Source: an uncultured Gemmatimonadota bacterium
GTDB lineage: Bacteria > Gemmatimonadota > Gemmatimonadetes > Gemmatimonadales > Gemmatimonadaceae
NCBI GenBank assembly: GCA_902825965.1
Contig: CADEDA010000007.1
Coordinates: 62,001 to 126,000, forward strand
Reading direction: 5' to 3'
Length of the DNA stretch: 64,000 nucleotides
In this document: one piece after another, positions 1-64,000 of the stretch
How the letters are laid out: every line of letters begins with the position of its first letter
How positions within the stretch are numbered: position 1 is the first letter of the stretch
Program-made: the position numbers and the translations under genes
The notes under the pieces: model-generated
What the model was told of the DNA's origin: nothing
The model's input: the letters and a program-made list of their open reading frames with translations, nothing else
Databases searched by the model: none

Positions 1-474
1 CGGGCGCTCGAGGTGTCGCGACTCGCCATCGCGCTGGCCGAGCTCGACGACCGGGCCGAGAAGGCCTACAGCGAGGAGTTCGAGGAAGCGGCGCTGATCA
101 CGCTGGGCCTCTGCTACCAGGAGAACGGACGGTTCTCCGGCGGGGCGTACCACCCCATCCTCAAGCGGATCGACCAGTTCCTCGGCAGCAAGCTCTCGGT
201 GGCGCTGGAGGAACGGCGTGCGCGGGCGGCGCGTCTGCTCGAGCTGAACGAGTACGTGAACGAGGCGGTGAAGGGCCTCAAGGCGAAGGGGCTCGAGAGC
301 CCGTACCTCAAGGCCTTCGTGGTGGCGCGGATCAACCACCTGCGCTTCGTGAAGGAGAAGCACCCCGACTTCGACTCGACGCTGGACAAGATCCTCGGCG
401 CCGCCAAACGGTTCAATCCGGCGAACGTGAAGGCCGACCAGGTGGCTCGGAGCGGGGGCGTCGCGGAGGAGTGA
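1..474 (+). CDS. C-terminal part of an unrecognised helical protein (5' end outside window)
   Basis: The reading frame is open from the first base to TGA at 472-474. A GTG at 13 could be an internal start, but the frame continues upstream of it without a stop, so the gene probably begins outside the window. The visible 157 residues are charged and mostly helical, rich in Glu, Arg, Lys and Ala, with no membrane segment, no signal peptide and no cysteine pair. A conserved-looking patch (GGAYHPILKRIDQFL) lies near residues 50-65. I do not recognise the family, and the missing N-terminus probably holds the diagnostic domain. Confidence 0.6.
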   Translation, partial: RALEVSRLAIALAELDDRAEKAYSEEFEEAALITLGLCYQENGRFSGGAYHPILKRIDQFLGSKLSVALEERRARAARLLELNEYVNEAVKGLKAKGLESPYLKAFVVARINHLRFVKEKHPDFDSTLDKILGAAKRFNPANVKADQVARSGGVAEE

Positions 475-476
475 GG

Positions 477-623
477 CTACTTCCGGAGCCAGATCACCAC
501 GGTCGGGGGTGAGGTCCGGTACGGCGGGGTGCAGCTGCAGCCCGAACCGTAGGTGAAGGGCCCGGGGAGCGGGCGACGATCGTTCCGTGAATCGCGAACG
601 CTCGGACCGGATACCGCGTACAT
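477..623 (-). CDS. Candidate 48-residue Cys-containing small protein
   Basis: This minus-strand frame starts at ATG 621-623 and ends at TAG 477-479, two bases beyond the stop of the convergent plus-strand gene. A GGGGGAG sequence (reverse complement of 634-640) sits about ten bases before the ATG as a good ribosome binding site. Codons in the second half almost all end in G or C, as in neighbouring genes. The product ends in a motif with two close cysteines (GCSC), then YRTSPPTVVIWLRK. It fills most of the gap before the divergent RND adaptor gene. Function is unknown, and it may be a chance frame or a remnant of a longer gene. Confidence 0.35.
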   Translation of the reverse strand: MYAVSGPSVRDSRNDRRPLPGPFTYGSGCSCTPPYRTSPPTVVIWLRK

Positions 624-687
624 ACAGCAGTCACTCCCCCATCCCGGCGGCGGCCATCGGCTGCGCCATCTCTCAGGCTGGTCGATC

Positions 688-1890
688 ATGTCTTCGTGGT
701 TGTCTTTGCGGTCATACCGCGGCGCCCCGCACACGCCGCGTCGCGTCTGCGCCCGGGTATTGTCCCATGCGGCGATCGTCGGGCTCGCCCTCGCGGCGGC
801 CTGTGGCGACGGCGCAGAGGCGGCGTCCAATGCGGGTGGCGCGCGCCCCGGCAACGGCCGACCCGGCGGCGGCGGTCCGGGGGGTGGAGGCCAGCCCAAT
901 CCGGTCGAGGTCGTCACGGTCGCCCGCACCGCACTGGCGCGCAACAGCACCGTCACCGGGCAACTGTCCGCCGTCCGTGCGATCGGCGTGAACTCGCAGA
1001 TCGGCGGTGCGCTGCTCTCCGTGCTGGTGGAGGAAGGGACGAAGGTCAGCAAGGGCGAGCTGCTCGCGGAGATCGACCCGCGCGAACTCACGGCGCAGGT
1101 GCGCGCGGCCGAGGCCGCGCTGGCCTTCGCCAAGAGCACGGCCGATCGCTCGGCGACGCTGTTCGAGCAGAAAGTGATCACCGTGGCGGAGTTCGAGCGT
1201 GACCGCACCGCGCTCACCGCGGCCGAGGCCTCGCTCGCGCAGTTGCGCACGCGCCTGGACTTCACGCGGGTGCTCTCGCCGCTCGACGGCGTGGTGACCC
1301 AACGCTTCGTGCGCGATGGGGACATCGTGGGCGCGCAGGCGCCGTTGTTCACGGTGGCCGACGTCTCCACGCTGGTGACGCTGCTGCCGGTCTCCGAGCT
1401 CGAGGTGCCGATGCTCCGCACCGGGGCGACGGTGCCGGTGCACATCGACGCGCTCCGGCAGGACGTGACCGGGCGCATCCGCCGGATCTTCCCCGCGGCC
1501 GACAGCGTGAACCGCCTGGTGCCGGTGGAGGTGGCGATCCCCGGCAACGCGATCGCCGGGCTGCGTCCGGGTTACACCGTGCGCGCGACGCTGCGGCTCG
1601 ACGAGCGCCAGGGGGTGCTGATGATCCCGTCGCGCGCGGTGGTGGGGGCGCAGGGGTCGCAGAGTGTCTACGTGGTGAACAACGGGCGCGCCGAGCGGCG
1701 GCGGGTACGCGTCGGCGAGGATCTCGACGGCCGCACCGAGGTGATCGAGGGACTGGCGTTCGGTGACTCGGTGATCACGACCGGCAATGCGTTGTTGCGC
1801 GACGGGGCGGCGGTGCGCGTGGTGCCGCCGCTGTCCGCCGAGGCGCCCCAGGCACCGCAGGCGGTGCCGGCCACCAAGAAGGTCCCATGA
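688..1890 (+). CDS. RND efflux periplasmic adaptor (membrane fusion lipoprotein)
   Basis: This 400-residue protein is the adaptor of a tripartite RND pump, linking the inner-membrane permease to an outer-membrane channel. From ATG 688 the N-terminus gives a lipobox (LAAAC, Cys near residue 39), then a Gly/Pro-rich linker. A biotinyl-lipoyl-like half (VLVEEGTKVSKGELLAEIDPRE), an alpha-hairpin, the second lipoyl half (LSPLDGVVTQRFVRDGDIV) and beta-barrel and membrane-proximal domains follow, all typical of the HlyD/AcrA family. An upstream in-frame ATG at 553 would put about 45 hydrophilic residues before the signal, so I prefer 688. The stop overlaps the permease start as ATGA. No outer-membrane channel gene follows, so a channel must come from elsewhere. 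The substrate cannot be read from sequence. Confidence 0.9.
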   Translation: MSSWLSLRSYRGAPHTPRRVCARVLSHAAIVGLALAAACGDGAEAASNAGGARPGNGRPGGGGPGGGGQPNPVEVVTVARTALARNSTVTGQLSAVRAIGVNSQIGGALLSVLVEEGTKVSKGELLAEIDPRELTAQVRAAEAALAFAKSTADRSATLFEQKVITVAEFERDRTALTAAEASLAQLRTRLDFTRVLSPLDGVVTQRFVRDGDIVGAQAPLFTVADVSTLVTLLPVSELEVPMLRTGATVPVHIDALRQDVTGRIRRIFPAADSVNRLVPVEVAIPGNAIAGLRPGYTVRATLRLDERQGVLMIPSRAVVGAQGSQSVYVVNNGRAERRRVRVGEDLDGRTEVIEGLAFGDSVITTGNALLRDGAAVRVVPPLSAEAPQAPQAVPATKKVP

Positions 1891-4800
1891 GCTACGACTC
1901 GGAGAAGGCGACGCACCACCGGCACGTCGAGCCGGCGCCGGAGCGGAAGGGGATCGCGAGCTGGGCGATCTCGCGGCCCGTGGGCACGGTGATGCTCACG
2001 AGCACGCTGCTGGTGCTCGGCCTGGTCTACGTGGGCCGGCTCCCGGTGGACCTGCTGCCGCGGATCGTGTACCCGCAGATCCGCGTGAACATCAGCAACC
2101 CGGGTGTGGAGCCCGTGGTGCTCGAGGAGACCGTCGCCAAGCCGCTCGAGGCGGCGCTCTCGACCGTCCCCAACATCGAGCGCCTGCAGACGAGCGTGAA
2201 CGAAGGATTCGTGAGCGTCACGCTCGACTTCGCGTACGGCACCAACGTGGACTTCGCGCTGCAGGATGCCGCGACGAGTGTGGAGCGCGTGCGGTCGCGG
2301 CTGCCCGAGGAGGCCGACGCCCCGACCATCTCCAAGTCGGATCCGTCGCAGATGGCGATCTTCAACATCGCCTTCTCGTCCACGCAGCGTAGCCAGGTCT
2401 CCTTGCGGCAGTGGATCGACCAGCGCCTGCGCCCGCAGCTGCTGTCCGTGGAGGGGGTGGCCACCGTCGACATCTCGGGCGGCCTCGTGCGCGAGATCCA
2501 GGTGGAGCTCGACCCCGAGCGGCTGCGCGGCTACGGCCTCACGGTGCAGGACGTGCTCGGCGCCCTCAGCGGCGAGAACCAGAACATCGCCGGCGGCCGC
2601 GTGCTGGCCACCGACCGCGAGCTGGTGAGCCGCACCTCCGGCAAGTTCACGCGGCTCGACGACATCCGCGGCGTGCTGCTCACCGGTGCCGGCGGCGTGC
2701 GGATCCCGCTGAGCGAGATCGCGTCGGTGCGTGACACCTCGCAGGTGCAACGCAACTGGGCGCGGCTCGACGGCGTGCCGGCCGTCCGGATCGGCATCCA
2801 GAAGCAGCCCGAGGCCAACACCGTCGAGGTGGTGGACCGGGTGCAGGCCACGCTCGCCCGGTTGCAGGAGTCGAACTTCATCCCGGCCGACATCCGCTCG
2901 CAGGTGACGTTCGACCAGTCCGGGTTCATCCGCGACGCACTCAACTCCGTGCGCGACTCGGCCATCGTCGGTGCCGCGCTGGCCATGCTCGTGGTGCTCA
3001 TCTTCCTGCGGTCCATCCGCAAGACGTTCATCATCGCCGTGTCGATCCCGTTGGCGATCCTCGCGACCTTCGTGATGATGGGCTTCAGCGACCTCACGCT
3101 GAACATCATGTCGCTGGGCGGGCTCGCGCTGGGCACGGGCCTGCTGCTGGACAACGCCATCGTGATGCTGGAGAACATCTACCGCCGCCGCGAGATCGAC
3201 GACCTCGACCCCGTCGAGGGGGCTCACGTGGGTGCGGGCGAGGTGACCAGCGCGGTGGTGGCCTCCACGACGACCAACCTCGCATCCGTCGCGCCGTTCC
3301 TGCTCATCACGGGACTGGCCGCCCTGATCTTCCGCGAGCTCATCCTCACCATCTCGTTCGCGATCCTCGCCTCGCTGCCGCTGGCCCTGACGCTCGTGCC
3401 CATGCTGGCGGCGCAGCTGGGCAAGGTGCGGCTCTCCAGCGGCCTCATGCACAATCGGCTGCTCGTGGCCTTCGACGAGTGGTTCGAACGTGTCATCGTG
3501 CGCTACCGCGGGGCGGCCGCCTGGGCGGTGCAGCACAAGGCGATGGTGCTCGGTGCCGTGTTGCTGGTGGCGGCGGGGCTGTTCTCGCGCGTCCCGGCGA
3601 TCCCCTCGGAGTTCCTGCCCTCGGTGGACGACGGCAGCGTGGGCGCGTTCGTGCGCCTCGCGCCCGGGTCCACGCCGGCCCAGAGCAACCGCGTCACGCT
3701 CGAGGTGGAGGACATCGTCCGCAAGATGCCGTACGTGGACGCGGTGTTCGCCACCGCAGGCGGCAACCGCGGCAACCTCGACATCCTGCTGCAGCCCACG
3801 TCCGAACGGCCCATGCCGGCCGACGCCTGGGTGCGTGCCCTGCAGGACAGCGTGAACAAGCGCGGATTCGCCGGCGCGCGCATCGGCGTGCGGCCGCCGC
3901 GGATCCGCGGCCTGCGCACCAACTCCAGCGGCGAGGACGTGTCGATCGCCATCGTCGGCGACGAGCTGCAGGTGCTGCAGGAGATCGGCCAGGCGGTGAG
4001 CCGGGCGGTGCAGGGCATCCCGGGCCTCGAGAACTTCCAGAACCCGCAGGACGAAGGCAGCCCGCTGCTGTCGATCGAACTCGATCGCGAGCGCGCGCGG
4101 GCCCGCGGCCTGAACGTGGCCCAGGTGGGCCAGACGGTGCGGACCGCGCTCGACGGCAGCATCGCGACGCGGTACGCCGAGGGCAACTTCGAGTACGACG
4201 TCCGCGTGTTCTTCCCGCGCGAGCGCTTCAACTCGGTGGCCGACCTCTCCGACATCCCGCTCTTCGCCGGCCGCAACGCCGTGCCGGTGCGGCTCGGCGA
4301 CGTGGCGCAGGTGCGCACGACGCTCGGCCCCAACGGCATCAACCGCGTCAACCAGAACCGGCAGTTGCAGCTCAATGGCGACGTGATCACCAACATCGCC
4401 ACCGTGGGGCAGGTGACCGACTCCATCAAGGCGCGGCTCGACGGGTTCGAGCTGCCCGACGGCTACGGCCTCATCATCGGGGGCGAGCAGGAGGCGATCG
4501 CCGAGAGCAACCGCCAGCTCGCGCTGGTGGTCGCACTGGCGATCTTCCTCGTGTTCGTCGTGCTGGCGGTGCAGTACGAGAGCGTGATCAATCCGCTGGT
4601 GATCCTGCTCGCGGTGCCGCTCGCGATGATGGGCGTGATCACCATCCTGCTGGTGACCGGGACGCCGTTCAGCGCGCCGGTGATCCTCGGCATGATCCTG
4701 CTGGCGGGCATCGTGGTGAACAACTCCATCCTGCTCGTCGAGTTCACGGAGAGTTTCCGCGCCGAGGGGCACACGGCGCTGGAGGCGGTGATCGAGGCCG

Positions 4801-5093
4801 GGGCCGCGCGCATGCGGCCGATCATGATGACCACGTTCACCTCGCTGGTGGGCACGCTGCCGCTGGCGCTGGGCCTGGGCGAGGGCGGCGAGCTGATGCG
4901 GCCGCTCGCGATCGCGGTGGTCGGCGGGCTCATGATGTCGACGTTCCTCACGCTCTTCGTGGTGCCCTGCGCGTACCTGATCATCCACGCGATCGGCGAC
5001 CGCGTGGGGGCGGCGCTGTACGGCGCGCCGCCCGCACCGCAGCCCCTCAGTCCGGACCCGGCGGTCCAACGCGCCGACGCCGTGGGCAAGTGA
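1887..5093 (+). CDS. RND efflux permease (AcrB/HAE-type)
   Basis: The 1068-residue product is the proton-driven inner-membrane pump of the RND superfamily. It has the usual order: a first transmembrane helix after a 30-residue cytoplasmic tail, a large periplasmic porter/docking loop, helices 2-6, a second large loop and helices 8-12. The relay helix reads GLLLDNAIVMLENI, with one Asp where AcrB has two adjacent Asp residues; an Asp-Asn pair is common in related HAE pumps. The second helix bundle carries GIVVNNSILLVEF. The start overlaps the adaptor stop by four bases, so the two are translationally coupled. It is probably a multidrug or hydrophobic-compound pump: the metal-type (CusA) signatures are not evident, but I cannot name a substrate. 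Confidence 0.93.
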   Translation: MSYDSEKATHHRHVEPAPERKGIASWAISRPVGTVMLTSTLLVLGLVYVGRLPVDLLPRIVYPQIRVNISNPGVEPVVLEETVAKPLEAALSTVPNIERLQTSVNEGFVSVTLDFAYGTNVDFALQDAATSVERVRSRLPEEADAPTISKSDPSQMAIFNIAFSSTQRSQVSLRQWIDQRLRPQLLSVEGVATVDISGGLVREIQVELDPERLRGYGLTVQDVLGALSGENQNIAGGRVLATDRELVSRTSGKFTRLDDIRGVLLTGAGGVRIPLSEIASVRDTSQVQRNWARLDGVPAVRIGIQKQPEANTVEVVDRVQATLARLQESNFIPADIRSQVTFDQSGFIRDALNSVRDSAIVGAALAMLVVLIFLRSIRKTFIIAVSIPLAILATFVMMGFSDLTLNIMSLGGLALGTGLLLDNAIVMLENIYRRREIDDLDPVEGAHVGAGEVTSAVVASTTTNLASVAPFLLITGLAALIFRELILTISFAILASLPLALTLVPMLAAQLGKVRLSSGLMHNRLLVAFDEWFERVIVRYRGAAAWAVQHKAMVLGAVLLVAAGLFSRVPAIPSEFLPSVDDGSVGAFVRLAPGSTPAQSNRVTLEVEDIVRKMPYVDAVFATAGGNRGNLDILLQPTSERPMPADAWVRALQDSVNKRGFAGARIGVRPPRIRGLRTNSSGEDVSIAIVGDELQVLQEIGQAVSRAVQGIPGLENFQNPQDEGSPLLSIELDRERARARGLNVAQVGQTVRTALDGSIATRYAEGNFEYDVRVFFPRERFNSVADLSDIPLFAGRNAVPVRLGDVAQVRTTLGPNGINRVNQNRQLQLNGDVITNIATVGQVTDSIKARLDGFELPDGYGLIIGGEQEAIAESNRQLALVVALAIFLVFVVLAVQYESVINPLVILLAVPLAMMGVITILLVTGTPFSAPVILGMILLAGIVVNNSILLVEFTESFRAEGHTALEAVIEAGAARMRPIMMTTFTSLVGTLPLALGLGEGGELMRPLAIAVVGGLMMSTFLTLFVVPCAYLIIHAIGDRVGAALYGAPPAPQPLSPDPAVQRADAVGK

Positions 5094-5135
5094 TGCGCTA
5101 GCGGATCGACGGTTCACCAGCGCAGCTTATCCGGC

Positions 5136-7151
5136 ATGAATCCGCCCGCCGGAGCGCGTGGGAACTGGGTGGCACCGCGGGACGCACGGGTGTGGTGGAT
5201 CGCCGGCGGGGTCATGGCGGTGGCCTTGGTGCTCGCCGTGATGGTGGACCGCTGGCACACGGGCCTGCGGATGGAGGATGCCCGCGCGCGCGTGCGCGCG
5301 CGGGGCGCCACCTACGCCGACGCCCTGCGCGGCGCGATCGAGCGGCGCGTGGCACTCCTGACAGGCCTGCGCTCCTTCGCGACCTCGCAGCGCAACCGTG
5401 CAGCGCTGGACCAGGAGTTCCCGCTCTTCGCGCAGGGCACGCTCAGCGGCACCAACGGCGTACGCGCGCTGCAGTTCGTGGACAACGGGCGGATCATCAA
5501 CACCTGGCCGCTCGCCGGCAACGAGGCCGCGCTCGGCTACGACCTGTCCAAGGATCCCCGTCCGCTCGTGCGCGGCGACGTGCAGCGCGCGGTCGAGTCC
5601 GGGCGCGTGACCGTGACCGGGCCGGTCGCGCTGGTGCAGGGTGGCACGGGACTGCTCGTGCGCCAGCGGATCGAGGCGAGCGGCGACCTGCCCGACTTGG
5701 CTGCCATCATCCTCGACATCCCGGTGCTGCTGAGCGAGGCCGGCATCCCCGACCTGCGCTCCGAGCTCCTGCTCTCGGTGCTCGACCGTCGCGGCGTCCC
5801 CTTCGGCGGCGACCGGCTGCCGCCCGACGTCGCGGCGGAGTCGCTGACCGTGGCCGTGGACGACGGCGACTGGACGCTGCTCGTCGCGCCGGCCGCGGGG
5901 TGGGCGCCACTCGTCGCCGATGCCGTGGTCCCGTTCCGCATCGGGGCGGGGGCGATGGTGCTGCTGGCTGGCCTGGTGGCGTTGGTGTTCTTCGGGCGCA
6001 CGGTGCGCCTGGAGCAGGAAGTGGTGGCCACCGAGTCGCAACTCGACCTCGCGCTGCGCGCCGGCCGCATGGGCGTCTGGGAGTGGGACATCGTCTCGCA
6101 GCAGGCGCAGTGGAACGCCGCGGCCACGGAGCTGTTCGGCTTCGATCACGCGGACTTCGAGCAGCCCATCAAGGAGCTGCTCGACCGCGTGCATCCGGAG
6201 GACCGGCCGATGGTCAAGACCGTGATGCGCGAGTCGGTGCGGGGCGAGCGCGAGGACCACGTCATGGAGTACCGGATCGTGCGGCCCGACGGGAGCTTCC
6301 GCTGGCTGCTCTCGATCGGCGAGACCACGCGCAACGAACAGGCGTCGCCGACCCGCGTGATCGGCGTCATCAGCGACGCGACCCAGCGCCGGCAGTTCGA
6401 GGAACAGCTGCGCCACACGCAGAAGCTCGAGTCGGTCGGCAAACTCGCCGGCGGCGTGGCCCACGACTTCAACAACCTGCTCACGGCGATCATCGGCTTC
6501 GGCGAGCTCGCCCGCGACCACGCAGGCGAGCTGCCCGCGAGTGCGCAGCGTACGGCCATCCGGGATGACCTGCAGGAGCTGTTGCAGGTCGCGCACAAGG
6601 GCGCCGACGTCACGGCGCAACTGCTCGCGTTCAGTCGCCGGGGGCCCAGCGAGGCCTCACGGCTGGACCTCAGTGCGCAGATCCGCGAGACGATCCCGCT
6701 GCTCCAGCGCCTGGTGGGTGCGTCGGTGACGCTGCGCACCGAGTTGGCGGCGGACCTGCCGGCGATCTGGATGGACAGCGCGCAGCTCACCCAGATCGTG
6801 ATGAACCTCGTGATCAACGCCCGCGACGCAATGGCCGCGGGCGGCGAGGTGATCATCCGGACCAGCCACGTGCCGGCGGGCTCCGGCAAGCGCCCGCTCG
6901 ACGCCCCGCACGGCGAGTGGGTCTGCCTCCAGGTGGAGGACTTCGGCGTCGGCATGTCGCCCGAGGTGCAGGCGCGGATCTTCGAGCCGTACTACACCAC
7001 CAAGGACCCGGGCCGCGGCACCGGCCTCGGGCTCGCGGTGGTCTACGGTGCCGTCGAGACGGCGAAGGGGGTCGTCACCGTCCGGAGCTTTGAAGGCGTC
7101 GGGACGAGCTTCCACGTCTTCCTGCCGCCGTATCGCGAATCGGCGCGCTGA
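5136..7151 (+). CDS. CHASE-PAS sensor histidine kinase
   Basis: This 671-residue inner-membrane kinase begins with a short cytoplasmic stretch and a membrane helix (about residues 13-31). An extracytoplasmic CHASE domain (about 45-235, with [10 protein letters not shown] and [13 protein letters not shown]) and a second helix near 270-290 follow. A PAS/PAC domain occupies about 300-420, then HisKA with the phosphoacceptor in GGVAHDFNN (His443), and a HATPase with [17 protein letters not shown] and GTGLGLAVV. No receiver domain is attached and no response regulator is adjacent, so its partner is unknown. CHASE domains bind small ligands such as cytokinin-like molecules, but the ligand here is not predictable. 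The 3' end overlaps the tail of the convergent chemotaxis gene by 77 bases. Confidence 0.92.
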
Positions 7152-9189
7152 GCGTCCGGTCCACCCCGCGGTCGAAGTCGCGGTCATTGATGCGGTCATG
7201 GACGCGGTCCGCGTAGCGGTCGCCCTGCGCCCGGGCATCCCGCGCCGCGGAAGCGTCGCTGGTGCGGAAGGTATCGACCAGCTCCTGCAGCATCACCGAC
7301 TGGCCCGCGAGTTCCTCAGCCGCCGCTGCGGATTCCTCGGCGTTCGCCGCGACCTGCTGCGTGACGGCGTTGAGCCGCTCCACCGCCTCGTTGATCTGCT
7401 CCACACCCGCGCGCTGCTGCTCACCGACCATCGCGATCTCCGAGACCACGCCGTTCACGCGCGCGACATCCTTCTCGATCTCGTCCAGGCGCTGCACCAC
7501 CTGCGCGTTGAGCGACGCGCCCTGCTGCGCGTTGGCCACCGCACCGTCGATGAGCGTCGCCGTGGTCCGAGCCGCGTCGGCGCTGCGGATCGCCAGCGCA
7601 CGCACCTCCTCGGCCACGACGGCGAACCCGCGACCGGCGTCGCCCGCGCGGGCCGCTTCGACGGCGGCGTTGAGCGCGAGCAGGTTCGTCTGGAACGCGA
7701 TCTCGTCGATCGTCTTGACGATCCGCGCGGTCTGGTCGCTCGACTGCCGGATCGCCTCCATCGCGGTCGAGAGCTCGCTCATGCTCTCGCGGCCGCGGCT
7801 GACCCGGGCGCGTGCCTCGCCGGCCATCTCGCGCGCCTGCTTGGCGTTCTCGGCCGCCTGCGCACTCGTGGCGGACATCTCCTGCAGGCTGCTCGCGATC
7901 TCCTCCAGCGCCGCCGCCTGCGACGACGCCCCCTGCGCGAGCCCCTGCGAGCCGCTCGCGATCTGGCTGCCCGCACTGGAGACCTGCTCGGAGGCCACGC
8001 GGACCTGGCCGAGTGCGGCGTCGAGTGTCTCGGACGCGGAGTTGATCGACGCCTTGATGCGATCGAAGTCCCCGGCGTAGCGGCCGGTCATCCGCGCCGC
8101 GAGGTCGCGGTCGGCGATCCGCCGCAGCACGTCCGCCGTCTCGTCGATCGGCGTCACCACGGCGTCGAGCAGGCTGTTGATGCCCGTCACCAGCTCGCGG
8201 TACGAACCCTCGAAGCGGTCGAGCGCGCCGCGGCGCTGCAGATCACCCTCGCGTGCGGAGGCCACGAGTCCGGCGGTCTCCGCTGTCAGGTCGGCCACGG
8301 TGCGCCGCAGCTGCACGAAGGCGTTGCCCAGCGCGTCGCGCTCGCTGCGCGCCTGGACGTTCACCGTGAGGTCTCCCCGGCTGATGGAGCCGGCGGCGGT
8401 CGCCAACGCACGCTGCGCGTCGACCATGCGCCGCATCGCGTCCCCGAGTTGCGCCACCTCGTCCTTCCCGTCGGTGTCGATCCGCTGCTCCACGTCCCCG
8501 AGCGCGACCGCATCGGCGACCACCGTCAGTCCGCGCAGCCCCCGAGTGATGGGGCGGGCGATGGCGAAGCCGACCAGCGTCGCCAATGCCACGGCGACGA
8601 GCACCAGCACGGTGAGTACGAGCAAGGAGCGGGACGCGGTCGCTCCGGCGTCGGCGTTGGAGGACGTCATGAGCTCGGCCTTGGAGCGCGCGAGGCGGTC
8701 CATGATCGCATCGATCGAGTCGGCCTGCGCGCGTAATCCCGTGAGCCGCGCCCGGCCTTCCTCGTCGCGCCCTTCGCGTGCGAGGTCGACCACGGCGTCC
8801 TGCTGCGGCCGGAGCCGCGTGAACGCGGCGAGCACCGCCTCCGCCTCGCGGCGTTGCTCCTCGCGGGCGATGCTCTGCTGGTAGGCGCCGAACTCGGCGC
8901 GGAAGATCGAGTCGTAGGTGACGATCGTCGCGGCACGGCCCGCCACCGCTTCCGCCGACTCATCGAGCAGCGCGTTGCGGACCGCGCGCGAGATCTGCAC
9001 CAGCTGGACGTTCGCTTCCTTGAGTTGCAGCGCCGGGACCGAGTGTGTTCGATAGGTGTCGTCCATCAGCGCCGAGATCCGTCGTGCCACCGCCATGCCC
9101 TGGACCCCGACCACCACGACCAGCACCACCATCAGCCCGAACCCGATCGCCAGCTTGCGACCGATGGGCAACTCACGGAACCAGCGCAT
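7075..9189 (-). CDS. Methyl-accepting chemotaxis protein
   Basis: This 704-residue transducer has an N-terminal membrane helix (about 11-33) and a periplasmic four-helix-bundle-like sensor. A second helix near 185-210 precedes a HAMP domain, a second HAMP-like segment (about 320-390) and a long cytoplasmic signalling coiled coil. The highly conserved hairpin tip [21 protein letters not shown] lies near residue 490-515. It would signal through CheA/CheW, but no other chemotaxis or flagellar gene is in the window, so it may be an orphan or may feed a Che-like system for pili. The last 45 residues, after the helical bundle, are an Asp/Arg-rich low-complexity tail ([19 protein letters not shown]) with no CheR-binding pentapeptide; this tail is the part overlapping the kinase gene. 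Confidence 0.93.
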
Positions 9190-9320
9190 ACGTCCTCCCG
9201 GGCACCCACCCGGACGAGAATTGTGGGTGAGGGCACAACCGATTCTGGACGTTGTCCCTCGTGCGTCTAGTATCGGTCGGTCAGCGACTCGCGTGATTCG
9301 TCGTGTATGCGAGTGAAAGC

Positions 9321-10211
9321 TCAGGGCTTGCCCAACTTCTTCCGTGTAAATGTTCGCGTGTAAACGTTCGGCGGATTGCTCCCCGTGCTCGCCGCGTACG
9401 CGCGCTCGAACAGCGCCGTCGCCTTTTCCGTCTGTCCCATCCGCTCGTACGTGAGTCCCAGGAGCAACACCTGGAACGGATCGTTGGGCATCGCCACGGT
9501 GGTCTTGAGGAACTCCCGCTCGGCCGTTGCGAGGTCGTTGGTGTACAGCGCGACGTATCCGACGAGGTACGGGAAGTACTGCTCCTGCGCCTTCGCCATC
9601 TCCGCGTCGCTGTCGAGGATGCGGCGGGCCTCGGCCACGTGCCGCGCGGCCTCGGCCGCGTTGCCGCGGCGGGCGGCGAGCCGCGCCATCGCATGTGCGA
9701 GCCGGAAGTCCCAGAGGCTCTTGGGATGCGTGCGTGGCGACGGCTCCATGTTGCCGAGCGCCGAGCCCCGCGCGTAGTAGCGCTCTGCTTCGTCCAGGAA
9801 CCCGTGGTCGATGCAGACGCGCGCGGCCTCGTTGGCCATCTCACCTTCCTGGTAGTGCGCGTTCTGCGGCTCCGCCGCCCGGCGCGTGACCCAGTAGGCG
9901 ATCACCTGTTCCTCGAGTTCGATGACCTTCGCGCAGTCGCCGTCGTAGCCGTACGACATCGCGAGGCGACGTTGGGCCGCGGCCTTGGCGGCCGGATCCG
10001 GCGCCGTGGCGATCAAGGCCGTGAAGATCGCGCGGGCCTCCCGGTGTCTGCCCTCGGCGTCCATGCGCTGTGCCGCGCGGAGTGAGTCCGCACGCGGGTT
10101 GGGCGCCCGGGCCGCCTGGCCACCCGACGCTGGCCGTGCGCCTTGGCCGGCAAGGAGGGCAGGGGCGAGCAGCAGGAACATGCTGACGAACACACGCGCG
10201 CAGCGGGTCAT
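9321..10211 (-). CDS. Exported TPR-like repeat protein
   Basis: The 296-residue product starts at ATG 10209-10211 with a clear signal peptide (about 22 residues, ending LLAGQG). The mature part consists of helical-hairpin repeats of tetratricopeptide type (for example [20 protein letters not shown], and the segment around [20 protein letters not shown]). Such repeats mediate protein-protein contacts in the periplasm. It lies 32 bases downstream of the GGDEF-EAL gene in the same direction and may be the last gene of that transcript. The specific partner is unknown. Confidence 0.8.
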
Positions 10212-10243
10212 CGAGGCCTCCGGTGGGGTCCTCGAACCTACGC

Positions 10244-12229
10244 TCAGGCGGCGCTGACCGCTGTCTCGCTGCCCGCGGGTGTGGGTGAGGCCGACACGGA
10301 CATCGCCGCCACGCGACGGGCATCTGGCGACGGCGCCGGCGTCAACTGCGCGCCGATCGACTCCGCGGACTGCGGCTTGCCGAGCAGGTAGCCCTGGACG
10401 CGGTCGCAGCCGAGGCCCTTGAGCATGGTGAGCTGCGACTCGGTCTCGACGCCTTCGGCGACGACTTCCATGCCCACGCTGTGGCCGAGCGCGAGCACGG
10501 CGCGCAGGATGGCGACGTCCTCCTTGTCGTCCGGCAGACCGCGCACGAACGACCGGTCCACCTTGAGTGTGCCCGCGGAGAGGCGCTTGAGGTACGCGAG
10601 CGACGAGTAGCCGGTGCCGAAGTCGTCGATCGCCACGCGCACGCCCATCTCGCGCAGCTCCTTGAGGATCGCCTGCACGCGCTCGGGGTCGGCCATGAGC
10701 TGGCTCTCGGTGATCTCCACTTCGAGCGAGCGGCCGTCGATGCCCGCCGCCGCGAGCGCCTCGCGCACGTCCTGCACCAGCGTGGTGGATGCGAACTGCT
10801 TGAGCGAGAGGTTCACGCTGACGTACGGCATGCTGATGCCGGCCTCGCGCCAGGCGCGCACCTGCTGGCAGGCCGTGCGGATGACCCACTGGCCGATCCG
10901 CACGATCAGGCCGGACTGCTCCGCCACGTCGAGGAAGGCGCCGGGGGCGAGCAGGCCGCGCTGCGGGTGCTGCCAGCGGATGAGCGACTCCACGCTGGAG
11001 CAGGCGCCGCTGCTGCACTCGAACAACGGCTGGAACACCAGGCGCAGTTCATCGCGCTCGAGGGCGATGCGCAGTTCCTCCTCGAGCGTGTACGTCTCGC
11101 GCTGGCGCTCGGCCAGCTCCGGCGTGAAGAAGCGCCAGGTGTTCTTGCCCGATTCCTTGGACTGGTACATCGCCGTGTCGGCATGCTTGAGCAGCGTGTC
11201 CGCGTCCCCGCCGTCCTGCGGGTAGAGCGCGATGCCGATGCTGCCCGACACGTGTACCGAGCGCTCCCCGAGCGGCACCGGCTTGTTGATCTGGTCCAGC
11301 AGGCGCTGGGCGATCTGCTGCACCACCCGCCGGTCGCCGAAGTGGTCGACCAGCACCACGAACTCGTCGCCGCCGAGGCGGGCGACGATGTCCCGCTCGC
11401 GCAGCGCGTGCTGCAGCCGCCCGGCGACGATCTTGAGCAGCTGGTCACCCGCCGCGTGCCCGAGTGTGTCGTTGACGATCTTGAAGCGGTCGAGGTCGAT
11501 GAACATCACCGCGTGCTCATGCGGGTCGATGCCCTGGGCCGAGAGCCGCTCCTCGAGCTTCGCGAGGAACTTGCTGCGGTTGGGCAAGCCGGTGAGCGAA
11601 TCGAACCGTGCGAGCTGGTTCACCGCCTGCGCGTCGAGGCTGGCCTTGGTCACGTCCGAGGCCACGCCGCGATAGCCGGCGAAGACGTCCTCGACGAAGT
11701 AGGGCTCGCCGCTCGCGCGGAGGTACAGGGGCTGGCCGTCCGGCCGCTTGAGGCCGAACACGAAATTGCGGAAGGGCTGCTTGGCGCGCAGCCGCGCCGC
11801 GTGCTCCTTGTGGTCACTCCCGGAGACCGGGGGCAACTGGTCCACCCGCATCGTCTGCCCGAGGTAGGCGCTGAAGTCGAGCTCGCGGCCTTCCGACGGC
11901 GCGGTGACGTACACGAGCCGGCCCTCGGCGTCGATCTCCCACACCCAGTCGGAGGACAGGGAGACCAGGCTCGCGTGCCGGGCCTCGCTGGCGCGGAGCT
12001 TGGCGTGCAGCGAGAGCATCTCGCGGGACGAGATCTCCTGCGAGCGCTCCAGCAGGTAGAGTTCGCGGTCGAAGTCGTCGTAGGCCTTGCTCACCCGCTC
12101 GAGCAGCAGCAGCATCGTCTCCGGCGTGGCCCGCGCGCAGGTCACGCTCGCATCCTTGCAGATGCGCTTCATCTGGCGCATCAGCAGGGGATGCAGTTCG
12201 GGCGGGACCTCGGCGTCGGGCGCGGTCAT
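10244..12229 (-). CDS. PAS-GGDEF-EAL cyclic-di-GMP enzyme
   Basis: This 661-residue cytoplasmic protein carries an N-terminal helical region and a PAS-like sensor (about 85-195). A GGDEF diguanylate cyclase domain (about 205-375) and an EAL phosphodiesterase domain (about 390-635) follow. The cyclase motif is intact (LGGDEFVVL), and a product-inhibition I-site RERD lies five residues before it. The phosphodiesterase motif reads ESL instead of EAL, but the other metal and catalytic positions look intact: YVSVNLS, EITES, IDDFGTGYSS, LKVDRSF and VVAEGVET. Both activities are therefore possible. The start at ATG 12227-12229 lies five bases after the FIST gene stop, implying coupled expression and probably a shared signal. 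I rejected the longer frame reaching 12799 because it runs through the FIST gene. Confidence 0.92.
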   Translation of the reverse strand: MTAPDAEVPPELHPLLMRQMKRICKDASVTCARATPETMLLLLERVSKAYDDFDRELYLLERSQEISSREMLSLHAKLRASEARHASLVSLSSDWVWEIDAEGRLVYVTAPSEGRELDFSAYLGQTMRVDQLPPVSGSDHKEHAARLRAKQPFRNFVFGLKRPDGQPLYLRASGEPYFVEDVFAGYRGVASDVTKASLDAQAVNQLARFDSLTGLPNRSKFLAKLEERLSAQGIDPHEHAVMFIDLDRFKIVNDTLGHAAGDQLLKIVAGRLQHALRERDIVARLGGDEFVVLVDHFGDRRVVQQIAQRLLDQINKPVPLGERSVHVSGSIGIALYPQDGGDADTLLKHADTAMYQSKESGKNTWRFFTPELAERQRETYTLEEELRIALERDELRLVFQPLFECSSGACSSVESLIRWQHPQRGLLAPGAFLDVAEQSGLIVRIGQWVIRTACQQVRAWREAGISMPYVSVNLSLKQFASTTLVQDVREALAAAGIDGRSLEVEITESQLMADPERVQAILKELREMGVRVAIDDFGTGYSSLAYLKRLSAGTLKVDRSFVRGLPDDKEDVAILRAVLALGHSVGMEVVAEGVETESQLTMLKGLGCDRVQGYLLGKPQSAESIGAQLTPAPSPDARRVAAMSVSASPTPAGSETAVSAA

Positions 12230-12234
12230 GCGCG

Positions 12235-13377
12235 TCAGCGCTCGCTGAACGTGGTGATGGTGATCGTCTGGTTGTGCAGCTCCGCCGGCGCCCCCTCGGC
12301 GCCGGAGGCGATCTCCCCGTTGGAGTAGAAGCCGACATGGGCCGAGCCCGCCGGCGAGCCGTCGAAGATCGTCTCCACTTCCTCGTCGGTGCGCTCGCCG
12401 AGCAGCATGCGGCGACCGACACAGCTCACCGAGACCACCAGTGCTGGGCGGTCCACCGGCAGCTGTTCGCTGGCCCGCGAGATCGCGACCCAGGCGCTGT
12501 TGACGAGGCGCTCGTTGGTGGTGCGCATCAGCCGCGCCGTCGCACCGGTGGGCATGTCGCCGCCGAAGATCATCGCGCGGCGCGCCTCGTCGATGCCGAG
12601 CAGCGTGCGCACCAGCGGCGGCGCCTTGTCGCCGGGGCGCCGGATGGAGAGCGGGAAGAGCAGTCCCGAACCCGGCAGGTCCTTGGCGAAGTCCCCGAGG
12701 TACTGCTTGTAGAGGTCGAGCGCGGGCTTGCCGTCGAGCTCCAGGAGCACGTGGCCCTCGGACTTGGTGATCAGGCGGTCGGGCCCGAAGTCGTTCCACC
12801 CGCCGTCCACACCCACACCGACGTTGATCGCGTCGCCGTAGAAGCCGATGGCCGAGACGACGCCGTGCTGCGGGCTCCCATCGACGATCACCCAGGTGTT
12901 CTCGAACTTGGCGTCGTCGCCGGCGAGCCCGCCGGAGATGTGGACATGCGGCGGCAGGGCGGCGGCCAGGCCGTGCACCAGCTCGGTGCCGTGGACGTTC
13001 ACGCCGTGCGAGAGCACGAACACCGCGCTCAGATCGTCGTGGCGGAGGGCGTCGCCGAGCCGGCGCCCCGCGGCGCTGGAGTCCGCCGCGTCCGCGACCG
13101 GCGTGTGGGTGAGCCGCAGCGGGGTGTGCTCGAAGCGGGTGACGGCGACGCTGACGGTGTGGTCATGCACCGAGGCGCCGCGGATCTCGCCGGCGGTCGA
13201 GCAGCCGGCGACGATGGAACGCGGGAAGGCCGCGCGCAGCTCGTCGAAGGGCCGGGGATCGTTCCGCATCTCCCAGCCTCCGAAGGCCAGCACCAGCGTC
13301 TGTGGCCCGTCGAGCTCGGCGGGCAGTGGCGACGACCAGCCGGTCGCGGCGCGGTACTCGGTGGTGCTGACCTTCAC
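12235..13377 (-). CDS. FIST-domain sensory protein
   Basis: The 380-residue product has the two halves of FIST proteins: FIST_N with AGCSTAGEI near residue 57 and HISGGLAGDD near 140, and FIST_C with SCVGRRMLLG and HVGFYSNGEI toward the end. FIST domains are predicted input modules that bind small molecules and work with signalling enzymes. This start, GTG 13375-13377, has an AGAGG ribosome binding site six bases upstream. The gene is followed after five bases by the GGDEF-EAL gene, which suggests the FIST protein senses a ligand and controls cyclic-di-GMP turnover through that partner. It has no transmembrane segment, so it is probably cytoplasmic. Confidence 0.88.
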   Translation of the reverse strand: MKVSTTEYRAATGWSSPLPAELDGPQTLVLAFGGWEMRNDPRPFDELRAAFPRSIVAGCSTAGEIRGASVHDHTVSVAVTRFEHTPLRLTHTPVADAADSSAAGRRLGDALRHDDLSAVFVLSHGVNVHGTELVHGLAAALPPHVHISGGLAGDDAKFENTWVIVDGSPQHGVVSAIGFYGDAINVGVGVDGGWNDFGPDRLITKSEGHVLLELDGKPALDLYKQYLGDFAKDLPGSGLLFPLSIRRPGDKAPPLVRTLLGIDEARRAMIFGGDMPTGATARLMRTTNERLVNSAWVAISRASEQLPVDRPALVVSVSCVGRRMLLGERTDEEVETIFDGSPAGSAHVGFYSNGEIASGAEGAPAELHNQTITITTFSER

Positions 13378-13468
13378 GGGAACCTCTGTCGGGAAACGGT
13401 AGGACCTCGGCGTACCTGCCAGTATCGGGCGCGGGGCGGGGCGGATTGAGCGCCGCCGCGCGGCACCG

Positions 13469-15502
13469 TCACACTGGAACAGGCGGCGCCGACGCCTCGA
13501 GCGCCGTGGACTCGGTCGCGAGGGCGCCGGCGATGTCGAAGCGCTTGGCGTCGTACTCGAGCGCGAGGAAGGCGTCGAGCACCCGGCCATCGAACTGCGT
13601 GTCCCGGCCCTCGAGCAGGATCCCCACTGCCTTCTCGCGGGGCATTCCTGCGCGGTAGGGGCGGTCACTCGTGAGTGCGTCGTAGACGTCGGCGACCGCG
13701 AGGATGCGCGCCAGCCAGGGCACCGCGTCGCCGGCGAGCCGATCCGGATACCCGGTGCCGTCCGGCCGCTCGTGGTGCGAGCGGACGATCGGGAGCACGT
13801 CCTCGAAGCCCGGGATGGGAGAGAGGATGTCGAAGCCCACGGCCGGGTGGCGCTCCACGATCGCGCGCTCCTCCGGCGTCAGGCGCCCGGGCTTGTCGAG
13901 CACCTCCGGCGGCACCGCCACCTTGCCGATGTCGTGCAGCAGCCCGCCGCGGTACAACTGCCCCAGCGCCACGTCATCGAGGTCGAGCCGGCGCCCGATC
14001 GCGATGGCGAGGTGGGTGACGCGTTCGCTGTGGCCCGCCGTCCAGTGCGAGTTCGCATCGATCGTCCGCGCGAATGCGCGCAGCGTGCCCGCGGACAGCG
14101 CTTCCAGTCGCTCCAGCAGATGCACGTTGCCCAACGCCAGCGCCACCCGGTCGGCGAGGCGCTGGGCGTTCGCGAGGGCAGACGAGGCGTCCGGACTGGC
14201 GGTGGCCAGCACCGGCGCCGACGGCCGCCGTGGTTGCAGCACGATGGCGCCCAGCAGTGCGTCGCGGTGCATCAGCACCAGCCGGACGACGCTGCCGGCA
14301 CCGGAACCGCCCCCCGGGGTGCGCTCCGCCTCGGCCAGCAGCTCGGCGCGGAGGTCCGCCGACAGCGCCTGCCGATGGATGACCGGCGCCGGGGCATTGC
14401 CGGAGCTGAACACCATGCGATGTGTGGTCACCAGCGTGTTGCGGTCGGACGGCGGGATGTAGCTCACCGACACCGAGGCCCAGTCGCCCGAGGCCGCGAG
14501 GGCCTCCGCGGCGCGCGCCGCGATGCTCGTGGCCTCACGGTCCGTGAGCGCGGCCGCGTCGATGGCGTCCATGGTGCGCAGCAGCCGGACCTGGTCGCCG
14601 AGCGCGCGGTTGAGGTGGTTGAAGGCCTCGCCGAGTTCCCGGAACTCGTCGCCGCTGGCGATCGCGATGGTCGAGTCGAGGTCGCCCGCGGTGATGCGGC
14701 GCGTGGCGTCGCGGAGCACACGCAGCGGCTCCGTGCTCACGCGGATCTGCCGGTGCGCCGCGGCGAACGCCGTCACGAATCCCAGCGCGAGCAGGATCCC
14801 CAGCGTCAGCGTGAACGACCGGTTGGTGGCCCGCAGCGCGTCGGTCGGTTCGAGCACGACCAGACGCCAGGAGCGGCTGGCGAAGGTGTCGCGCAGGTAG
14901 AGGTCGTTCTGCGCGCTGATGTGCGTGTCGCCGAGGCGGGCGACCTCGCCGCCGCGGTCCACCATCGCGAGGTCGCGCAGGAAGACGACGTCACCGAAGG
15001 CGAGTTGCGGCGAACACCGGACGCGCTCCCAGGTCTCGAGCACGAAGATGCAATACTCGGCGTCCTCGCTCTCGAGCAGTTCGTCGATGGGACTCCAGAA
15101 GAAGGCGTTGTGCAGGCGGACCACGCTGGAGTCCTGCGCGCCGACGTCGCGCACGAGGCGCACGGCGGCGTCGCGGTCGGGGCCGTCCGCCGATTCCACG
15201 CGGATGGCGACGCGCACCGCGCGCGCCGCCTCACCGACGGAGACCCCGGCGGCTCCTGGAGGCCGCCGGGGTGGCGGCTCGCCGAACTCCGCGGCGCGCG
15301 CCGTGAGGCGCCCCATGAGCACGAGTGCCGCGGCCTTGGCGCTCCGCGCCACCCGGTCCTCGGCCTCGGTCGCGAGGGTCCGGCGCACGTACCACACGCC
15401 GGCGACCGACACGAGCAGCGCCGGCAACAGGCCGGCGAGCAGGAAATGCGCGAGCATGCGCCTCGCGACCGCCGTCTCGAGGAATCCGAGCCGCGGACGC
15501 AT
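13469..15502 (-). CDS. Membrane-bound HD-GYP phosphodiesterase
   Basis: The 677-residue protein has an N-terminal membrane helix (about 15-37), a periplasmic sensor of roughly 190 residues, and a second helix near 230-250. A HAMP linker, a GAF-like region (about 310-460) and a C-terminal HD-GYP domain (about 465-650) follow. Diagnostic motifs are visible: GHSERV, LLHDIGK (metal-binding HD) and HHERPDGTGYP (the GYP motif), then AVADVYDALTSDRPYR. HD-GYP enzymes degrade cyclic-di-GMP, so this gene would oppose the cyclase encoded just downstream on the same strand. Its start codon shares one base with the stop of the upstream pilin-like gene (TGATG), a sign of translational coupling. Confidence 0.92.
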   Translation of the reverse strand: MRPRLGFLETAVARRMLAHFLLAGLLPALLVSVAGVWYVRRTLATEAEDRVARSAKAAALVLMGRLTARAAEFGEPPPRRPPGAAGVSVGEAARAVRVAIRVESADGPDRDAAVRLVRDVGAQDSSVVRLHNAFFWSPIDELLESEDAEYCIFVLETWERVRCSPQLAFGDVVFLRDLAMVDRGGEVARLGDTHISAQNDLYLRDTFASRSWRLVVLEPTDALRATNRSFTLTLGILLALGFVTAFAAAHRQIRVSTEPLRVLRDATRRITAGDLDSTIAIASGDEFRELGEAFNHLNRALGDQVRLLRTMDAIDAAALTDREATSIAARAAEALAASGDWASVSVSYIPPSDRNTLVTTHRMVFSSGNAPAPVIHRQALSADLRAELLAEAERTPGGGSGAGSVVRLVLMHRDALLGAIVLQPRRPSAPVLATASPDASSALANAQRLADRVALALGNVHLLERLEALSAGTLRAFARTIDANSHWTAGHSERVTHLAIAIGRRLDLDDVALGQLYRGGLLHDIGKVAVPPEVLDKPGRLTPEERAIVERHPAVGFDILSPIPGFEDVLPIVRSHHERPDGTGYPDRLAGDAVPWLARILAVADVYDALTSDRPYRAGMPREKAVGILLEGRDTQFDGRVLDAFLALEYDAKRFDIAGALATESTALEASAPPVPV

Positions 15503-16107
15503 CAGAACTTGGAGGCGAGACCGATGAACCCACCGTCATTGGCCATGACGATGTCGTCGCGGCTCGGGCGCGCGGTGAGCGGCGGCCGCGAGTCGCCATC
15601 GGGGCCCAGCGAGTAGAGGTCGTATCGTGAGTTGATCGGCACCAGGAAGCGGTCCTTGCGAGCGCCGGCCGGCGGCGGACTTCCACCACCACCACCGCCA
15701 CCACCGCTGCCACCGCCGCCACCGCCGCCACCGCCGCCGCCACCGCCGCCACCGCCGCCTCCACCACCACCGCCTCCACCACCCGGCGACGGCGGGAACT
15801 TGTAGAACACGTAGGGCCGCCCCCACGGGTCGCGCAGGTCGCCACGACCGATCTCCGCCAGCGTACCGGGCACGGAATCCAGGACGGCCAGATCCTGCGA
15901 GATCGCGCGGATGTCGCCGATCGCACGCGCGACACGCGCGCGGTCGATCGAATCGGCGATCGGCGGCACGGCGAGTCCGGCCAGCAACGACAGGATCACC
16001 ACCACGGCGATCAGTTCGATCAGCGTGAAGGCGTCACGGCGGCTGGAACGATTGCGTGCGAGGCGTCGGCGTCCACGGACGCTGACGGCGCTGGGGAGGA
16101 GGGACAC
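15502..16107 (-). CDS. GspG-like pseudopilin with a polyglycine insertion
   Basis: The 201-residue product carries a type IV prepilin signal, RRDAFTLIELIAVVVILSLL, with Ala instead of the usual Gly before the cleavage site. The conserved GspG-type segment DPWGRPYVFY follows, then a run of about 33 glycines with one serine (residues 109-142) and a C-terminal beta part ending GGFIGLASKF. It is a paralogue of the gene at 16847-17332, which has about eight ordinary residues where this one has polyglycine. Pseudopilins build the piston of type II secretion or related pili. No secretion ATPase or secretin is in the window. The only plausible start is GTG 16105-16107, just behind a strong stem-loop. 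Confidence 0.85.
   Translation of the reverse strand: MSLLPSAVSVRGRRRLARNRSSRRDAFTLIELIAVVVILSLLAGLAVPPIADSIDRARVARAIGDIRAISQDLAVLDSVPGTLAEIGRGDLRDPWGRPYVFYKFPPSPGGGGGGGGGGGGGGGGGGGGGGGGGSGGGGGGGGSPPPAGARKDRFLVPINSRYDLYSLGPDGDSRPPLTARPSRDDIVMANDGGFIGLASKF
15682..15783. repeat. GGN triplet repeat encoding polyglycine
   Basis: On the minus strand, 34 consecutive codons are GGN (mainly GGT and GGC) except for one AGC serine codon. On the plus strand this reads as runs of ACC and GCC. The tract lies inside the pseudopilin gene and keeps the frame. Such triplet runs are prone to replication slippage, so the length may vary between isolates or be hard to assemble. Confidence 0.95.
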
Positions 16108-16111
16108 GAGA

Positions 16112-16160
16112 AGGGCCTGCGATCAGGAAGGAGATGCTCCTTCTGGTATCGGCAGGCCCT
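16112..16160 (-). promoter_or_regulatory. Nested stem-loop just upstream of the polyglycine pseudopilin start
   Basis: A perfect nine-base outer stem (16112-16120 with 16152-16160) encloses a second, seven-base stem with a three-base loop (GAAGGAG at 16127-16133 with CTCCTTC at 16137-16143). The outer stem ends four bases before the GTG start of the minus-strand pseudopilin. The one Shine-Dalgarno-like AGAAGGAG on the transcript strand lies inside the inner stem. It may be a terminator between the 193-residue-protein gene and the pseudopilin gene, an attenuator, or a translational control hairpin. There is no clean T-run after it, only TTCTC. Confidence 0.6.
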
Positions 16161-16215
16161 CGGTGGAACTAGAGATGTCCAGCGACCGGGACGCGTGGCC
16201 CCGTCAGGATGCGCG

Positions 16216-16797
16216 CTACTTGCCGGCGGGCTCCCAGACCAGTCCTTCCGGCCGCGCGAACACCAGGCGCGGCACCGGGATCGTCACCACGGTCGCCTCG
16301 AGGTCCACCGGGGCGCCTTGGTCGATGTAGCTGATCACGAACTTGGTCGAGTCCCCACGGAAGGTCGTCGTGATCGCGTCGATCGGATGCGACGTGGTGG
16401 GGTTGGAGCCGATGGAGATCAGGACCTGGTTGGACGTGAACGCGATCCGATTGCCGGCGTACTTGGGGTGCGACGTCACCCACTCGCGCTGCAGCGAGGC
16501 CGGCACGTTGAGGTCGGGCTTGGGCCAGAGCTTCACCGCGGCGAAGATCGCCGCCATGATGACGGCCATGGTCGGCAGGAAGACCTTGGTGGCCTTGGGG
16601 TTGTTGAGGTGGAACTGCTTGGCCTTGGCGAGCATCGCGGCCGCCGCGGCCGCGGCACCCGGGCGCTTGGGCGGGAGGCGCATGAGCTCGCCGACGTGGG
16701 TCAGCGCCTCACGGATCTCCGGCAGTTCCTTCACTTCGCCGGGCTTCTTGGCCGCGGACGTGCGCGGTTCCGGGCGTTCGGTTTCGGTGGTCGCCAT
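16216..16797 (-). CDS. Uncharacterised single-pass membrane protein between the pseudopilins
   Basis: This 193-residue product has a cytoplasmic N-terminal half rich in Pro, Lys, Ala and Glu (with a run of seven Ala). One membrane helix lies at about 72-92 (VFLPTMAVIMAAIFAAVKLW), and a small extracytoplasmic beta-rich C-terminal domain contains RIAFTSNQVLISIG. I do not recognise the family. The bitopic layout and position between two pseudopilin genes recall minor assembly proteins of type II secretion or type IV pilus systems (GspL/M- or PilN/O-like in topology only), but there is no sequence motif to support that assignment. Confidence 0.75.
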   Translation of the reverse strand: MATTETERPEPRTSAAKKPGEVKELPEIREALTHVGELMRLPPKRPGAAAAAAAMLAKAKQFHLNNPKATKVFLPTMAVIMAAIFAAVKLWPKPDLNVPASLQREWVTSHPKYAGNRIAFTSNQVLISIGSNPTTSHPIDAITTTFRGDSTKFVISYIDQGAPVDLEATVVTIPVPRLVFARPEGLVWEPAGK

Positions 16798-16846
16798 GTG
16801 CGTCGTCTGCCGAAGGGCGTTGCGGGTCGGTCCTGCTCAGGACGGC

Positions 16847-17332
16847 TCAGTACTTCGCGGCGAGTCCGATGAAGCCGCCGTCATTGCCGGCCACGACGTC
16901 GTCGCGGCTGGCTGCTGCGGTCAGTATCGGCACCGAGGCGCCGTTCGGGCCCATCGAGTACACGTCGAAGCGCACGTTGATGGGGACGTTGAAGCGGTCC
17001 TTGCGCGCCGCACCGGGGATGGCGGCATCCTCGGGGAACGGCAGGTAGACGTAGGGATTGCCCCAGGGGTCGCGCAGGTCGCCGCGTCCGATGTCGTTGA
17101 GCGAGGCGGGCAGGGAATCCAGCACCGCGAGGTCCTGCGCGACGGCGCGGATGTCGCCGATGGCGCGGGCGACCTTCGCCTTGTCGATGGAGTCGAGGAA
17201 CGGCGGCGCGGTGACCCCGGCGAGGAAGCCGATGATCGACACCACCGAGATGAGCTCGATCAGCGTGAACGCACGGCGCAGCGACGTGGATTGCGCTCGG
17301 CGGCGCGCGCGCGAGATTGTCTTGGATTGCAT
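16847..17332 (-). CDS. GspG-like pseudopilin
   Basis: The 161-residue product starts at ATG 17330-17332. A basic leader ends in RRA, then FTLIELISVVSIIGFLAGV, a type IV prepilin signal with Ala at the position before the expected cleavage. The mature part has the GspG-type DPWGNPYVYLPF segment and ends GGFIGLAAKY. It is strongly similar to the product at 15502-16107 across the helix and in KDRFNVPINVRFDVYSMGPNG. It is the first gene of a same-strand run that continues through the membrane protein, the second pseudopilin, HD-GYP, FIST and GGDEF-EAL genes, so it may set expression of the block. Confidence 0.87.
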   Translation of the reverse strand: MQSKTISRARRRAQSTSLRRAFTLIELISVVSIIGFLAGVTAPPFLDSIDKAKVARAIGDIRAVAQDLAVLDSLPASLNDIGRGDLRDPWGNPYVYLPFPEDAAIPGAARKDRFNVPINVRFDVYSMGPNGASVPILTAAASRDDVVAGNDGGFIGLAAKY

Positions 17333-17620
17333 CGGGCACCCTCCCAGCGTTTCGTCGCGTGAACCAACGGGACTGACACGGTCAAGGCAGAGACGAGCGA
17401 TGATACGCACAAGCAACGCGCCACCCGCGAGCCTGCCGTCGGACCTCCGCGAACGACCGCGTCCGCTGCGGGTGGCGTGCCTCTATACAGCAAGGCCCGT
17501 GCTCACTTCTCGTACGCCCGAAATCCGCGGAATCGCCCCTTTTCCCCGCCTTCCATCGAGCATCGTGCCTTGAAGGACGCAAATCGCCATTCCGTCCGGC
17601 TTCACCCGACCCTCGCCCAG
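17333..17620. promoter_or_regulatory. Divergent intergenic region upstream of the pseudopilin block
   Basis: These 288 bases separate the minus-strand pseudopilin start from the preferred plus-strand start at 17621. They must hold the promoter for the pseudopilin block and for the unknown gene. Part of the right side is open in the unknown gene's frame, with a TTG at 17570 as an alternative start. I see no confident promoter boxes, operator palindrome or terminator. Confidence 0.4.
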
Positions 17621-18367
17621 ATGGCGGAGGTCTACCGCCTCCCACGTGAGGGCGGCCGTGAGTCGCCACGCTTCGCGGCCTATCGCCGGGTGGTCGAGCA
17701 CACCTGGGGCCTGTCCACCTACAATCCCATGGCGGGCGACGTCGCACTGGAGTGCATCGAAGCCCTCCTGGCGATCGACGCGGAACAGCGTGCCTACGAC
17801 TGCGCCATGCGGGTAGCGGCGGTGACCGGCTACGCCGGCACGATCGACCTCGCGGTCGTGGTCGCGAGCCAAGGCCTCTGGACCGATCGTGTCGCCACCG
17901 AAGTCCAGTATCGGACGGTCGCCGCGCGACGTCCGGGGTTCGGACAGGTCTATGTATGGACCCGGGAGCCGGTCAGCGTCGACGGGCTCGAGCGCGAAGC
18001 CTGCGCCGAGGCCTACCGGGTGATCTGCACGGCGGAGCACGGCCCGGCCGACACCCTGCACGGCGTGCTGCGGCGCGAGGGGGCGGCCTACGCGCTTGCG
18101 GCGCGCTGCATGTCGACGCCGCAGGCCGTGGACGCCGTGAGCGCCGAGGACGCGACAGCCGTCCTCGGCGCTCTGGAGGTGCTCGGCGATTCGCGTGATG
18201 CCGGCGAGATCGCGACGGTGCTGTTCGGCGACGACTGCGCGCGCACGATGGGCTGGGCCACACTCGGGGTGCCGGACCGCGCCGGCTACCGTTGGGCCAT
18301 CGCCCGCGCGGCCTCAGGGCATCCAGACGTTCACGACGTTCACGGGCTGCGTCGCGTGGAGGAGTGA
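17621..18367 (+). CDS. Unrecognised 248-residue soluble protein
   Basis: From ATG 17621 the product is Ala/Arg-rich, probably helical and cytoplasmic, without signal peptide or membrane segments. It contains several cysteines spread through the chain (for example LECIE, YDCAM, VICTAEHG, DDCARTM). The frame extends upstream to 17477, so TTG 17570 or an earlier start is possible. I do not recognise the family. Its 3' end overlaps the end of the convergent lipoprotein gene by 54 bases, unusual unless one of the two ends is mispredicted. Confidence 0.6.
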   Translation: MAEVYRLPREGGRESPRFAAYRRVVEHTWGLSTYNPMAGDVALECIEALLAIDAEQRAYDCAMRVAAVTGYAGTIDLAVVVASQGLWTDRVATEVQYRTVAARRPGFGQVYVWTREPVSVDGLEREACAEAYRVICTAEHGPADTLHGVLRREGAAYALAARCMSTPQAVDAVSAEDATAVLGALEVLGDSRDAGEIATVLFGDDCARTMGWATLGVPDRAGYRWAIARAASGHPDVHDVHGLRRVEE

Positions 18368-18868
18368 GTAGGCCGCGACCGAGCCATCGGCGCGCAGCCC
18401 TTCCACCACATAGTAGCCCGCCGGCGCGGACGCGACGCTCCAGCGCCCGTCGGCCCCGCTGGTCACGGTGGCGATCACCGTCTGCGTGGCCTGGCCGTTC
18501 ACGAGTCGGTTGAGCATGAGCCGCACGCGAACGCCGGCGAGCGGCGGCACGGTGCTCACGGCGCCCGTGTCGGTGGGCACGCCACTGCCCGCGCGGTAGA
18601 CGAGGCCCCGGATGCTCACGTTGACGTTCGGCGTCGGCGTGCTGCCGGTGTCCGGCGCGCTCGGGGGCGTGCTTGGCGTGGTGGGCGGCGTCGGCGTGTT
18701 GCGCGTCGTGTCGTTCCCCGAACCCGTCGGATCCGACTTGCCTGGCTTCACGTCGAGCAACGTCGAGTCCTCGGGCGCGGGTGCGTTCGGGCTCACCTGT
18801 TCGCAGCCGGCCACCAGCACCAGGGCGGCGGTTGCAGCGACGAGCGCGGTTCGGAAGGACCTGGTCAT
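18314..18868 (-). CDS. Lipoprotein with a carboxypeptidase-regulatory-like beta domain
   Basis: The 184-residue product starts at ATG 18866-18868 and has a lipoprotein signal (LVLVAGC, Cys22). A Thr/Pro/Ser-rich linker (about 50-93) is followed by a C-terminal Ig-like domain. That domain has the pattern of CarboxypepD_reg folds: IRGLVYRAGSG, PLAGVRVRL, TSGADGRWSVASAPAGYYVVEGLR. Such domains are common in surface proteins of the FCB group. It is 75 bases downstream of the barrel/CBM gene in the same direction and could be the last member of the ECF-sigma operon. Its role is unknown. Confidence 0.78.
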   Translation of the reverse strand: MTRSFRTALVAATAALVLVAGCEQVSPNAPAPEDSTLLDVKPGKSDPTGSGNDTTRNTPTPPTTPSTPPSAPDTGSTPTPNVNVSIRGLVYRAGSGVPTDTGAVSTVPPLAGVRVRLMLNRLVNGQATQTVIATVTSGADGRWSVASAPAGYYVVEGLRADGSVAAYSLLHATQPVNVVNVWMP

Positions 18869-18943
18869 GCGGACTCCTGCGTCTGGGCGTCGAAGGACTG
18901 TCATGGTTCGTCGCCTATCCCAACTCCGATTGGTCCGGGTGCG

Positions 18944-20143
18944 TCACCGCGCTGGGACGAGCGGTGCGACGACGAGGACGCCCGACTCGCCACCGAAGTC
19001 GCTGGCCTCGATCGGCAATCCCGGTGGTGCCAGCCATGGACCACCGTCGATGCGCACCCGCAGGCTGTGCACGCCGCTGGCGAACGGCAACTCGATCCGC
19101 CACCAGTGCCGGGCGCGGTCGCGTCCCAGCGGCATCGCGCGCCACTGCGAGAGGTCGGACTGGATCTCGACACTCGCCGCGTGTGGTGCGTGGATGCGCA
19201 GCACGAGCGGATCGCGGTCGACGCTGGGGGCGTGCAGTTCCACGCCATCGAGCCGGGCCACGCGATGGCCGAACGGCGTGAAGCGCAGCCCGAGGGTGGC
19301 CGCCGCGCCGGGCACGGCGCCGGAATAGGATCGCGAGGCCAGCGTCCCGGCGAGCTGCACGTCGCGAACGATGGTGTGCCGGACCTCCAGCGCACCGTCG
19401 AGGCGGGCACGCCGCCGCTCCAGCGAATCGGTCGGCACGCGGAGGGCACTCCACCCCCGTGCCAGCAGCTGGGTGCGACCCAGCGTCCAGTGCACGCTGC
19501 CCGTCGCCGCCACGCCGGCATCCACCACACGCTGCAAGGCACTCGCCGGCGGAGGCTGGTTGGGGATGAGTGTGTCGATGCCCGTGCTCAAGGTGTCGAT
19601 GTGGCTCTCCGGCCGATCCGGCGTGGTGCCGCGCGTCGAACTCCGGGCGGCGTGTTCGATGCCGAAGGCGACGCCGAAGCGTCGCAGCGAATCGGTGAAG
19701 CCGAGCGCGAGTCGCGTCCAGCGGACGGCAGACTGTTCGCTCGCCGCGCGGTACCCCATCCCGGCGCGCAGGTCGAACGCGCGCAGTCGCCACGCAGCGT
19801 CCACGCCGGCGTCGAGCAGGGAGCGGCGTGGCCGCGTGCCGGCCTGCTCCTCGTGCAGCATCGTGCCGCTGAACGAGAAGGCCGTCCGCCAACTCCGCCA
19901 GGTGCCCGACGTGGCATCGAGGCGCACCGGCGCGCCGAAGCCGCTGCCATGGTCGAGCGGTCCGCGCATGCGCTGCTCCGCTGCCACGAGCATCGATACC
20001 CCCCGGGTCCGCTCCTCGAGGCGCCACACATCCGGGATCAATGGCGCCGTGGACTGCGCGGATGCGCCGCCCGCAGAGACGACAAGCGCCGCGAGCAGGA
20101 CGCACGCGGCGGATCGAGACAGGACAGTCGCTGGGGTCGTCAT
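18944..20143 (-). CDS. Exported beta-rich protein with a C-terminal CBM48/AMPK-like module
   Basis: This 399-residue protein has a signal peptide (first 30 residues, ending GGASAQ). A long central region alternates hydrophobic and polar residues like an outer-membrane barrel or porin-like sheet (for example TRLALGFTDSLRRFGVAFGIE). The C-terminal 80 residues (ASVEIQSDLSQWRAMPL, WRIELPFASGVHSLRVRIDG, PPGLPIEASDFGGESGVLVV) have the strand and Trp pattern of early-set CBM48/AMPK glycogen-binding domains. The start overlaps the preceding gene's stop by four bases (ATGA), so it belongs to the ECF-sigma operon. The barrel assignment is inferred only from pattern. Confidence 0.75.
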   Translation of the reverse strand: MTTPATVLSRSAACVLLAALVVSAGGASAQSTAPLIPDVWRLEERTRGVSMLVAAEQRMRGPLDHGSGFGAPVRLDATSGTWRSWRTAFSFSGTMLHEEQAGTRPRRSLLDAGVDAAWRLRAFDLRAGMGYRAASEQSAVRWTRLALGFTDSLRRFGVAFGIEHAARSSTRGTTPDRPESHIDTLSTGIDTLIPNQPPPASALQRVVDAGVAATGSVHWTLGRTQLLARGWSALRVPTDSLERRRARLDGALEVRHTIVRDVQLAGTLASRSYSGAVPGAAATLGLRFTPFGHRVARLDGVELHAPSVDRDPLVLRIHAPHAASVEIQSDLSQWRAMPLGRDRARHWWRIELPFASGVHSLRVRIDGGPWLAPPGLPIEASDFGGESGVLVVAPLVPAR

Positions 20144-20781
20144 CCGGGCTCCAGGGCGTCGGGCGGCGATTTCGTCGGTGTGGCCGGTGGCGGATCACCG
20201 AGTGCGGACAGGAATCTCGAGACGGAACGTGCCGCACGCGCCGGGTCGGGGCCAGGCACGTCGTGCGCGACCGAGGATTGCAGGCGGCGGACGGCGTCGT
20301 CGGTGCGGTCGGCCCGGAGTACGCGCAACATCGCCTCGCGCGCCTGCGGCACGCCGACCCCGCGGGACACGAGATCGGTGAGCACGACGAGTCCGGTGGT
20401 GGCGGTCCCCACCGGGCGCTCGCGACGGACCTCGACCAACGCATCGAGCGGCACCCCGGCGCGCAGCGCGGTCGCGCCGGCGATGATCTCGTTCTCGTGC
20501 GACTCGGCGCCCAGCGCCCGGCGGGCGTCGCCGAGCGCGCTGGCCACCTGTCGCGCGACGGCGATGACACGCGCCGCCGGCGCGCCGCGTGCGGCGCCCT
20601 CCTGCACCTTGTTGATCACCGCGGACGCCGGCAGCCGATCAGCGGCCACAGCCGCGACGATCGAACGCAGGGAGTCCTGCGTCGCACTGTCGTATTGCCG
20701 CAGGCGCGGGAGCTCCTGCGCGGCGAGCGCCGGGCCCTGGGCCAGCACCACGAGGGCGGCGACCAGTCGGAGGAGGCGCAT
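20140..20781 (-). CDS. Exported helical protein of unknown function
   Basis: The 213-residue product starts at ATG 20779-20781 with a signal peptide (RLLRLVAALVVLAQGPALAAQ). The mature part is Ala/Arg/Val-rich and predicted helical (for example AARVIAVARQVASALGDARRAL). It ends in a Pro-rich tail. I recognise no domain. It overlaps both neighbours by a few bases: the start shares a base with the CBM membrane-protein stop, and the stop overlaps the next start. Its role is therefore tied to the two CBM-bearing products, but nothing in the sequence shows what it does. Confidence 0.75.
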   Translation of the reverse strand: MRLLRLVAALVVLAQGPALAAQELPRLRQYDSATQDSLRSIVAAVAADRLPASAVINKVQEGAARGAPAARVIAVARQVASALGDARRALGAESHENEIIAGATALRAGVPLDALVEVRRERPVGTATTGLVVLTDLVSRGVGVPQAREAMLRVLRADRTDDAVRRLQSSVAHDVPGPDPARAARSVSRFLSALGDPPPATPTKSPPDALEPG

Positions 20782-21278
20782 CAGCTTCCTGCCGGTACGA
20801 GCAACGAGTTCGTCAGCCCGAAGTCGGCGGAGCCGCTCATCGGAGCGAGTGAGTCCACAACCCAGCGCGCACCGTCCACCACGAACGCGTAGCCATGGCG
20901 ACCCGGCGGGAGCGCGACGGTGGTCACCCACTCGTCGCTCCGCGGGTCGCGGACCATGGGCGTCGCATCGGCGCGCCAGTCGTTGAAATCGCCGACGAGC
21001 GACACCCGTGTGGCCGCCGGCACGCGCACCGCCAGCCGGTATCCCGCCGCCCGCTCCTCGACACCGTCGCGCGTGAGGGCGACGCCGACCATCAACACGG
21101 CCACCGCCGCGAGGGCCAGTGCGAGGCCGCGCCCGCGCCGCGCACGGCCCAGGGACGCGCGGTCCGCGCGCAGGGCGCTCGCGAGGCGGGCACGGGCGGC
21201 GTCGGGTGCGCCGGGGGTCCGCGCGTACCAGTCACGCAGGTCGGGCATCGAGTCCTCGCGATCGAGCGGTTCAGTCAT
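20781..21278 (-). CDS. Single-pass membrane protein with an extracytoplasmic CBM48/AMPK-like domain (possible anti-sigma factor)
   Basis: From ATG 21276-21278 the 165-residue product has an approximately 50-residue basic cytoplasmic part (WYARTPGAPDAARARLASAL) and a membrane helix (about 51-69). The C-terminal domain has VSLVGDFNDWRADATPM, LPPGRHGYAFVVDGARWV, a textbook glycogen-binding CBM48/AMPK early-set pattern. The gene overlaps the upstream ECF sigma gene by eight bases. Topology and position match an anti-sigma factor, with the CBM as the sensor, but the cytoplasmic part lacks an obvious zinc anti-sigma motif (HxxxCxxC), so this role is inference. Confidence 0.82.
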   Translation of the reverse strand: MTEPLDREDSMPDLRDWYARTPGAPDAARARLASALRADRASLGRARRGRGLALALAAVAVLMVGVALTRDGVEERAAGYRLAVRVPAATRVSLVGDFNDWRADATPMVRDPRSDEWVTTVALPPGRHGYAFVVDGARWVVDSLAPMSGSADFGLTNSLLVPAGS

Positions 21279-21843
21279 ACGCGGCACGGTCTCCCAGCAT
21301 GGCACGCATCGCCGCACGGGCGCGGCTCACACGCATCTTGAGCGCCGAGACTCCCACCCCGAGGATCGACGCCATCTCCTCATATTCCATGTCTTCACCG
21401 TACTTCATCAAGAGCGCTTCCCGTTGGTCGGGGTCGAGCCTGGCCAACGCGTCCGCGAGTCGGGCATCCGCCGGCGCGGCGGCATCGCGCGCCGCCGTGA
21501 CGGCGATGGTCTCGTCCCCCGCCGGGAACCAGTGCTCGCGCCGCCGCCGCGTACGGACCAGCGTGCGACAACGGTTGGTGAGGATGCGGAACAGCCACGC
21601 CTTGAATCGCTCCTGCGGCCGGAAGCGGACGAGCGCGCGCTGCGCCCGCAGGAAGGTGTCGTGCACGGCGTCCTCGGCGTCCGCCTCATTGCCCAGGATC
21701 CGGCGCGCAAACCTCCAGCAGTCCGCATAGTATCGCTCCACGAGGATCGCAAAGGCGTCGGGGTCACCCGCGACGGCCTGCGCGACCAGGTCGTCATCCG
21801 CGGTCACACTGGTCCATAACCCCAGACCGCCGTCCGGCGTCAC
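21271..21843 (-). CDS. ECF-type RNA polymerase sigma factor
   Basis: The 190-residue product has sigma region 2 (AFAILVERYYADCWRFARRILG, then DAEDAVHDTFLRAQRAL, then FKAWLFRILTNRC) and region 4 (LDPDQREALLMKYGEDMEYEEMASILGVGVSALKMRVSRARAAM). This is the ordinary architecture of extracytoplasmic-function sigma factors. A GTG about 12 codons downstream is an alternative start. It leads a minus-strand operon whose next gene encodes a membrane protein with an external CBM-like domain, a likely regulator of its activity. Many such sigma factors activate their own operon, but no promoter motif can be confirmed here. Confidence 0.92.
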   Translation of the reverse strand: MTPDGGLGLWTSVTADDDLVAQAVAGDPDAFAILVERYYADCWRFARRILGNEADAEDAVHDTFLRAQRALVRFRPQERFKAWLFRILTNRCRTLVRTRRRREHWFPAGDETIAVTAARDAAAPADARLADALARLDPDQREALLMKYGEDMEYEEMASILGVGVSALKMRVSRARAAMRAMLGDRAAYD

Positions 21844-21973
21844 ATCACGGGCCGAGCCGCATGACGGCCGGGGCGGGTCGCGCTGTGTACCCCTTGCTGG
21901 GCGCTTCCCCTATCTTTCCCCGGTCCGCTCCGCTCGGCGGAGTCGCCCGGTCTTCCACCCTGTTCGATCCGCC
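21844..21973. promoter_or_regulatory. Divergent promoter region between the ECF sigma gene and asnS
   Basis: These 130 bases separate two divergent starts and must contain promoters for both. A CTATCTTTCC sequence (from about 21911) could be a -10-like box for asnS, but no good -35 is spaced 16-18 bases upstream. A short GC-rich inverted repeat (TCCGCTCCGCTCGGCGGA region, about 21926-21943) lies in the asnS leader. Nothing here can be called with confidence. Confidence 0.35.
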
Positions 21974-23280
<1,307 letters not shown>

Positions 23281-23284
<4 letters not shown>

Positions 23285-24246
23285 GCGCGCCGGCCGGGCT
23301 CGCGCGCAACGCGGGGCAGCCACTCGATCTCGACGTGGTGCGCTCCATCCGCGTGAACCGCTCGGCGGTGGAGCGCCGCGCGGCGACCATCCCCACGCGC
23401 CGCACGGTGAAGAAGGAGTGGCAGGCGGCCTGGCTGCTGAAGGCCATCACGCTCATGGACCTCACCACGCTCTCCGGCGACGACACGGCGGGCAATGTGC
23501 GGCGGCTCTGCGCCAAGGCGCGCCATCCGCTCCGCGAGGACCTCGTGCGGGCGTTGGGCGCCGAATCGCTCGACGTGAAGACGGGTGCGGTCTGCGTCTA
23601 CCATCAGTGGGTGGCCACGGCCGTGTCTGCACTCGAGGGCAGCGGCGTGCCCGTGGCCGCTGTCTCCACGGGCTTCCCGGCCGGACTGTCGCCGTTCGAG
23701 CAGCGTCTGGCCGAGATCCCGGCCTCGGTGCGCGACGGGGCGCAGGAGATCGACATCGTCATCACGCGCGCCCACGTGCTCACCGGCGACTGGCAGGCGC
23801 TCCACGACGAGGTGAAGGCGTTCCGCGCGGCCTGCGGCGAGGCGCACCTGAAGGCCATCCTCGCCACCGGCGAACTGGCCACGCTCACCAACGTCGCGCG
23901 GGCCAGCTGGGTGGCGATGCAGGCCGGCGCCGACTTCATCAAGACGAGCACCGGCAAGGAGGGCACCAACGCGACCCTGCCCGTGTCGCTCGTCATGGTG
24001 CGGCAGATCCGCGCCTATGAGGCCGCGACCGGCTTCAAGGTGGGCTACAAGCCCGCCGGCGGGATCCGCACCGCCAAGCAGGCCCTCGACTACCTCTTGT
24101 TGATGAAGGAAGAACTCGGCGACCGTTGGCTGCAGCCGGACCTCTTCCGCTTCGGTGCCTCCGCGCTGCTCACCGACATCGAACGCCAGCTCGAACACTT
24201 CGTGACGGGCCGCTACGCGGCGGCACACCGCCAGCCGATGCCCTGA
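23281..24246 (+). CDS. deoC: Deoxyribose-phosphate aldolase (long form)
   Basis: This 321-residue aldolase cleaves 2-deoxyribose 5-phosphate to glyceraldehyde 3-phosphate and acetaldehyde in nucleoside catabolism. The Schiff-base lysine lies in DFIKTSTGKEG (Lys221), and the proton-relay lysine in VGYKPAGGIRT (Lys257). The chain is about 100 residues longer than bacterial DeoC and resembles the long eukaryote-like form, with the extra N-terminus containing DLTTLSGDDTAGNV. The start is GTG 23281, overlapping asnS by four bases; a longer frame would begin inside asnS. The acetaldehyde it makes could feed the aldehyde dehydrogenase gene immediately downstream. deoB and cdd, nearby at 29-30.7 kb, belong to the same pathway. 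Confidence 0.94.
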
Positions 24247-24277
24247 TCGTCGATCGGGCCTCGCCGCGCCCGACCGC

Positions 24278-24325
24278 CCCTGCCACGTCCCCTGCCACGT
24301 CTCCTGCCACGTCCCCTGACCGTCC
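24278..24325. repeat. Tandem 12-base repeat in the deoC-ALDH spacer
   Basis: Three head-to-tail copies of CCCTGCCACGTC (24278, 24290, and 24302 with one change) are followed by a degenerate fourth (24314-24325). They occupy most of the 85-base spacer before the aldehyde dehydrogenase start at 24332. They could be slippage-generated or a protein-binding array. No ribosome binding site is obvious after them. Confidence 0.85.
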
Positions 24326-24331
24326 CTGCTG

Positions 24332-26728
24332 ATGCCAAGCGTTGCCGAGATCTTCCAGACGATGGACTACGGCCCCGCGCCGGAGAGCGATAGCGAGGCG
24401 CGCGCCTGGCTCGCCCGGCACGGCGCGCGGTTCGGCCACTTCGTGAACGGGGCGTGGACCAAGGCCGGCACCACCTTCGATGTGATCGACCCGAGCAACA
24501 ACGTGACGCTGGCCAAGGTCACGCAGGGCAGCGCCAAGGACGTGGACGCGGCGGTGGCGGCGGCCCGGAAGGCCTTCCCCAAGTGGAGCAAGCTGCCGCC
24601 GCATGCGCGCGCGCGGCACCTCTACGCGCTCGCCCGCATGGTGCAGAAGCATTCGCGGCTCTTCGCCGTGGTCGAGTCGATGGACAACGGCAAACCGATC
24701 CGCGAGACGCGCGACCTCGACATCCCGCTCGTGGCGCGGCACTTCTACCATCACGCAGGCTGGGCGCAGCTGTTCGACCGCGAATTTGCCGGCCATGCGC
24801 CGCTCGGCGTGGTGGGGCAGATCATCCCGTGGAACTTCCCGTTGCTCATGTTGGCGTGGAAGGTCGCGCCGGCGCTGGCGGCAGGGAACACGGTGGTGCT
24901 CAAGCCGGCCGAGTTCACGCCGCTCTCGGCGCTGCTGTTCGCCGAGCTCGCCCATGAGGCGGGCCTGCCGCCGGGGGTGCTCAACATCCTCACCGGCGAC
25001 GGCAAGACCGGCGCGGCGATGGTGGCGCACCAGGACATCGACAAGATCGCGTTCACGGGCTCCACCGACGTCGGCAAGATCATCCGGCGCGCGACGGCGG
25101 GCAGCGGCAAGAAGCTCTCGCTCGAACTCGGCGGGAAGTCCCCGTTCATCGTGTACGAGGACGCCGACCTCGACAGCGTGGTGGAGGGCGTGGTGGACGC
25201 CATCTGGTTCAACCAGGGGCAGGTCTGCTGCGCCGGGTCGCGCCTGCTCGTGCAGGAAGGCGTGCACGACGTGCTGATGGCCAAGATCCGCGCCCGCATG
25301 GAGAAGCTCCGCGTCGGCAAGCCGCTCGACAAGGCGGTCGACATGGGCGCGATCGTCGCGCCGGAGCAGCTGGAGCGCATCACCGCTCTCGTCGCGCAGG
25401 GCAAGGCCGAAGGCGCGGAGATGTGGCAGCCGAGCTGGAGCGTGCCCAAGAACGGCTGCTTCTATCCGCCCACGCTGTTCACCAACGTCGAGCCGGCGAG
25501 CACGATCGCGCAGGTGGAGATCTTCGGGCCGGTGCTGGTGGCCATGAGCTTCCGCACGCCCGAGGAGAGCGTGGCGTTGGCCAACAACACGCCGTTCGGC
25601 CTCGCGGCCAGCGTCTGGACCGAGAACATCAACCTCGCGCTCGACATCGCGCCCAAGATCAAGGCGGGCGTCGTGTGGGTGAACGCCACCAACCTCTTCG
25701 ACGCGGCGGCCGGGTTCGGTGGCTACCGCGAGTCGGGGTTCGGACGTGAGGGTGGGCGCGAAGGGATGTTCGAGTACTGCAGGTGGGAGGGCGCAGGTGG
25801 GAGGGGGGAGGTGAATGCCACAGCGCGTAGGACGACGGGTTCCCGCGCTGCCGCTTCCTCACACCTCACACCTCCCGCCTCCCACCCTTCCGTCGACCGC
25901 ACCCCCAAGCTCTTCATCGGCGGCAAGCAAGCACGGCCGGATTCGGGCTACTCCCGCGTGATCCTGGGCCCCAAGGGTGCGCGGGTGGGCGAGGTGGGCG
26001 ATGGGAACCGCAAGGACCTGCGCAACTCCGTCGAGGCGGCGCACGCGGCGGCCAAGTCGTGGAGCAAGACCACGGCGCACCTGCGGGCGCAGATCCTCTA
26101 CTACATCGGCGAGAACCTCGACGCCCGCGGCGACGAGTTCGCGGCGCGTCTGCGTGCGATGACCGGCGCCACGGCCGCGCAGGCCCGCGCCGAGGTGGAT
26201 GCCTCGGTGTCGCGGTTGTTCAGCTACGCGGCGTGGGCGGACAAGTGGGACGGTGCGGTGCATCACGTGCCCATCCGCGGGGTCGCGCTCCAGATGAACG
26301 AACCCATCGGCGTGGTCGCGGTCGTCGCGCCCGACGAGGCGCCCCTGCTCGGATTCGTCTCGACGGTCGCACCGTTGCTCGCCACCGGCAATTCGGTGGT
26401 GGCGGTGCCGAGCGAGCCGCACCCGCTGGCCGCCACGGACCTCTACACGGTGTTCGAGAGTTCCGACGTGCCCGACGGCGCGGTGAACATCGTGACCGGC
26501 GCCAAGGAGGCGCTTGCGAAGACGCTGGCCGAACACGACGACGTGGAGTCCATCTGGTACTGGGGCAGCCGCGATGGCGTGAAGGCGGTGGAGCTGGCCT
26601 CGGCGAACAACATGAAGCGCACCTGGTGCCATGCAGGCGCGCGGGACTGGACGGGCGACGTGCACGAGCGCGGCTTCCTGCGCGAGGCCACGCAGGTGAA
26701 GAACATCTGGGTCCCGTACGGCGAGTAG
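24332..26728 (+). CDS. Two-module aldehyde dehydrogenase (ALDH16-like)
   Basis: The 798-residue protein contains a full NAD(P)-dependent aldehyde dehydrogenase (about 1-482) followed by a second, partial ALDH module (about 520-798). The first module has IIPWNFPLLML, the cofactor loop FTGSTDVGK, the general base in LSLELGGKSP (Glu265), and catalytic cysteine in QVCCAGSR (Cys299 or 300). It ends in the usual GGYRESGFGREGG. The second module keeps the cofactor-domain pattern (IGVVAVVAPDEAPLLG, NSVVAVPSEPHPLAATDL) but has no catalytic cysteine region. This matches the ALDH16 family layout. It lies just after deoC, so acetaldehyde oxidation is a plausible job, but the true substrate is not known. 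The linker joining the modules is made of simple repeat sequence. Confidence 0.88.
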   Translation: MPSVAEIFQTMDYGPAPESDSEARAWLARHGARFGHFVNGAWTKAGTTFDVIDPSNNVTLAKVTQGSAKDVDAAVAAARKAFPKWSKLPPHARARHLYALARMVQKHSRLFAVVESMDNGKPIRETRDLDIPLVARHFYHHAGWAQLFDREFAGHAPLGVVGQIIPWNFPLLMLAWKVAPALAAGNTVVLKPAEFTPLSALLFAELAHEAGLPPGVLNILTGDGKTGAAMVAHQDIDKIAFTGSTDVGKIIRRATAGSGKKLSLELGGKSPFIVYEDADLDSVVEGVVDAIWFNQGQVCCAGSRLLVQEGVHDVLMAKIRARMEKLRVGKPLDKAVDMGAIVAPEQLERITALVAQGKAEGAEMWQPSWSVPKNGCFYPPTLFTNVEPASTIAQVEIFGPVLVAMSFRTPEESVALANNTPFGLAASVWTENINLALDIAPKIKAGVVWVNATNLFDAAAGFGGYRESGFGREGGREGMFEYCRWEGAGGRGEVNATARRTTGSRAAASSHLTPPASHPSVDRTPKLFIGGKQARPDSGYSRVILGPKGARVGEVGDGNRKDLRNSVEAAHAAAKSWSKTTAHLRAQILYYIGENLDARGDEFAARLRAMTGATAAQARAEVDASVSRLFSYAAWADKWDGAVHHVPIRGVALQMNEPIGVVAVVAPDEAPLLGFVSTVAPLLATGNSVVAVPSEPHPLAATDLYTVFESSDVPDGAVNIVTGAKEALAKTLAEHDDVESIWYWGSRDGVKAVELASANNMKRTWCHAGARDWTGDVHERGFLREATQVKNIWVPYGE
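25779..25890. repeat. GGTGGGAGG-type inverted repeat inside the ALDH linker
   Basis: The left arm contains GGTGGGAGGGCGCAGGTGGGAGG and GGGGAGGTG; the right arm is its approximate inverse, with CACACCTCACACCTCCCGCC followed by TCCCACC. Together they form an imperfect palindrome of about 110 bases. The element keeps the reading frame and encodes the low-complexity linker (residues about 483-519) between the two dehydrogenase modules. The base use is unlike the surrounding gene, with runs of purines on one arm and pyrimidines on the other, as in a small repeat element inserted in frame. Confidence 0.75.
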
Positions 26729-27112
26729 ATGTTCTCCCGCGACCTCTACGAGATCGTCCACGTCCTCGGCATCGCGCTCGTGATGGTCGCGTTCGGTGGG
26801 ATCGTGATGCATGCGGCGGAGGGTGGCACCTGGAAGGGGCCGCGTGCGCGCCGGGCGCTCAAGGTGGCGCACCATCTCGGCATGTTCCTCATCCTGCTCG
26901 GCGGCTTCGGCATGCTGGCGCGCATCGGCATCGCCAAGGACGGCATCGGGAGCTTTCCGGGATGGCTGTGGGCGAAGATCGCCGTGTTCCTCGTGCTCGG
27001 CGGCACGGTCGCGTTGCCCTATCGGCGACCGGCGCTGGCGCTGCCCGCGTTCTTCGTGACGCCGGCACTCGCGGGCCTCGCGGTGTACTTCGCGCTCTAC
27101 AAGCCGTTCTGA
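26729..27112 (+). CDS. Small four-helix membrane protein
   Basis: This 127-residue protein starts directly at the base after the ALDH stop. It has four probable membrane helices: about 8-27, 46-66, 78-97 and 103-123. Histidines lie in the first two hydrophobic segments (IVHVLGIAL, VMHAAEGG, KVAHHLGMF). The helix layout and histidines recall small haem-binding or SirB2-like membrane proteins, but I cannot assign a family. The tight spacing to the ALDH gene suggests co-translation. Confidence 0.75.
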   Translation: MFSRDLYEIVHVLGIALVMVAFGGIVMHAAEGGTWKGPRARRALKVAHHLGMFLILLGGFGMLARIGIAKDGIGSFPGWLWAKIAVFLVLGGTVALPYRRPALALPAFFVTPALAGLAVYFALYKPF

Positions 27113-27140
27113 CGGCCGCCGGGCGCGCCGGCACCGCCCC

Positions 27141-27932
27141 TCAGGCGCGCTCGCTCGCCTTGACCTCGTCCCAGATCGCGTCGAGCGCCTCCAGGCCTGC
27201 CGTGCGGACGTCGAGCCCGCGTTCCGTGGCGAGACGCTCCATCGACTCGAACCGCCGCTGGAACTTGGCGTTCGCGCGGTCGAGGGCGAGCGCGGGATGC
27301 GTGCCTGCCTTGCGGCAGAGGTTCACGACCGCGAACAGGAGGTCGCCCAGCTCCTCCTCCAGCGCGGCGTGCCGCGGGTCTTGGCTGGGCACGCCGTGCG
27401 TGTCGAACACGGCGCCGTCCTTTTCGACCTGCGCGCGCACCTCGTCCAGTTCCTCGGCCACCTTGGCCATCGGCCCCTGGACGTCGGGCCAATCGAAGCC
27501 GACGCCGGCGGCACGCTCCTGGAGCCGATGCGCGCGGTGCAGGGCCGGTAATCCGTTGGGCAGCCCCTCGGCCAGCGAGCGACGCGACTTCGCCTTCATC
27601 TGCTCCCACGGCGTGCGCTCCGTGTCGGTGCCGTAGAGCCAGGGGTGGCGGCGCTTCATCTTGCCCACCAACGACCCCGCCACCTGCTCCGGCCCGAAGG
27701 CCCCGCGCTCCTCCGCGATCACGGCATGGAAGAGGACCTGCAGCAGCACGTCGCCGAGCTCCCCGCAGGTCGCGGCGTCATCGCCCTCGCGCAGGGCGTC
27801 GTCCAGCTCGTGCATCTCCTCGTTGAGATACGGGCGCAACGACTCGTGGGTCTGGGCGCGATCCCAGGCATCACGGGCGCGGAGGTCGCGCATGATCGCG
27901 AGGGCATCTTCAAGCGTGGCTTTGTCTTGCAT
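27141..27932 (-). CDS. mazG: Nucleoside triphosphate pyrophosphohydrolase MazG
   Basis: The 263-residue product hydrolyses non-canonical or excess nucleoside triphosphates to monophosphates, a house-cleaning role. It has two MazG modules with the metal-binding EExxD pattern: LNEEMHELDDAL with GELGDVLLQVLFH in the first half, and KVAEELDEVRAQ with EEELGDLLFAVVNL in the second. The length matches the family. The start is ATG 27930-27932, with AGAGAG a few bases upstream; longer frames would run into the alr leader. It is divergent from alr, with only 34 bases between the two starts. Confidence 0.93.
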   Translation of the reverse strand: MQDKATLEDALAIMRDLRARDAWDRAQTHESLRPYLNEEMHELDDALREGDDAATCGELGDVLLQVLFHAVIAEERGAFGPEQVAGSLVGKMKRRHPWLYGTDTERTPWEQMKAKSRRSLAEGLPNGLPALHRAHRLQERAAGVGFDWPDVQGPMAKVAEELDEVRAQVEKDGAVFDTHGVPSQDPRHAALEEELGDLLFAVVNLCRKAGTHPALALDRANAKFQRRFESMERLATERGLDVRTAGLEALDAIWDEVKASERA

Positions 27933-27966
27933 CGCTCTCTGGGGGCCGGATAACTTGACTGTCCGA
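27933..27966. promoter_or_regulatory. 34-base divergent spacer between mazG and alr
   Basis: Both start codons are so close that the promoters must overlap each other or lie inside the opposite gene. The spacer contains GGATAACTTGACTGTCCGA; TAACTT on the plus strand and TTATCC on the minus strand are possible -10-like hexamers giving very short leaders. A -35 partner would lie in the opposite coding region. No repressor palindrome is seen. Confidence 0.4.
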
Positions 27967-29142
27967 ATGCCGAGGGAATCTACTCCCAGAACGATCGAGC
28001 GCGCTTGGGTCGAAGTGGACTTGAGCGCGCTGCTGCGCAATGCGCGCGCCATCGCGGCGCACACGCAGAAGCCGCTGATCCCCATGGTAAAGGCGGACGC
28101 GTACGGCCTGGGGGCCGTGGCGGTGGCGCACGCGCTCGAACGGCTCGAGCCGCTCGCCTACGGCGTCTCCTCCCTGTACGAGGCCGAGGAGCTGCGGGCG
28201 GCCGGCATCCAACGGCCCATCCTCCTCTTCACGCCCTCGCTGCCGGCCGGCGCGTCCGCGTGGCAGCCCGACGACCTCGCGCGCAGCATCGCGGCGCGGG
28301 TCACGCCGACCTTCGGAGACGCGGCACAGATCGTGGCGTGGGCGACCGCGACCGGGAACGCGCCTTGGCACCTGGCGATCGACACCGGCATGCATCGCGC
28401 GGGTGTCAACCACGACGCCGCGGGCGCAGTGCTGGCCGCCGCCGCCGCGCATCCACCCGAGGGGGTCTTCACGCACTTCCACTCGGCGGAGCTCGACGAC
28501 GGTTCGATGGAGCAGCAGGAGGCGCGGTTCCGGGCGGTGCTGGCGACGCTGCCGCGGCGCCCGCGGTACGTACACGCCGAGAACAGCGCCGGCGCGGTGC
28601 GGCGGTCGCCGTCCGAGTGGGATGTGGTGCGCCCCGGCGTCTTTCTGTACGGCGTGGGCAGCTGGCGCGGCTCGGGGGCGTCGGAGCGGGAGGTCGCGGC
28701 CTGGCACACCGACAGCACGCAGCGCAGCGGGCTCACGCCCGCGCCGGTGGCTGCGCTGCGCGCCCGGCTACTCGAGATCCGCAGCGTGGCGCCCGGTGAG
28801 GGGGTCAGCTACGACGCCACGTGGCGGGCCGGCCGCCCGTCACGCGTGGCGACGGTCGCCTGCGGCTACGCCGACGGCCTGCGCCGGCACTTGGGCAACC
28901 GCGCCCACGCGATCGTGCGCGAGCGGCGCGTGCCGATCGTCGGGGTGGTCACGATGGACATGGCGATGCTCGACGTCACGGACGTCGCCGCCGAGGTGGG
29001 CGACGTGGCAACCTTCCTGGGCCGCAGCGAGACTGACACGCTGACGGTGGAGGACGTCGCCGAGGCGGGCGGGATCTCGCCCTACGAACTCCTCACCGGG
29101 CTGCGGCAACGCCTGCCGCGCCTCTACAAGGGAGTGGTCTGA
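27967..29142 (+). CDS. alr: Alanine racemase
   Basis: This 391-residue PLP enzyme interconverts L- and D-alanine for peptidoglycan. The cofactor lysine lies in MVKADAYGLG (Lys42), and the catalytic tyrosine in GVSYDATWRA (Tyr282). The N-terminal barrel and C-terminal beta domain (TMDMAMLDVTDV, ISPYELLTGL) match family length and order. The start ATG 27967 lies 34 bases from the divergent mazG start; the longer frame to 27661 would run antisense through mazG and is rejected. The stop shares one base with the deoB start (TGATG), so alr leads a coupled plus-strand transcript alr-deoB-cdd and onward. Confidence 0.94.
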   Translation: MPRESTPRTIERAWVEVDLSALLRNARAIAAHTQKPLIPMVKADAYGLGAVAVAHALERLEPLAYGVSSLYEAEELRAAGIQRPILLFTPSLPAGASAWQPDDLARSIAARVTPTFGDAAQIVAWATATGNAPWHLAIDTGMHRAGVNHDAAGAVLAAAAAHPPEGVFTHFHSAELDDGSMEQQEARFRAVLATLPRRPRYVHAENSAGAVRRSPSEWDVVRPGVFLYGVGSWRGSGASEREVAAWHTDSTQRSGLTPAPVAALRARLLEIRSVAPGEGVSYDATWRAGRPSRVATVACGYADGLRRHLGNRAHAIVRERRVPIVGVVTMDMAMLDVTDVAAEVGDVATFLGRSETDTLTVEDVAEAGGISPYELLTGLRQRLPRLYKGVV

Positions 29143-30308
29143 TGGCCCGGAGGGCGATCATCCTCGTGCTCGACGGCTGTGGCATCGGCGAGGCGCACGA
29201 CACGGCCGCCTACGGCGACTCGGGCTCCGACACGCTCGGGAACGTCGCGCGCGCGGTGGGTGGGCTGGACCTGCCGCACCTCGCAGCGGCGGGACTGGGG
29301 CGGATCGCCGCGCTGGAGGGCGTTGCGGCCGTCGCCTCCCCGCTGGGCGCCTGGGGGGCCATGCAGCCGCGCTCAGCGGGGAAGGACAGCACCACCGGCC
29401 ACTGGGAGATCGCCGGCGTGCACCTGGCGCGCCCGTTCCCCACGTACCCGCAGGGCTTCCCGGCCGAACTGCTGGCCGAGTTCACGCGCCGCACGGGGCG
29501 CGGGGTGATCGGCAACGCCGTGGGCAGCGGCACGGACATCATGGCGCGGTACGGCGAGGCGCACCAGCGCAGCGGCGACTGGATCGTGTACACCTCGGCG
29601 GACTCGGTCTTCCAGATCGCCGCGCACGAGGGGAGGATCCCGCTCGAGGAGCTGTACCGGGGCTGCGAGGAGGCGCGGGCGATGCTGGTCGCGCCGCACG
29701 ATTGCTCGCGGGTGATCGCCCGACCGTTCGTGGGCACGCCGGGCGCGTACGTGCGGACGGGGAATCGGCGCGACTACTCGATCCAGCCGCCGGCCGAGAC
29801 GTTGCTCGACGCCTTGCAGGTGGCGGGCGTGCCCCGGAGCGGGGTAGGGAAGGTGGACGATCTGTTCGCCCGGCGCGGGCTGGAGGGTGGCCACACCAAG
29901 GACAACGCGGACGGCATCGCCCGCATCCTCGACTGGCTGGTGGCCGGCCCGGATGGGTTGTTGTTCGCCAACCTTGTAGATTTCGACCAGCTCTTCGGGC
30001 ACCGGAACGACGTTCCGGGGTTCTATGGGGCACTGCGGCAGTTCGACGCCGCGCTGCCCGCCCTCATCGCCGCACTCCGCGAGGACGACCTGCTGTTCAT
30101 CACTGCCGACCACGGGAACGATCCGACGACGCGCTCCTCGGACCACGCGCGCGAGCGCGTGCCGTTGCTGGTGCTCGGGCGTCGCGTGCGGCCGGTGTCG
30201 CTGGGGGAGCGTCCGACCTTCTCCGACCTGGGGGCGACCGTGGCCGAATGGCTCGGCATCGCGTTCCGGGGGCGGGGCACCTCGTTCCTGCCCGCCCTCG
30301 TCGGGTGA
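29142..30308 (+). CDS. deoB: Phosphopentomutase
   Basis: The 388-residue alkaline-phosphatase-superfamily enzyme interconverts (deoxy)ribose 1- and 5-phosphates. It feeds deoC with deoxyribose 5-phosphate. Visible motifs are the first metal site VLDGCGIGEAHD (Asp11), the phosphorylated threonine region GKDSTTGHWE (near residues 82-90), and the second metal site ITADHGNDPTT (near 320-328). The start overlaps the alr stop (TGATG), and the stop shares one base with the cdd start. Linkage of a peptidoglycan gene to nucleoside salvage genes is not functional in an obvious way and may be only economy of transcription. Confidence 0.95.
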   Translation: MARRAIILVLDGCGIGEAHDTAAYGDSGSDTLGNVARAVGGLDLPHLAAAGLGRIAALEGVAAVASPLGAWGAMQPRSAGKDSTTGHWEIAGVHLARPFPTYPQGFPAELLAEFTRRTGRGVIGNAVGSGTDIMARYGEAHQRSGDWIVYTSADSVFQIAAHEGRIPLEELYRGCEEARAMLVAPHDCSRVIARPFVGTPGAYVRTGNRRDYSIQPPAETLLDALQVAGVPRSGVGKVDDLFARRGLEGGHTKDNADGIARILDWLVAGPDGLLFANLVDFDQLFGHRNDVPGFYGALRQFDAALPALIAALREDDLLFITADHGNDPTTRSSDHARERVPLLVLGRRVRPVSLGERPTFSDLGATVAEWLGIAFRGRGTSFLPALVG

Positions 30309-30724
30309 TGGCGTCCGCGATCGATCCGCACCTGCCCGCGCTCCGCACGCGGGCCGCCGCCGCGATGGAGCAGGCCTACGCGCCGTACTCGCAGTTCCGC
30401 GTGGGGGCCGCGCTCCTGGCGAGCGACGGCGCCATCATCGCGGGCTGCAACGTCGAGAATGCGTCCTACCCGGCGGGCACCTGCGCCGAACGTGTCGCGC
30501 TCGGCGCGGCGGTCGTCGCGGGGCATCGCCGGTTCACTGCTGTCGTTGTGTGCACCGAAGCCGGTGAACCCACTCCGCCCTGCGGCATCTGCCGCCAGGC
30601 GTTGGCCGAGTTCGGTCTCGCCCTCGAGGTCATCTCCGTGACCGCGAAGGGCTCCGAGGCGCGCTGGTCGCTCGTCGAGCTGCTGCCGCACCCATTCACG
30701 CCCTCTCAGCTCCACTCCCGATGA
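30308..30724 (+). CDS. cdd: Cytidine deaminase
   Basis: The 138-residue enzyme deaminates cytidine and deoxycytidine to uridine forms. It has the zinc site of tetrameric cytidine deaminases: Cys and catalytic Glu in GTCAERVAL, and the paired cysteines in PPCGICRQALAEF. The CNVENASYP segment is diagnostic. The chain is full length for the short homotetrameric type. It begins at ATG 30308, sharing a base with the deoB stop. It also overlaps the start of the following lipoprotein gene (ATGA), so its expression is tied to both sides. Together with deoB and deoC it supports nucleoside catabolism or salvage. Confidence 0.95.
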   Translation: MASAIDPHLPALRTRAAAAMEQAYAPYSQFRVGAALLASDGAIIAGCNVENASYPAGTCAERVALGAAVVAGHRRFTAVVVCTEAGEPTPPCGICRQALAEFGLALEVISVTAKGSEARWSLVELLPHPFTPSQLHSR

Positions 30725-32010
30725 TCCGGCGCCTGCTTCGCGCCCCACTGCTCCTGGCCCTCCCCGTCGCGTTCGCCATCGGGGCCTGCTCGGAGAAACT
30801 CGAGAACAGCGTCAGTTGCCCGCTGCTCTGTCCCGGCCAGGAACTCGAACTCATCGACACGCTGTTCGATCCCGGCGTGATGTTCGACACGGTGCTGCGC
30901 GGGTTCCCGCTCATCGGCCAGGAGACTCCGCTGCTGCTGGCCGCCCGCGGCGACTCGCTCGACGTGCGTCCCATCATCCGCTTCGACTCGCTGGCGCGCC
31001 GCTTCGCGCCGGTGAACGACACGCTGCGGCCGATCACGATGGTGGACTCGGTCACGTTGACGTTCATGCTGCAGACCAACGGGCTGAAGATCCCGCGCAA
31101 CTTCTCCATCGACGCCTACGACGTGGGGGACACCTCGCTCGTGGATTCGCTGCCGCTGACGTTGCTGCCGTTGTTCGATCCCGCGCGTCTGCTCGGTACG
31201 GTGGACATCGACAGCGTGGTGGTGCGGGACACGACCACGGTGCGGATCCGGCTGGACACGGCGCGGGTGCGTGCCTTGGTGACCGACTCCACGGCGGTGC
31301 TGCGCGTGGGGCTGCGCGTGCGGAGCACGGAGTCCGTGTCGTTCTGGGTGGTGCCCTCGACCGCCGCCAACAACGCGCCGCGGCTGCGCTACCGGGCCGC
31401 GACCGACACGCTGATCCCGGCTCTCACGGTCGCACCCAACTCACGCACGCCGCGGACCCCGCTGAACGTCAACACCGACTTCATCGACTACAACCTCGTC
31501 GCGGATGCGCCGGACCTGCGCGACGGCGACAAGGCCGTCGTCGGCGGGCTGCCGGGCATCCGGACGTACTACCGCTTCGCGCTGCCCGACTGGCTGCTCG
31601 ATTCCACCGCGGTGGTGAGCGCCAAGCTGGAACTGGTGCAGGACCCGGTGCGCGGCCCGGACGACTCCATCCCGATCGTCGTGAAGCCGCGGCTGGTGAT
31701 CGCCGGCAACGTGACGACGGACCTGCAGCGCGCCGCACGGCTGATCGACCTCCAGAACGTCTTCATCCGCGACTCCATCCGCGTCGCACCGCGCGACTCG
31801 GGCCTGCGGCGCTTCGAGATCAATGGCGCCGTCAACGCCTGGCGCAACATCGAGGGCCGGCGGTCCATCCCGCAGGCGATCGTGTTGGTCTTCAATGACG
31901 AAGGGGCCCGGCATACGGGGCTGCGGTTCTTCTCCCTCGAAGGTCCGGCCGCGCTGCGTCCGCGCCTGCGCGTGACCTACGCGCCCAACATCCGCTTGGG
32001 GCGGCCATGA
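30721..32010 (+). CDS. Lipoprotein of unknown function, beta-rich
   Basis: The 429-residue product has a lipoprotein signal (PVAFAIGACSEK, lipobox IGAC). The rest is beta-rich, with many Asp/Thr/Val repeats (DTTTVRIRLDTARVRALVTD) and no recognised catalytic motif. A C-terminal part shows the DNRF-type pattern of a jelly-roll domain (FEINGAVNAWRN, then VLVFNDEGARHTGLRFFSLE, then PRLRVTYAP), as in DUF-type CBM-like folds. The start overlaps the cdd stop, and the stop overlaps the start of the following outer-membrane protein gene, so the lipoprotein and barrel are probably made together as an envelope pair. The function is unknown. Confidence 0.8.
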   Translation: MIRRLLRAPLLLALPVAFAIGACSEKLENSVSCPLLCPGQELELIDTLFDPGVMFDTVLRGFPLIGQETPLLLAARGDSLDVRPIIRFDSLARRFAPVNDTLRPITMVDSVTLTFMLQTNGLKIPRNFSIDAYDVGDTSLVDSLPLTLLPLFDPARLLGTVDIDSVVVRDTTTVRIRLDTARVRALVTDSTAVLRVGLRVRSTESVSFWVVPSTAANNAPRLRYRAATDTLIPALTVAPNSRTPRTPLNVNTDFIDYNLVADAPDLRDGDKAVVGGLPGIRTYYRFALPDWLLDSTAVVSAKLELVQDPVRGPDDSIPIVVKPRLVIAGNVTTDLQRAARLIDLQNVFIRDSIRVAPRDSGLRRFEINGAVNAWRNIEGRRSIPQAIVLVFNDEGARHTGLRFFSLEGPAALRPRLRVTYAPNIRLGRP

Positions 32011-33176
32011 TGCTTCGTTCCATGTACAGCCTCCGTCCGTGGCGCGCCGCGGTGACCTCCACCGTCGCCGCGACCATCGCCGTGACGTTCGCGGCGACCG
32101 CGTCGGCCGCGCAGGGCTCGCTCGCGACGCAGGGCTACGGCTATCCCACGGGCCAGTTGAGTGCCGCGGCCGCCGCCCTCGGCGGTGCGAACGCCGAGAC
32201 CGACCCGGCCTCGGCGCTCAATCCCGGCGCCATCGGGCTGGTGAATCGCTACTCGATCTTCGCGCTCTTCGAGCCGGAGTTCCGGCGCACCCGCGCTGCC
32301 GGCAACGAGGCGAACACGCGAACCATCCGCTTCCCCGCGTTCATGCTCACCGGGGCGGTGGGACGCTTCTCGGCGGCGGCGAGCTTCACCACGCTGCTCG
32401 ACCGCACGTACGTCAGCACGCTCGTCGACACGCAGGTCGTCGCCGGGGACCCGGTGCCGTCCTCGCTGGGCTCGTCGTCGAACGGGGCGATGAGTGATGC
32501 GCGCTTCGCGGTGTCATACTGGTTCACGCGCAAGGTGCAGGTGGGCGTCGCCGTACACGCGATCTCGGGCGAGAACCGCATCTTCGTGAGCCGGAGCTTC
32601 CCGGACAGCACCAACATCGGTGGCGTCTCGCAGGCGTCCACGATCAACTTCAGCGGCCGCGCCTACTCCATGGGCGCGATCTACTCGCCGTCGCCCAAGC
32701 TCATCCTGGGCGCGTCCGCGCGCTTCGGAGGCACGGTCGACGCCAAGCAGGACATCGTGCTGCTCGGCGAGGGCAAGGTGCCCCGCCGCTTCGGCGCCGG
32801 CGCCTCGTACTACGGCATCCCCAACACCACGCTGTCCGCGCGCATCGACCGCACCGAGTGGTCGGGGCTCGATCCGCTGGGCGGCGCCAACATGTCCACG
32901 TTCGACGCCACGGACATTGGGCTGGGCGTGGACGTGCTCGGCCCTCGGCTCGGCGGCGTCGCCACCATCGCGCGGCTCGGCGCGCGCGACCGCTCGCTGC
33001 CGTTCGGCTTGAACGGCGCACAGGTGAACGAGCGTACCTTCAGCGGCGGCGTGGGCGTGCCACTCGGCCGCAGCCGCGGGCAGATCGACCTCGCGCTGCA
33101 ACGTGCGGTGCGCACCACCGGCGGCGTGAACGAGCGTGCCTGGCTGGTCTCCTTCGGATTCGGCATCCGGCCCTGA
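32007..33176 (+). CDS. Outer-membrane beta-barrel protein (FadL/OmpP1-like pattern)
   Basis: This 389-residue protein has a long signal peptide (about 35 residues, ending TASAAQG). The mature start is GYPTGQLSAAAAALGGANAETDPASALNPGAIG, seen in pieces as AAALGGANA and SALNPGAIGL, which resembles the N-terminal plug of FadL/OmpP1 and PorV-like barrels. Alternating strands follow (RFAVSYWFTRKVQVGVAVHAI, SMGAIYSPSPKLILGASARFG), and the chain ends in a phenylalanine-containing C-terminal strand (WLVSFGFGI). It overlaps the upstream lipoprotein gene by four bases. It may be a hydrophobic-substrate channel or a partner of the lipoprotein. Confidence 0.8.
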   Translation: MMLRSMYSLRPWRAAVTSTVAATIAVTFAATASAAQGSLATQGYGYPTGQLSAAAAALGGANAETDPASALNPGAIGLVNRYSIFALFEPEFRRTRAAGNEANTRTIRFPAFMLTGAVGRFSAAASFTTLLDRTYVSTLVDTQVVAGDPVPSSLGSSSNGAMSDARFAVSYWFTRKVQVGVAVHAISGENRIFVSRSFPDSTNIGGVSQASTINFSGRAYSMGAIYSPSPKLILGASARFGGTVDAKQDIVLLGEGKVPRRFGAGASYYGIPNTTLSARIDRTEWSGLDPLGGANMSTFDATDIGLGVDVLGPRLGGVATIARLGARDRSLPFGLNGAQVNERTFSGGVGVPLGRSRGQIDLALQRAVRTTGGVNERAWLVSFGFGIRP

Positions 33177-33183
33177 GCCCCGT

Positions 33184-34365
33184 GTGACGACCCCCAGCGC
33201 GCCCCTCGCGACGACGGCTGGCGCGCTGGTCCTCGTCGCGGACGACGTCGAGGCGAACGTCGAACTCCTCCGCGACCAGCTCGCGGGATTCGGACTGCAG
33301 GTGATCCATGCCGTGGACGGCCCGTCGGCGCTCGCGCTCTGCGCGGCGCACGAGCCGGACCTGATCATCCTCGACGTGCAGATGCCGCCCGGCGACCTGG
33401 GCGTGGACGCGCGCGAGACCGGCTACGAGGTGTGCCGCCGGCTCAAGCGTGACCCACGCAGCGCCCGCATCCCCGTGATCTTCGTCTCGGCGCTCAACGA
33501 CGCCACCGATCGCCTGAAGGCCATCGAGGCCGGGGGCGACGACTTCCTGCTCAAGCCGCACAACCGGCACGTCCTCGGGGCCCGGGTGCGCAGCCTGCTC
33601 AAGCTCAAGGGCGCGACCGACGCGCTCGAGGAGAGCCTCAAGCGCTTGCGCGAGGTGCAGAAGGCCCGCGACGACCTCATGCGCATGATCGTGCATGACC
33701 TCAAGACGCCGCTCACCTCGATGCTCGCGACCCTCGAGATGCTGCGCGACGGCGACTTTGGCGCCATCGCCGAGCGACCGGCCCGCGCGCTCAGCGACGT
33801 CGAGGGCAAGGCGGAGGACCTGTTGGGTCTCATCCAGGACCTGCTCGACGTCTCGCGCGTGGACGAACAGGCGCTCGCGCTGCAACCCGAGCCGATCGCT
33901 CCGGCGGCCCTGCTGGCCGAGGTGCTCTTCGACTGGGAGCTGCGCTTCCGGCAGGAGCAGACGCAGGCGCGCACCGAGGTGAGTGACGACGCGCCGATCT
34001 TCCACGCCGACAAGACGCTGCTCAAGCGGGTGCTGGCGAACCTCGTTCAGAACGCCGTGACGCACTCGCCGGTGCCGGTCACACTCACCCTTGGCGCCCG
34101 ACGCGACCCGCTCGGCATCCTGCTCACGGTGTCCGACACGGGCCCGGGGATCCCCGAGGGGTACCAGGAGCTGATCTTCCAGAAGTTCGAGCAGGTACGC
34201 GCCCCCAATGCGCCGCGCGTGCGGAGCTCCGGCCTGGGACTTGCGTTCTGTCGCGTCGCGGTGGAGTCGCACGGCGGGCGGATCTGGGTGCGGAGCAAGG
34301 AGGGGGAGGGCAGCAGCTTCCACATCCAACTCCCGCTCGAGCCCGCGCGCGGTGCCGGCGCGTGA
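33184..34365 (+). CDS. Receiver-histidine kinase (soluble)
   Basis: The 393-residue protein begins at GTG 33184 and has an N-terminal receiver domain with the phosphoacceptor Asp in LIILDVQMPP and a conserved Lys in LLKPHN. A HisKA domain follows with its histidine in MIVHDLKTPLTSM, and a HATPase with NLVQNAVTHSP, DTGPGIPEGY and SSGLGLAFC. There is no membrane segment, so it is cytoplasmic. The receiver comes first, an order seen in kinases controlled by an upstream phosphorelay. The start lies seven bases after the barrel gene stop, so it may be on the same transcript. Its upstream kinase is not identified. Confidence 0.9.
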   Translation: MTTPSAPLATTAGALVLVADDVEANVELLRDQLAGFGLQVIHAVDGPSALALCAAHEPDLIILDVQMPPGDLGVDARETGYEVCRRLKRDPRSARIPVIFVSALNDATDRLKAIEAGGDDFLLKPHNRHVLGARVRSLLKLKGATDALEESLKRLREVQKARDDLMRMIVHDLKTPLTSMLATLEMLRDGDFGAIAERPARALSDVEGKAEDLLGLIQDLLDVSRVDEQALALQPEPIAPAALLAEVLFDWELRFRQEQTQARTEVSDDAPIFHADKTLLKRVLANLVQNAVTHSPVPVTLTLGARRDPLGILLTVSDTGPGIPEGYQELIFQKFEQVRAPNAPRVRSSGLGLAFCRVAVESHGGRIWVRSKEGEGSSFHIQLPLEPARGAGA

Positions 34366-34387
34366 TCGCGCCGTCGGGGTGCGCGGC

Positions 34388-35704
34388 ATGAAGGTCCATC
34401 TGCGCACCTTCGGGTGCCGGGCGAACCACTACGACAGCGAGCAGATGCGCGCGCTGCTGCAGGCGGCGGGCGCGGAGGAGACCGATGCCGCGGCGGCCGA
34501 TGTCGCCGTGCTCAACTCCTGCGCCGTGACGGCCGATGCCGAAGCCGACCTGCGCCAGGCCGTGCGGCGGATCGCGCGGGAGTCGCCGGCGACCCGCATC
34601 GTCGTGACGGGCTGCGCGGCCGCGCGCTCCCCCGAGCGCATCGCCGCGCTGCCCAACGTACATGCGGTGATCGCGGGGGCGGACCTGCCGCAGGTGGCGG
34701 CGGCATTGGCGCTGCCGCTGCGCGACGGCGCCGCGCTGCCGGTGGCGCGGAACCAGTCCGGTGCGCGGGCCACGTTGCGCGTGCAGGAGGGCTGCGACGA
34801 GCACTGCACGTTCTGCGCGACCACGCTGGCGCGCGGCGCGCACCGCTCGCGACCGGTGGAGGCGTTGCTCGCCGAGGCACAAGTACTGGCCGAGCACCAC
34901 CCGGAGATCGTGCTCACGGGGATCCATGTGGGATCGTTCGGTGCGGAGTCGGGCCAGCCTGGGGGGCTGGGCCGCCTGCTGACGCGGCTGGTCGCCGAGG
35001 TCCCGCGAGTGCGATTCCGCCTGGCGTCGGTGGAAGCGACGGAAGTGGACGCGCGGCTCGCGGCGCTGCTGCGCGACGGTGGTGACCGCGTGTGTCCGTA
35101 CCTCCATGCGCCGCTGCAGTCGGGCAGCGACCGCGTGCTCAAGCGGATGGGGCGGCACTGGTACACCGCGTCGCGCTACGCGGAGGCGATCCTGCGGCTC
35201 ACCGCCGACCGGCCGGTGTTCGGCCTCGGCGCCGACGTGATGACCGGCTTCCCGGGTGAGACCGACGCGGACCACGCGCAGACCCTGGTGCTGCTGCGGG
35301 ACCTGCCCTTCACGCACCTGCATGTGTTCCCGTACTCCGCGCGACCGGGCACCGCCGCCGAGCGCCTGGAGGGGCGGGTGGATCCCACGCTGGCCCGCGA
35401 CCGCGCGGCGGAACTCCGCGCGATCGGCGAGGCGAAGCGCGCGGCCTATGCGCGTTCGCGGGCCGGCGGCGTGGCCGACGTGGTGGTGATCGGTGGCCAC
35501 CCGGTACGGACCGGGCTGACCGAGGATTATCTTGAGGTGCAGGTGGACGCGGGACTACCGCGCCGCGCGCGCTTCCACGCGGACCTGCGCGAGGCGGGTG
35601 CGGGGACCGCTGCCGCCGGCCCGGCGCTCGTCGCCGTCGGTCCCGCACGCGTGACGGTGCAGGACCCCCATCGCCCGGATCCCCTTCAGACCCTCACGCG
35701 CTGA
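34388..35704 (+). CDS. mtaB: tRNA methylthiotransferase, MtaB-like
   Basis: The 438-residue radical-SAM enzyme belongs to the methylthiotransferase family. The N-terminal domain has cysteines in RTFGCRANH (Cys10), LNSCAVTADAE and VTGCAAARS for an auxiliary iron-sulfur cluster. The radical-SAM core has CDEHCTFC (Cys136, Cys140, Cys143), followed by TGIHVGSFG and LHAPLQSGSDRVLKRM. The CRAN (not CQMN) motif and its C-terminus mark it as MtaB-type, which modifies t6A37 to ms2t6A37 in tRNAs reading ANN codons, rather than MiaB. It starts at ATG 34388, and its stop overlaps the miaB start by one base. RimO is a less likely alternative. Confidence 0.9.
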   Translation: MKVHLRTFGCRANHYDSEQMRALLQAAGAEETDAAAADVAVLNSCAVTADAEADLRQAVRRIARESPATRIVVTGCAAARSPERIAALPNVHAVIAGADLPQVAAALALPLRDGAALPVARNQSGARATLRVQEGCDEHCTFCATTLARGAHRSRPVEALLAEAQVLAEHHPEIVLTGIHVGSFGAESGQPGGLGRLLTRLVAEVPRVRFRLASVEATEVDARLAALLRDGGDRVCPYLHAPLQSGSDRVLKRMGRHWYTASRYAEAILRLTADRPVFGLGADVMTGFPGETDADHAQTLVLLRDLPFTHLHVFPYSARPGTAAERLEGRVDPTLARDRAAELRAIGEAKRAAYARSRAGGVADVVVIGGHPVRTGLTEDYLEVQVDAGLPRRARFHADLREAGAGTAAAGPALVAVGPARVTVQDPHRPDPLQTLTR

Positions 35705-37029
35705 TGCCTTCCGTCTACATCGAAACCTACGGCTGCCAGATGAACGTCAGCGATTCCGAGCTGATGTACGGCAAGCTGCAGGCCGAGGGCTACGAGACCA
35801 GCGATTCGCCGGTGGGCGCGGACGTCGTGCTGGTGAACACCTGCGCGATCCGGGAGAATGCGGAGCAGCGGGTGATCGGGCGGCTGGGCGAACTCCGGCG
35901 CGACCTCAAGCCCGGCGCGGTGCTCGGGGTGACCGGCTGCATGGCGCAGCGCCTGGGACCGCGCCTGCTCGAGACCGACACCCGCGTGCAGCTCGTGGTG
36001 GGTCCGGACGCGTACCGCATGCTGCCGGCGCTGATCGACGGGGCGCGCAACGGCGAGCGCTTCACGGCCACCGACTTCGACCTCGAGGAGCACTACGAGG
36101 ACTTCACGGCGCGCCGGTTCGAGGGGGTGAAGGCGTGGATCCCGGTACAGCGCGGCTGCGACTACCGCTGCACGTACTGCATCGTGCCCACCACGCGCGG
36201 TCCGGAGCGCAGCCGGCGGCTCGCCGAGGTGGTGCGCGAGACCCACGAGGTGGTCGCGCAGGGGATCACCGAGGTGGTGCTGCTGGGGCAGACGGTGAAC
36301 TCCTACCATGACGGCAGGCACGACTTCGCCGACCTGCTGCGGGCGGTCGGTGGCGTGGACGGCATCCGGCGCGTGCGCTACACCAGTCCGCACCCGAACG
36401 ACTTCAGCGACCGCGTGATCGCGGCGATGGCGGAGACGGCGTCCGTCTGCGAGCACGTGCACCTGCCCATGCAGAGTGGATCGACGTCGATGCTGAAGCG
36501 CATGTTGCGACGCTACACGCGCGAGGAGTACCTCGCCTGTGTGGAGCGGCTGCGCGCGGCGATCCCGGGACTCGGGCTCACCACCGACATCATCGTGGGC
36601 TTCCCGGGCGAGACGGACGAGGAGTTCGAGGACACGCTCTCGCTCTGCCGCGAGGTGCGGTTCGACGATGCGTTCACGTTCAAGTTCTCGGCGCGCGAAG
36701 GCACACCGGCCACGCGCATGCCGCCGGAGTGGACCGTGCCGGACGCCACGGTGGACCGCCGCTACGACGCCCTGGTGGCGACCGTGCGTGGCATCGCGCG
36801 CGAGAAGAACATGGCGCGGCTCGGCGCGCGCGTGGAGGTCCTGGTGGAGAAGGAAGCGCGCAAGGGTGAGCTGCTCCAGGCGCGGTCGCGCGACTTCAAG
36901 ACCGTGCTCGTCCCCGGAACGCCGGAGCTCATCGGCTCGTACCTCCGCGTGGAACTGACGGGCACCACCGGTGCGACATTCACCGGTGCAACGGTGCAGG
37001 AGCGCAGCGCGCTCCCGATGGCGGGATAA
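35704..37029 (+). CDS. miaB: tRNA-2-methylthio-N6-dimethylallyladenosine synthase
   Basis: The 441-residue enzyme adds a methylthio group to i6A37 in tRNAs reading UNN codons. The MiaB signature ETYGCQMNVSDSE (Cys11), VNTCAIRENAEQR (Cys47) and VTGCMAQR (Cys79) bind the auxiliary cluster. The radical-SAM motif is CDYRCTYC (Cys152, Cys156, Cys159). HLPMQSGSTSMLKRM and a C-terminal TRAM domain (about 375-440) follow. Its start is fused to the mtaB stop (TGATG). The gene ends at TAA 37027-37029, and the 141 bases after it separate it from the giant surface-protein operon. Confidence 0.95.
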   Translation: MPSVYIETYGCQMNVSDSELMYGKLQAEGYETSDSPVGADVVLVNTCAIRENAEQRVIGRLGELRRDLKPGAVLGVTGCMAQRLGPRLLETDTRVQLVVGPDAYRMLPALIDGARNGERFTATDFDLEEHYEDFTARRFEGVKAWIPVQRGCDYRCTYCIVPTTRGPERSRRLAEVVRETHEVVAQGITEVVLLGQTVNSYHDGRHDFADLLRAVGGVDGIRRVRYTSPHPNDFSDRVIAAMAETASVCEHVHLPMQSGSTSMLKRMLRRYTREEYLACVERLRAAIPGLGLTTDIIVGFPGETDEEFEDTLSLCREVRFDDAFTFKFSAREGTPATRMPPEWTVPDATVDRRYDALVATVRGIAREKNMARLGARVEVLVEKEARKGELLQARSRDFKTVLVPGTPELIGSYLRVELTGTTGATFTGATVQERSALPMAG

Positions 37030-37170
37030 ACACCGCTAGGACCGGCCGTCCCGGCAGAAAAACCGATCGGTTCATGTCGTGTGGCGAGGGGTATTTGCGC
37101 ATCCCCTTTCGGAGCCTCTTGTGCGAGTCCCGCATGAGGTCGGGCGCCGACCCCCACCGATCCGCCGACC
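37030..37170. promoter_or_regulatory. Leader region of the giant surface operon, with palindrome and hairpin
   Basis: This is the only non-coding stretch between miaB and the start of the six-gene operon. It contains a perfect 12-base palindrome AACCGATCGGTT at 37061-37072. About 15 bases later there is a hairpin with five-base stem AGGGG (37087-37091) and CCCCT (37103-37107). The first could be an operator or a regulator-binding site. The second is followed by TTTC and could be a weak miaB terminator or a leader element. No ribosome binding site is evident before the chosen GTG start at 37171. Confidence 0.5.
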
Positions 37171-40100
37171 GTGCAACGTTCCCCGAACCGTTGTCAGGCG
37201 AGTTCGAAGCGCGAGGACGCGTTGGCCCGCGTGCGGCGGCACGGTGCCGTCGCGGTGGCGCTGCTCTCCTCGGCGCTGGTGATGGTCGCCGCCACGGGTC
37301 GCGGCGCGCTCGCGCAGGCGGGCGATCCCAACTGGACCGCGACGCTGGTGGTGCGTCCCACCCCCAGCCCCTACCTCTCGGACTGGTCGCGCGATCCGGG
37401 CATCGCGCAGCTCTCGGTGTTCTACCGCGGCAACGCGACCGTCGACTACCGCATCGAGGCGATCATCACCGCCACCGGGCGCGGCGAGATCGGGCGCGCC
37501 GCCAGCCCGCTGCAGACCGTGCCGTTCGGGCCGTACTCGCAGCTCTACACCACCACCACGCTGCTCGACTGGCAGGCGTTCAACTACGATCCCGCCGCGC
37601 GGGACATCGCGCTGCGCACCGGTCTGTTGCCCGAAGGGGAGTACCGCATCTGCGCGCAGCTCCGTACGCCGCAGGGCAATGCGCTGCTGGTGGAGGCCTG
37701 CGACGACTTCCGCATCAGCTATCCCGATCCTCCGCAGTTGCTCGCGCCCGCCAATGGCAGTGGCGTGATGATCCCGCAGCCGGCCTTCCAATGGATGCCG
37801 GCGCAGTTGGGTCCCGGGCTCACCGCGCGGTATCGGCTCCGCATCGCGCGACGCCTGCCGAGCCAGGCGCCGCAGGTCGCGCTGCAGGGGAACATCCCGC
37901 AGCACGAAGTGGAGGTGGAGGGCGCGCCGTTCCACGTCTATCCGCCCGACGCGCTCCCGTTGGAAGTGGGGCAGGAGTACGTATGGCAGGTGGAGTTGCT
38001 CGCACCCGATGGTGCCGCGCTGGGCAGCAATGGCCGGCGCAGCGAGATCTTCTCGTTCACGTGGGGCACCACGCGCACCGGGCCGATCACCGTTGCCACC
38101 AATGTGTTCCCCGACTCCATCGAGCTCATCCCCGGCCGCGCCTGGATCACGGGGCTCGGGGAGGTCTCCTTGCGCGAGTCGCCGGGCGAGTACTGGCTGT
38201 CCGGCCGGGCGCAGCTCGTGGCACCGAGCATCTTCTCGCGACGCATCCCGATCGAGCTGCGCGAACTGACGCTCGACCGCTCGGCGCTCCCGGCCGTCCG
38301 TATCACCGCGGGTGACGCGAGCGCGGGGCTCCGGGCGGACGACATCCCGTTGCTCTCGCGCGGGAACTTCGTGCGCTTTACCGGGCTGAGCTTCTCGCCC
38401 ACCGCCGGCATGACACTCGCCGGCGAGCTGACCTTGCCCGGACGCCCCAACCTGCCGCTCGGCGGTCGCGTGCGGATCACGCCGGCCGGACTCGACGGTG
38501 TGCTCACGGCGGAGTCGTCGGGGACGGCGCGGCTGGTGGACATCGGTGGGGACCCGGTGCGTTTCACGGTGGCGCGGGCGAGTGTCGCGTTCCCGCAGGC
38601 GCGTGCGAGCTTCGTCGGTGGCCTCGAACTCTTCGGCCACGATGTCGGCTGCAGCAATGTGTCCGGCGACGCGGAGGCCGGCGGCAGTTTGACGGTGCGC
38701 GTCGTGTGCTCGCCGACCACACCGCTATCGCTGATCCCCGGCGTCGATCGCTTCCAGCTCGCACTCGCCGGGGTCGCCGGGCAGGTGGCCGTGGATCTCA
38801 CGACCGGTGCCGTGACGCCCACACTCTCGGCGGCGGCGGCGCTCACGATGGACGCGGGCATCGCCTGTTCGGCTGACTTCGAGCTCGGGGTCACGGCCAG
38901 CGGGGTGACGACCAACGACTTCCGGCCCAACTGTGATGCCGGCGACGGCAGCGCGGCGCTGGGTGTCGTGCAACTCGCGCTCTCCGCCCTGCGGATCGAG
39001 CGGTTCGGCTACACCGCGGGCCGTGGCTTCGACTTCGCGATGGCCCTCGATGCGACGCCGTCGATCCCCCTGCTCGAGGGACTCGCCATCCCGTCGCTGG
39101 CCGGTGTGCAGATCACACGCGACGGGATGCGATTCCCTTCCATGGATGTGGCCATCCCCGGCAGCGGTATCACGGCTGGCGGGTTCGGATTCCGCGTCTC
39201 GCGGGTTCGCCTCCCCGCGTTCACGCTGTCGTGGACCGATTGGCAGGCCAACAATGGCGACGGTTTCGACTTCGGCTTCGACGCGGCGCTGACCCTGCCG
39301 TCCCTTGGGGCGGGCGCCCCGAGTTGCCTGGCGGGGGATGCGATCACGCTGCGGGACGTGGGGATCCGCAGCGGCCGCTTCCGGGCGACGATCGTGCCGC
39401 GCGACTTCGCGACCGGCAGCTGCGTGTTCCCGCTCGGTCCCGCCGGGTTCGAGCTCACGCGGCTCGGTGGTGCGCTCGCGATCGGCATCGCGGGCCCGAG
39501 CGTCTCGCTCGACTCACTGCCCGAGGCGAACGGCGCGATCGTGCTGCCGCCGGCGCTGAGCTGCGACGGCTCGCCGCGCATGACCTTGGGGACTGCCGCG
39601 CTGCGCTTCGGTCCCAACGGGCGGGTGTTCGGACGGGTGAGCGGACTCGCCCCGCCGTGTCCGATCGACCTCGCGGCGGTACAGGTCCGCATGCGCGACG
39701 CGTCGCTCGACCTCGGCGATCGGGCGGACGGTCCGCAGGTGATGATCCTCCGTGCGGAGGCGGAGGCGACGTTCGCGATCGCGACGACGCCCGTGCGCGG
39801 CGCGGGACGGATCGGCGTGGATCTCGTGCAGCAGCGCCTCACCGAGGGCTCGCTCACCTTCACCGGTCCGCTCCGGCTCGACCTGCCGCGTGAGAATCCG
39901 GTGCTCTCGTTCGAGCTCTCGCGGGTCACGCTCGACACGCTGGGCATCACCGTCGATGGGCGCAATCGCCTCGTGTTGCCGGGCGCCCCGGCCATCGCCA
40001 CGACGTTCAACGCGCTCACGCTCGATCCGCGCACCATGCAGGTGCTCGCCGGCGAAGCGCGGTTCGATGCGCCGTTCGGATTCGAGGTCGGCATCAATGA

Positions 40101-43100
40101 GGGCGGGCTCGCCTGGCGCGCGGTGGCGCGCGGGGCGGCACTCGGCCTGACCGTCGGGCTGCGCGTGGACCTGCCGGAGTCGATCATCCTCGACCGGGCG
40201 GGCTTCCGCGCGGCCGGCACCGGTGATGCGCGGCTGATCTTCGACGGACGCACGTTCGAGTCGCTCGCGTCCACCTTCAGCGACGACTTCGGTGTGGACC
40301 TGCAGCGCTTCGCGGTCACGCAGGGACGGTTGGACCTGCGGCTGCGCGACCAAGTCGTCGCGACGATCGACCGCAACGGCTTCCATCCCAACCTCGCCGT
40401 GATCGGCATGGGCCTGTTGCCCGCGCGACTGCCGTTGCCGAACACCAGCGTCGCCTACCTGCAAGTGCGCAGTGCGGTCGATTCGTCGCTGCTCGTGGAT
40501 GTGGAGACCGTGAGTGGCGGGGGCCTGCGCGTTCGGACGCGGCCTGGGCAGCCCGTGGGACTGGTGTTCCCGGCGCTGCAGGGCGGCCGCGCGGCCGCAC
40601 CGCAGGTGGACGTGAACTTCGACCTCACCTTCGATGGATTGCTCGAAGGCCTGCGCAGCGGGCGACTCGACCTGCGGATCCCGGAGGCCTCGCGTGCGGC
40701 ATTCGACCTCACGGCGCTCGGGATCCCGTTCGCGGCGGATTCGTTCGCCATCGCGCCCGGACCGGGGGGCGGCCCCACGCGGGTCACGCTCGCCGGACGC
40801 ATCCCGCTCTTCGGCGGACCGCGCGGCGCCCCCGGCGCGGCGCAGTTGGTCCTCGATGCCGGTGGGTCGCTGGCCGGCTCGGTGCTGCTGCCGCTGAACG
40901 AACGCATCCCGCTCGTGAGCGGCAGCGAGCGGATCGCCTTGGCGGTGGACACCATCGCGGGCAGCTTCGACGTGAACTTCCCGTCGGGCCGCGTGCTGTT
41001 CGACTTGGCGCTGGCGGGTGGCGTGGAGATGGCGCTCGGCGGCGGCACGCCGACACGGGCCTCGGCGCGTGTCCGCGTCACGGATGAGGGCGTGCGCGTC
41101 AGCGACGTGGTGCTGCCCGAACTCGGGCCGCTCACGCGGATGGACATGGGCGGATTCGCGCTCAGCCTCGAGCGGCTCGCGATCCCGCGGCTGGAGTACG
41201 TCGCCGGACGCTGGGACTTCGAGCTGTCGCTCGACGCCGGCTTCCAGTTCCCCGGACTCGGCGACCTCCAGCTTCCCGCGTTGCGCGGCATCCTGATCAC
41301 ACCGACGGGCCTGACGATCCCCGAGTACGTGGTGCCCGAGTTCCCGGCGAGCACGAGACTCGTGGACTTGGATGGCTTCCAGGTGCGGCCGCTCGCGTTC
41401 CGGATGTCGCGGCTGTCGTTCGATTGGGCCCGTGGAGTCCTGCCGACGGACTTCGGGTTCGGCTTCGACTTCGAGCTCGGGTTCGGCGGACTGCCGGCCA
41501 GTGCGCCGCCCGAGCTGCGCAACCTGCGCGTCACCGTGCTCGACGCCGGCTACCGCAACGGGCGCGTGATCGGCCGGATCGAGCCGCGCGAGCTCGCGAC
41601 CCCGGTGCCGTTGCCGCTCGGCGGCACGGCAGGCATCGACATCCTGCGCCTGGGCGGCACGCTCGGCGAGTCGGGCGGCGCGCAGGACGTCTCCGTGACC
41701 GTGGGCGGGCGATTCCGGCTGCCCGAGGAACTGCAGTGCCCCGCGGCCACCGGCGGTGCTCTCAACATGCCCGGCGCGACGCTCACGGTGACCGGCGCAG
41801 GGCAGGTGAGCGGGCAAGTCACCGGCCTCGTACCGCAGTGCCCGCTCGTGCTCGGACCGCTTGCCGTGCAGGTCACGCGGTCCCAACTCGACTTCAGCAT
41901 CGGCGGCAGCGGCGCGCAGCAGGCGCTGTTCGGACTGGACGGCACGCTCAAGCTCCCGCCGCCCCCCGGTGGCACGGACAGCATCGTCGCGGGCGGGTCG
42001 CTCACGGTGGATCTCGTCGCCGGACGGCTCACGGACGGCTTCATCGAGATCACCCGTCCGTTCGGCCTCGGCTTCCCGGCCGAGGACCCGGTGCTCACGT
42101 TCTCCGTGGCGCGCGCCCGCCTCGACACGCTCGGCTTCACGCTCACCGGTGAAGGAGGACTGAACCTCGACGACGGCGCACGGATCGGCGTGAGCTTCAA
42201 CCGGTTCGCGCTGGACCTGCAGACGTTCCGCGTACGCAGTGGCTCGGCGTCGTTCACGAGTTCATTCGCTCTCGGCGCCGAGGTCGCGGCCGGCGGTGGG
42301 CTGCAGTGGCGTGCGTTGCCCGCCGGTGCGCCGCCGCTCACCACGGACGGGTTCCGGCTCGTGCTGCCGGATGTGGTCGGCATCGACTCGCTCGGGCTGC
42401 GGGTGAGCGGGACCGCGCGGGCGATGGTCCGCGTGGGCGATGAGTCGCTGGACAGCCTCAGTGTGGAGTTCCGCAACCAGTTCGCCCTCGGCCTCGAGCC
42501 CTTCGGCGTGCGACAGGGACGCGTGGACTTCATGAACGGCTCGGCGCTGATCGCACACCTGGACTCGACGGGCTTCTGGCCCGGTGACGTGTTCTCGGTG
42601 ATCCCGATCCCGGATCGCCTGGGGCTGCCGGACACCACGGTCGCGTTCCTGCAACTGCGCGAGGCGGGGCAGGCGGTGGTGGAGACCGAGACGGGTCCCA
42701 CCGGGCTCACGCTCCGGACGCGCGCGGGACGCGGTGTGCGGCTCGAGATCCCGGCGCTGCGCCAGGGTACCGAGGCCGCACCGTCGGTCGAGGTGCGATT
42801 CGACGTGACCGTGGATCCGCGCACCTTCGCGTTCGTGCGCGGCAGCATCACCGCGACCACACCGGAGGGGCAGGAGTCCTTGCTGCCGTTGCGGAACCTC
42901 GGCATCCCCATCGACATCACGGACCTCGCGTACGGGCCGACGCCGTCGGGCCCCTACGGCCTGCGGTTCGGCGCGCGGGTCACGTTGCCGCCGTCCATGG
43001 GTGACATCGAGGTGCGATTCGATTCGCTCACCATCAGTGAACGTGGCTTCAGCGGCACGGCGGAGGTCGGCACCTTCGCCACCACCTACGATCCCAGCGT

Positions 43101-46100
43101 ACGACCGGTGGTGACCAGCACGATCAGTCCGGAGCTGGGGATCGACGTGATCGGCGTACGGGCCGAGTTCCCGGAGGGCGGGACACCCCGGGTTCGGCTC
43201 GCGGGCGCTCTCCGGTCGAGCCTGTTCGCCGAGCCGGGGAGCGGCGGGACCCCGACCCCCGAAGCGATCTTCTTCACGGCGAGCGTGGGCGGTGCCGCGG
43301 GCTTCGAAGCCACGGTGGACCTCGCGGCCTTCGAGGGCCGCGACCTCCCGCTCGGTGTCGCCACGTTCACGCCGGCGAGCATCGAGGGCGTACCCGCACT
43401 CGCGGTCACGGCCAACGACAGCGAGTTCACCGTGCGGCTCTCGGGTACGTTCCGCGTGCCCGACCTCGCGCGCGACTTCGGCGTCACCGTCCGCGACCTC
43501 TCGATCGGCACGCGGGGCATCACCATCCCCGACGTGCGCATCGCCACGCCGGCCGAGGGACAGCGGTTCGACCTCTTCGGCCAGCAGTTCGTGCTCCGTG
43601 ACTCGGTGGGGGGCGGGGCGGACTATCCCGCGCTCGGCTTCCGCTACGTGGACAACGTGCTGTCCGCGACCATGACGGGCGCGATCACGCTGTTCCCCGG
43701 CGCCGAGTACGAGAACACCTCGCGGTTCTGGGGGCTGACCGTCACGTCGCAGGGGAACGTGTCGATCGCCGGCGCGACGCTGCTGAGCCGCTCGATCCCC
43801 ATCGTCGCGCCGGATGTGTTCACGCTGGACTCGGTGAACATCATCGATACGCAGTTGCGCATCGCGGCCAGCGTGCGCCTGCCGGAGCCGTTGGTACAGG
43901 CGCGCCAGCGGGCGACGATCGCGATCAACCCCGACGGCACGGTGTCCGGCAGCTTCCGCGTGGTGGCTTTGGCGGACGAGTCCGCCTGCTGCACCGGCGC
44001 GCAGTTCATCGACTTCGGCATCGCCAAGGTGCGCGTGCGGCACCTCAGCATGACGCTCGATGTCGCGGACCCGCGGTCGGGGGGCATCGAGGCGGTGGTC
44101 GATGCCTACCTGGGCACCGACGAGGAGGACCGGGCGCAGAACCACATCCGCATCGGCGACACCAGCGGCGGCACGGTGCTGCCCGGCCTGCGCATCGGGT
44201 TCGATGGGAGCGTGCTGTTCCAGAACTACGCCCTGGCGCGGGAGTTCAACTTCGACTTCGAGGTGCTGAACCTCCGCTTGACGGAGGTGGCCGCGCCGAC
44301 GGTGCCGGGGCAGTTCGGCGTGGTCATCAGCGGCGGGCTGTCGCTCAACATCGAGGCCGTGACGGGCTCCATCGAGTTCCAGCGCTTCGGCATCACCAAC
44401 CAGGGCGTCACGTTCCCGCCGGACGGCATCCGCGAGGCCTCCCTCAACATCGCCGACGTGCTCGCGGTGCGGCTGGCCGACCTGGTGTTCATCAACCGCG
44501 ACACCACCCTCACACTCGCGAACCCGGACGGCGGCGCCAGCAGCGACAGTGTCACGGTGACGGTGAGCCAGCTGATCTCGTTCGCGGGCTCGGTGAGCAT
44601 CGGCGGGGAGGACAATCCCGTCTTCGCCGGCAGCGTGGAGCGGTTCCTGTTCTACAAGGAGACCAGCGGCGGAACGACACTGATCATCCGGCGCGCCAGT
44701 CTCACGATGCAGAACATCCTGGAACTCACGGCGGATTTCCGCTTCCAGGAGACGGCGACGGGCTTCGGGATGGTGCTGGGGGCCCAGGCGCGATTGTTGA
44801 TCACGCCCGCGGTCGGCGTGCGCCTCTATGGCATGGTCTCCAACAACATCACGGCGGGCGACGGTCTGCGTGTCGGGATGTTCATCGCGATCACGGCACG
44901 CATCGACCTGTTCCCGGCGGTGGCGCTGACGGAGTTCGGCGCCGGGTTCTTCTACCGCCCCCGCGTCGCCGACGTGACCAATGCCTACATGATGGCCGGG
45001 CTCGACTCGGCGGCGATCAACCGCATCCAGTCGTCGCCGGCCGGCGCGCGCGATGCGGACTTCGCGGTCATGTTCTACGCCGCGATCGCCATCGTGTCGG
45101 AATCGGTCGTCGAGGGACGGGTCTTCATCTCGGTCACCTCCGAATCGTTCCTGCTGTACGGCGCGGCCACCTTGCTCGACCAAGGGGCCGAGAAGCTGTC
45201 GGGCGGGTTCTACCTCGTCATCGGACTGCGGGAGGCCTTCGCGGAAGGCTCCTTCTGGATCCGTGTGAACTACGAGCCGCTGGTGACGGGCGAGCTGATG
45301 ATCAACTTCTTCATCTACTCCGAGGATGCCTGGGGCATCCACGGGCAGATGAACCTGAATCTGCTGGGCTTCATCACCGCCAACTCCGACATCTTCGTCG
45401 GGCCGCCGGGCTTCCTGTTCAGCCTGGAGATCGGCGCACGGTTCGACATCTGGATCATCACCATCTCGGCCGGTTTCGAGGCCACCATCTGGTACCGGGA
45501 GGCCCTGGGCGAGGTCGGTGGGTACGTGCAGATCTACGTCGGACTCGAGTTGCTCGGCGGTCTCGTGAGTGCCGAGGCGCGACTCCGCGGTGCGTTCCTG
45601 CTGGCGCCGGACTGGATGCTCTATGCCTCGGCCAGCCTGCGGGTGAGCGTGGTCGGCATCTCGTGGGAGGGGACCATCTGGGCCAAGGCCCAGCCCTCGG
45701 GATGGTCGGGCGGCATGGGCTCGGATCCGACCATGGACGAGATGATCGCCCGGGCCCAGGCGGTGCGCGATGAGATGGAGTCGGCCCGCGACCGCGCGCT
45801 CGGGCTGGTCTCGGACGCGTCCGCGACGGCACCGGAGCTGCGGCGCTACAGCGCCGAGGAGCTCTCCCGCGCCTATGACCGCCTGAACGCCTTGAACGCG
45901 AACGCGCGGCGCTTCGTGAGTTCGCTGTCCGGCTACCTGGAGACGCGCAACGACTTCGGTCCGACGCCGCTGAACGAGCACATCCCGTGGTACACGCAGC
46001 ACGTCCTCGATGACGCCCGGGCGCCGCGCCTGCAGACCGCGGAAGCCGCGGCGGACCTCGACACGGCGATCGCCGGCATGGAGTCCGAGCGCACGCGGGT

Positions 46101-49017
46101 GCAGGACCGCCTGCGACTGCTGCGGGGCGACGTGACCGCGCTGCGCCGCGGCACCTTCGACACCCTGCCGGCGTCGCCGCTGCGGCGCGTCAGCCTCGAC
46201 TCCACGGTGGGCAGCTCAAGCACGGATGCCTACGGCCGCGAGACGCGCCGCATGGCCACCGACATGGGCTTCGAGCTCGACGTGGCGGCCGCGCGCTCGC
46301 TCACCGAGCGGACGCGCGCCGAGCATGAGGCGTCGATGAACGCCCTGCGCGAGGTGAAGCAGCGCATCACGGCGATCGAGGAGCTGCTCACGCGCTCGCG
46401 CGCCGTGCTCAGCGATACCGCGGACGGGTCGTTCCTCCGGTTCGCGGAACGCTATGGCTCGGTGACGCAGCAGTCGCAGTTGTTCCTGGCGCGCCAGGTC
46501 CAGCTCGTGAACGAGCGCCGCACATACGTGGCGACCAAGCTCGACACGCTGCGCTCGCGCGAGTCCGGCATCCGCGCCGCGATCGCGGCCAAGACGGCCT
46601 ACCGCGCCTCCGACCGACGCGCCGTGCGGGAGCTGGGACTCGACCGCGCGACGATGCTGGGGGTGCTGCTCGCGACCGACACGATCTCGCGGCAGTTCCG
46701 CTCCGCGTCGGTGGAGCCCGCGCCGATGAGCTTCATCGTGGAGCAGACCAACCTGTTCGGCGAGTACCTGTGGTACGACGTGGGGGCCGCCGTGCTCGGT
46801 CGTGCGATCCCGGCGCTCGATTCCATCGAGGCCGACCAGCGTGCCACCGGGGGCGCGCGTGTCGCTGCGGTGGAGGAGGCCTATGCGGCCGTGTCCGATG
46901 CCTACCGCGAGCTCGCCGTGGCGCAGGGCAACCTGGTGGGCGCCCTGGCCGACGCGTACGAACGGTACATCTATCGGCTGCGCGGGGCGCCGGATCTGGA
47001 TCCCGACGCCGACACCATCTCCCTCGCGCGGCGGCGGGCTCAGCTGCTCGCCGAGCTCGCGGTGCCACGGGTCGCGGGCGCGCGGGTCATCGCCCGCAAT
47101 CGGGGGCACTACTCCGAGCAGTTGATCACCTGGACGGCGTCGCACCCCCGCGGCGTGTTCGCCTACAGCTACGAGGACACCCGCAGCGACGGCATGATGA
47201 CGTTCGCGGGGTTGACGGGCACCACGCGGATCGGTCGTCCCACGCCGCGCCGGTTCATCATCGGCCGCCGTGGCGTGGCGCTGACCTATGCGGTCCAGCC
47301 CACCCTCACCACCACGCGGCAATCGCGCAGCTTCACAGGCGGCGCCCTCGGGGGCGCGGGCTTCGAGGGGACGGTGGGCATGTCGTATGACGCGCTCTTC
47401 ACCACCGGACGGACGGCGAGCGGTGCCAGCACCTCCACCACGGTCAGCACCACCGATGTCTCACCGCCCTCGGCGGTCGGCATCACGATCACGGGCGTGG
47501 AGGCCCGGTTCTCCAGCACGCGGCGCGCGCACGTGCACTGGATCGGGCGGCCGTCGTTCGAGGCCTCGTGGACGGCCTCGGACGCCCAGTCCGGGATCTC
47601 GCAGTACTGGATCGGCTTCGGCAGCCGACCCGACAGTGCGGACATCCGGCCGATGACCAACTACCTCGGTCGGACGACGGTCGTGTTCGACGACATCGTG
47701 GTGTCGCCGAGCCAGCCGCTCTATCTGATCGCACAGGCGGTGAACGGTGCGGGGCTTCGCGGGCCGCGCATCGCCTCCGCCATGATGCTGCGCGACACGA
47801 CGCCACCCACATGGACCAGCGGCGCAACCGTGCGCCGTGGCCTCCCCGGCAGCATGACGTACTCGGCGGCAGGGTACACCGCGACGCTGGCACCGACGCT
47901 GCGTGCGGCCTGTCCGGCGCCTGTACCCGCGATGCCGCGGGAGCCGTCGTCGGGAACCGCGCCTCGGATCGCGGGCGGCTTCGGCGCGGCGGGGTCGGCC
48001 GCCGGCAGCGCCACGGGCGCAGGGGGGACGTGGAGCGGCGCGCTCGCCGGGGTGTCGACCGGGACCGTGGCGGCCCCGCGAGCCGTGACGGCGGTCGAGC
48101 CCAGCTTCGCGGCGCACTGGGGCGTCGCCCGCGACGCGGAGTCCGGTGAGGTGCTCCGCTACCACGTGCGCTTCGACACCGTCGCCGCCACCGCGTATCA
48201 GCAGAACGGCTGGATGGCGCTCGCCCCTGGGACGGCGCAGCTCACGCAGACGGGCACCCCGCTCGACTACACGCGACGTCTGTACCTCTCCGTGGTGGCC
48301 GAGAATATCTCCGGCCTGGCATCCGCGCCGATCGCATATGGCCCGTTCCGCCTCGACGATCCCACGCTCCCGGCGGCGCCGAAGTTCTGCGTGCGGGTCA
48401 ACACCGCCGGTGCGATCGTCCTCGAGGTGGATACGCTCGGCGGCGATCCCGAGACGGGCGTGCGCGGCTACCAGTACAGCGTGCAGGTCAACGGCAGCAC
48501 GGTCCGTGGATTCCCGGCCGGCGGCAGCATCGACGTGAACACGGCGTCGATGCAGACTGGGAGCGTCCGCCTGCCCGCCATCACCGTGCCGCAGGGCGGG
48601 CGTGTGCAAGTCTCCATGCGCAGCGTCAACGGGCAGGAGCGCGCCGGCACCGCGCTCGGCTCCGGCATCGCGATCCACGACAACACCCCGCCCGGCACGC
48701 CCACCGGCAGCGCGCGCATCACCACCATCGGGTCGAGCTACTTCGTGACCATCGAGGGCACCGTGGCCGTGGATCCGCAGTCGGCCGTGCAGCGGATCGA
48801 GTACGCGATCGGCTCGCGCGAGGGCGCGGACGACATCCAGGCCTGGGGCGCCGTGGCGAGTTGGGCTCCGGGCGGTACGTCGTACCGGGCGTACCGGCTC
48901 GTGAGTGGCACCACCGTGGCGACGCTGACCGGCCGCACCCTGTACATCTCCGTGCGTGCGGTGAACGGCGCCGGACTCCCCAGTGGCATCGTCCGCTTCC
49001 GGGTGGTGGGACCATGA
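37171..49017 (+). CDS. Giant exported beta-rich surface protein (3948 residues)
   Basis: The N-terminus from GTG 37171 has a long basic leader and signal peptide (VALLSSALVMVAATGRGALAQ). Residues about 50-290 read SPYLSDW, LPEGEYRICAQL, PPQLLAPANGSG, AFQWMPAQ and EYVWQVELLAPDG, a pattern I recall from the TANFOR domain of Bacteroidota proteins. The beta-rich body (about 300-2850) includes a roughly 730-residue module present twice. A helical, coiled-coil-like part follows (about 2855-3300), then several Fn3-like units to the end (for example LYLIAQAVNGAGLRGP, 3430-3948). I find no catalytic motif, transmembrane anchor or T9SS-type tail. It is probably a secreted or surface structural or adhesive protein. 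The five following genes are joined by overlaps, or a one-base gap. Confidence 0.85.
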   Translation: MQRSPNRCQASSKREDALARVRRHGAVAVALLSSALVMVAATGRGALAQAGDPNWTATLVVRPTPSPYLSDWSRDPGIAQLSVFYRGNATVDYRIEAIITATGRGEIGRAASPLQTVPFGPYSQLYTTTTLLDWQAFNYDPAARDIALRTGLLPEGEYRICAQLRTPQGNALLVEACDDFRISYPDPPQLLAPANGSGVMIPQPAFQWMPAQLGPGLTARYRLRIARRLPSQAPQVALQGNIPQHEVEVEGAPFHVYPPDALPLEVGQEYVWQVELLAPDGAALGSNGRRSEIFSFTWGTTRTGPITVATNVFPDSIELIPGRAWITGLGEVSLRESPGEYWLSGRAQLVAPSIFSRRIPIELRELTLDRSALPAVRITAGDASAGLRADDIPLLSRGNFVRFTGLSFSPTAGMTLAGELTLPGRPNLPLGGRVRITPAGLDGVLTAESSGTARLVDIGGDPVRFTVARASVAFPQARASFVGGLELFGHDVGCSNVSGDAEAGGSLTVRVVCSPTTPLSLIPGVDRFQLALAGVAGQVAVDLTTGAVTPTLSAAAALTMDAGIACSADFELGVTASGVTTNDFRPNCDAGDGSAALGVVQLALSALRIERFGYTAGRGFDFAMALDATPSIPLLEGLAIPSLAGVQITRDGMRFPSMDVAIPGSGITAGGFGFRVSRVRLPAFTLSWTDWQANNGDGFDFGFDAALTLPSLGAGAPSCLAGDAITLRDVGIRSGRFRATIVPRDFATGSCVFPLGPAGFELTRLGGALAIGIAGPSVSLDSLPEANGAIVLPPALSCDGSPRMTLGTAALRFGPNGRVFGRVSGLAPPCPIDLAAVQVRMRDASLDLGDRADGPQVMILRAEAEATFAIATTPVRGAGRIGVDLVQQRLTEGSLTFTGPLRLDLPRENPVLSFELSRVTLDTLGITVDGRNRLVLPGAPAIATTFNALTLDPRTMQVLAGEARFDAPFGFEVGINEGGLAWRAVARGAALGLTVGLRVDLPESIILDRAGFRAAGTGDARLIFDGRTFESLASTFSDDFGVDLQRFAVTQGRLDLRLRDQVVATIDRNGFHPNLAVIGMGLLPARLPLPNTSVAYLQVRSAVDSSLLVDVETVSGGGLRVRTRPGQPVGLVFPALQGGRAAAPQVDVNFDLTFDGLLEGLRSGRLDLRIPEASRAAFDLTALGIPFAADSFAIAPGPGGGPTRVTLAGRIPLFGGPRGAPGAAQLVLDAGGSLAGSVLLPLNERIPLVSGSERIALAVDTIAGSFDVNFPSGRVLFDLALAGGVEMALGGGTPTRASARVRVTDEGVRVSDVVLPELGPLTRMDMGGFALSLERLAIPRLEYVAGRWDFELSLDAGFQFPGLGDLQLPALRGILITPTGLTIPEYVVPEFPASTRLVDLDGFQVRPLAFRMSRLSFDWARGVLPTDFGFGFDFELGFGGLPASAPPELRNLRVTVLDAGYRNGRVIGRIEPRELATPVPLPLGGTAGIDILRLGGTLGESGGAQDVSVTVGGRFRLPEELQCPAATGGALNMPGATLTVTGAGQVSGQVTGLVPQCPLVLGPLAVQVTRSQLDFSIGGSGAQQALFGLDGTLKLPPPPGGTDSIVAGGSLTVDLVAGRLTDGFIEITRPFGLGFPAEDPVLTFSVARARLDTLGFTLTGEGGLNLDDGARIGVSFNRFALDLQTFRVRSGSASFTSSFALGAEVAAGGGLQWRALPAGAPPLTTDGFRLVLPDVVGIDSLGLRVSGTARAMVRVGDESLDSLSVEFRNQFALGLEPFGVRQGRVDFMNGSALIAHLDSTGFWPGDVFSVIPIPDRLGLPDTTVAFLQLREAGQAVVETETGPTGLTLRTRAGRGVRLEIPALRQGTEAAPSVEVRFDVTVDPRTFAFVRGSITATTPEGQESLLPLRNLGIPIDITDLAYGPTPSGPYGLRFGARVTLPPSMGDIEVRFDSLTISERGFSGTAEVGTFATTYDPSVRPVVTSTISPELGIDVIGVRAEFPEGGTPRVRLAGALRSSLFAEPGSGGTPTPEAIFFTASVGGAAGFEATVDLAAFEGRDLPLGVATFTPASIEGVPALAVTANDSEFTVRLSGTFRVPDLARDFGVTVRDLSIGTRGITIPDVRIATPAEGQRFDLFGQQFVLRDSVGGGADYPALGFRYVDNVLSATMTGAITLFPGAEYENTSRFWGLTVTSQGNVSIAGATLLSRSIPIVAPDVFTLDSVNIIDTQLRIAASVRLPEPLVQARQRATIAINPDGTVSGSFRVVALADESACCTGAQFIDFGIAKVRVRHLSMTLDVADPRSGGIEAVVDAYLGTDEEDRAQNHIRIGDTSGGTVLPGLRIGFDGSVLFQNYALAREFNFDFEVLNLRLTEVAAPTVPGQFGVVISGGLSLNIEAVTGSIEFQRFGITNQGVTFPPDGIREASLNIADVLAVRLADLVFINRDTTLTLANPDGGASSDSVTVTVSQLISFAGSVSIGGEDNPVFAGSVERFLFYKETSGGTTLIIRRASLTMQNILELTADFRFQETATGFGMVLGAQARLLITPAVGVRLYGMVSNNITAGDGLRVGMFIAITARIDLFPAVALTEFGAGFFYRPRVADVTNAYMMAGLDSAAINRIQSSPAGARDADFAVMFYAAIAIVSESVVEGRVFISVTSESFLLYGAATLLDQGAEKLSGGFYLVIGLREAFAEGSFWIRVNYEPLVTGELMINFFIYSEDAWGIHGQMNLNLLGFITANSDIFVGPPGFLFSLEIGARFDIWIITISAGFEATIWYREALGEVGGYVQIYVGLELLGGLVSAEARLRGAFLLAPDWMLYASASLRVSVVGISWEGTIWAKAQPSGWSGGMGSDPTMDEMIARAQAVRDEMESARDRALGLVSDASATAPELRRYSAEELSRAYDRLNALNANARRFVSSLSGYLETRNDFGPTPLNEHIPWYTQHVLDDARAPRLQTAEAAADLDTAIAGMESERTRVQDRLRLLRGDVTALRRGTFDTLPASPLRRVSLDSTVGSSSTDAYGRETRRMATDMGFELDVAAARSLTERTRAEHEASMNALREVKQRITAIEELLTRSRAVLSDTADGSFLRFAERYGSVTQQSQLFLARQVQLVNERRTYVATKLDTLRSRESGIRAAIAAKTAYRASDRRAVRELGLDRATMLGVLLATDTISRQFRSASVEPAPMSFIVEQTNLFGEYLWYDVGAAVLGRAIPALDSIEADQRATGGARVAAVEEAYAAVSDAYRELAVAQGNLVGALADAYERYIYRLRGAPDLDPDADTISLARRRAQLLAELAVPRVAGARVIARNRGHYSEQLITWTASHPRGVFAYSYEDTRSDGMMTFAGLTGTTRIGRPTPRRFIIGRRGVALTYAVQPTLTTTRQSRSFTGGALGGAGFEGTVGMSYDALFTTGRTASGASTSTTVSTTDVSPPSAVGITITGVEARFSSTRRAHVHWIGRPSFEASWTASDAQSGISQYWIGFGSRPDSADIRPMTNYLGRTTVVFDDIVVSPSQPLYLIAQAVNGAGLRGPRIASAMMLRDTTPPTWTSGATVRRGLPGSMTYSAAGYTATLAPTLRAACPAPVPAMPREPSSGTAPRIAGGFGAAGSAAGSATGAGGTWSGALAGVSTGTVAAPRAVTAVEPSFAAHWGVARDAESGEVLRYHVRFDTVAATAYQQNGWMALAPGTAQLTQTGTPLDYTRRLYLSVVAENISGLASAPIAYGPFRLDDPTLPAAPKFCVRVNTAGAIVLEVDTLGGDPETGVRGYQYSVQVNGSTVRGFPAGGSIDVNTASMQTGSVRLPAITVPQGGRVQVSMRSVNGQERAGTALGSGIAIHDNTPPGTPTGSARITTIGSSYFVTIEGTVAVDPQSAVQRIEYAIGSREGADDIQAWGAVASWAPGGTSYRAYRLVSGTTVATLTGRTLYISVRAVNGAGLPSGIVRFRVVGP
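38970..43005 (+). repeat. Two diverged copies of a 2.2-kb (about 730-residue) module in the giant protein
   Basis: Matching landmarks recur about 730 residues apart: YTAGRGFDF (612) and YVAGRWDF (1341); FRVSRVRLPAF (about 673) and FRMSRLSFDW (about 1410); VLSFELSRVTLDTLG (911) and VLTFSVARARLDTLG (1641); LDPRTMQVLAGEARF (951) and LDLQTFRVRSGSASF (about 1680). The copies are roughly 38970-40815 and 41160-43005. They are diverged at the DNA level, so the duplication is old. Each module alternates short strands and polar turns, like stacked beta domains. Confidence 0.85.
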
Positions 49018-51062
49018 CCTGGCGTTCCGCAGTTGCGGCGCTGTTGTTGCTCGCGTGCGCTGGGCCCCTGGCCTCGGCACAGGCACCGGCACAGCCAGCG
49101 GCATCGACGACGACCCGCGTGGTGCCCATGCGCATCGCGCCGGATACCGTGCTGCTCTACGTGCTGGGCGAGCTGCCGCGCAGCGGCACCCTCACGGTGC
49201 TGCGAGGTGTGGCGGGACGCGACACCGTCGCGAGCCTTCCGCTCCGCGCCGTCGTGCCCGCGGCCGAGTTCCGTGTGGCGCTCGGCGACGGCTTCGATGC
49301 GTTGCGCCGCACGCTGCGCGTGGCAGATGAGGTCGAGCTCGCGCGGCGCGTCACCTCGGATGCGTTCGCGCAGACGGTCACGACCTTGGTCTCGCGTCCC
49401 GCGGCGACCGCGCTCGGCCGGCTGGTGGTGGACCCCGCGGCGCCACGCGGCGTGGAGGTGACGTACCGCGTCGAGTTGGAGGCCGCGGCGGGACGCGCCG
49501 GCGACCGCGTCCGCACGCTGAGCGTCCGGGCGCCAGCGGCCGACGCGGGGCTGCGCATGATCCCGGTCCCGAGCCGACTGCGCGTGGAGGCGCAGGCCGC
49601 CCAGCTCCGCCTCACGTGGGCCGAGACGCGCGCGGCCGATGAGTGGCACGTGGCGTATCACGTGTATCGGCGGATCAATGCCGGCCGCGAGGAACGCCTC
49701 ACCGAGTTGCCGATCGTGAGACTCGACGGGCGCGTGCCGTTCTTCGAGGATCGCGAGCTCCAGCAGGGCGCGACCTACCGCTACAGCGTGCGCGCGGTGG
49801 ACATCGCCGGCCGCGAGGGACAGCCCTCCGTGGCGGAGTCGCTCACCGTGCGGGATCGCACGGCCCCCGAGCAACCGCGTGACCTCGTCGCCGTGAACGA
49901 ACTGGGGCGGGTCCGCGTGTCGTGGGCGCCGTCGACGAGTGCCGATGTCGCGGGATACCACGTGGAGCGGGCGGCCGGCCTCAACAAGCGGTTCGTGCGT
50001 GTGACCACGCGTGCCCTCGCTCCGGACGTCCTCGTGTTCGTGGACTCCACGGTACCCCAGCGCGAACAGCACTTCTGGCGCATCCTGGCCGTGGACTCCG
50101 CCGGGAACGTCGGTGCGCCGTCGAGCAGCGCGACGGGGGCCGCGGTGGACAACGTGCCGCCGCCACCGCCCACCAATGTCAGCGCGCGCGCGGTGCAGCG
50201 ACGGCTGGTGATCTCGTGGACGCCGGTGCAGGCCCGCGATCTCCGCGGCTACCACATCTACCGCGGCGACGACTCCACCCGCATGGTGCGACTCACCCGC
50301 GTGCCGTTCGTGGGACGCAGCTTCGTGGACTCCACGTCCGATGGCCGCGGCTTGCGGCCCGGTGGTGGCTACACGGTGCGGGTCGCCTCGGTGGACAGCA
50401 CGCTCAACGAAAGCGCGCCGGTGACCCTGCGGGTCGTCGTGCCCGACGATGAGGCGCCCGAGCCGCCGACCGGCTTCGTGGCCCGCGACGAACAGGGGCG
50501 CTACATGGAGCTCACCTGGTCGTCGAGCCCGTCGCCCGACGTGCGCTGGTACGTCATCACGCGTCGGGACTCCGCCGCGCAGCGCGGTGCCGCCGCCGCG
50601 GCCCGGGCGGCGGACAGCGTGTTGCTCGCGCGCGTGGACGGCCGCAGCGGATCCCCGTGGTCGCTGCGCGACACGCTGCCCAAGGTGCACGGCCGCACGT
50701 ACCTGTATGCCGCGACACCGATCGACAGCGCCGGCAACGTGGGACGGCCGGCGATCGCGCGCATGAGCTTCGCCGAGAAGGTGCCGCCGCCGTCCGTGCG
50801 GTTCGCGGCGGCGACGCTGCTGCCGAACCGGGCCGGCGTGCGTGTGCGCTGGGAGCGTGTGGTGGACCGCGAACTCGCAGGCTACCACGTGTACCGGGCG
50901 AAGAACCCCACCGGGAACTTCGAACGGCGCACCCCACGCCCGGTGACGCAGCTCGAGTTCCTCGATGCTGGCGCCGACGGGACGTGGTGGTACGTCGTCC
51001 GCGCGGTCGATGCCTCCGGCAACGAATCCTCGGCCAGTCGGCCGGTGCGAGGCCTGCCATGA
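49014..51062 (+). CDS. Exported protein with five fibronectin type III domains
   Basis: The 682-residue product starts at ATG 49014, overlapping the giant gene stop (ATGA), with a signal peptide (AVAALLLLACAGPLASAQ). An N-terminal beta region (about 30-180) is followed by five Fn3 domains (about 186-282, 283-383, 383-478, 480-585 and 588-680). The usual strand pattern and tyrosine-Trp core are visible (YHVYRRINAG, YRYSVRAVDIAG, VSWAPSTSADVAGYHVERA, VRWERVVDRELAGYHVYRA). It is likely a periplasmic or surface-exposed structural partner of the giant protein, which has its own Fn3-like C-terminus. No enzyme motif is visible. Confidence 0.87.
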   Translation: MTWRSAVAALLLLACAGPLASAQAPAQPAASTTTRVVPMRIAPDTVLLYVLGELPRSGTLTVLRGVAGRDTVASLPLRAVVPAAEFRVALGDGFDALRRTLRVADEVELARRVTSDAFAQTVTTLVSRPAATALGRLVVDPAAPRGVEVTYRVELEAAAGRAGDRVRTLSVRAPAADAGLRMIPVPSRLRVEAQAAQLRLTWAETRAADEWHVAYHVYRRINAGREERLTELPIVRLDGRVPFFEDRELQQGATYRYSVRAVDIAGREGQPSVAESLTVRDRTAPEQPRDLVAVNELGRVRVSWAPSTSADVAGYHVERAAGLNKRFVRVTTRALAPDVLVFVDSTVPQREQHFWRILAVDSAGNVGAPSSSATGAAVDNVPPPPPTNVSARAVQRRLVISWTPVQARDLRGYHIYRGDDSTRMVRLTRVPFVGRSFVDSTSDGRGLRPGGGYTVRVASVDSTLNESAPVTLRVVVPDDEAPEPPTGFVARDEQGRYMELTWSSSPSPDVRWYVITRRDSAAQRGAAAAARAADSVLLARVDGRSGSPWSLRDTLPKVHGRTYLYAATPIDSAGNVGRPAIARMSFAEKVPPPSVRFAAATLLPNRAGVRVRWERVVDRELAGYHVYRAKNPTGNFERRTPRPVTQLEFLDAGADGTWWYVVRAVDASGNESSASRPVRGLP

Positions 51063-53053
51063 ACGTCCGCGCCGTGGTGGGCATCGCACTGGTGGTTGGT
51101 GCGTCGGCCGTTCATGCGCAGCCGCCCGCCCTGCGCGCGACGCCGCGCACGCCCGACGGGAAGCCCGACCTGGTCGCCATCGAACGCATCGTGCGCGCGC
51201 GACCCACGGACGCCGAGACGCGCGTGGGGTTCGCCGCACTGCTGTTGCAGACCGGGGATACCGCGCGCGCCGAATCCGAGCTGCGCAACGCGCTGGCCAC
51301 TCCCGGCATCGACCGCTCGCGTGTGGCCGTTGCCCTCGGTGAGCTGCTCGGCGTGCGTGGCCGCTACCTCGAGGGCGCCACGCAGCTCGCGCCGTTCGGT
51401 GCGGACAGCACCGCGCGGCGGCTGCGTGCCCGCTTGCTGCTCGTGGCCGGCGCGCGGGCGGAGCGCACCAGCGCGGCCGCCGACCTCTGGGCGCAGGCCG
51501 TGGCACTCGACCCCGGCTTGGTCGAGGGCTGGACCGGACTCGCGGCGCTCGCCGCGACGCGCAATGACGCCGATTCCGCGGTGGCCCTGGTCTCGCGCGG
51601 ATTGCAGGCCAACCCCACCGATCCGCGCTTGCTGTCCATGCAGGCATCGCTGCTGAAGACGGACGAGAGCGTGGCGGCCGCGGTGGCCGGACTCCGTGCG
51701 GCCCGCCGACGGAACGCGACGGAGGAGAACGGTCTCGCGCTGGCGTCCCTGCTGCGCCAACAGGGTGATGCGCCCGCGTTGCTGGCGTTGATCGACACGC
51801 TGCTCGCGCCCACCGCCCCGGGCCGCGAGGTCTTTCGGTTGGCGGCGGATGTGCGCCGACGGCGGGGGGACCGCGCGGTGGCACTGCGCCTCCTCGAGCG
51901 CGGGCAGGGCCTGCACCCGCGCGACGCGCTGCTCTTCGCGGACGAGGCCGTGATCCAGCGCGACGCGAAGGAGTGGCGGCTGAGCACGCAGGCCTGGCTC
52001 CGCGCGATCGATCGCAGCCGGGATCGGGCACCGCTGGAGTTCGAGCTGGCCGAGACCTACGTGCTGTCCGGCGACACGGTGAGCGCCCGCGCGCAGCTGG
52101 CGCCGCTGGCGGACGTCGCACGGCCGCCCGTGGTGTTGCATCGCGCGGCGCTCCGGCTCCGCGAGCTCCACGACACGGCGACCGCCGTCGCGGCCTGGCG
52201 CGCGCGGCTCGTGGCGGACAGCACGGATGCGGCGGCGCTGGTGGGGTTGGCGGAATCGTGCGACGCCGCCGGCCGCGCCGAGGAGGCCCGCGACCTGTGG
52301 CGCGCCGCAGAACCGATCCCCGGCAGCGGGCCGTGGCCGGCACTCGCGCTGCGGCGCGGGGTCGCCACCGACGAATGGCGGCGCTGGACGCGCCGCGCGC
52401 TCTGGCGGGGCCTCGAAGCCCTCGCCGGTGCGGAGCAACGTGCGCTCGGGGCACTCGAAGGCGGGACATCCACGGAGTCGCTCGCCCGAGCGCGCCCTGA
52501 CCTCGCCGAGCGCGAACGTCTGATCGCCGCCTTGGGCCCGATCGTGGACTCGCTCGCGGCGGACGAAGGCTGGGGCAAGGCGGAGATCGTCGAGGCCGCG
52601 CGCGCGTGGCGCGGTGTCAGTGTGCTCACGCGGGCGATGGCACGCGCCGACGTGCAGCACGGGCGTTGGGCCGCCGCGACGGCCCGCTACGACTCCCTCA
52701 TCGCGAACCGCAGCGCCGACGCGGCCCTGCAGATCGAGGTCGGGGACCACTATGCGCGGGTCGGGCGCGCGGCGGATGCACGTGTGCTCTTCACCCACGC
52801 GCTCGAGGCCTCGCCCGAGAGCGAGGCGCCGTTCCGGGCGCTGCTCGCGCTGGATCGGTCGCCCGAGGCCCTGGCCTCGCTGGAGAAACAGGTGCTGCGG
52901 CTCCGACTGCGGCTGCCCAAGTCGCTGGTCCTCGCCGACCGTCTCATCGAGGTGCTGCACCGGCAGGGGCGCGGCGCCGATGCCGCCCGGGTCGCGAAGG
53001 AACTCGAGACGCTGCGCGAAGAGCGCGGGGTGAAGCCGGAGGTGCAGCCATGA
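51059..53053 (+). CDS. Exported TPR-repeat protein
   Basis: The 664-residue product starts at ATG 51059 (ATGA overlap with the Fn3 gene) and has a signal peptide ending ASAVHAQ. It is all helical, Ala/Leu/Arg-rich, with many tetratricopeptide-like pairs (ALLLQTGDTARAESELRNAL, WTGLAALAATRNDADSAVAL, GDHYARVGRAADARVLFTHALE). TPR solenoids scaffold protein complexes; this may hold the giant protein or the barrel in the periplasm. The 3' end overlaps the next start by four bases. Confidence 0.87.
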   Translation: MNVRAVVGIALVVGASAVHAQPPALRATPRTPDGKPDLVAIERIVRARPTDAETRVGFAALLLQTGDTARAESELRNALATPGIDRSRVAVALGELLGVRGRYLEGATQLAPFGADSTARRLRARLLLVAGARAERTSAAADLWAQAVALDPGLVEGWTGLAALAATRNDADSAVALVSRGLQANPTDPRLLSMQASLLKTDESVAAAVAGLRAARRRNATEENGLALASLLRQQGDAPALLALIDTLLAPTAPGREVFRLAADVRRRRGDRAVALRLLERGQGLHPRDALLFADEAVIQRDAKEWRLSTQAWLRAIDRSRDRAPLEFELAETYVLSGDTVSARAQLAPLADVARPPVVLHRAALRLRELHDTATAVAAWRARLVADSTDAAALVGLAESCDAAGRAEEARDLWRAAEPIPGSGPWPALALRRGVATDEWRRWTRRALWRGLEALAGAEQRALGALEGGTSTESLARARPDLAERERLIAALGPIVDSLAADEGWGKAEIVEAARAWRGVSVLTRAMARADVQHGRWAAATARYDSLIANRSADAALQIEVGDHYARVGRAADARVLFTHALEASPESEAPFRALLALDRSPEALASLEKQVLRLRLRLPKSLVLADRLIEVLHRQGRGADAARVAKELETLREERGVKPEVQP

Positions 53054-54741
53054 CCATGGACGCGAGGCACGCGGTGCTGTTGCTCGCCGTCTGCGCCGGC
53101 GCGGCGACGACGGCGGAATGCCAGGCCCTCCAGGTCCCCGGACTGCGCGTGAGCGGCAGCACCGAGGTGACCGGCGAGGCCTACGGCGCCAGCGGCATCG
53201 ACAACCGTCGGCCGGGCAGCTCGTGGCGCGTCGCGATGCGGCCCACCGTCACGCTGTTCGGCGAGTTGAGCGCGAGTGTGGACCTCCTGCTCACCAACGA
53301 GGGCAATGAGTTCCGGCAGAACGTCAATCAGGTGGGCCTGCATCCCAAGTGGCGCTGGATGACCTTCCACCTGGGCGACTTCTCGCAGCCGATGACGGGC
53401 TACACCGTGCAAGGCGTGCGCGTGCGCGGCGCCGGCGTCGACCTGCGCCCGGGCATCCTCCGCTTCTCGGTGCAGGGCGGGCGCACCCAACGCCCGGTGT
53501 TCGCGGGCTCGCAAGGCACCGTGTTCCAGCGCAACCTCGTGGCGGCTTCGCTCGGCGTCGGCCGCGAGGGCGGCAACTTCCTCGACCTCAACGTCGTGAA
53601 GGCGCGCGACGACATCACGCGTCGCGAGCTCGCGCTGCTCATCATCGACAGCACCTTCATCGACACGCTGCCGGGCGGGGCGTTCCGGCCGCAGATCGGC
53701 ACGCGCCCGCAGGAGAATCTCGTCGCCGGGCTCCACGGGCAACTCAACCTCTTCCGTCGCGCGCTGAGCGTGAAAGGGGAGGTGGCCGCGGCCCTCGTGA
53801 CCAACGACCTCACGGCACCGCTCGTCGCCGATTCCTCGCTCAGCGGACCCGCCGCGGCCCTCGGGGACTTCCAGGATGTGCGCCTGAGCACCTCCGGGGA
53901 CTTCGCGTACAACGTCGAGGCCTCGGCGAACGTGAAGCGCGTGCGGCTCCGCACTGCCTACGAGTACGTCGGGCCGGGCTACACCTCGCTCGGGCTCGCG
54001 TACCTGATCGGCGACCGGCGCAACCTCGCGTTCGATGGGTCCTGGCAGCTGCCCGGCGACCGTGTGGTGCTGCAGGGCAACTTCCGCCGCATGGGCGACA
54101 ACCTGCTCGGGCAGCGGAGCTACACCACCGAGCGCGACACCTACGGTGGCGGGGTGATGCTCCGCCTCACGCAGTCACTCACCGGCAGCGTGAATGCCAT
54201 GCGCAACGTCGTGCTGAACGACGCGGTCGTCGATACGTTCGCCGTCGACGTGCGGGCGCTCGCAATCACCTCGTCCCTCTCGTCGCAGCAGGAGATCCTC
54301 GGGCGGCGCACGGTGGTGAGCCTCGCCCACGCGTTCCAGAACTCGGTGGACGGCAACACCGTCCTCGGTGTCCCGGACGTCACGGCACAGAACGTCTCGG
54401 TGAGCCTGCAGGTCTTCCTCACGGAGCGCTTCTCGGTCACGCCGTCGTTCGCCGCCGTCACGAGTGAACTCGTGGGCCAGCCGACGAACCGGAACGTCCA
54501 GCTCGGCTTCCGCGCCGCCGGCAGCCTGTTCGAGAACGCCCTGCGCCTCCAGGCCGCCGTCACCAACGCGCGCACCACGCAGGGACGTGACGTCAACGCC
54601 GTGAATGCGAGTGCCACCTGGGACCTGCCCGGCGACGTGCGCATGAACCTCGCGATGCGCGCGAGTCGCTACGCCGCGTTCGGTCCCCAGGTCGCGTTCC
54701 AGGAGCAGGTCGCGACGCTGTCCTTCGCCCGGAGTTGGTGA
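53050..54741 (+). CDS. Outer-membrane-barrel-like protein
   Basis: The 563-residue product starts at ATG 53050 (ATGA overlap) with a signal peptide (VLLLAVCAGAATTAECQ). The mature chain is a regular series of amphipathic strands separated by short polar turns (RPTVTLFGELSASVDLLLTN, WRWMTFHLGDFSQPMTGYTV). The last strand ends in an aromatic residue (VATLSFARSW), a typical outer-membrane-barrel signature. I do not recognise the exact family. It is the only barrel in the operon and is a candidate for exporting or displaying the giant, Fn3 and PKD proteins. A structure prediction would decide. Confidence 0.83.
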   Translation: MTMDARHAVLLLAVCAGAATTAECQALQVPGLRVSGSTEVTGEAYGASGIDNRRPGSSWRVAMRPTVTLFGELSASVDLLLTNEGNEFRQNVNQVGLHPKWRWMTFHLGDFSQPMTGYTVQGVRVRGAGVDLRPGILRFSVQGGRTQRPVFAGSQGTVFQRNLVAASLGVGREGGNFLDLNVVKARDDITRRELALLIIDSTFIDTLPGGAFRPQIGTRPQENLVAGLHGQLNLFRRALSVKGEVAAALVTNDLTAPLVADSSLSGPAAALGDFQDVRLSTSGDFAYNVEASANVKRVRLRTAYEYVGPGYTSLGLAYLIGDRRNLAFDGSWQLPGDRVVLQGNFRRMGDNLLGQRSYTTERDTYGGGVMLRLTQSLTGSVNAMRNVVLNDAVVDTFAVDVRALAITSSLSSQQEILGRRTVVSLAHAFQNSVDGNTVLGVPDVTAQNVSVSLQVFLTERFSVTPSFAAVTSELVGQPTNRNVQLGFRAAGSLFENALRLQAAVTNARTTQGRDVNAVNASATWDLPGDVRMNLAMRASRYAAFGPQVAFQEQVATLSFARSW

Positions 54742-54742
54742 G

Positions 54743-57700
54743 ATGCGCGTCCCGGCATGCCACAGCGCCCTGGCCGCCCGCGTCGGCTTGCTCACGGCAG
54801 CCCTGAGCGCCGTCTGGCCCGTGCGCGTCGCCGAGGCGCAGTTCGACAGCGTCCGCGTGGACAGTGTGCGGCCGGCACCGGGTGAGCGGCTCGTCGACAT
54901 CGATCCGGTCACCCCGGGCATCCAGTTCCGCTGGTGCATCCGCTATACGCCGTTCGGTGGCAGCCAACCCGGCGGCACCACGCGCGTGGACTCCGCGTCC
55001 ATCGCGGTGCAGGCGCCGCCGCAGACGCTGCTCTACTTCCGCTCCCGAGGGCAGTTCCCGCAGGTGAACCAGTGCGGAGCGGCCACCGGCGGCTCGAGCG
55101 TCCTCGGCGACACGGCGACCGTCGCGGAGAAGGGCAGCTACGAAGCGAGCATCTCGGCGACGCTCCGGTTCGTCTTCGTACCCAATCCCAACAACTCGCC
55201 GCCGGTCTTCGCCGGCTCGCGCGGACGTTTCGTCTCGCCGGTGCACGTGTACCCCAGCGCCGCGGTGATCAGCGTCGTCGGGGATTCGGTGCGGACCAGC
55301 ACCCAGGTGCACCAGCTCAGCGTGCAGCACGATCTCGGTCCGGGCCAGGACATCCACACCACACTGCGCGGCAAGCAACGCGTGGGCGGAGTCTTGTTCA
55401 ACGCGAGCTCCGGCGACACCACGCGCACGACCGACGCGACGCAGACGGTCGTCTTCGACTCGCCGATCCTCAACGGACCGACGCTCCTGCGGTACGACTT
55501 CTATACGGACTCCGTCCCCGGCCTCGCCCGCGGACGGGACCGCGCGTTCGTACGGGCCGGCGTCGTGCCGGCGTCCACCGTCATCCAGCAGCCGTTCCCG
55601 GCACCCAACAATCCGTATCCTCCGCGCTTCGACCTCCGCGGGCGCGCCGTCGCCGGCATGTACGTGCGGGTCGCGGCCTGCTCCGGCTGCGACGCGCTCG
55701 GCGACTCCGTGCTCGTCGCCGCCGACAGCTCCTGGGTGATCCCCGCCGTGGGATGGCCCAACGCCGGGGCCAACACACTGTCCATCGTCGGACGGGACAG
55801 CGACGGGTTCACCGACTCCGTGAGCGTCGGCTTCCCGGTCGCGGCGAACCTCGCGCCGACGGTGCAGATCACGTCGCCGGCGGTCGCACCGCCCGGGCCG
55901 GGTCGCGATTCACTGCGCGTGGGGGTCGGGGAGAACCTGAACTTCACGGCGACGGGCAGCGACCTCGACGGCAGCATCGTGAGCTGGAGCTGGGACTTCG
56001 GCAACCAGACCTCGTCCACGCTGCAGAATCCCGGCCTGCGGAACTACGCCGCACCCGGTCGCTACCTCGTCACCGTCCGCGCCGCCGATGACCTCGGACT
56101 GTTCTCCGTCCGGGACACGCTCATCGTGAACGTGCGCGTGCGACCCGCGGTGCGCATCATCGAACCCGCCGACAACGCGGCGATCGTCCAACGGGCGGAC
56201 GTCGCGGGGCGCGCCACGCCGGGCGCGACCGTGACCCTCACCGCCTGCTTCGGGTGCAGCGCGCAGGGGACCACCCGCGTCGCCGCGGCGGACAGCACCT
56301 GGCGATTCGCCGCCGTGCAGTTTGCCGCCACCGCGCAACTCGCGTCGATCATCACGACCGTGTCCGACACCACCACGCTCGGCAGCGCCGACACGGCGCG
56401 CGTCACGGTGATCGCCAACCAGCCGCCGGTCGTGACGCGCCTCTCGCCCGGGGCCGATTCCGTGCGGATCGCGCAGGGGGACTCGGTGTTCTTCGCCGTC
56501 TCGTCAACGGATCCGGACGGCAGCATCGCCTCGCGGCAGTGGCGGCGTGGCGTGCTCGCCATCGGAGCCGCCGACACGCTGGGCTGGCGCGTCTTCCCGG
56601 ACACGGGCAACAACGTGCTGGGCTTCCGCGCGGTCGACAACGTGGGCGACAGCGTCGTCACGCGGTACGTCGTGCGGGTGGTCGCGAACGCGCCGCCAAC
56701 GGCGCTCATCACCTCACCTGGCGCGGACACCACCGTGGCGGTCGGGGACGCGGTGCTGTTCCAAGGTGTCGTCAACGATCCGGACGGCGCTGCCGCGGTG
56801 CTCTGGGACTTCGGCGACGGACGCAGCACGCAGTCACCCTCGCCGCTGCCGATCAGCTACGGGACACCGGGCGTCTACACCGTGACCCTCCGAGGGACCG
56901 ATGAGTTCGGACGGTTCGATGTCGACACCGTGGTGGTGACCGTGCGTGCGCGTCCGGTGGTGCGCATCATCGCGCCGGCGGGGCAGGCGAGCCTGCCGCA
57001 GCGATTCGACATCACGGGCCGCGCCTCGCCGGGCAGCACCGTGCGCATCGCGCAGTGCACGGCCTGCACGACGCTCGACTCCACGCGCGTCGCCGCAGCG
57101 GACAGCAGCTTCACCTTCGCTGCCGTCGACTGGGCCCAGCCGGGACCGGCGAACACGCTGCGCCTGCGAGTCACCGACGCCTTCGGGTTCACGGACTCCG
57201 CCAGCGTCACCTTCGCGGTGACGGCGAACCTCGCGCCGGTCGCGACGATCACCGCGCCGGCGGCGGACACCAGCATCCAACTCGGCGGCACGGTACGGTT
57301 CGTCGGCACGGCGACCGACCAGGACGGGCCCGCGCCCAGTGTACTCTGGGACTTCGGCGACGGACGCAGCGCGACCACGCTCACGCCGCCCAACCTCACC
57401 TACAACAGCGCCGGGACGTTCCTCGTCACGCTGCGCGCCACGGACGCACTCGGGGCGTTCGACGTGGACACGGTGCGCGTCACCGTCGTCGCCCAAGTGA
57501 ACCGCAGGCCCGCGGTCACCATCACACAACCGGCGACCAACCCCGCGATCGCCGTAGGCGACAGCATCACCTTCACCGCGACCGCCACCGACCCTGACGG
57601 CGACCCATTGCGTGTCCGCTGGACGTTCGCACCCGGCGACACGGTCATCGGGGCCTCGGTCCCCAACCGCCGATTCCCGGTGGGCGGTGCGTTCACGGTG

Positions 57701-57970
57701 ATCGTGCGCGCCACCGACCCGGCGGGGTTGTTCGCCGAGGACAGCGTCACCGTCACTGTCGGCGGCCGCGGGGTGAATGTGGATGTCACCAGTCCGGGCA
57801 GCGCCACCCGGGTGGATGGTCACGACGTCGTCTTCGTGCTCCGCGCCATGACCACGCAGGACCTGCGCGCGGACGTCAACGGCGACGGGCGCGTTGACCG
57901 TGCCGACCTCGCGGCCGTGCGCGCCGCGTTCGGAACCACGGTGCCCGCCGCCGTGAGGAGGCAACCATGA
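54743..57970 (+). CDS. PKD-repeat exported protein with a C-terminal dockerin-like domain
   Basis: The 1075-residue product begins one base after the barrel gene stop, with a signal sequence (first 32 residues, ending VAEAQ). The N-terminal 360 residues are beta-rich. Then come PKD domains (about 370-470, 649-736, 828-916 and 919-1008; VLWDFGDGRS occurs twice), alternating with Ig-like units (470-560, 737-828), and a divergent PKD-like unit (559-648). The C-terminus has two dockerin-type repeats: degenerate RVDGHDVVFVLRAM (about 1024-1037) and DVNGDGRVDRADLAAVRAAF (1044-1063), a good EF-hand-like calcium loop. The next gene encodes a cohesin-like lipoprotein, so the pair probably binds one another. 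There is no catalytic domain. Confidence 0.87.
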   Translation: MRVPACHSALAARVGLLTAALSAVWPVRVAEAQFDSVRVDSVRPAPGERLVDIDPVTPGIQFRWCIRYTPFGGSQPGGTTRVDSASIAVQAPPQTLLYFRSRGQFPQVNQCGAATGGSSVLGDTATVAEKGSYEASISATLRFVFVPNPNNSPPVFAGSRGRFVSPVHVYPSAAVISVVGDSVRTSTQVHQLSVQHDLGPGQDIHTTLRGKQRVGGVLFNASSGDTTRTTDATQTVVFDSPILNGPTLLRYDFYTDSVPGLARGRDRAFVRAGVVPASTVIQQPFPAPNNPYPPRFDLRGRAVAGMYVRVAACSGCDALGDSVLVAADSSWVIPAVGWPNAGANTLSIVGRDSDGFTDSVSVGFPVAANLAPTVQITSPAVAPPGPGRDSLRVGVGENLNFTATGSDLDGSIVSWSWDFGNQTSSTLQNPGLRNYAAPGRYLVTVRAADDLGLFSVRDTLIVNVRVRPAVRIIEPADNAAIVQRADVAGRATPGATVTLTACFGCSAQGTTRVAAADSTWRFAAVQFAATAQLASIITTVSDTTTLGSADTARVTVIANQPPVVTRLSPGADSVRIAQGDSVFFAVSSTDPDGSIASRQWRRGVLAIGAADTLGWRVFPDTGNNVLGFRAVDNVGDSVVTRYVVRVVANAPPTALITSPGADTTVAVGDAVLFQGVVNDPDGAAAVLWDFGDGRSTQSPSPLPISYGTPGVYTVTLRGTDEFGRFDVDTVVVTVRARPVVRIIAPAGQASLPQRFDITGRASPGSTVRIAQCTACTTLDSTRVAAADSSFTFAAVDWAQPGPANTLRLRVTDAFGFTDSASVTFAVTANLAPVATITAPAADTSIQLGGTVRFVGTATDQDGPAPSVLWDFGDGRSATTLTPPNLTYNSAGTFLVTLRATDALGAFDVDTVRVTVVAQVNRRPAVTITQPATNPAIAVGDSITFTATATDPDGDPLRVRWTFAPGDTVIGASVPNRRFPVGGAFTVIVRATDPAGLFAEDSVTVTVGGRGVNVDVTSPGSATRVDGHDVVFVLRAMTTQDLRADVNGDGRVDRADLAAVRAAFGTTVPAAVRRQP

Positions 57971-58581
57971 ATCCGCCGTTCCGTCCGCTCCGGCATTGCG
58001 GCGCCACCCGGCTGCCGCGTGGGTTCGCGTGTATGCTCGCCCTCGGCACGGCGCTCGTCGCATCCTGCGTGGAAGGGCCGTTCGAGCCGTTCGATCCGTC
58101 GCGGGATGATCGGGCCTTCCGATTCCTCGCCGGTGCCGCGGACGGGGTGCCACTCACCGCGCTGACACCCGGGGCCGTCCTCGGCGACAGCGCGCTCGAC
58201 GTCGACCTGCGGCTGCGGGACGCGCCTCGCCTGGCTGCGCTCGCGTTCGAGCTCGTGCTCGACGCGTCCACCGTCACACTCGATACGCTGCGCGGTGGCA
58301 CGTTCTTCGTACCGGCCGAGCGGGTCACGGTGCTCGAGTTCGCCAATGTGGGTGCCAACCGCTGGGTCGGTGTCGTCGCACTCGACTCGTTGGTGCCCGG
58401 CGTCGGTGGCAGCGGCGTACTCGGCACCGTGCGCCTCCGCCGGACGTCCGCCGTCGCGTTCGAGACCACGATGCGGTTCGACACCGTCACCACCCGCGCC
58501 TACGGGCCCGACGGCACGCCGCTGGCGATGCGGTTCGCCGCGGGCCGTGTGCGCCACAACCCGCGCGCGCCGACGCCCTGA
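57967..58581 (+). CDS. Lipoprotein with a cohesin-like domain
   Basis: The 204-residue product overlaps the dockerin/PKD gene by four bases. Its signal peptide ends in a lipobox (LALGTALVASC, Cys34), and a short linker follows. The C-terminal 140 residues have the cohesin strand pattern (DVDLRLRDAPRLAALAFELVLD, then STVTLDTLRGGTFFVP, WVGVVALDSLVPGVGGSGVLGTVRLRR). Cohesins bind dockerins tightly, and the adjacent gene's product ends in a dockerin-like pair. The lipid anchor would place the cohesin on the inner or outer membrane face, tethering the PKD protein. The cohesin call is from pattern, and I have not aligned it. Confidence 0.8.
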   Translation: MNPPFRPLRHCGATRLPRGFACMLALGTALVASCVEGPFEPFDPSRDDRAFRFLAGAADGVPLTALTPGAVLGDSALDVDLRLRDAPRLAALAFELVLDASTVTLDTLRGGTFFVPAERVTVLEFANVGANRWVGVVALDSLVPGVGGSGVLGTVRLRRTSAVAFETTMRFDTVTTRAYGPDGTPLAMRFAAGRVRHNPRAPTP

Positions 58582-58584
58582 CAT

Positions 58585-58637
58585 AGCGCGCGGCCGCTGT
58601 ACGCGTCTGGATCGCGCGCTTCCGGACCGCACCGGAA
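58585..58637 (+). terminator. Two inverted repeats after the giant surface operon
   Basis: AGCGCGCG (58585-58592) is the exact inverse of CGCGCGCT (58613-58620), with a 20-base loop. TTCCGG (58620-58625) pairs with CCGGAA (58632-58637) with a six-base loop. They lie in the 99-base space between the cohesin-lipoprotein stop and comEC. There is no T-run, so a rho-independent terminator is only possible, not certain. Confidence 0.4.
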
Positions 58638-58680
58638 TCCACGGGCACCACCTGCTGCGGCAGAGCGCGCATGCTGGGCC

Positions 58681-60921
58681 ATGCCACTCCTGCTCGCGGC
58701 GGCGCTCGCATGGATCGCCGGAAGCCTCGTAGGCCTCGGCCTCGGCGGCTCGCCGGTCGTGACCCTCGGGGCGACCCTGCTGGTCGTGGCGCTGCTGCTG
58801 CGCGGCAAGAGCACGGCGGCGGCGTTGCTCCTGCTCGCGCTGGCGGCGGTCGAGTTGGGTGCCGAGTTGCGGCGGACCGACGAGCGCTGCCACGCGCGCG
58901 CCATCCGGGCCTCCGTGTGGGAGGCGACGCTCGATGCGTCGGCATCGCCTGGTGCGTTCGTGCGCGCGCAGCTGCACGAGGCGGACGGCGCGCCGTGCGC
59001 GCTGCCCATCGCGCTGGCGGTGCGCAGCGGTACGGCCGGCAGTGGGGCACGCATCCGGATCGAGCGCGCCGAACCGGCCGGCAGCGACCGTGGCTTGCTG
59101 TTGCGCGAGGCACGGATCTCCCTGCGCCGCGCCCCTGGACCGCTCGCGCGATGGCGTGACCGGGTCGCCGCGTCGCTCGATCGCACCTTCGGACCGGACG
59201 CGCCGATGGTGCGCGCGCTGCTCATCGCCGACACGCGCGGACTCTCGCCAGAACTCCGGGAGCGCTATGCGGATGCGGGTCTGGTCCACATGCTCTCCAT
59301 CTCCGGCCTGCACGTGGCCATCGTCGGCGGGGCACTGCTCCTGCTGCTGCAGGCGCTGCGGCTCTCCCTGCGCCACGCGAGTATGGGGGCCGTGTGTGCG
59401 ACCGTGTTGTACGTGGTCGCCATCGGGGCACCGGCGCCGGCCGTGCGCAGCGTCACGTTGTTCGCGGCCACCTCGCTCACGCGCGTGCTCCAACGACCGG
59501 TCTCGCCGTGGGCGACCTTCGCGCTGGGGGCGCTCATGCCGCTCGTCGAACCGCGCACGGTGCTCGACCTCGGCTACCAGCTCTCGGTGAGCGGCTATGC
59601 CGCGATCGTGGTTGCGGGCCGCCTCGGGCGCCGCCTGCCGGAATCCTGGCGCGGGTGGCGGCGCACGCTGGCGCGCGAGCTCGTGGCCGGCGTGCTCACC
59701 ACCGTGGTGACGGCGCCGCTCGTGGCCTGGCACTTCGGCCGGCTCAGCCTCATCGCCCCGCTCAGCAACCTCGCCGCCGGGCCGGTCATCGCACTGCTGC
59801 AACCGACGCTGTTCCTCGCCATGCTGACCCCCGAAGGCCCGGCCGCGCGGTTCGTGGCGGATGCCGCACAGCCGCTGCTGCGGGGCATGGACGCCGTCGC
59901 GGCCGCCGCCGCCTCGACACCAGGCGCCGCGCTGGTCGTCACACCGAGCGCATGGGCGGCGGGGCTGTCGGCCGTCGCCGTCACGGCGTTGCTGGTGGCC
60001 GGCTGGGTGCGGCACTTCGGCCGACCGGTCATGCTGGCGATGGGCTGCCTCGCGCTGCTCGTGTGGCGCCCGGATCAGCCGCTGCTCCGCACGCGTGCGG
60101 CTGGTCTGGAGCTGCACATGATCGATGTGGGGCAGGGCGACGCGATCGCGCTCCGCACACCGCGCGGCCGCTGGATCCTGGTGGATGCGGGGCGTGCCTG
60201 GACTTCGGGCGACGCCGGTCGCTCAACCGTGATCCCGTACTTGCGACGTCGCGGTGGAGCGCTCGCGCTCTTCGTGCTCACGCATCCGCACGCCGACCAC
60301 ATCGGTGGGGCGAGCAGCGTCGTCCGCGCACTCCGCCCCGAGCGCTTGCGTGATGCGGCGTTCGTCGAGGGCAGTGCCATCTACCTCGAGATGCTCCGCA
60401 CGTCCCGCGAGGTGGGGACCGATTGGCAGCGGGTCCGGCCCGGCGAGTCGATGGACATCGACGGCGTGCTGGTGGACTTCCTTGCGCCCGACTCCGCGTG
60501 GACCACGGCACTCCGGGATCCCAACGAGGCGAGCACCGTGATGCGTGTGCGCTACGGCGCGACGCGATTCCTGTTGACGGGGGACGCCGAGGCGCGCGAG
60601 GAAGCCTGGCTGCTTGAACGCGACGCCGAGGCGTTGCGCGCGGACGTGCTCAAGGTTGCGCACCACGGCTCGTCCACCAGCAGCACGCCGGAGTTCCTGC
60701 ACGCCGTCGCACCGCGCCTCGCGCTGGTCTCGGTGGCGGCGGGCAACACCTACCGGCATCCGAGCCGCGAGGTGATGCAGCGACTGGTGGACGGCGGGGC
60801 GACGGTGCTCCGGACGGACCAGCTCGGGTCGGTCGTGGTGCGCTCGGACGGACGTTCTATGGAAGTCGAGGCCGCCGGCCTGCGATGGCCGGTGGCACGG
60901 GCATTGCCCGGGTTGCGTTGA
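58681..60921 (+). CDS. comEC: DNA internalisation channel protein ComEC/Rec2
   Basis: The 746-residue inner-membrane protein carries single-stranded DNA into the cytoplasm during natural transformation. It has N-terminal membrane helices and an OB-like region. A Competence domain with about ten helices follows (about 170-450; ISGLHVAIVGG, LGYQLSVSGYAAI). The C-terminal metallo-beta-lactamase domain (about 480-720) shows HMIDVGQGDAIAL, LTHPHADHIGG, LLTGDAEAREEAWLL and VAHHGSSTSST. Domain order and length match complete ComEC. No other competence gene is in the window, though pseudopilins lie at 15-17 kb. Confidence 0.93.
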   Translation: MPLLLAAALAWIAGSLVGLGLGGSPVVTLGATLLVVALLLRGKSTAAALLLLALAAVELGAELRRTDERCHARAIRASVWEATLDASASPGAFVRAQLHEADGAPCALPIALAVRSGTAGSGARIRIERAEPAGSDRGLLLREARISLRRAPGPLARWRDRVAASLDRTFGPDAPMVRALLIADTRGLSPELRERYADAGLVHMLSISGLHVAIVGGALLLLLQALRLSLRHASMGAVCATVLYVVAIGAPAPAVRSVTLFAATSLTRVLQRPVSPWATFALGALMPLVEPRTVLDLGYQLSVSGYAAIVVAGRLGRRLPESWRGWRRTLARELVAGVLTTVVTAPLVAWHFGRLSLIAPLSNLAAGPVIALLQPTLFLAMLTPEGPAARFVADAAQPLLRGMDAVAAAAASTPGAALVVTPSAWAAGLSAVAVTALLVAGWVRHFGRPVMLAMGCLALLVWRPDQPLLRTRAAGLELHMIDVGQGDAIALRTPRGRWILVDAGRAWTSGDAGRSTVIPYLRRRGGALALFVLTHPHADHIGGASSVVRALRPERLRDAAFVEGSAIYLEMLRTSREVGTDWQRVRPGESMDIDGVLVDFLAPDSAWTTALRDPNEASTVMRVRYGATRFLLTGDAEAREEAWLLERDAEALRADVLKVAHHGSSTSSTPEFLHAVAPRLALVSVAAGNTYRHPSREVMQRLVDGGATVLRTDQLGSVVVRSDGRSMEVEAAGLRWPVARALPGLR

Positions 60922-60972
60922 TTCGGCCACCTTTCCCGGGTTGCCGTTCCCCCGACTGCCCTTGGAGCCCCC

Positions 60973-61983
60973 GTGGTCAAGAATACCGCCACGTCCGTCG
61001 TCACCATCGAGCGCTACATCATCGAGCAGGAGCGCCTGTACCCGGAAGCCACCGGCGAGCTCTCCGGTATCCTGTACGACCTCGCGCTGGCCTCCAAGAT
61101 GATCGCCAACAAGGTCCGTCTGGCGGGCCTGGCCGACATCCTCGGGGCCCAGGGCACCGACAACGTCCAGGGCGAGGCACAGCAGAAGCTCGACGTCATC
61201 TCCAACGACATCATCAAGAAGGCGGTCGACCACGGCGGCCGGCTCTGCGCGATGGCCTCGGAGGAAGAGGACGACATGATCCTCATCCCCGACCACTTCA
61301 AGCGCGGCAAGTACTGCCTGCTGTTCGATCCGCTCGACGGGTCGTCCAACATCGACGTCAATGTGCCCGTCGGCACCATCTTCTCGGTGCTCAAGAAGAC
61401 CTCGCCCGGCGTCGAGGCGCAGCTCAGTGACCTGCTCCAGCCCGGATACAAGCAGGTCGCGGCCGGGTACGTGATCTATGGATCGAGCACGATGCTCGTC
61501 TACACGACGGGGCAGGGAGTCCACGGCTTCACGCTCGACCCCTCGATCGGCGAGTTCCTGCTCTCGCACCCGGACATGCGGATCCCCGCCAGCGGGCGGT
61601 ACCTCTCGGTGAACGAGGCCTACGAGCAGCACTGGACCGAACCGGTGCGGGCGCTCATCCGCCGCTACCGCGGCATGGACGGCAAGCGGGCGGCGATGAA
61701 CGGGCGCTACATCGGTTCGCTCGTCGCGGACTTCCACCGCAACCTGCTCGGCGGCGGACTCTTCGCGTATCCCGCCAACACCAAGAGCCCCAAGGGCAAG
61801 CTGCGGCTCCTGTACGAGTGCAATCCGCTGGCGTTCATCTGCGAGCAGGCCGGCGGTGCGGCCATCGACGGCACGCAGCGGATCCTCGACATCCAACCGA
61901 CCGAGCTGCATCAGCGCTCGCCGTACTTCATCGGATCGAAGAACGATGTGGACATCGCCGTGGAGATGCTCCGTGCGCCCTGA
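60973..61983 (+). CDS. fbp: Fructose-1,6-bisphosphatase, class I
   Basis: The 336-residue enzyme removes the 1-phosphate of fructose 1,6-bisphosphate in gluconeogenesis. Class I motifs are clear: metal-binding SEEEDDM (near 97) and FDPLDGSSNIDVNVPVGTIF (near 118-137), and sugar-phosphate residues in NGRYIGSLVADFHRNLLGGG and GGAAIDGTQRILDI. It starts at GTG 60973, 51 bases after comEC, so it may have its own promoter. The chain has full length and all metal residues visible. It is 54 bases upstream of the mutase gene and may share its transcript. Confidence 0.95.
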   Translation: MVKNTATSVVTIERYIIEQERLYPEATGELSGILYDLALASKMIANKVRLAGLADILGAQGTDNVQGEAQQKLDVISNDIIKKAVDHGGRLCAMASEEEDDMILIPDHFKRGKYCLLFDPLDGSSNIDVNVPVGTIFSVLKKTSPGVEAQLSDLLQPGYKQVAAGYVIYGSSTMLVYTTGQGVHGFTLDPSIGEFLLSHPDMRIPASGRYLSVNEAYEQHWTEPVRALIRRYRGMDGKRAAMNGRYIGSLVADFHRNLLGGGLFAYPANTKSPKGKLRLLYECNPLAFICEQAGGAAIDGTQRILDIQPTELHQRSPYFIGSKNDVDIAVEMLRAP

Positions 61984-62037
61984 CCGCGCGAGCGACACCG
62001 TCCCGCCCGTGACGCGCCCGTCCGCCGCGCGCCAGCG

Positions 62038-63645
<1,608 letters not shown>

Positions 63646-63672
63646 CGCGCGGGCGTCGTGTAGATTCCGGCT

Positions 63673-64000
63673 GTGTACGCCACCTGCATCCACTGTCACG
63701 GTGCGCTCGGCCGCAACGAAGCGCTCGAGCACTTCCCGGTCGGTCGGCGCGTCGCCTTCGACGCCGACAAGGGACGGCTCTGGGTGGTCTGCCCCCACTG
63801 TGGGCAGTGGAACCTCTCGCCGATCGAGGAGCGCTGGGAGGCGATCGAGCAAGCGGAGCAGCGGTACCGCGACACCGCCAAGCGCGTCGCCACCGACCAG
63901 ATCGGCCTCGCGCGACTGCCCGATGGCGCAGAGCTGATCCGCATCGGGCGACCGGTGCTGCCGGAGTACGCGGCCTGGCGCTACGGGCCGCGCTTCCGGT
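63673..64000 (+). CDS. Zinc-ribbon-like protein, 3' end outside window
   Basis: A frame opens at GTG 63673 and is still open at the window end, giving 109 visible residues. It has two CxxC pairs: CIHC (Cys5, Cys8) and CPHC (Cys40, Cys43), a spacing of about 31 residues that fits a zinc ribbon. The chain between them is RRVAFDADKGRLWVV, and after it come WNLSPIEERWEAIEQAEQR and YAAWRYGPRF. TAGATT lies only six bases upstream of the GTG and could be a -10-like box with a leaderless start. The function is unknown. Confidence 0.65.
   Translation, partial: MYATCIHCHGALGRNEALEHFPVGRRVAFDADKGRLWVVCPHCGQWNLSPIEERWEAIEQAEQRYRDTAKRVATDQIGLARLPDGAELIRIGRPVLPEYAAWRYGPRFR

What the first reader, a model, noticed from the sequence alone, without database searches (positions are those of the whole stretch)
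37171..58581. Six-gene, overlap-linked operon for a giant surface assembly
The genes at 37171, 49014, 51059, 53050, 54743 and 57967 are all on the plus strand, each overlapping the next by four bases or separated by one base. All six products have an export signal. They encode a 3948-residue beta-rich giant, a five-Fn3 protein, a TPR protein, a barrel-like outer-membrane protein, a PKD/dockerin-like protein and a cohesin-like lipoprotein. None has an obvious enzyme motif. The set looks like one cell-surface structure: a displayed giant, a barrel exporter or anchor, a TPR scaffold, and a cohesin-dockerin tether. I know of no described system with this composition.
Basis: partly seen in the sequence, partly recalled or inferred. 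Interest (0 to 1): 0.88.

Follow-up and report, generated by a model that had tools for sequence, protein, structure and literature searches.

The report
Giant-protein surface export operon, two phyla
A six-gene operon of an uncultured bacterium (Gemmatimonadota) makes a nearly 4000-residue exported protein together with its own outer-membrane barrel, and the same barrel sits beside bacterial warfare toxins of Bacteroidota whose way out of the cell is unknown.

Summary
Six co-directional genes overlap by 4 bases or lie 1 base apart; all six recur in order in a sister MAG (dN/dS 0.11-0.21). The core giant/Fn3/TPR/barrel, usually followed by a surface lipoprotein, is conserved in several Gemmatimonadota lineages and occurs twice in this genome. 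The giant's first ~250 residues resemble the TANFOR domain of Bacteroidetes polymorphic toxins (below the curated cut-off). Among 395 phylum genomes, all 13 with the barrel also have this N-module. AlphaFold gives a ~26-strand outer-membrane barrel (nearest folds MtrB, pilus ushers). New: Bacteroidota plasmid loci whose N-module proteins end in toxin domains (WHH nuclease with SUKH-1 immunity; pretoxin-HINT) carry clear homologues of this barrel (134, 106, 93 bits) and of the Fn3 protein. The one paper found on TANFOR toxins does not mention the barrel and guesses T9SS export; here neither products nor genome show a T9SS tail. Best reading: a dedicated export/display module with exchangeable cargo. 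The dockerin PKD protein and cohesin-like lipoprotein are a separate cassette, also found in a genome without the barrel. Channel activity is inferred, not shown.

The parts
37171..49017 (+). Giant exported protein, 3948 aa (or 3928 aa from GTG 37231): N-module, ~2500 residues of beta-rich sequence, charged helical stretch, C-terminal Fn3-like part
   Evidence: sister dN/dS 0.21 over the last 223 codons
37306..38073 (+). N-terminal TANFOR-like module of the giant; the part shared with Bacteroidota proteins
   Evidence: profile A8, 347.9 bits; TIGR02542 at 37513-37704, 27.1 bits, cut-off 67; Bacteroidota relatives 52-89 bits
41671..45240 (+). Stretch of the giant's beta-rich body that was modelled (all-beta, low global confidence)
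   Evidence: pLDDT 70.7, pTM 0.36; fold matches
49014..51062 (+). Exported Fn3-array protein, 682 aa
   Evidence: Pfam fn3 1.8e-18; relatives in Bacteroidota loci 139.6, 95.8 and 89.3 bits against 28 for an unrelated Fn3 lipoprotein
51059..53053 (+). Exported TPR protein, 664 aa; the last ~250 residues are the conserved core, the N-terminal TPRs are extra here
   Evidence: Pfam TPR; alignment A4
53050..54741 (+). Outer-membrane beta-barrel, 563 aa, ~26 strands, C-terminal FARSW
   Evidence: AlphaFold model pLDDT 81, pTM 0.71; fold matches; homologues in two phyla
54743..57970 (+). Exported PKD-repeat protein, 1075 aa (1254 aa in the sister MAG)
   Evidence: Pfam PKD_4 8e-50; dN/dS 0.16
57812..57925 (+). 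Dockerin at the C-terminus of the PKD protein; the only dockerin found in the genome
   Evidence: 24.6 bits, cut-off 22.9; near-identical in the sister; same motif in G307
57967..58581 (+). Cohesin-like lipoprotein, 204 aa, lipobox LVASC
   Evidence: dN/dS 0.16; G307 homologue directly downstream of a dockerin gene

Best explanation
The operon is the Gemmatimonadota branch of an outer-membrane export/display module. Proposed steps: (1) all products enter the periplasm by Sec; the sixth becomes a lipoprotein (inferred from sequence). (2) The giant is recognised by its ~250-residue TANFOR-like N-module (inferred from conservation and gene pairing). (3) The large barrel, which has no plug domain in the model, is the outer-membrane component that passes or holds the giant (fold predicted, role inferred). 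(4) The Fn3 and TPR proteins are periplasmic or surface helpers (inferred). (5) A lipoprotein slot after the barrel displays variable Ig-type repeats; here it is split into a PKD-dockerin chain and a cohesin-like lipoprotein that probably bind each other. The cargo behind the N-module is exchangeable: a 3500-6500-residue non-toxin body here, nuclease or HINT toxins in Bacteroidota.
For: Order giant-Fn3-TPR-barrel-lipoprotein in G005, G009, G034, G284, G131 and (over two contigs) the genome's own second copy; giant-Fn3-TPR-barrel in G025. Barrel and N-module co-occur 13 of 13 in 395 genomes (Fisher 1.4e-22, genomes not independent). Both are fused in one chain in G228. Bacteroidota: barrel 53 bp upstream of an N-module/WHH nuclease gene with SUKH-1 immunity (Emticicia), 15 bp upstream of an N-module gene followed by Fn3 and a PKD lipoprotein (Runella), and in one cluster with Fn3 and an N-module/PT-HINT gene (Persicobacter). 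The giant's body has no significant match there, as expected for cargo. Barrel fold nearest to MtrB (Z 20.5) and ushers (Z ~17). No T9SS tail in the six products or in the genome, with controls ringing.
Against: No experiment shows transport. An anchor role fits the genomic data equally well. The N-module misses the curated TANFOR cut-off (27.1 against 67 bits). The Bacteroidota evidence rests on five plasmid records: three strong barrels, one weak (28 bits), and one locus of fragmented genes without a barrel. Fn3 arrays are generic, so Fn3 orthology is less certain. An MtrB-like fold does not imply protein transport.
Confidence: 0.55

Rival explanations
1. The barrel is an anchor or receptor, not a channel. 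The giant and lipoprotein reach the surface by another route, and the barrel only holds the N-module at the outer membrane.
For: Gene pairing and fusion predict contact, not transport. Bacteroidota loci also hold SprB and T9SS-tail proteins, so another exit exists there.
Against: The window's genome shows no T9SS tail; a ~26-strand barrel without a plug domain is large for a mere anchor.
Confidence: 0.27
2. The giant stays in the envelope as a long amphipathic beta structure that carries lipid, in the manner of TamB-type or ApoB-type beta sheets, and the barrel is its outer-membrane end.
For: All-beta body with alternating hydrophobicity (strand contrast 2.49 against 1.60 shuffled); best Foldseek matches are ApoB100 (4e-6).
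Against: The model is poor (pTM 0.36); the OM barrel used as a yardstick alternates about as much; the giant's body is replaced by toxin proteins in Bacteroidota; its ends are Ig/Fn3-like.
Confidence: 0.12
3. The giant is itself a polymorphic toxin of the TANFOR class with an unrecognised C-terminal toxin domain.
For: Shared N-module with WHH and PT-HINT proteins.
Against: The C-terminal part is Fn3-like and conserved across loci rather than variable; the next gene is the Fn3 protein, not an immunity gene; no Pfam toxin family.
Confidence: 0.04
4. Unrelated surface genes that happen to be adjacent.
For: Only the sister MAG keeps all six together.
Against: Conserved order and tight spacing of four core genes across several families and a second copy in the same genome.
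Confidence: 0.02

Closest known systems
TANFOR-domain polymorphic toxins of Bacteroidetes (Jana, Salomon, Bosis 2020, PMC7073777)
   Same: N-terminal module at the start of very large exported proteins; Fn3 and PKD genes in the neighbourhood; the Bacteroidota relatives found here carry WHH, PT-HINT and SUKH-1 domains typical of that class
   Different: Below the TIGR02542 cut-off; no toxin domain or immunity gene; no T9SS tail; the shared barrel is not mentioned in the paper; different phylum
Type IX secretion system and SprB-type adhesins with PorP/SprF
   Same: Large exported repeat proteins paired with an outer-membrane barrel; the Bacteroidota loci here also hold SprB and T9SS-tail genes
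   Different: No T9SS tail in the six products or the genome; the ~26-strand barrel matched no NCBIfam or Pfam model, PorP/SprF included
Chaperone-usher pathway and MtrB porin sheath (fold level only)
   Same: 24-26-strand barrels that are the nearest solved folds
   Different: No sequence match, no usher plug domain, no PapD-type chaperone matched among the six
Non-cellulosomal cohesin-dockerin pairs
   Same: Dockerin-tailed protein encoded directly before a cohesin-like lipoprotein
   Different: First dockerin repeat is degenerate yet conserved (PGSATRVDGHDV); the cohesin-like protein is too divergent for the Pfam model; no cellulase nearby

Membership tests
TANFOR domain (TIGR02542) | Score above the curated cut-off of 67 bits | tested here: not met
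   21.2 and 27.1 bits; the Bergeyella relative also only 13.4
TANFOR domain (TIGR02542) | N-terminal position in a very large exported protein | tested here: met
TANFOR-class polymorphic toxin | C-terminal toxin domain with downstream immunity gene | tested here: not met
   no Pfam family in the giant; C-terminus Fn3-like and conserved
T9SS substrate | C-terminal sorting domain (TIGR04183 or TIGR04131) | tested here: not met
   six products, NCBIfam scan; TIGR04183 absent from the genome, controls rang
T9SS machinery | SprA in the genome | tested here: inconclusive
   no match, but no control genome rang
Chaperone-usher | Usher sequence family and PapD-type chaperone | tested here: not met
   no such Pfam match among the six; fold similarity only
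MtrB/PioB | Sequence family | tested here: not met
   no Pfam match, though nearest fold, Z 20.5
MtrB/PioB | Multihaem cytochrome partner | not tested
   not searched
Dockerin type I (PF00404) | Score above cut-off 22.9 | tested here: met
   24.6 bits in the genome search, 23.4 in the sister; 20.8, so marginal
Cohesin (PF00963) | Score above cut-off 24.1 | tested here: not met
   only context and a dockerin-adjacent homologue support it

The most novel reading that the evidence does not exclude
The barrel plus N-module is an unrecognised two-step export route across the outer membrane, shared by Bacteroidota polymorphic toxins and Gemmatimonadota giant surface proteins and not dependent on T9SS.
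Probability: 0.35. Interest if true: 0.9.

Novelty: new variant of a known kind. Interest (0 to 1): 0.72.

Why it matters
How TANFOR-class toxins leave the cell is open; the published guess is T9SS. A barrel conserved beside the same N-module in two phyla, one of them without detectable T9SS tails, gives a concrete alternative and one gene to delete. It also accounts for a class of giant unannotated proteins in Gemmatimonadota, and shows how a cohesin-dockerin cassette can stand in for a single large lipoprotein.

Tried and rejected
Cohesin by Pfam in the sixth product: no match; a PDB sequence search gave only chance lectin matches. PDB sequence search with giant and barrel profiles: nothing. 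Giant's body against Bacteroidota proteins: at most 11 bits per segment, treated as no homology. Pontibacter barrel candidate: 28 bits in three pieces, kept as weak only; an apparent TANFOR-like N-terminus on that protein was tested and not found. Persicobacter, Emticicia and Runella N-termini do not reach TIGR02542, so 'TANFOR-like' is the most that is claimed. ApoB100 and LptD fold matches of the giant rest on a pTM 0.36 model and are not used as evidence of function. SprA absence was inconclusive. No sigma-70-type promoter or supported terminator was found; the scans do not cover this phylum's promoters.

Full report
WHAT IS THERE. The window is 64 kb of a 4.07 Mb, 95% complete MAG (G000:C7:62001-126000). 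Near relatives are named Gemmatimonadaceae MAGs. They lie between MiaB and ComEC. The sister MAG G016 (isolate SJ530) has the giant on contig C46 beside MiaB, and the giant's end, the other five genes and ComEC on contig C51. dN/dS is 0.21, 0.17, 0.14, 0.11, 0.16 and 0.16 for genes 1 to 6, so all six are real genes under purifying selection. In a GC-rich genome long antisense ORFs are common, so this test matters.

CORE AND VARIABLE PARTS. Seven of 80 relatives searched, the window's genome included, carry the giant. The window's own genome has a second copy: giant and Fn3 on C38, TPR, barrel and a Big_2 lipoprotein on C39. Giants align along their whole length at about 30% identity; G034 has a 6799-residue version with extra ~640-residue repeats. 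Giant, Fn3, TPR, barrel follow each other in the window, sister, G005, G009, G025, G034, G284 and G131 (there the TPR was found in the gap, 100.9 bits); G331 lacks the TPR gene. Spacings are often 4- or 1-base overlaps. The barrel is followed by a gene with a lipobox (judged by eye) in nearly all of them: Big_2 repeats, Big_2 plus an RCC1 propeller, invasin-type repeats. In the window and its sister this slot holds instead a PKD protein with a dockerin and a cohesin-like lipoprotein.

THE N-MODULE. The first ~250 residues of the giant match the TANFOR model weakly (21-27 bits, cut-off 67). A profile of this module built here (A8; it includes the Pontibacter relative) finds it at full length in 15 of 395 phylum genomes. 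The barrel profile finds 13 genomes; all 13 are among the 15. In the other two, G014 and G249, the giant runs off its contig. Fisher p is 1.4e-22, but the genomes are related and not independent. Small versions exist: G359 and G174 have ~800-residue proteins with the module; G205 has module, FecR protein, barrel; G228 has module and barrel in one chain.

THE LINK TO BACTEROIDOTA. tblastn of the module against 72,556 plasmids gave only Bacteroidota records below E 0.1. Profiles made only from Gemmatimonadota proteins were then run on those loci. Persicobacter: barrel 134.5 bits over its full length, Fn3 protein 139.6 bits, N-module protein of 2119 residues (89 bits) with a pretoxin-HINT domain. 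Emticicia oligotrophica pEMTOL03: an 18-repeat SprB protein, then the barrel (106 bits), then after 53 bp a 2719-residue N-module protein with a C-terminal WHH nuclease, then a SUKH-1 immunity gene. Runella pSP2_2: barrel (93 bits), 15 bp, N-module protein, Fn3 (96 bits), PKD lipoprotein, T9SS-tailed giant. Domain calls are, annotations. No non-barrel protein among those fetched passes the threshold. Eleven positions of the barrel (P99, G109, G127, G129, G144, R161, D187, N223, A286, G315, P465) are invariant in all 15 barrels aligned. E-values of these small searches depend on the size of the set, so bit scores are quoted. An unrelated Fn3 lipoprotein of this genome scores 28 bits with the Fn3 profile, well below the Bacteroidota relatives. 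Pontibacter has a weak barrel match (28 bits) divergent from an N-module gene that begins an RHS operon. Bergeyella has only fragmented N-module genes and no barrel.

STRUCTURE. The barrel model (pLDDT 81, pTM 0.71) has about 26 strands starting near residue 32 and no plug domain. Nearest solved folds are MtrB (Z 20.5, rmsd 6.5, 442 residues) and the FimD/PapC ushers (Z about 17). This supports a wide outer-membrane barrel, not a function. The giant's modelled stretch is all-beta with low global confidence; its ApoB100 match is recorded and not relied upon.

THE DOCKERIN-COHESIN CASSETTE. The PKD protein carries the only dockerin found in the genome (24.6 bits), nearly identical in the sister. 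A distant genome, G307, has two proteins with dockerin-like tails, the second with the same motif (SATRVDGHDV...RADVNGD), directly before a lipoprotein homologous to the sixth product; G307 has no barrel match. So the pair is a cassette of its own. Binding is inferred.

MECHANISM. Shown: gene reality, order, co-occurrence, homology of barrel and N-module in two phyla, predicted barrel fold, absence of detectable T9SS tails. Inferred: Sec export, recognition of the N-module, passage through or anchoring at the barrel, helper roles of the Fn3 and TPR proteins, lipoprotein display. The body behind the N-module differs between phyla while N-module, barrel and Fn3 stay, which is what an export module with exchangeable cargo would look like.

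AGAINST WHAT IS KNOWN. The one paper found on the TANFOR domain (PMC7073777) describes the toxins, reports Fn3, PKD, SprB and T9SS-tail neighbours, and hypothesises T9SS export; the words barrel and porin do not occur in it. Two further literature searches found no description of this barrel; the library lacks most subscription journals. The window operon is therefore not filed as a TANFOR toxin or a T9SS locus, since defining features were tested and not met, but as a related system that probably works alike.

Noticed in passing
G000:C38 and C39 (loci L016, L049): Second copy of the system in the same genome: giant and Fn3 on C38, TPR, barrel and a 3074-residue Big_2 lipoprotein on C39.
   Followed up: partly
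L016:14197-17007, and the matching sites in G005, G009, G014, G016: A gene that looks like a SARP/BTAD-type regulator (by eye) lies divergent to the giant in all these loci, a candidate co-regulator.
   Followed up: no
L112:2-3905 (G307:C309): Two dockerin-tailed surface proteins followed by a cohesin-like lipoprotein, without the barrel: a stand-alone cassette.
   Followed up: partly
L102 (G000:C1:134000-150000): Cluster of lipoproteins with Fn3 and weak cohesin-like domains (PF00963 at 21-23 bits); no obvious dockerin partner.
   Followed up: no
L026 and L027 (G034:C10): A 6799-residue giant with several tandem copies of a ~640-residue unit.
   Followed up: no
window 15502-16107 and 16847-17332, minus strand: Two small genes with prepilin-type N-termini (AFTLIELI), apparently part of a pseudopilin cluster.
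   Followed up: no
L060:5063-15500 (G228:C52): N-module and barrel fused in one 861-residue protein, followed by a second N-module protein and an Fn3 protein.
   Followed up: partly
L066:13228-40409 (Pontibacter plasmid): An N-module gene heads an RHS operon; a divergent gene has a weak, interrupted match to the barrel and is followed by a gliding-type C-terminal-domain protein.
   Followed up: partly
window 60223-63852, minus strand: 1209-residue ORF antisense to two conserved genes, no Pfam match; most likely a spurious GC-rich ORF.
   Followed up: no
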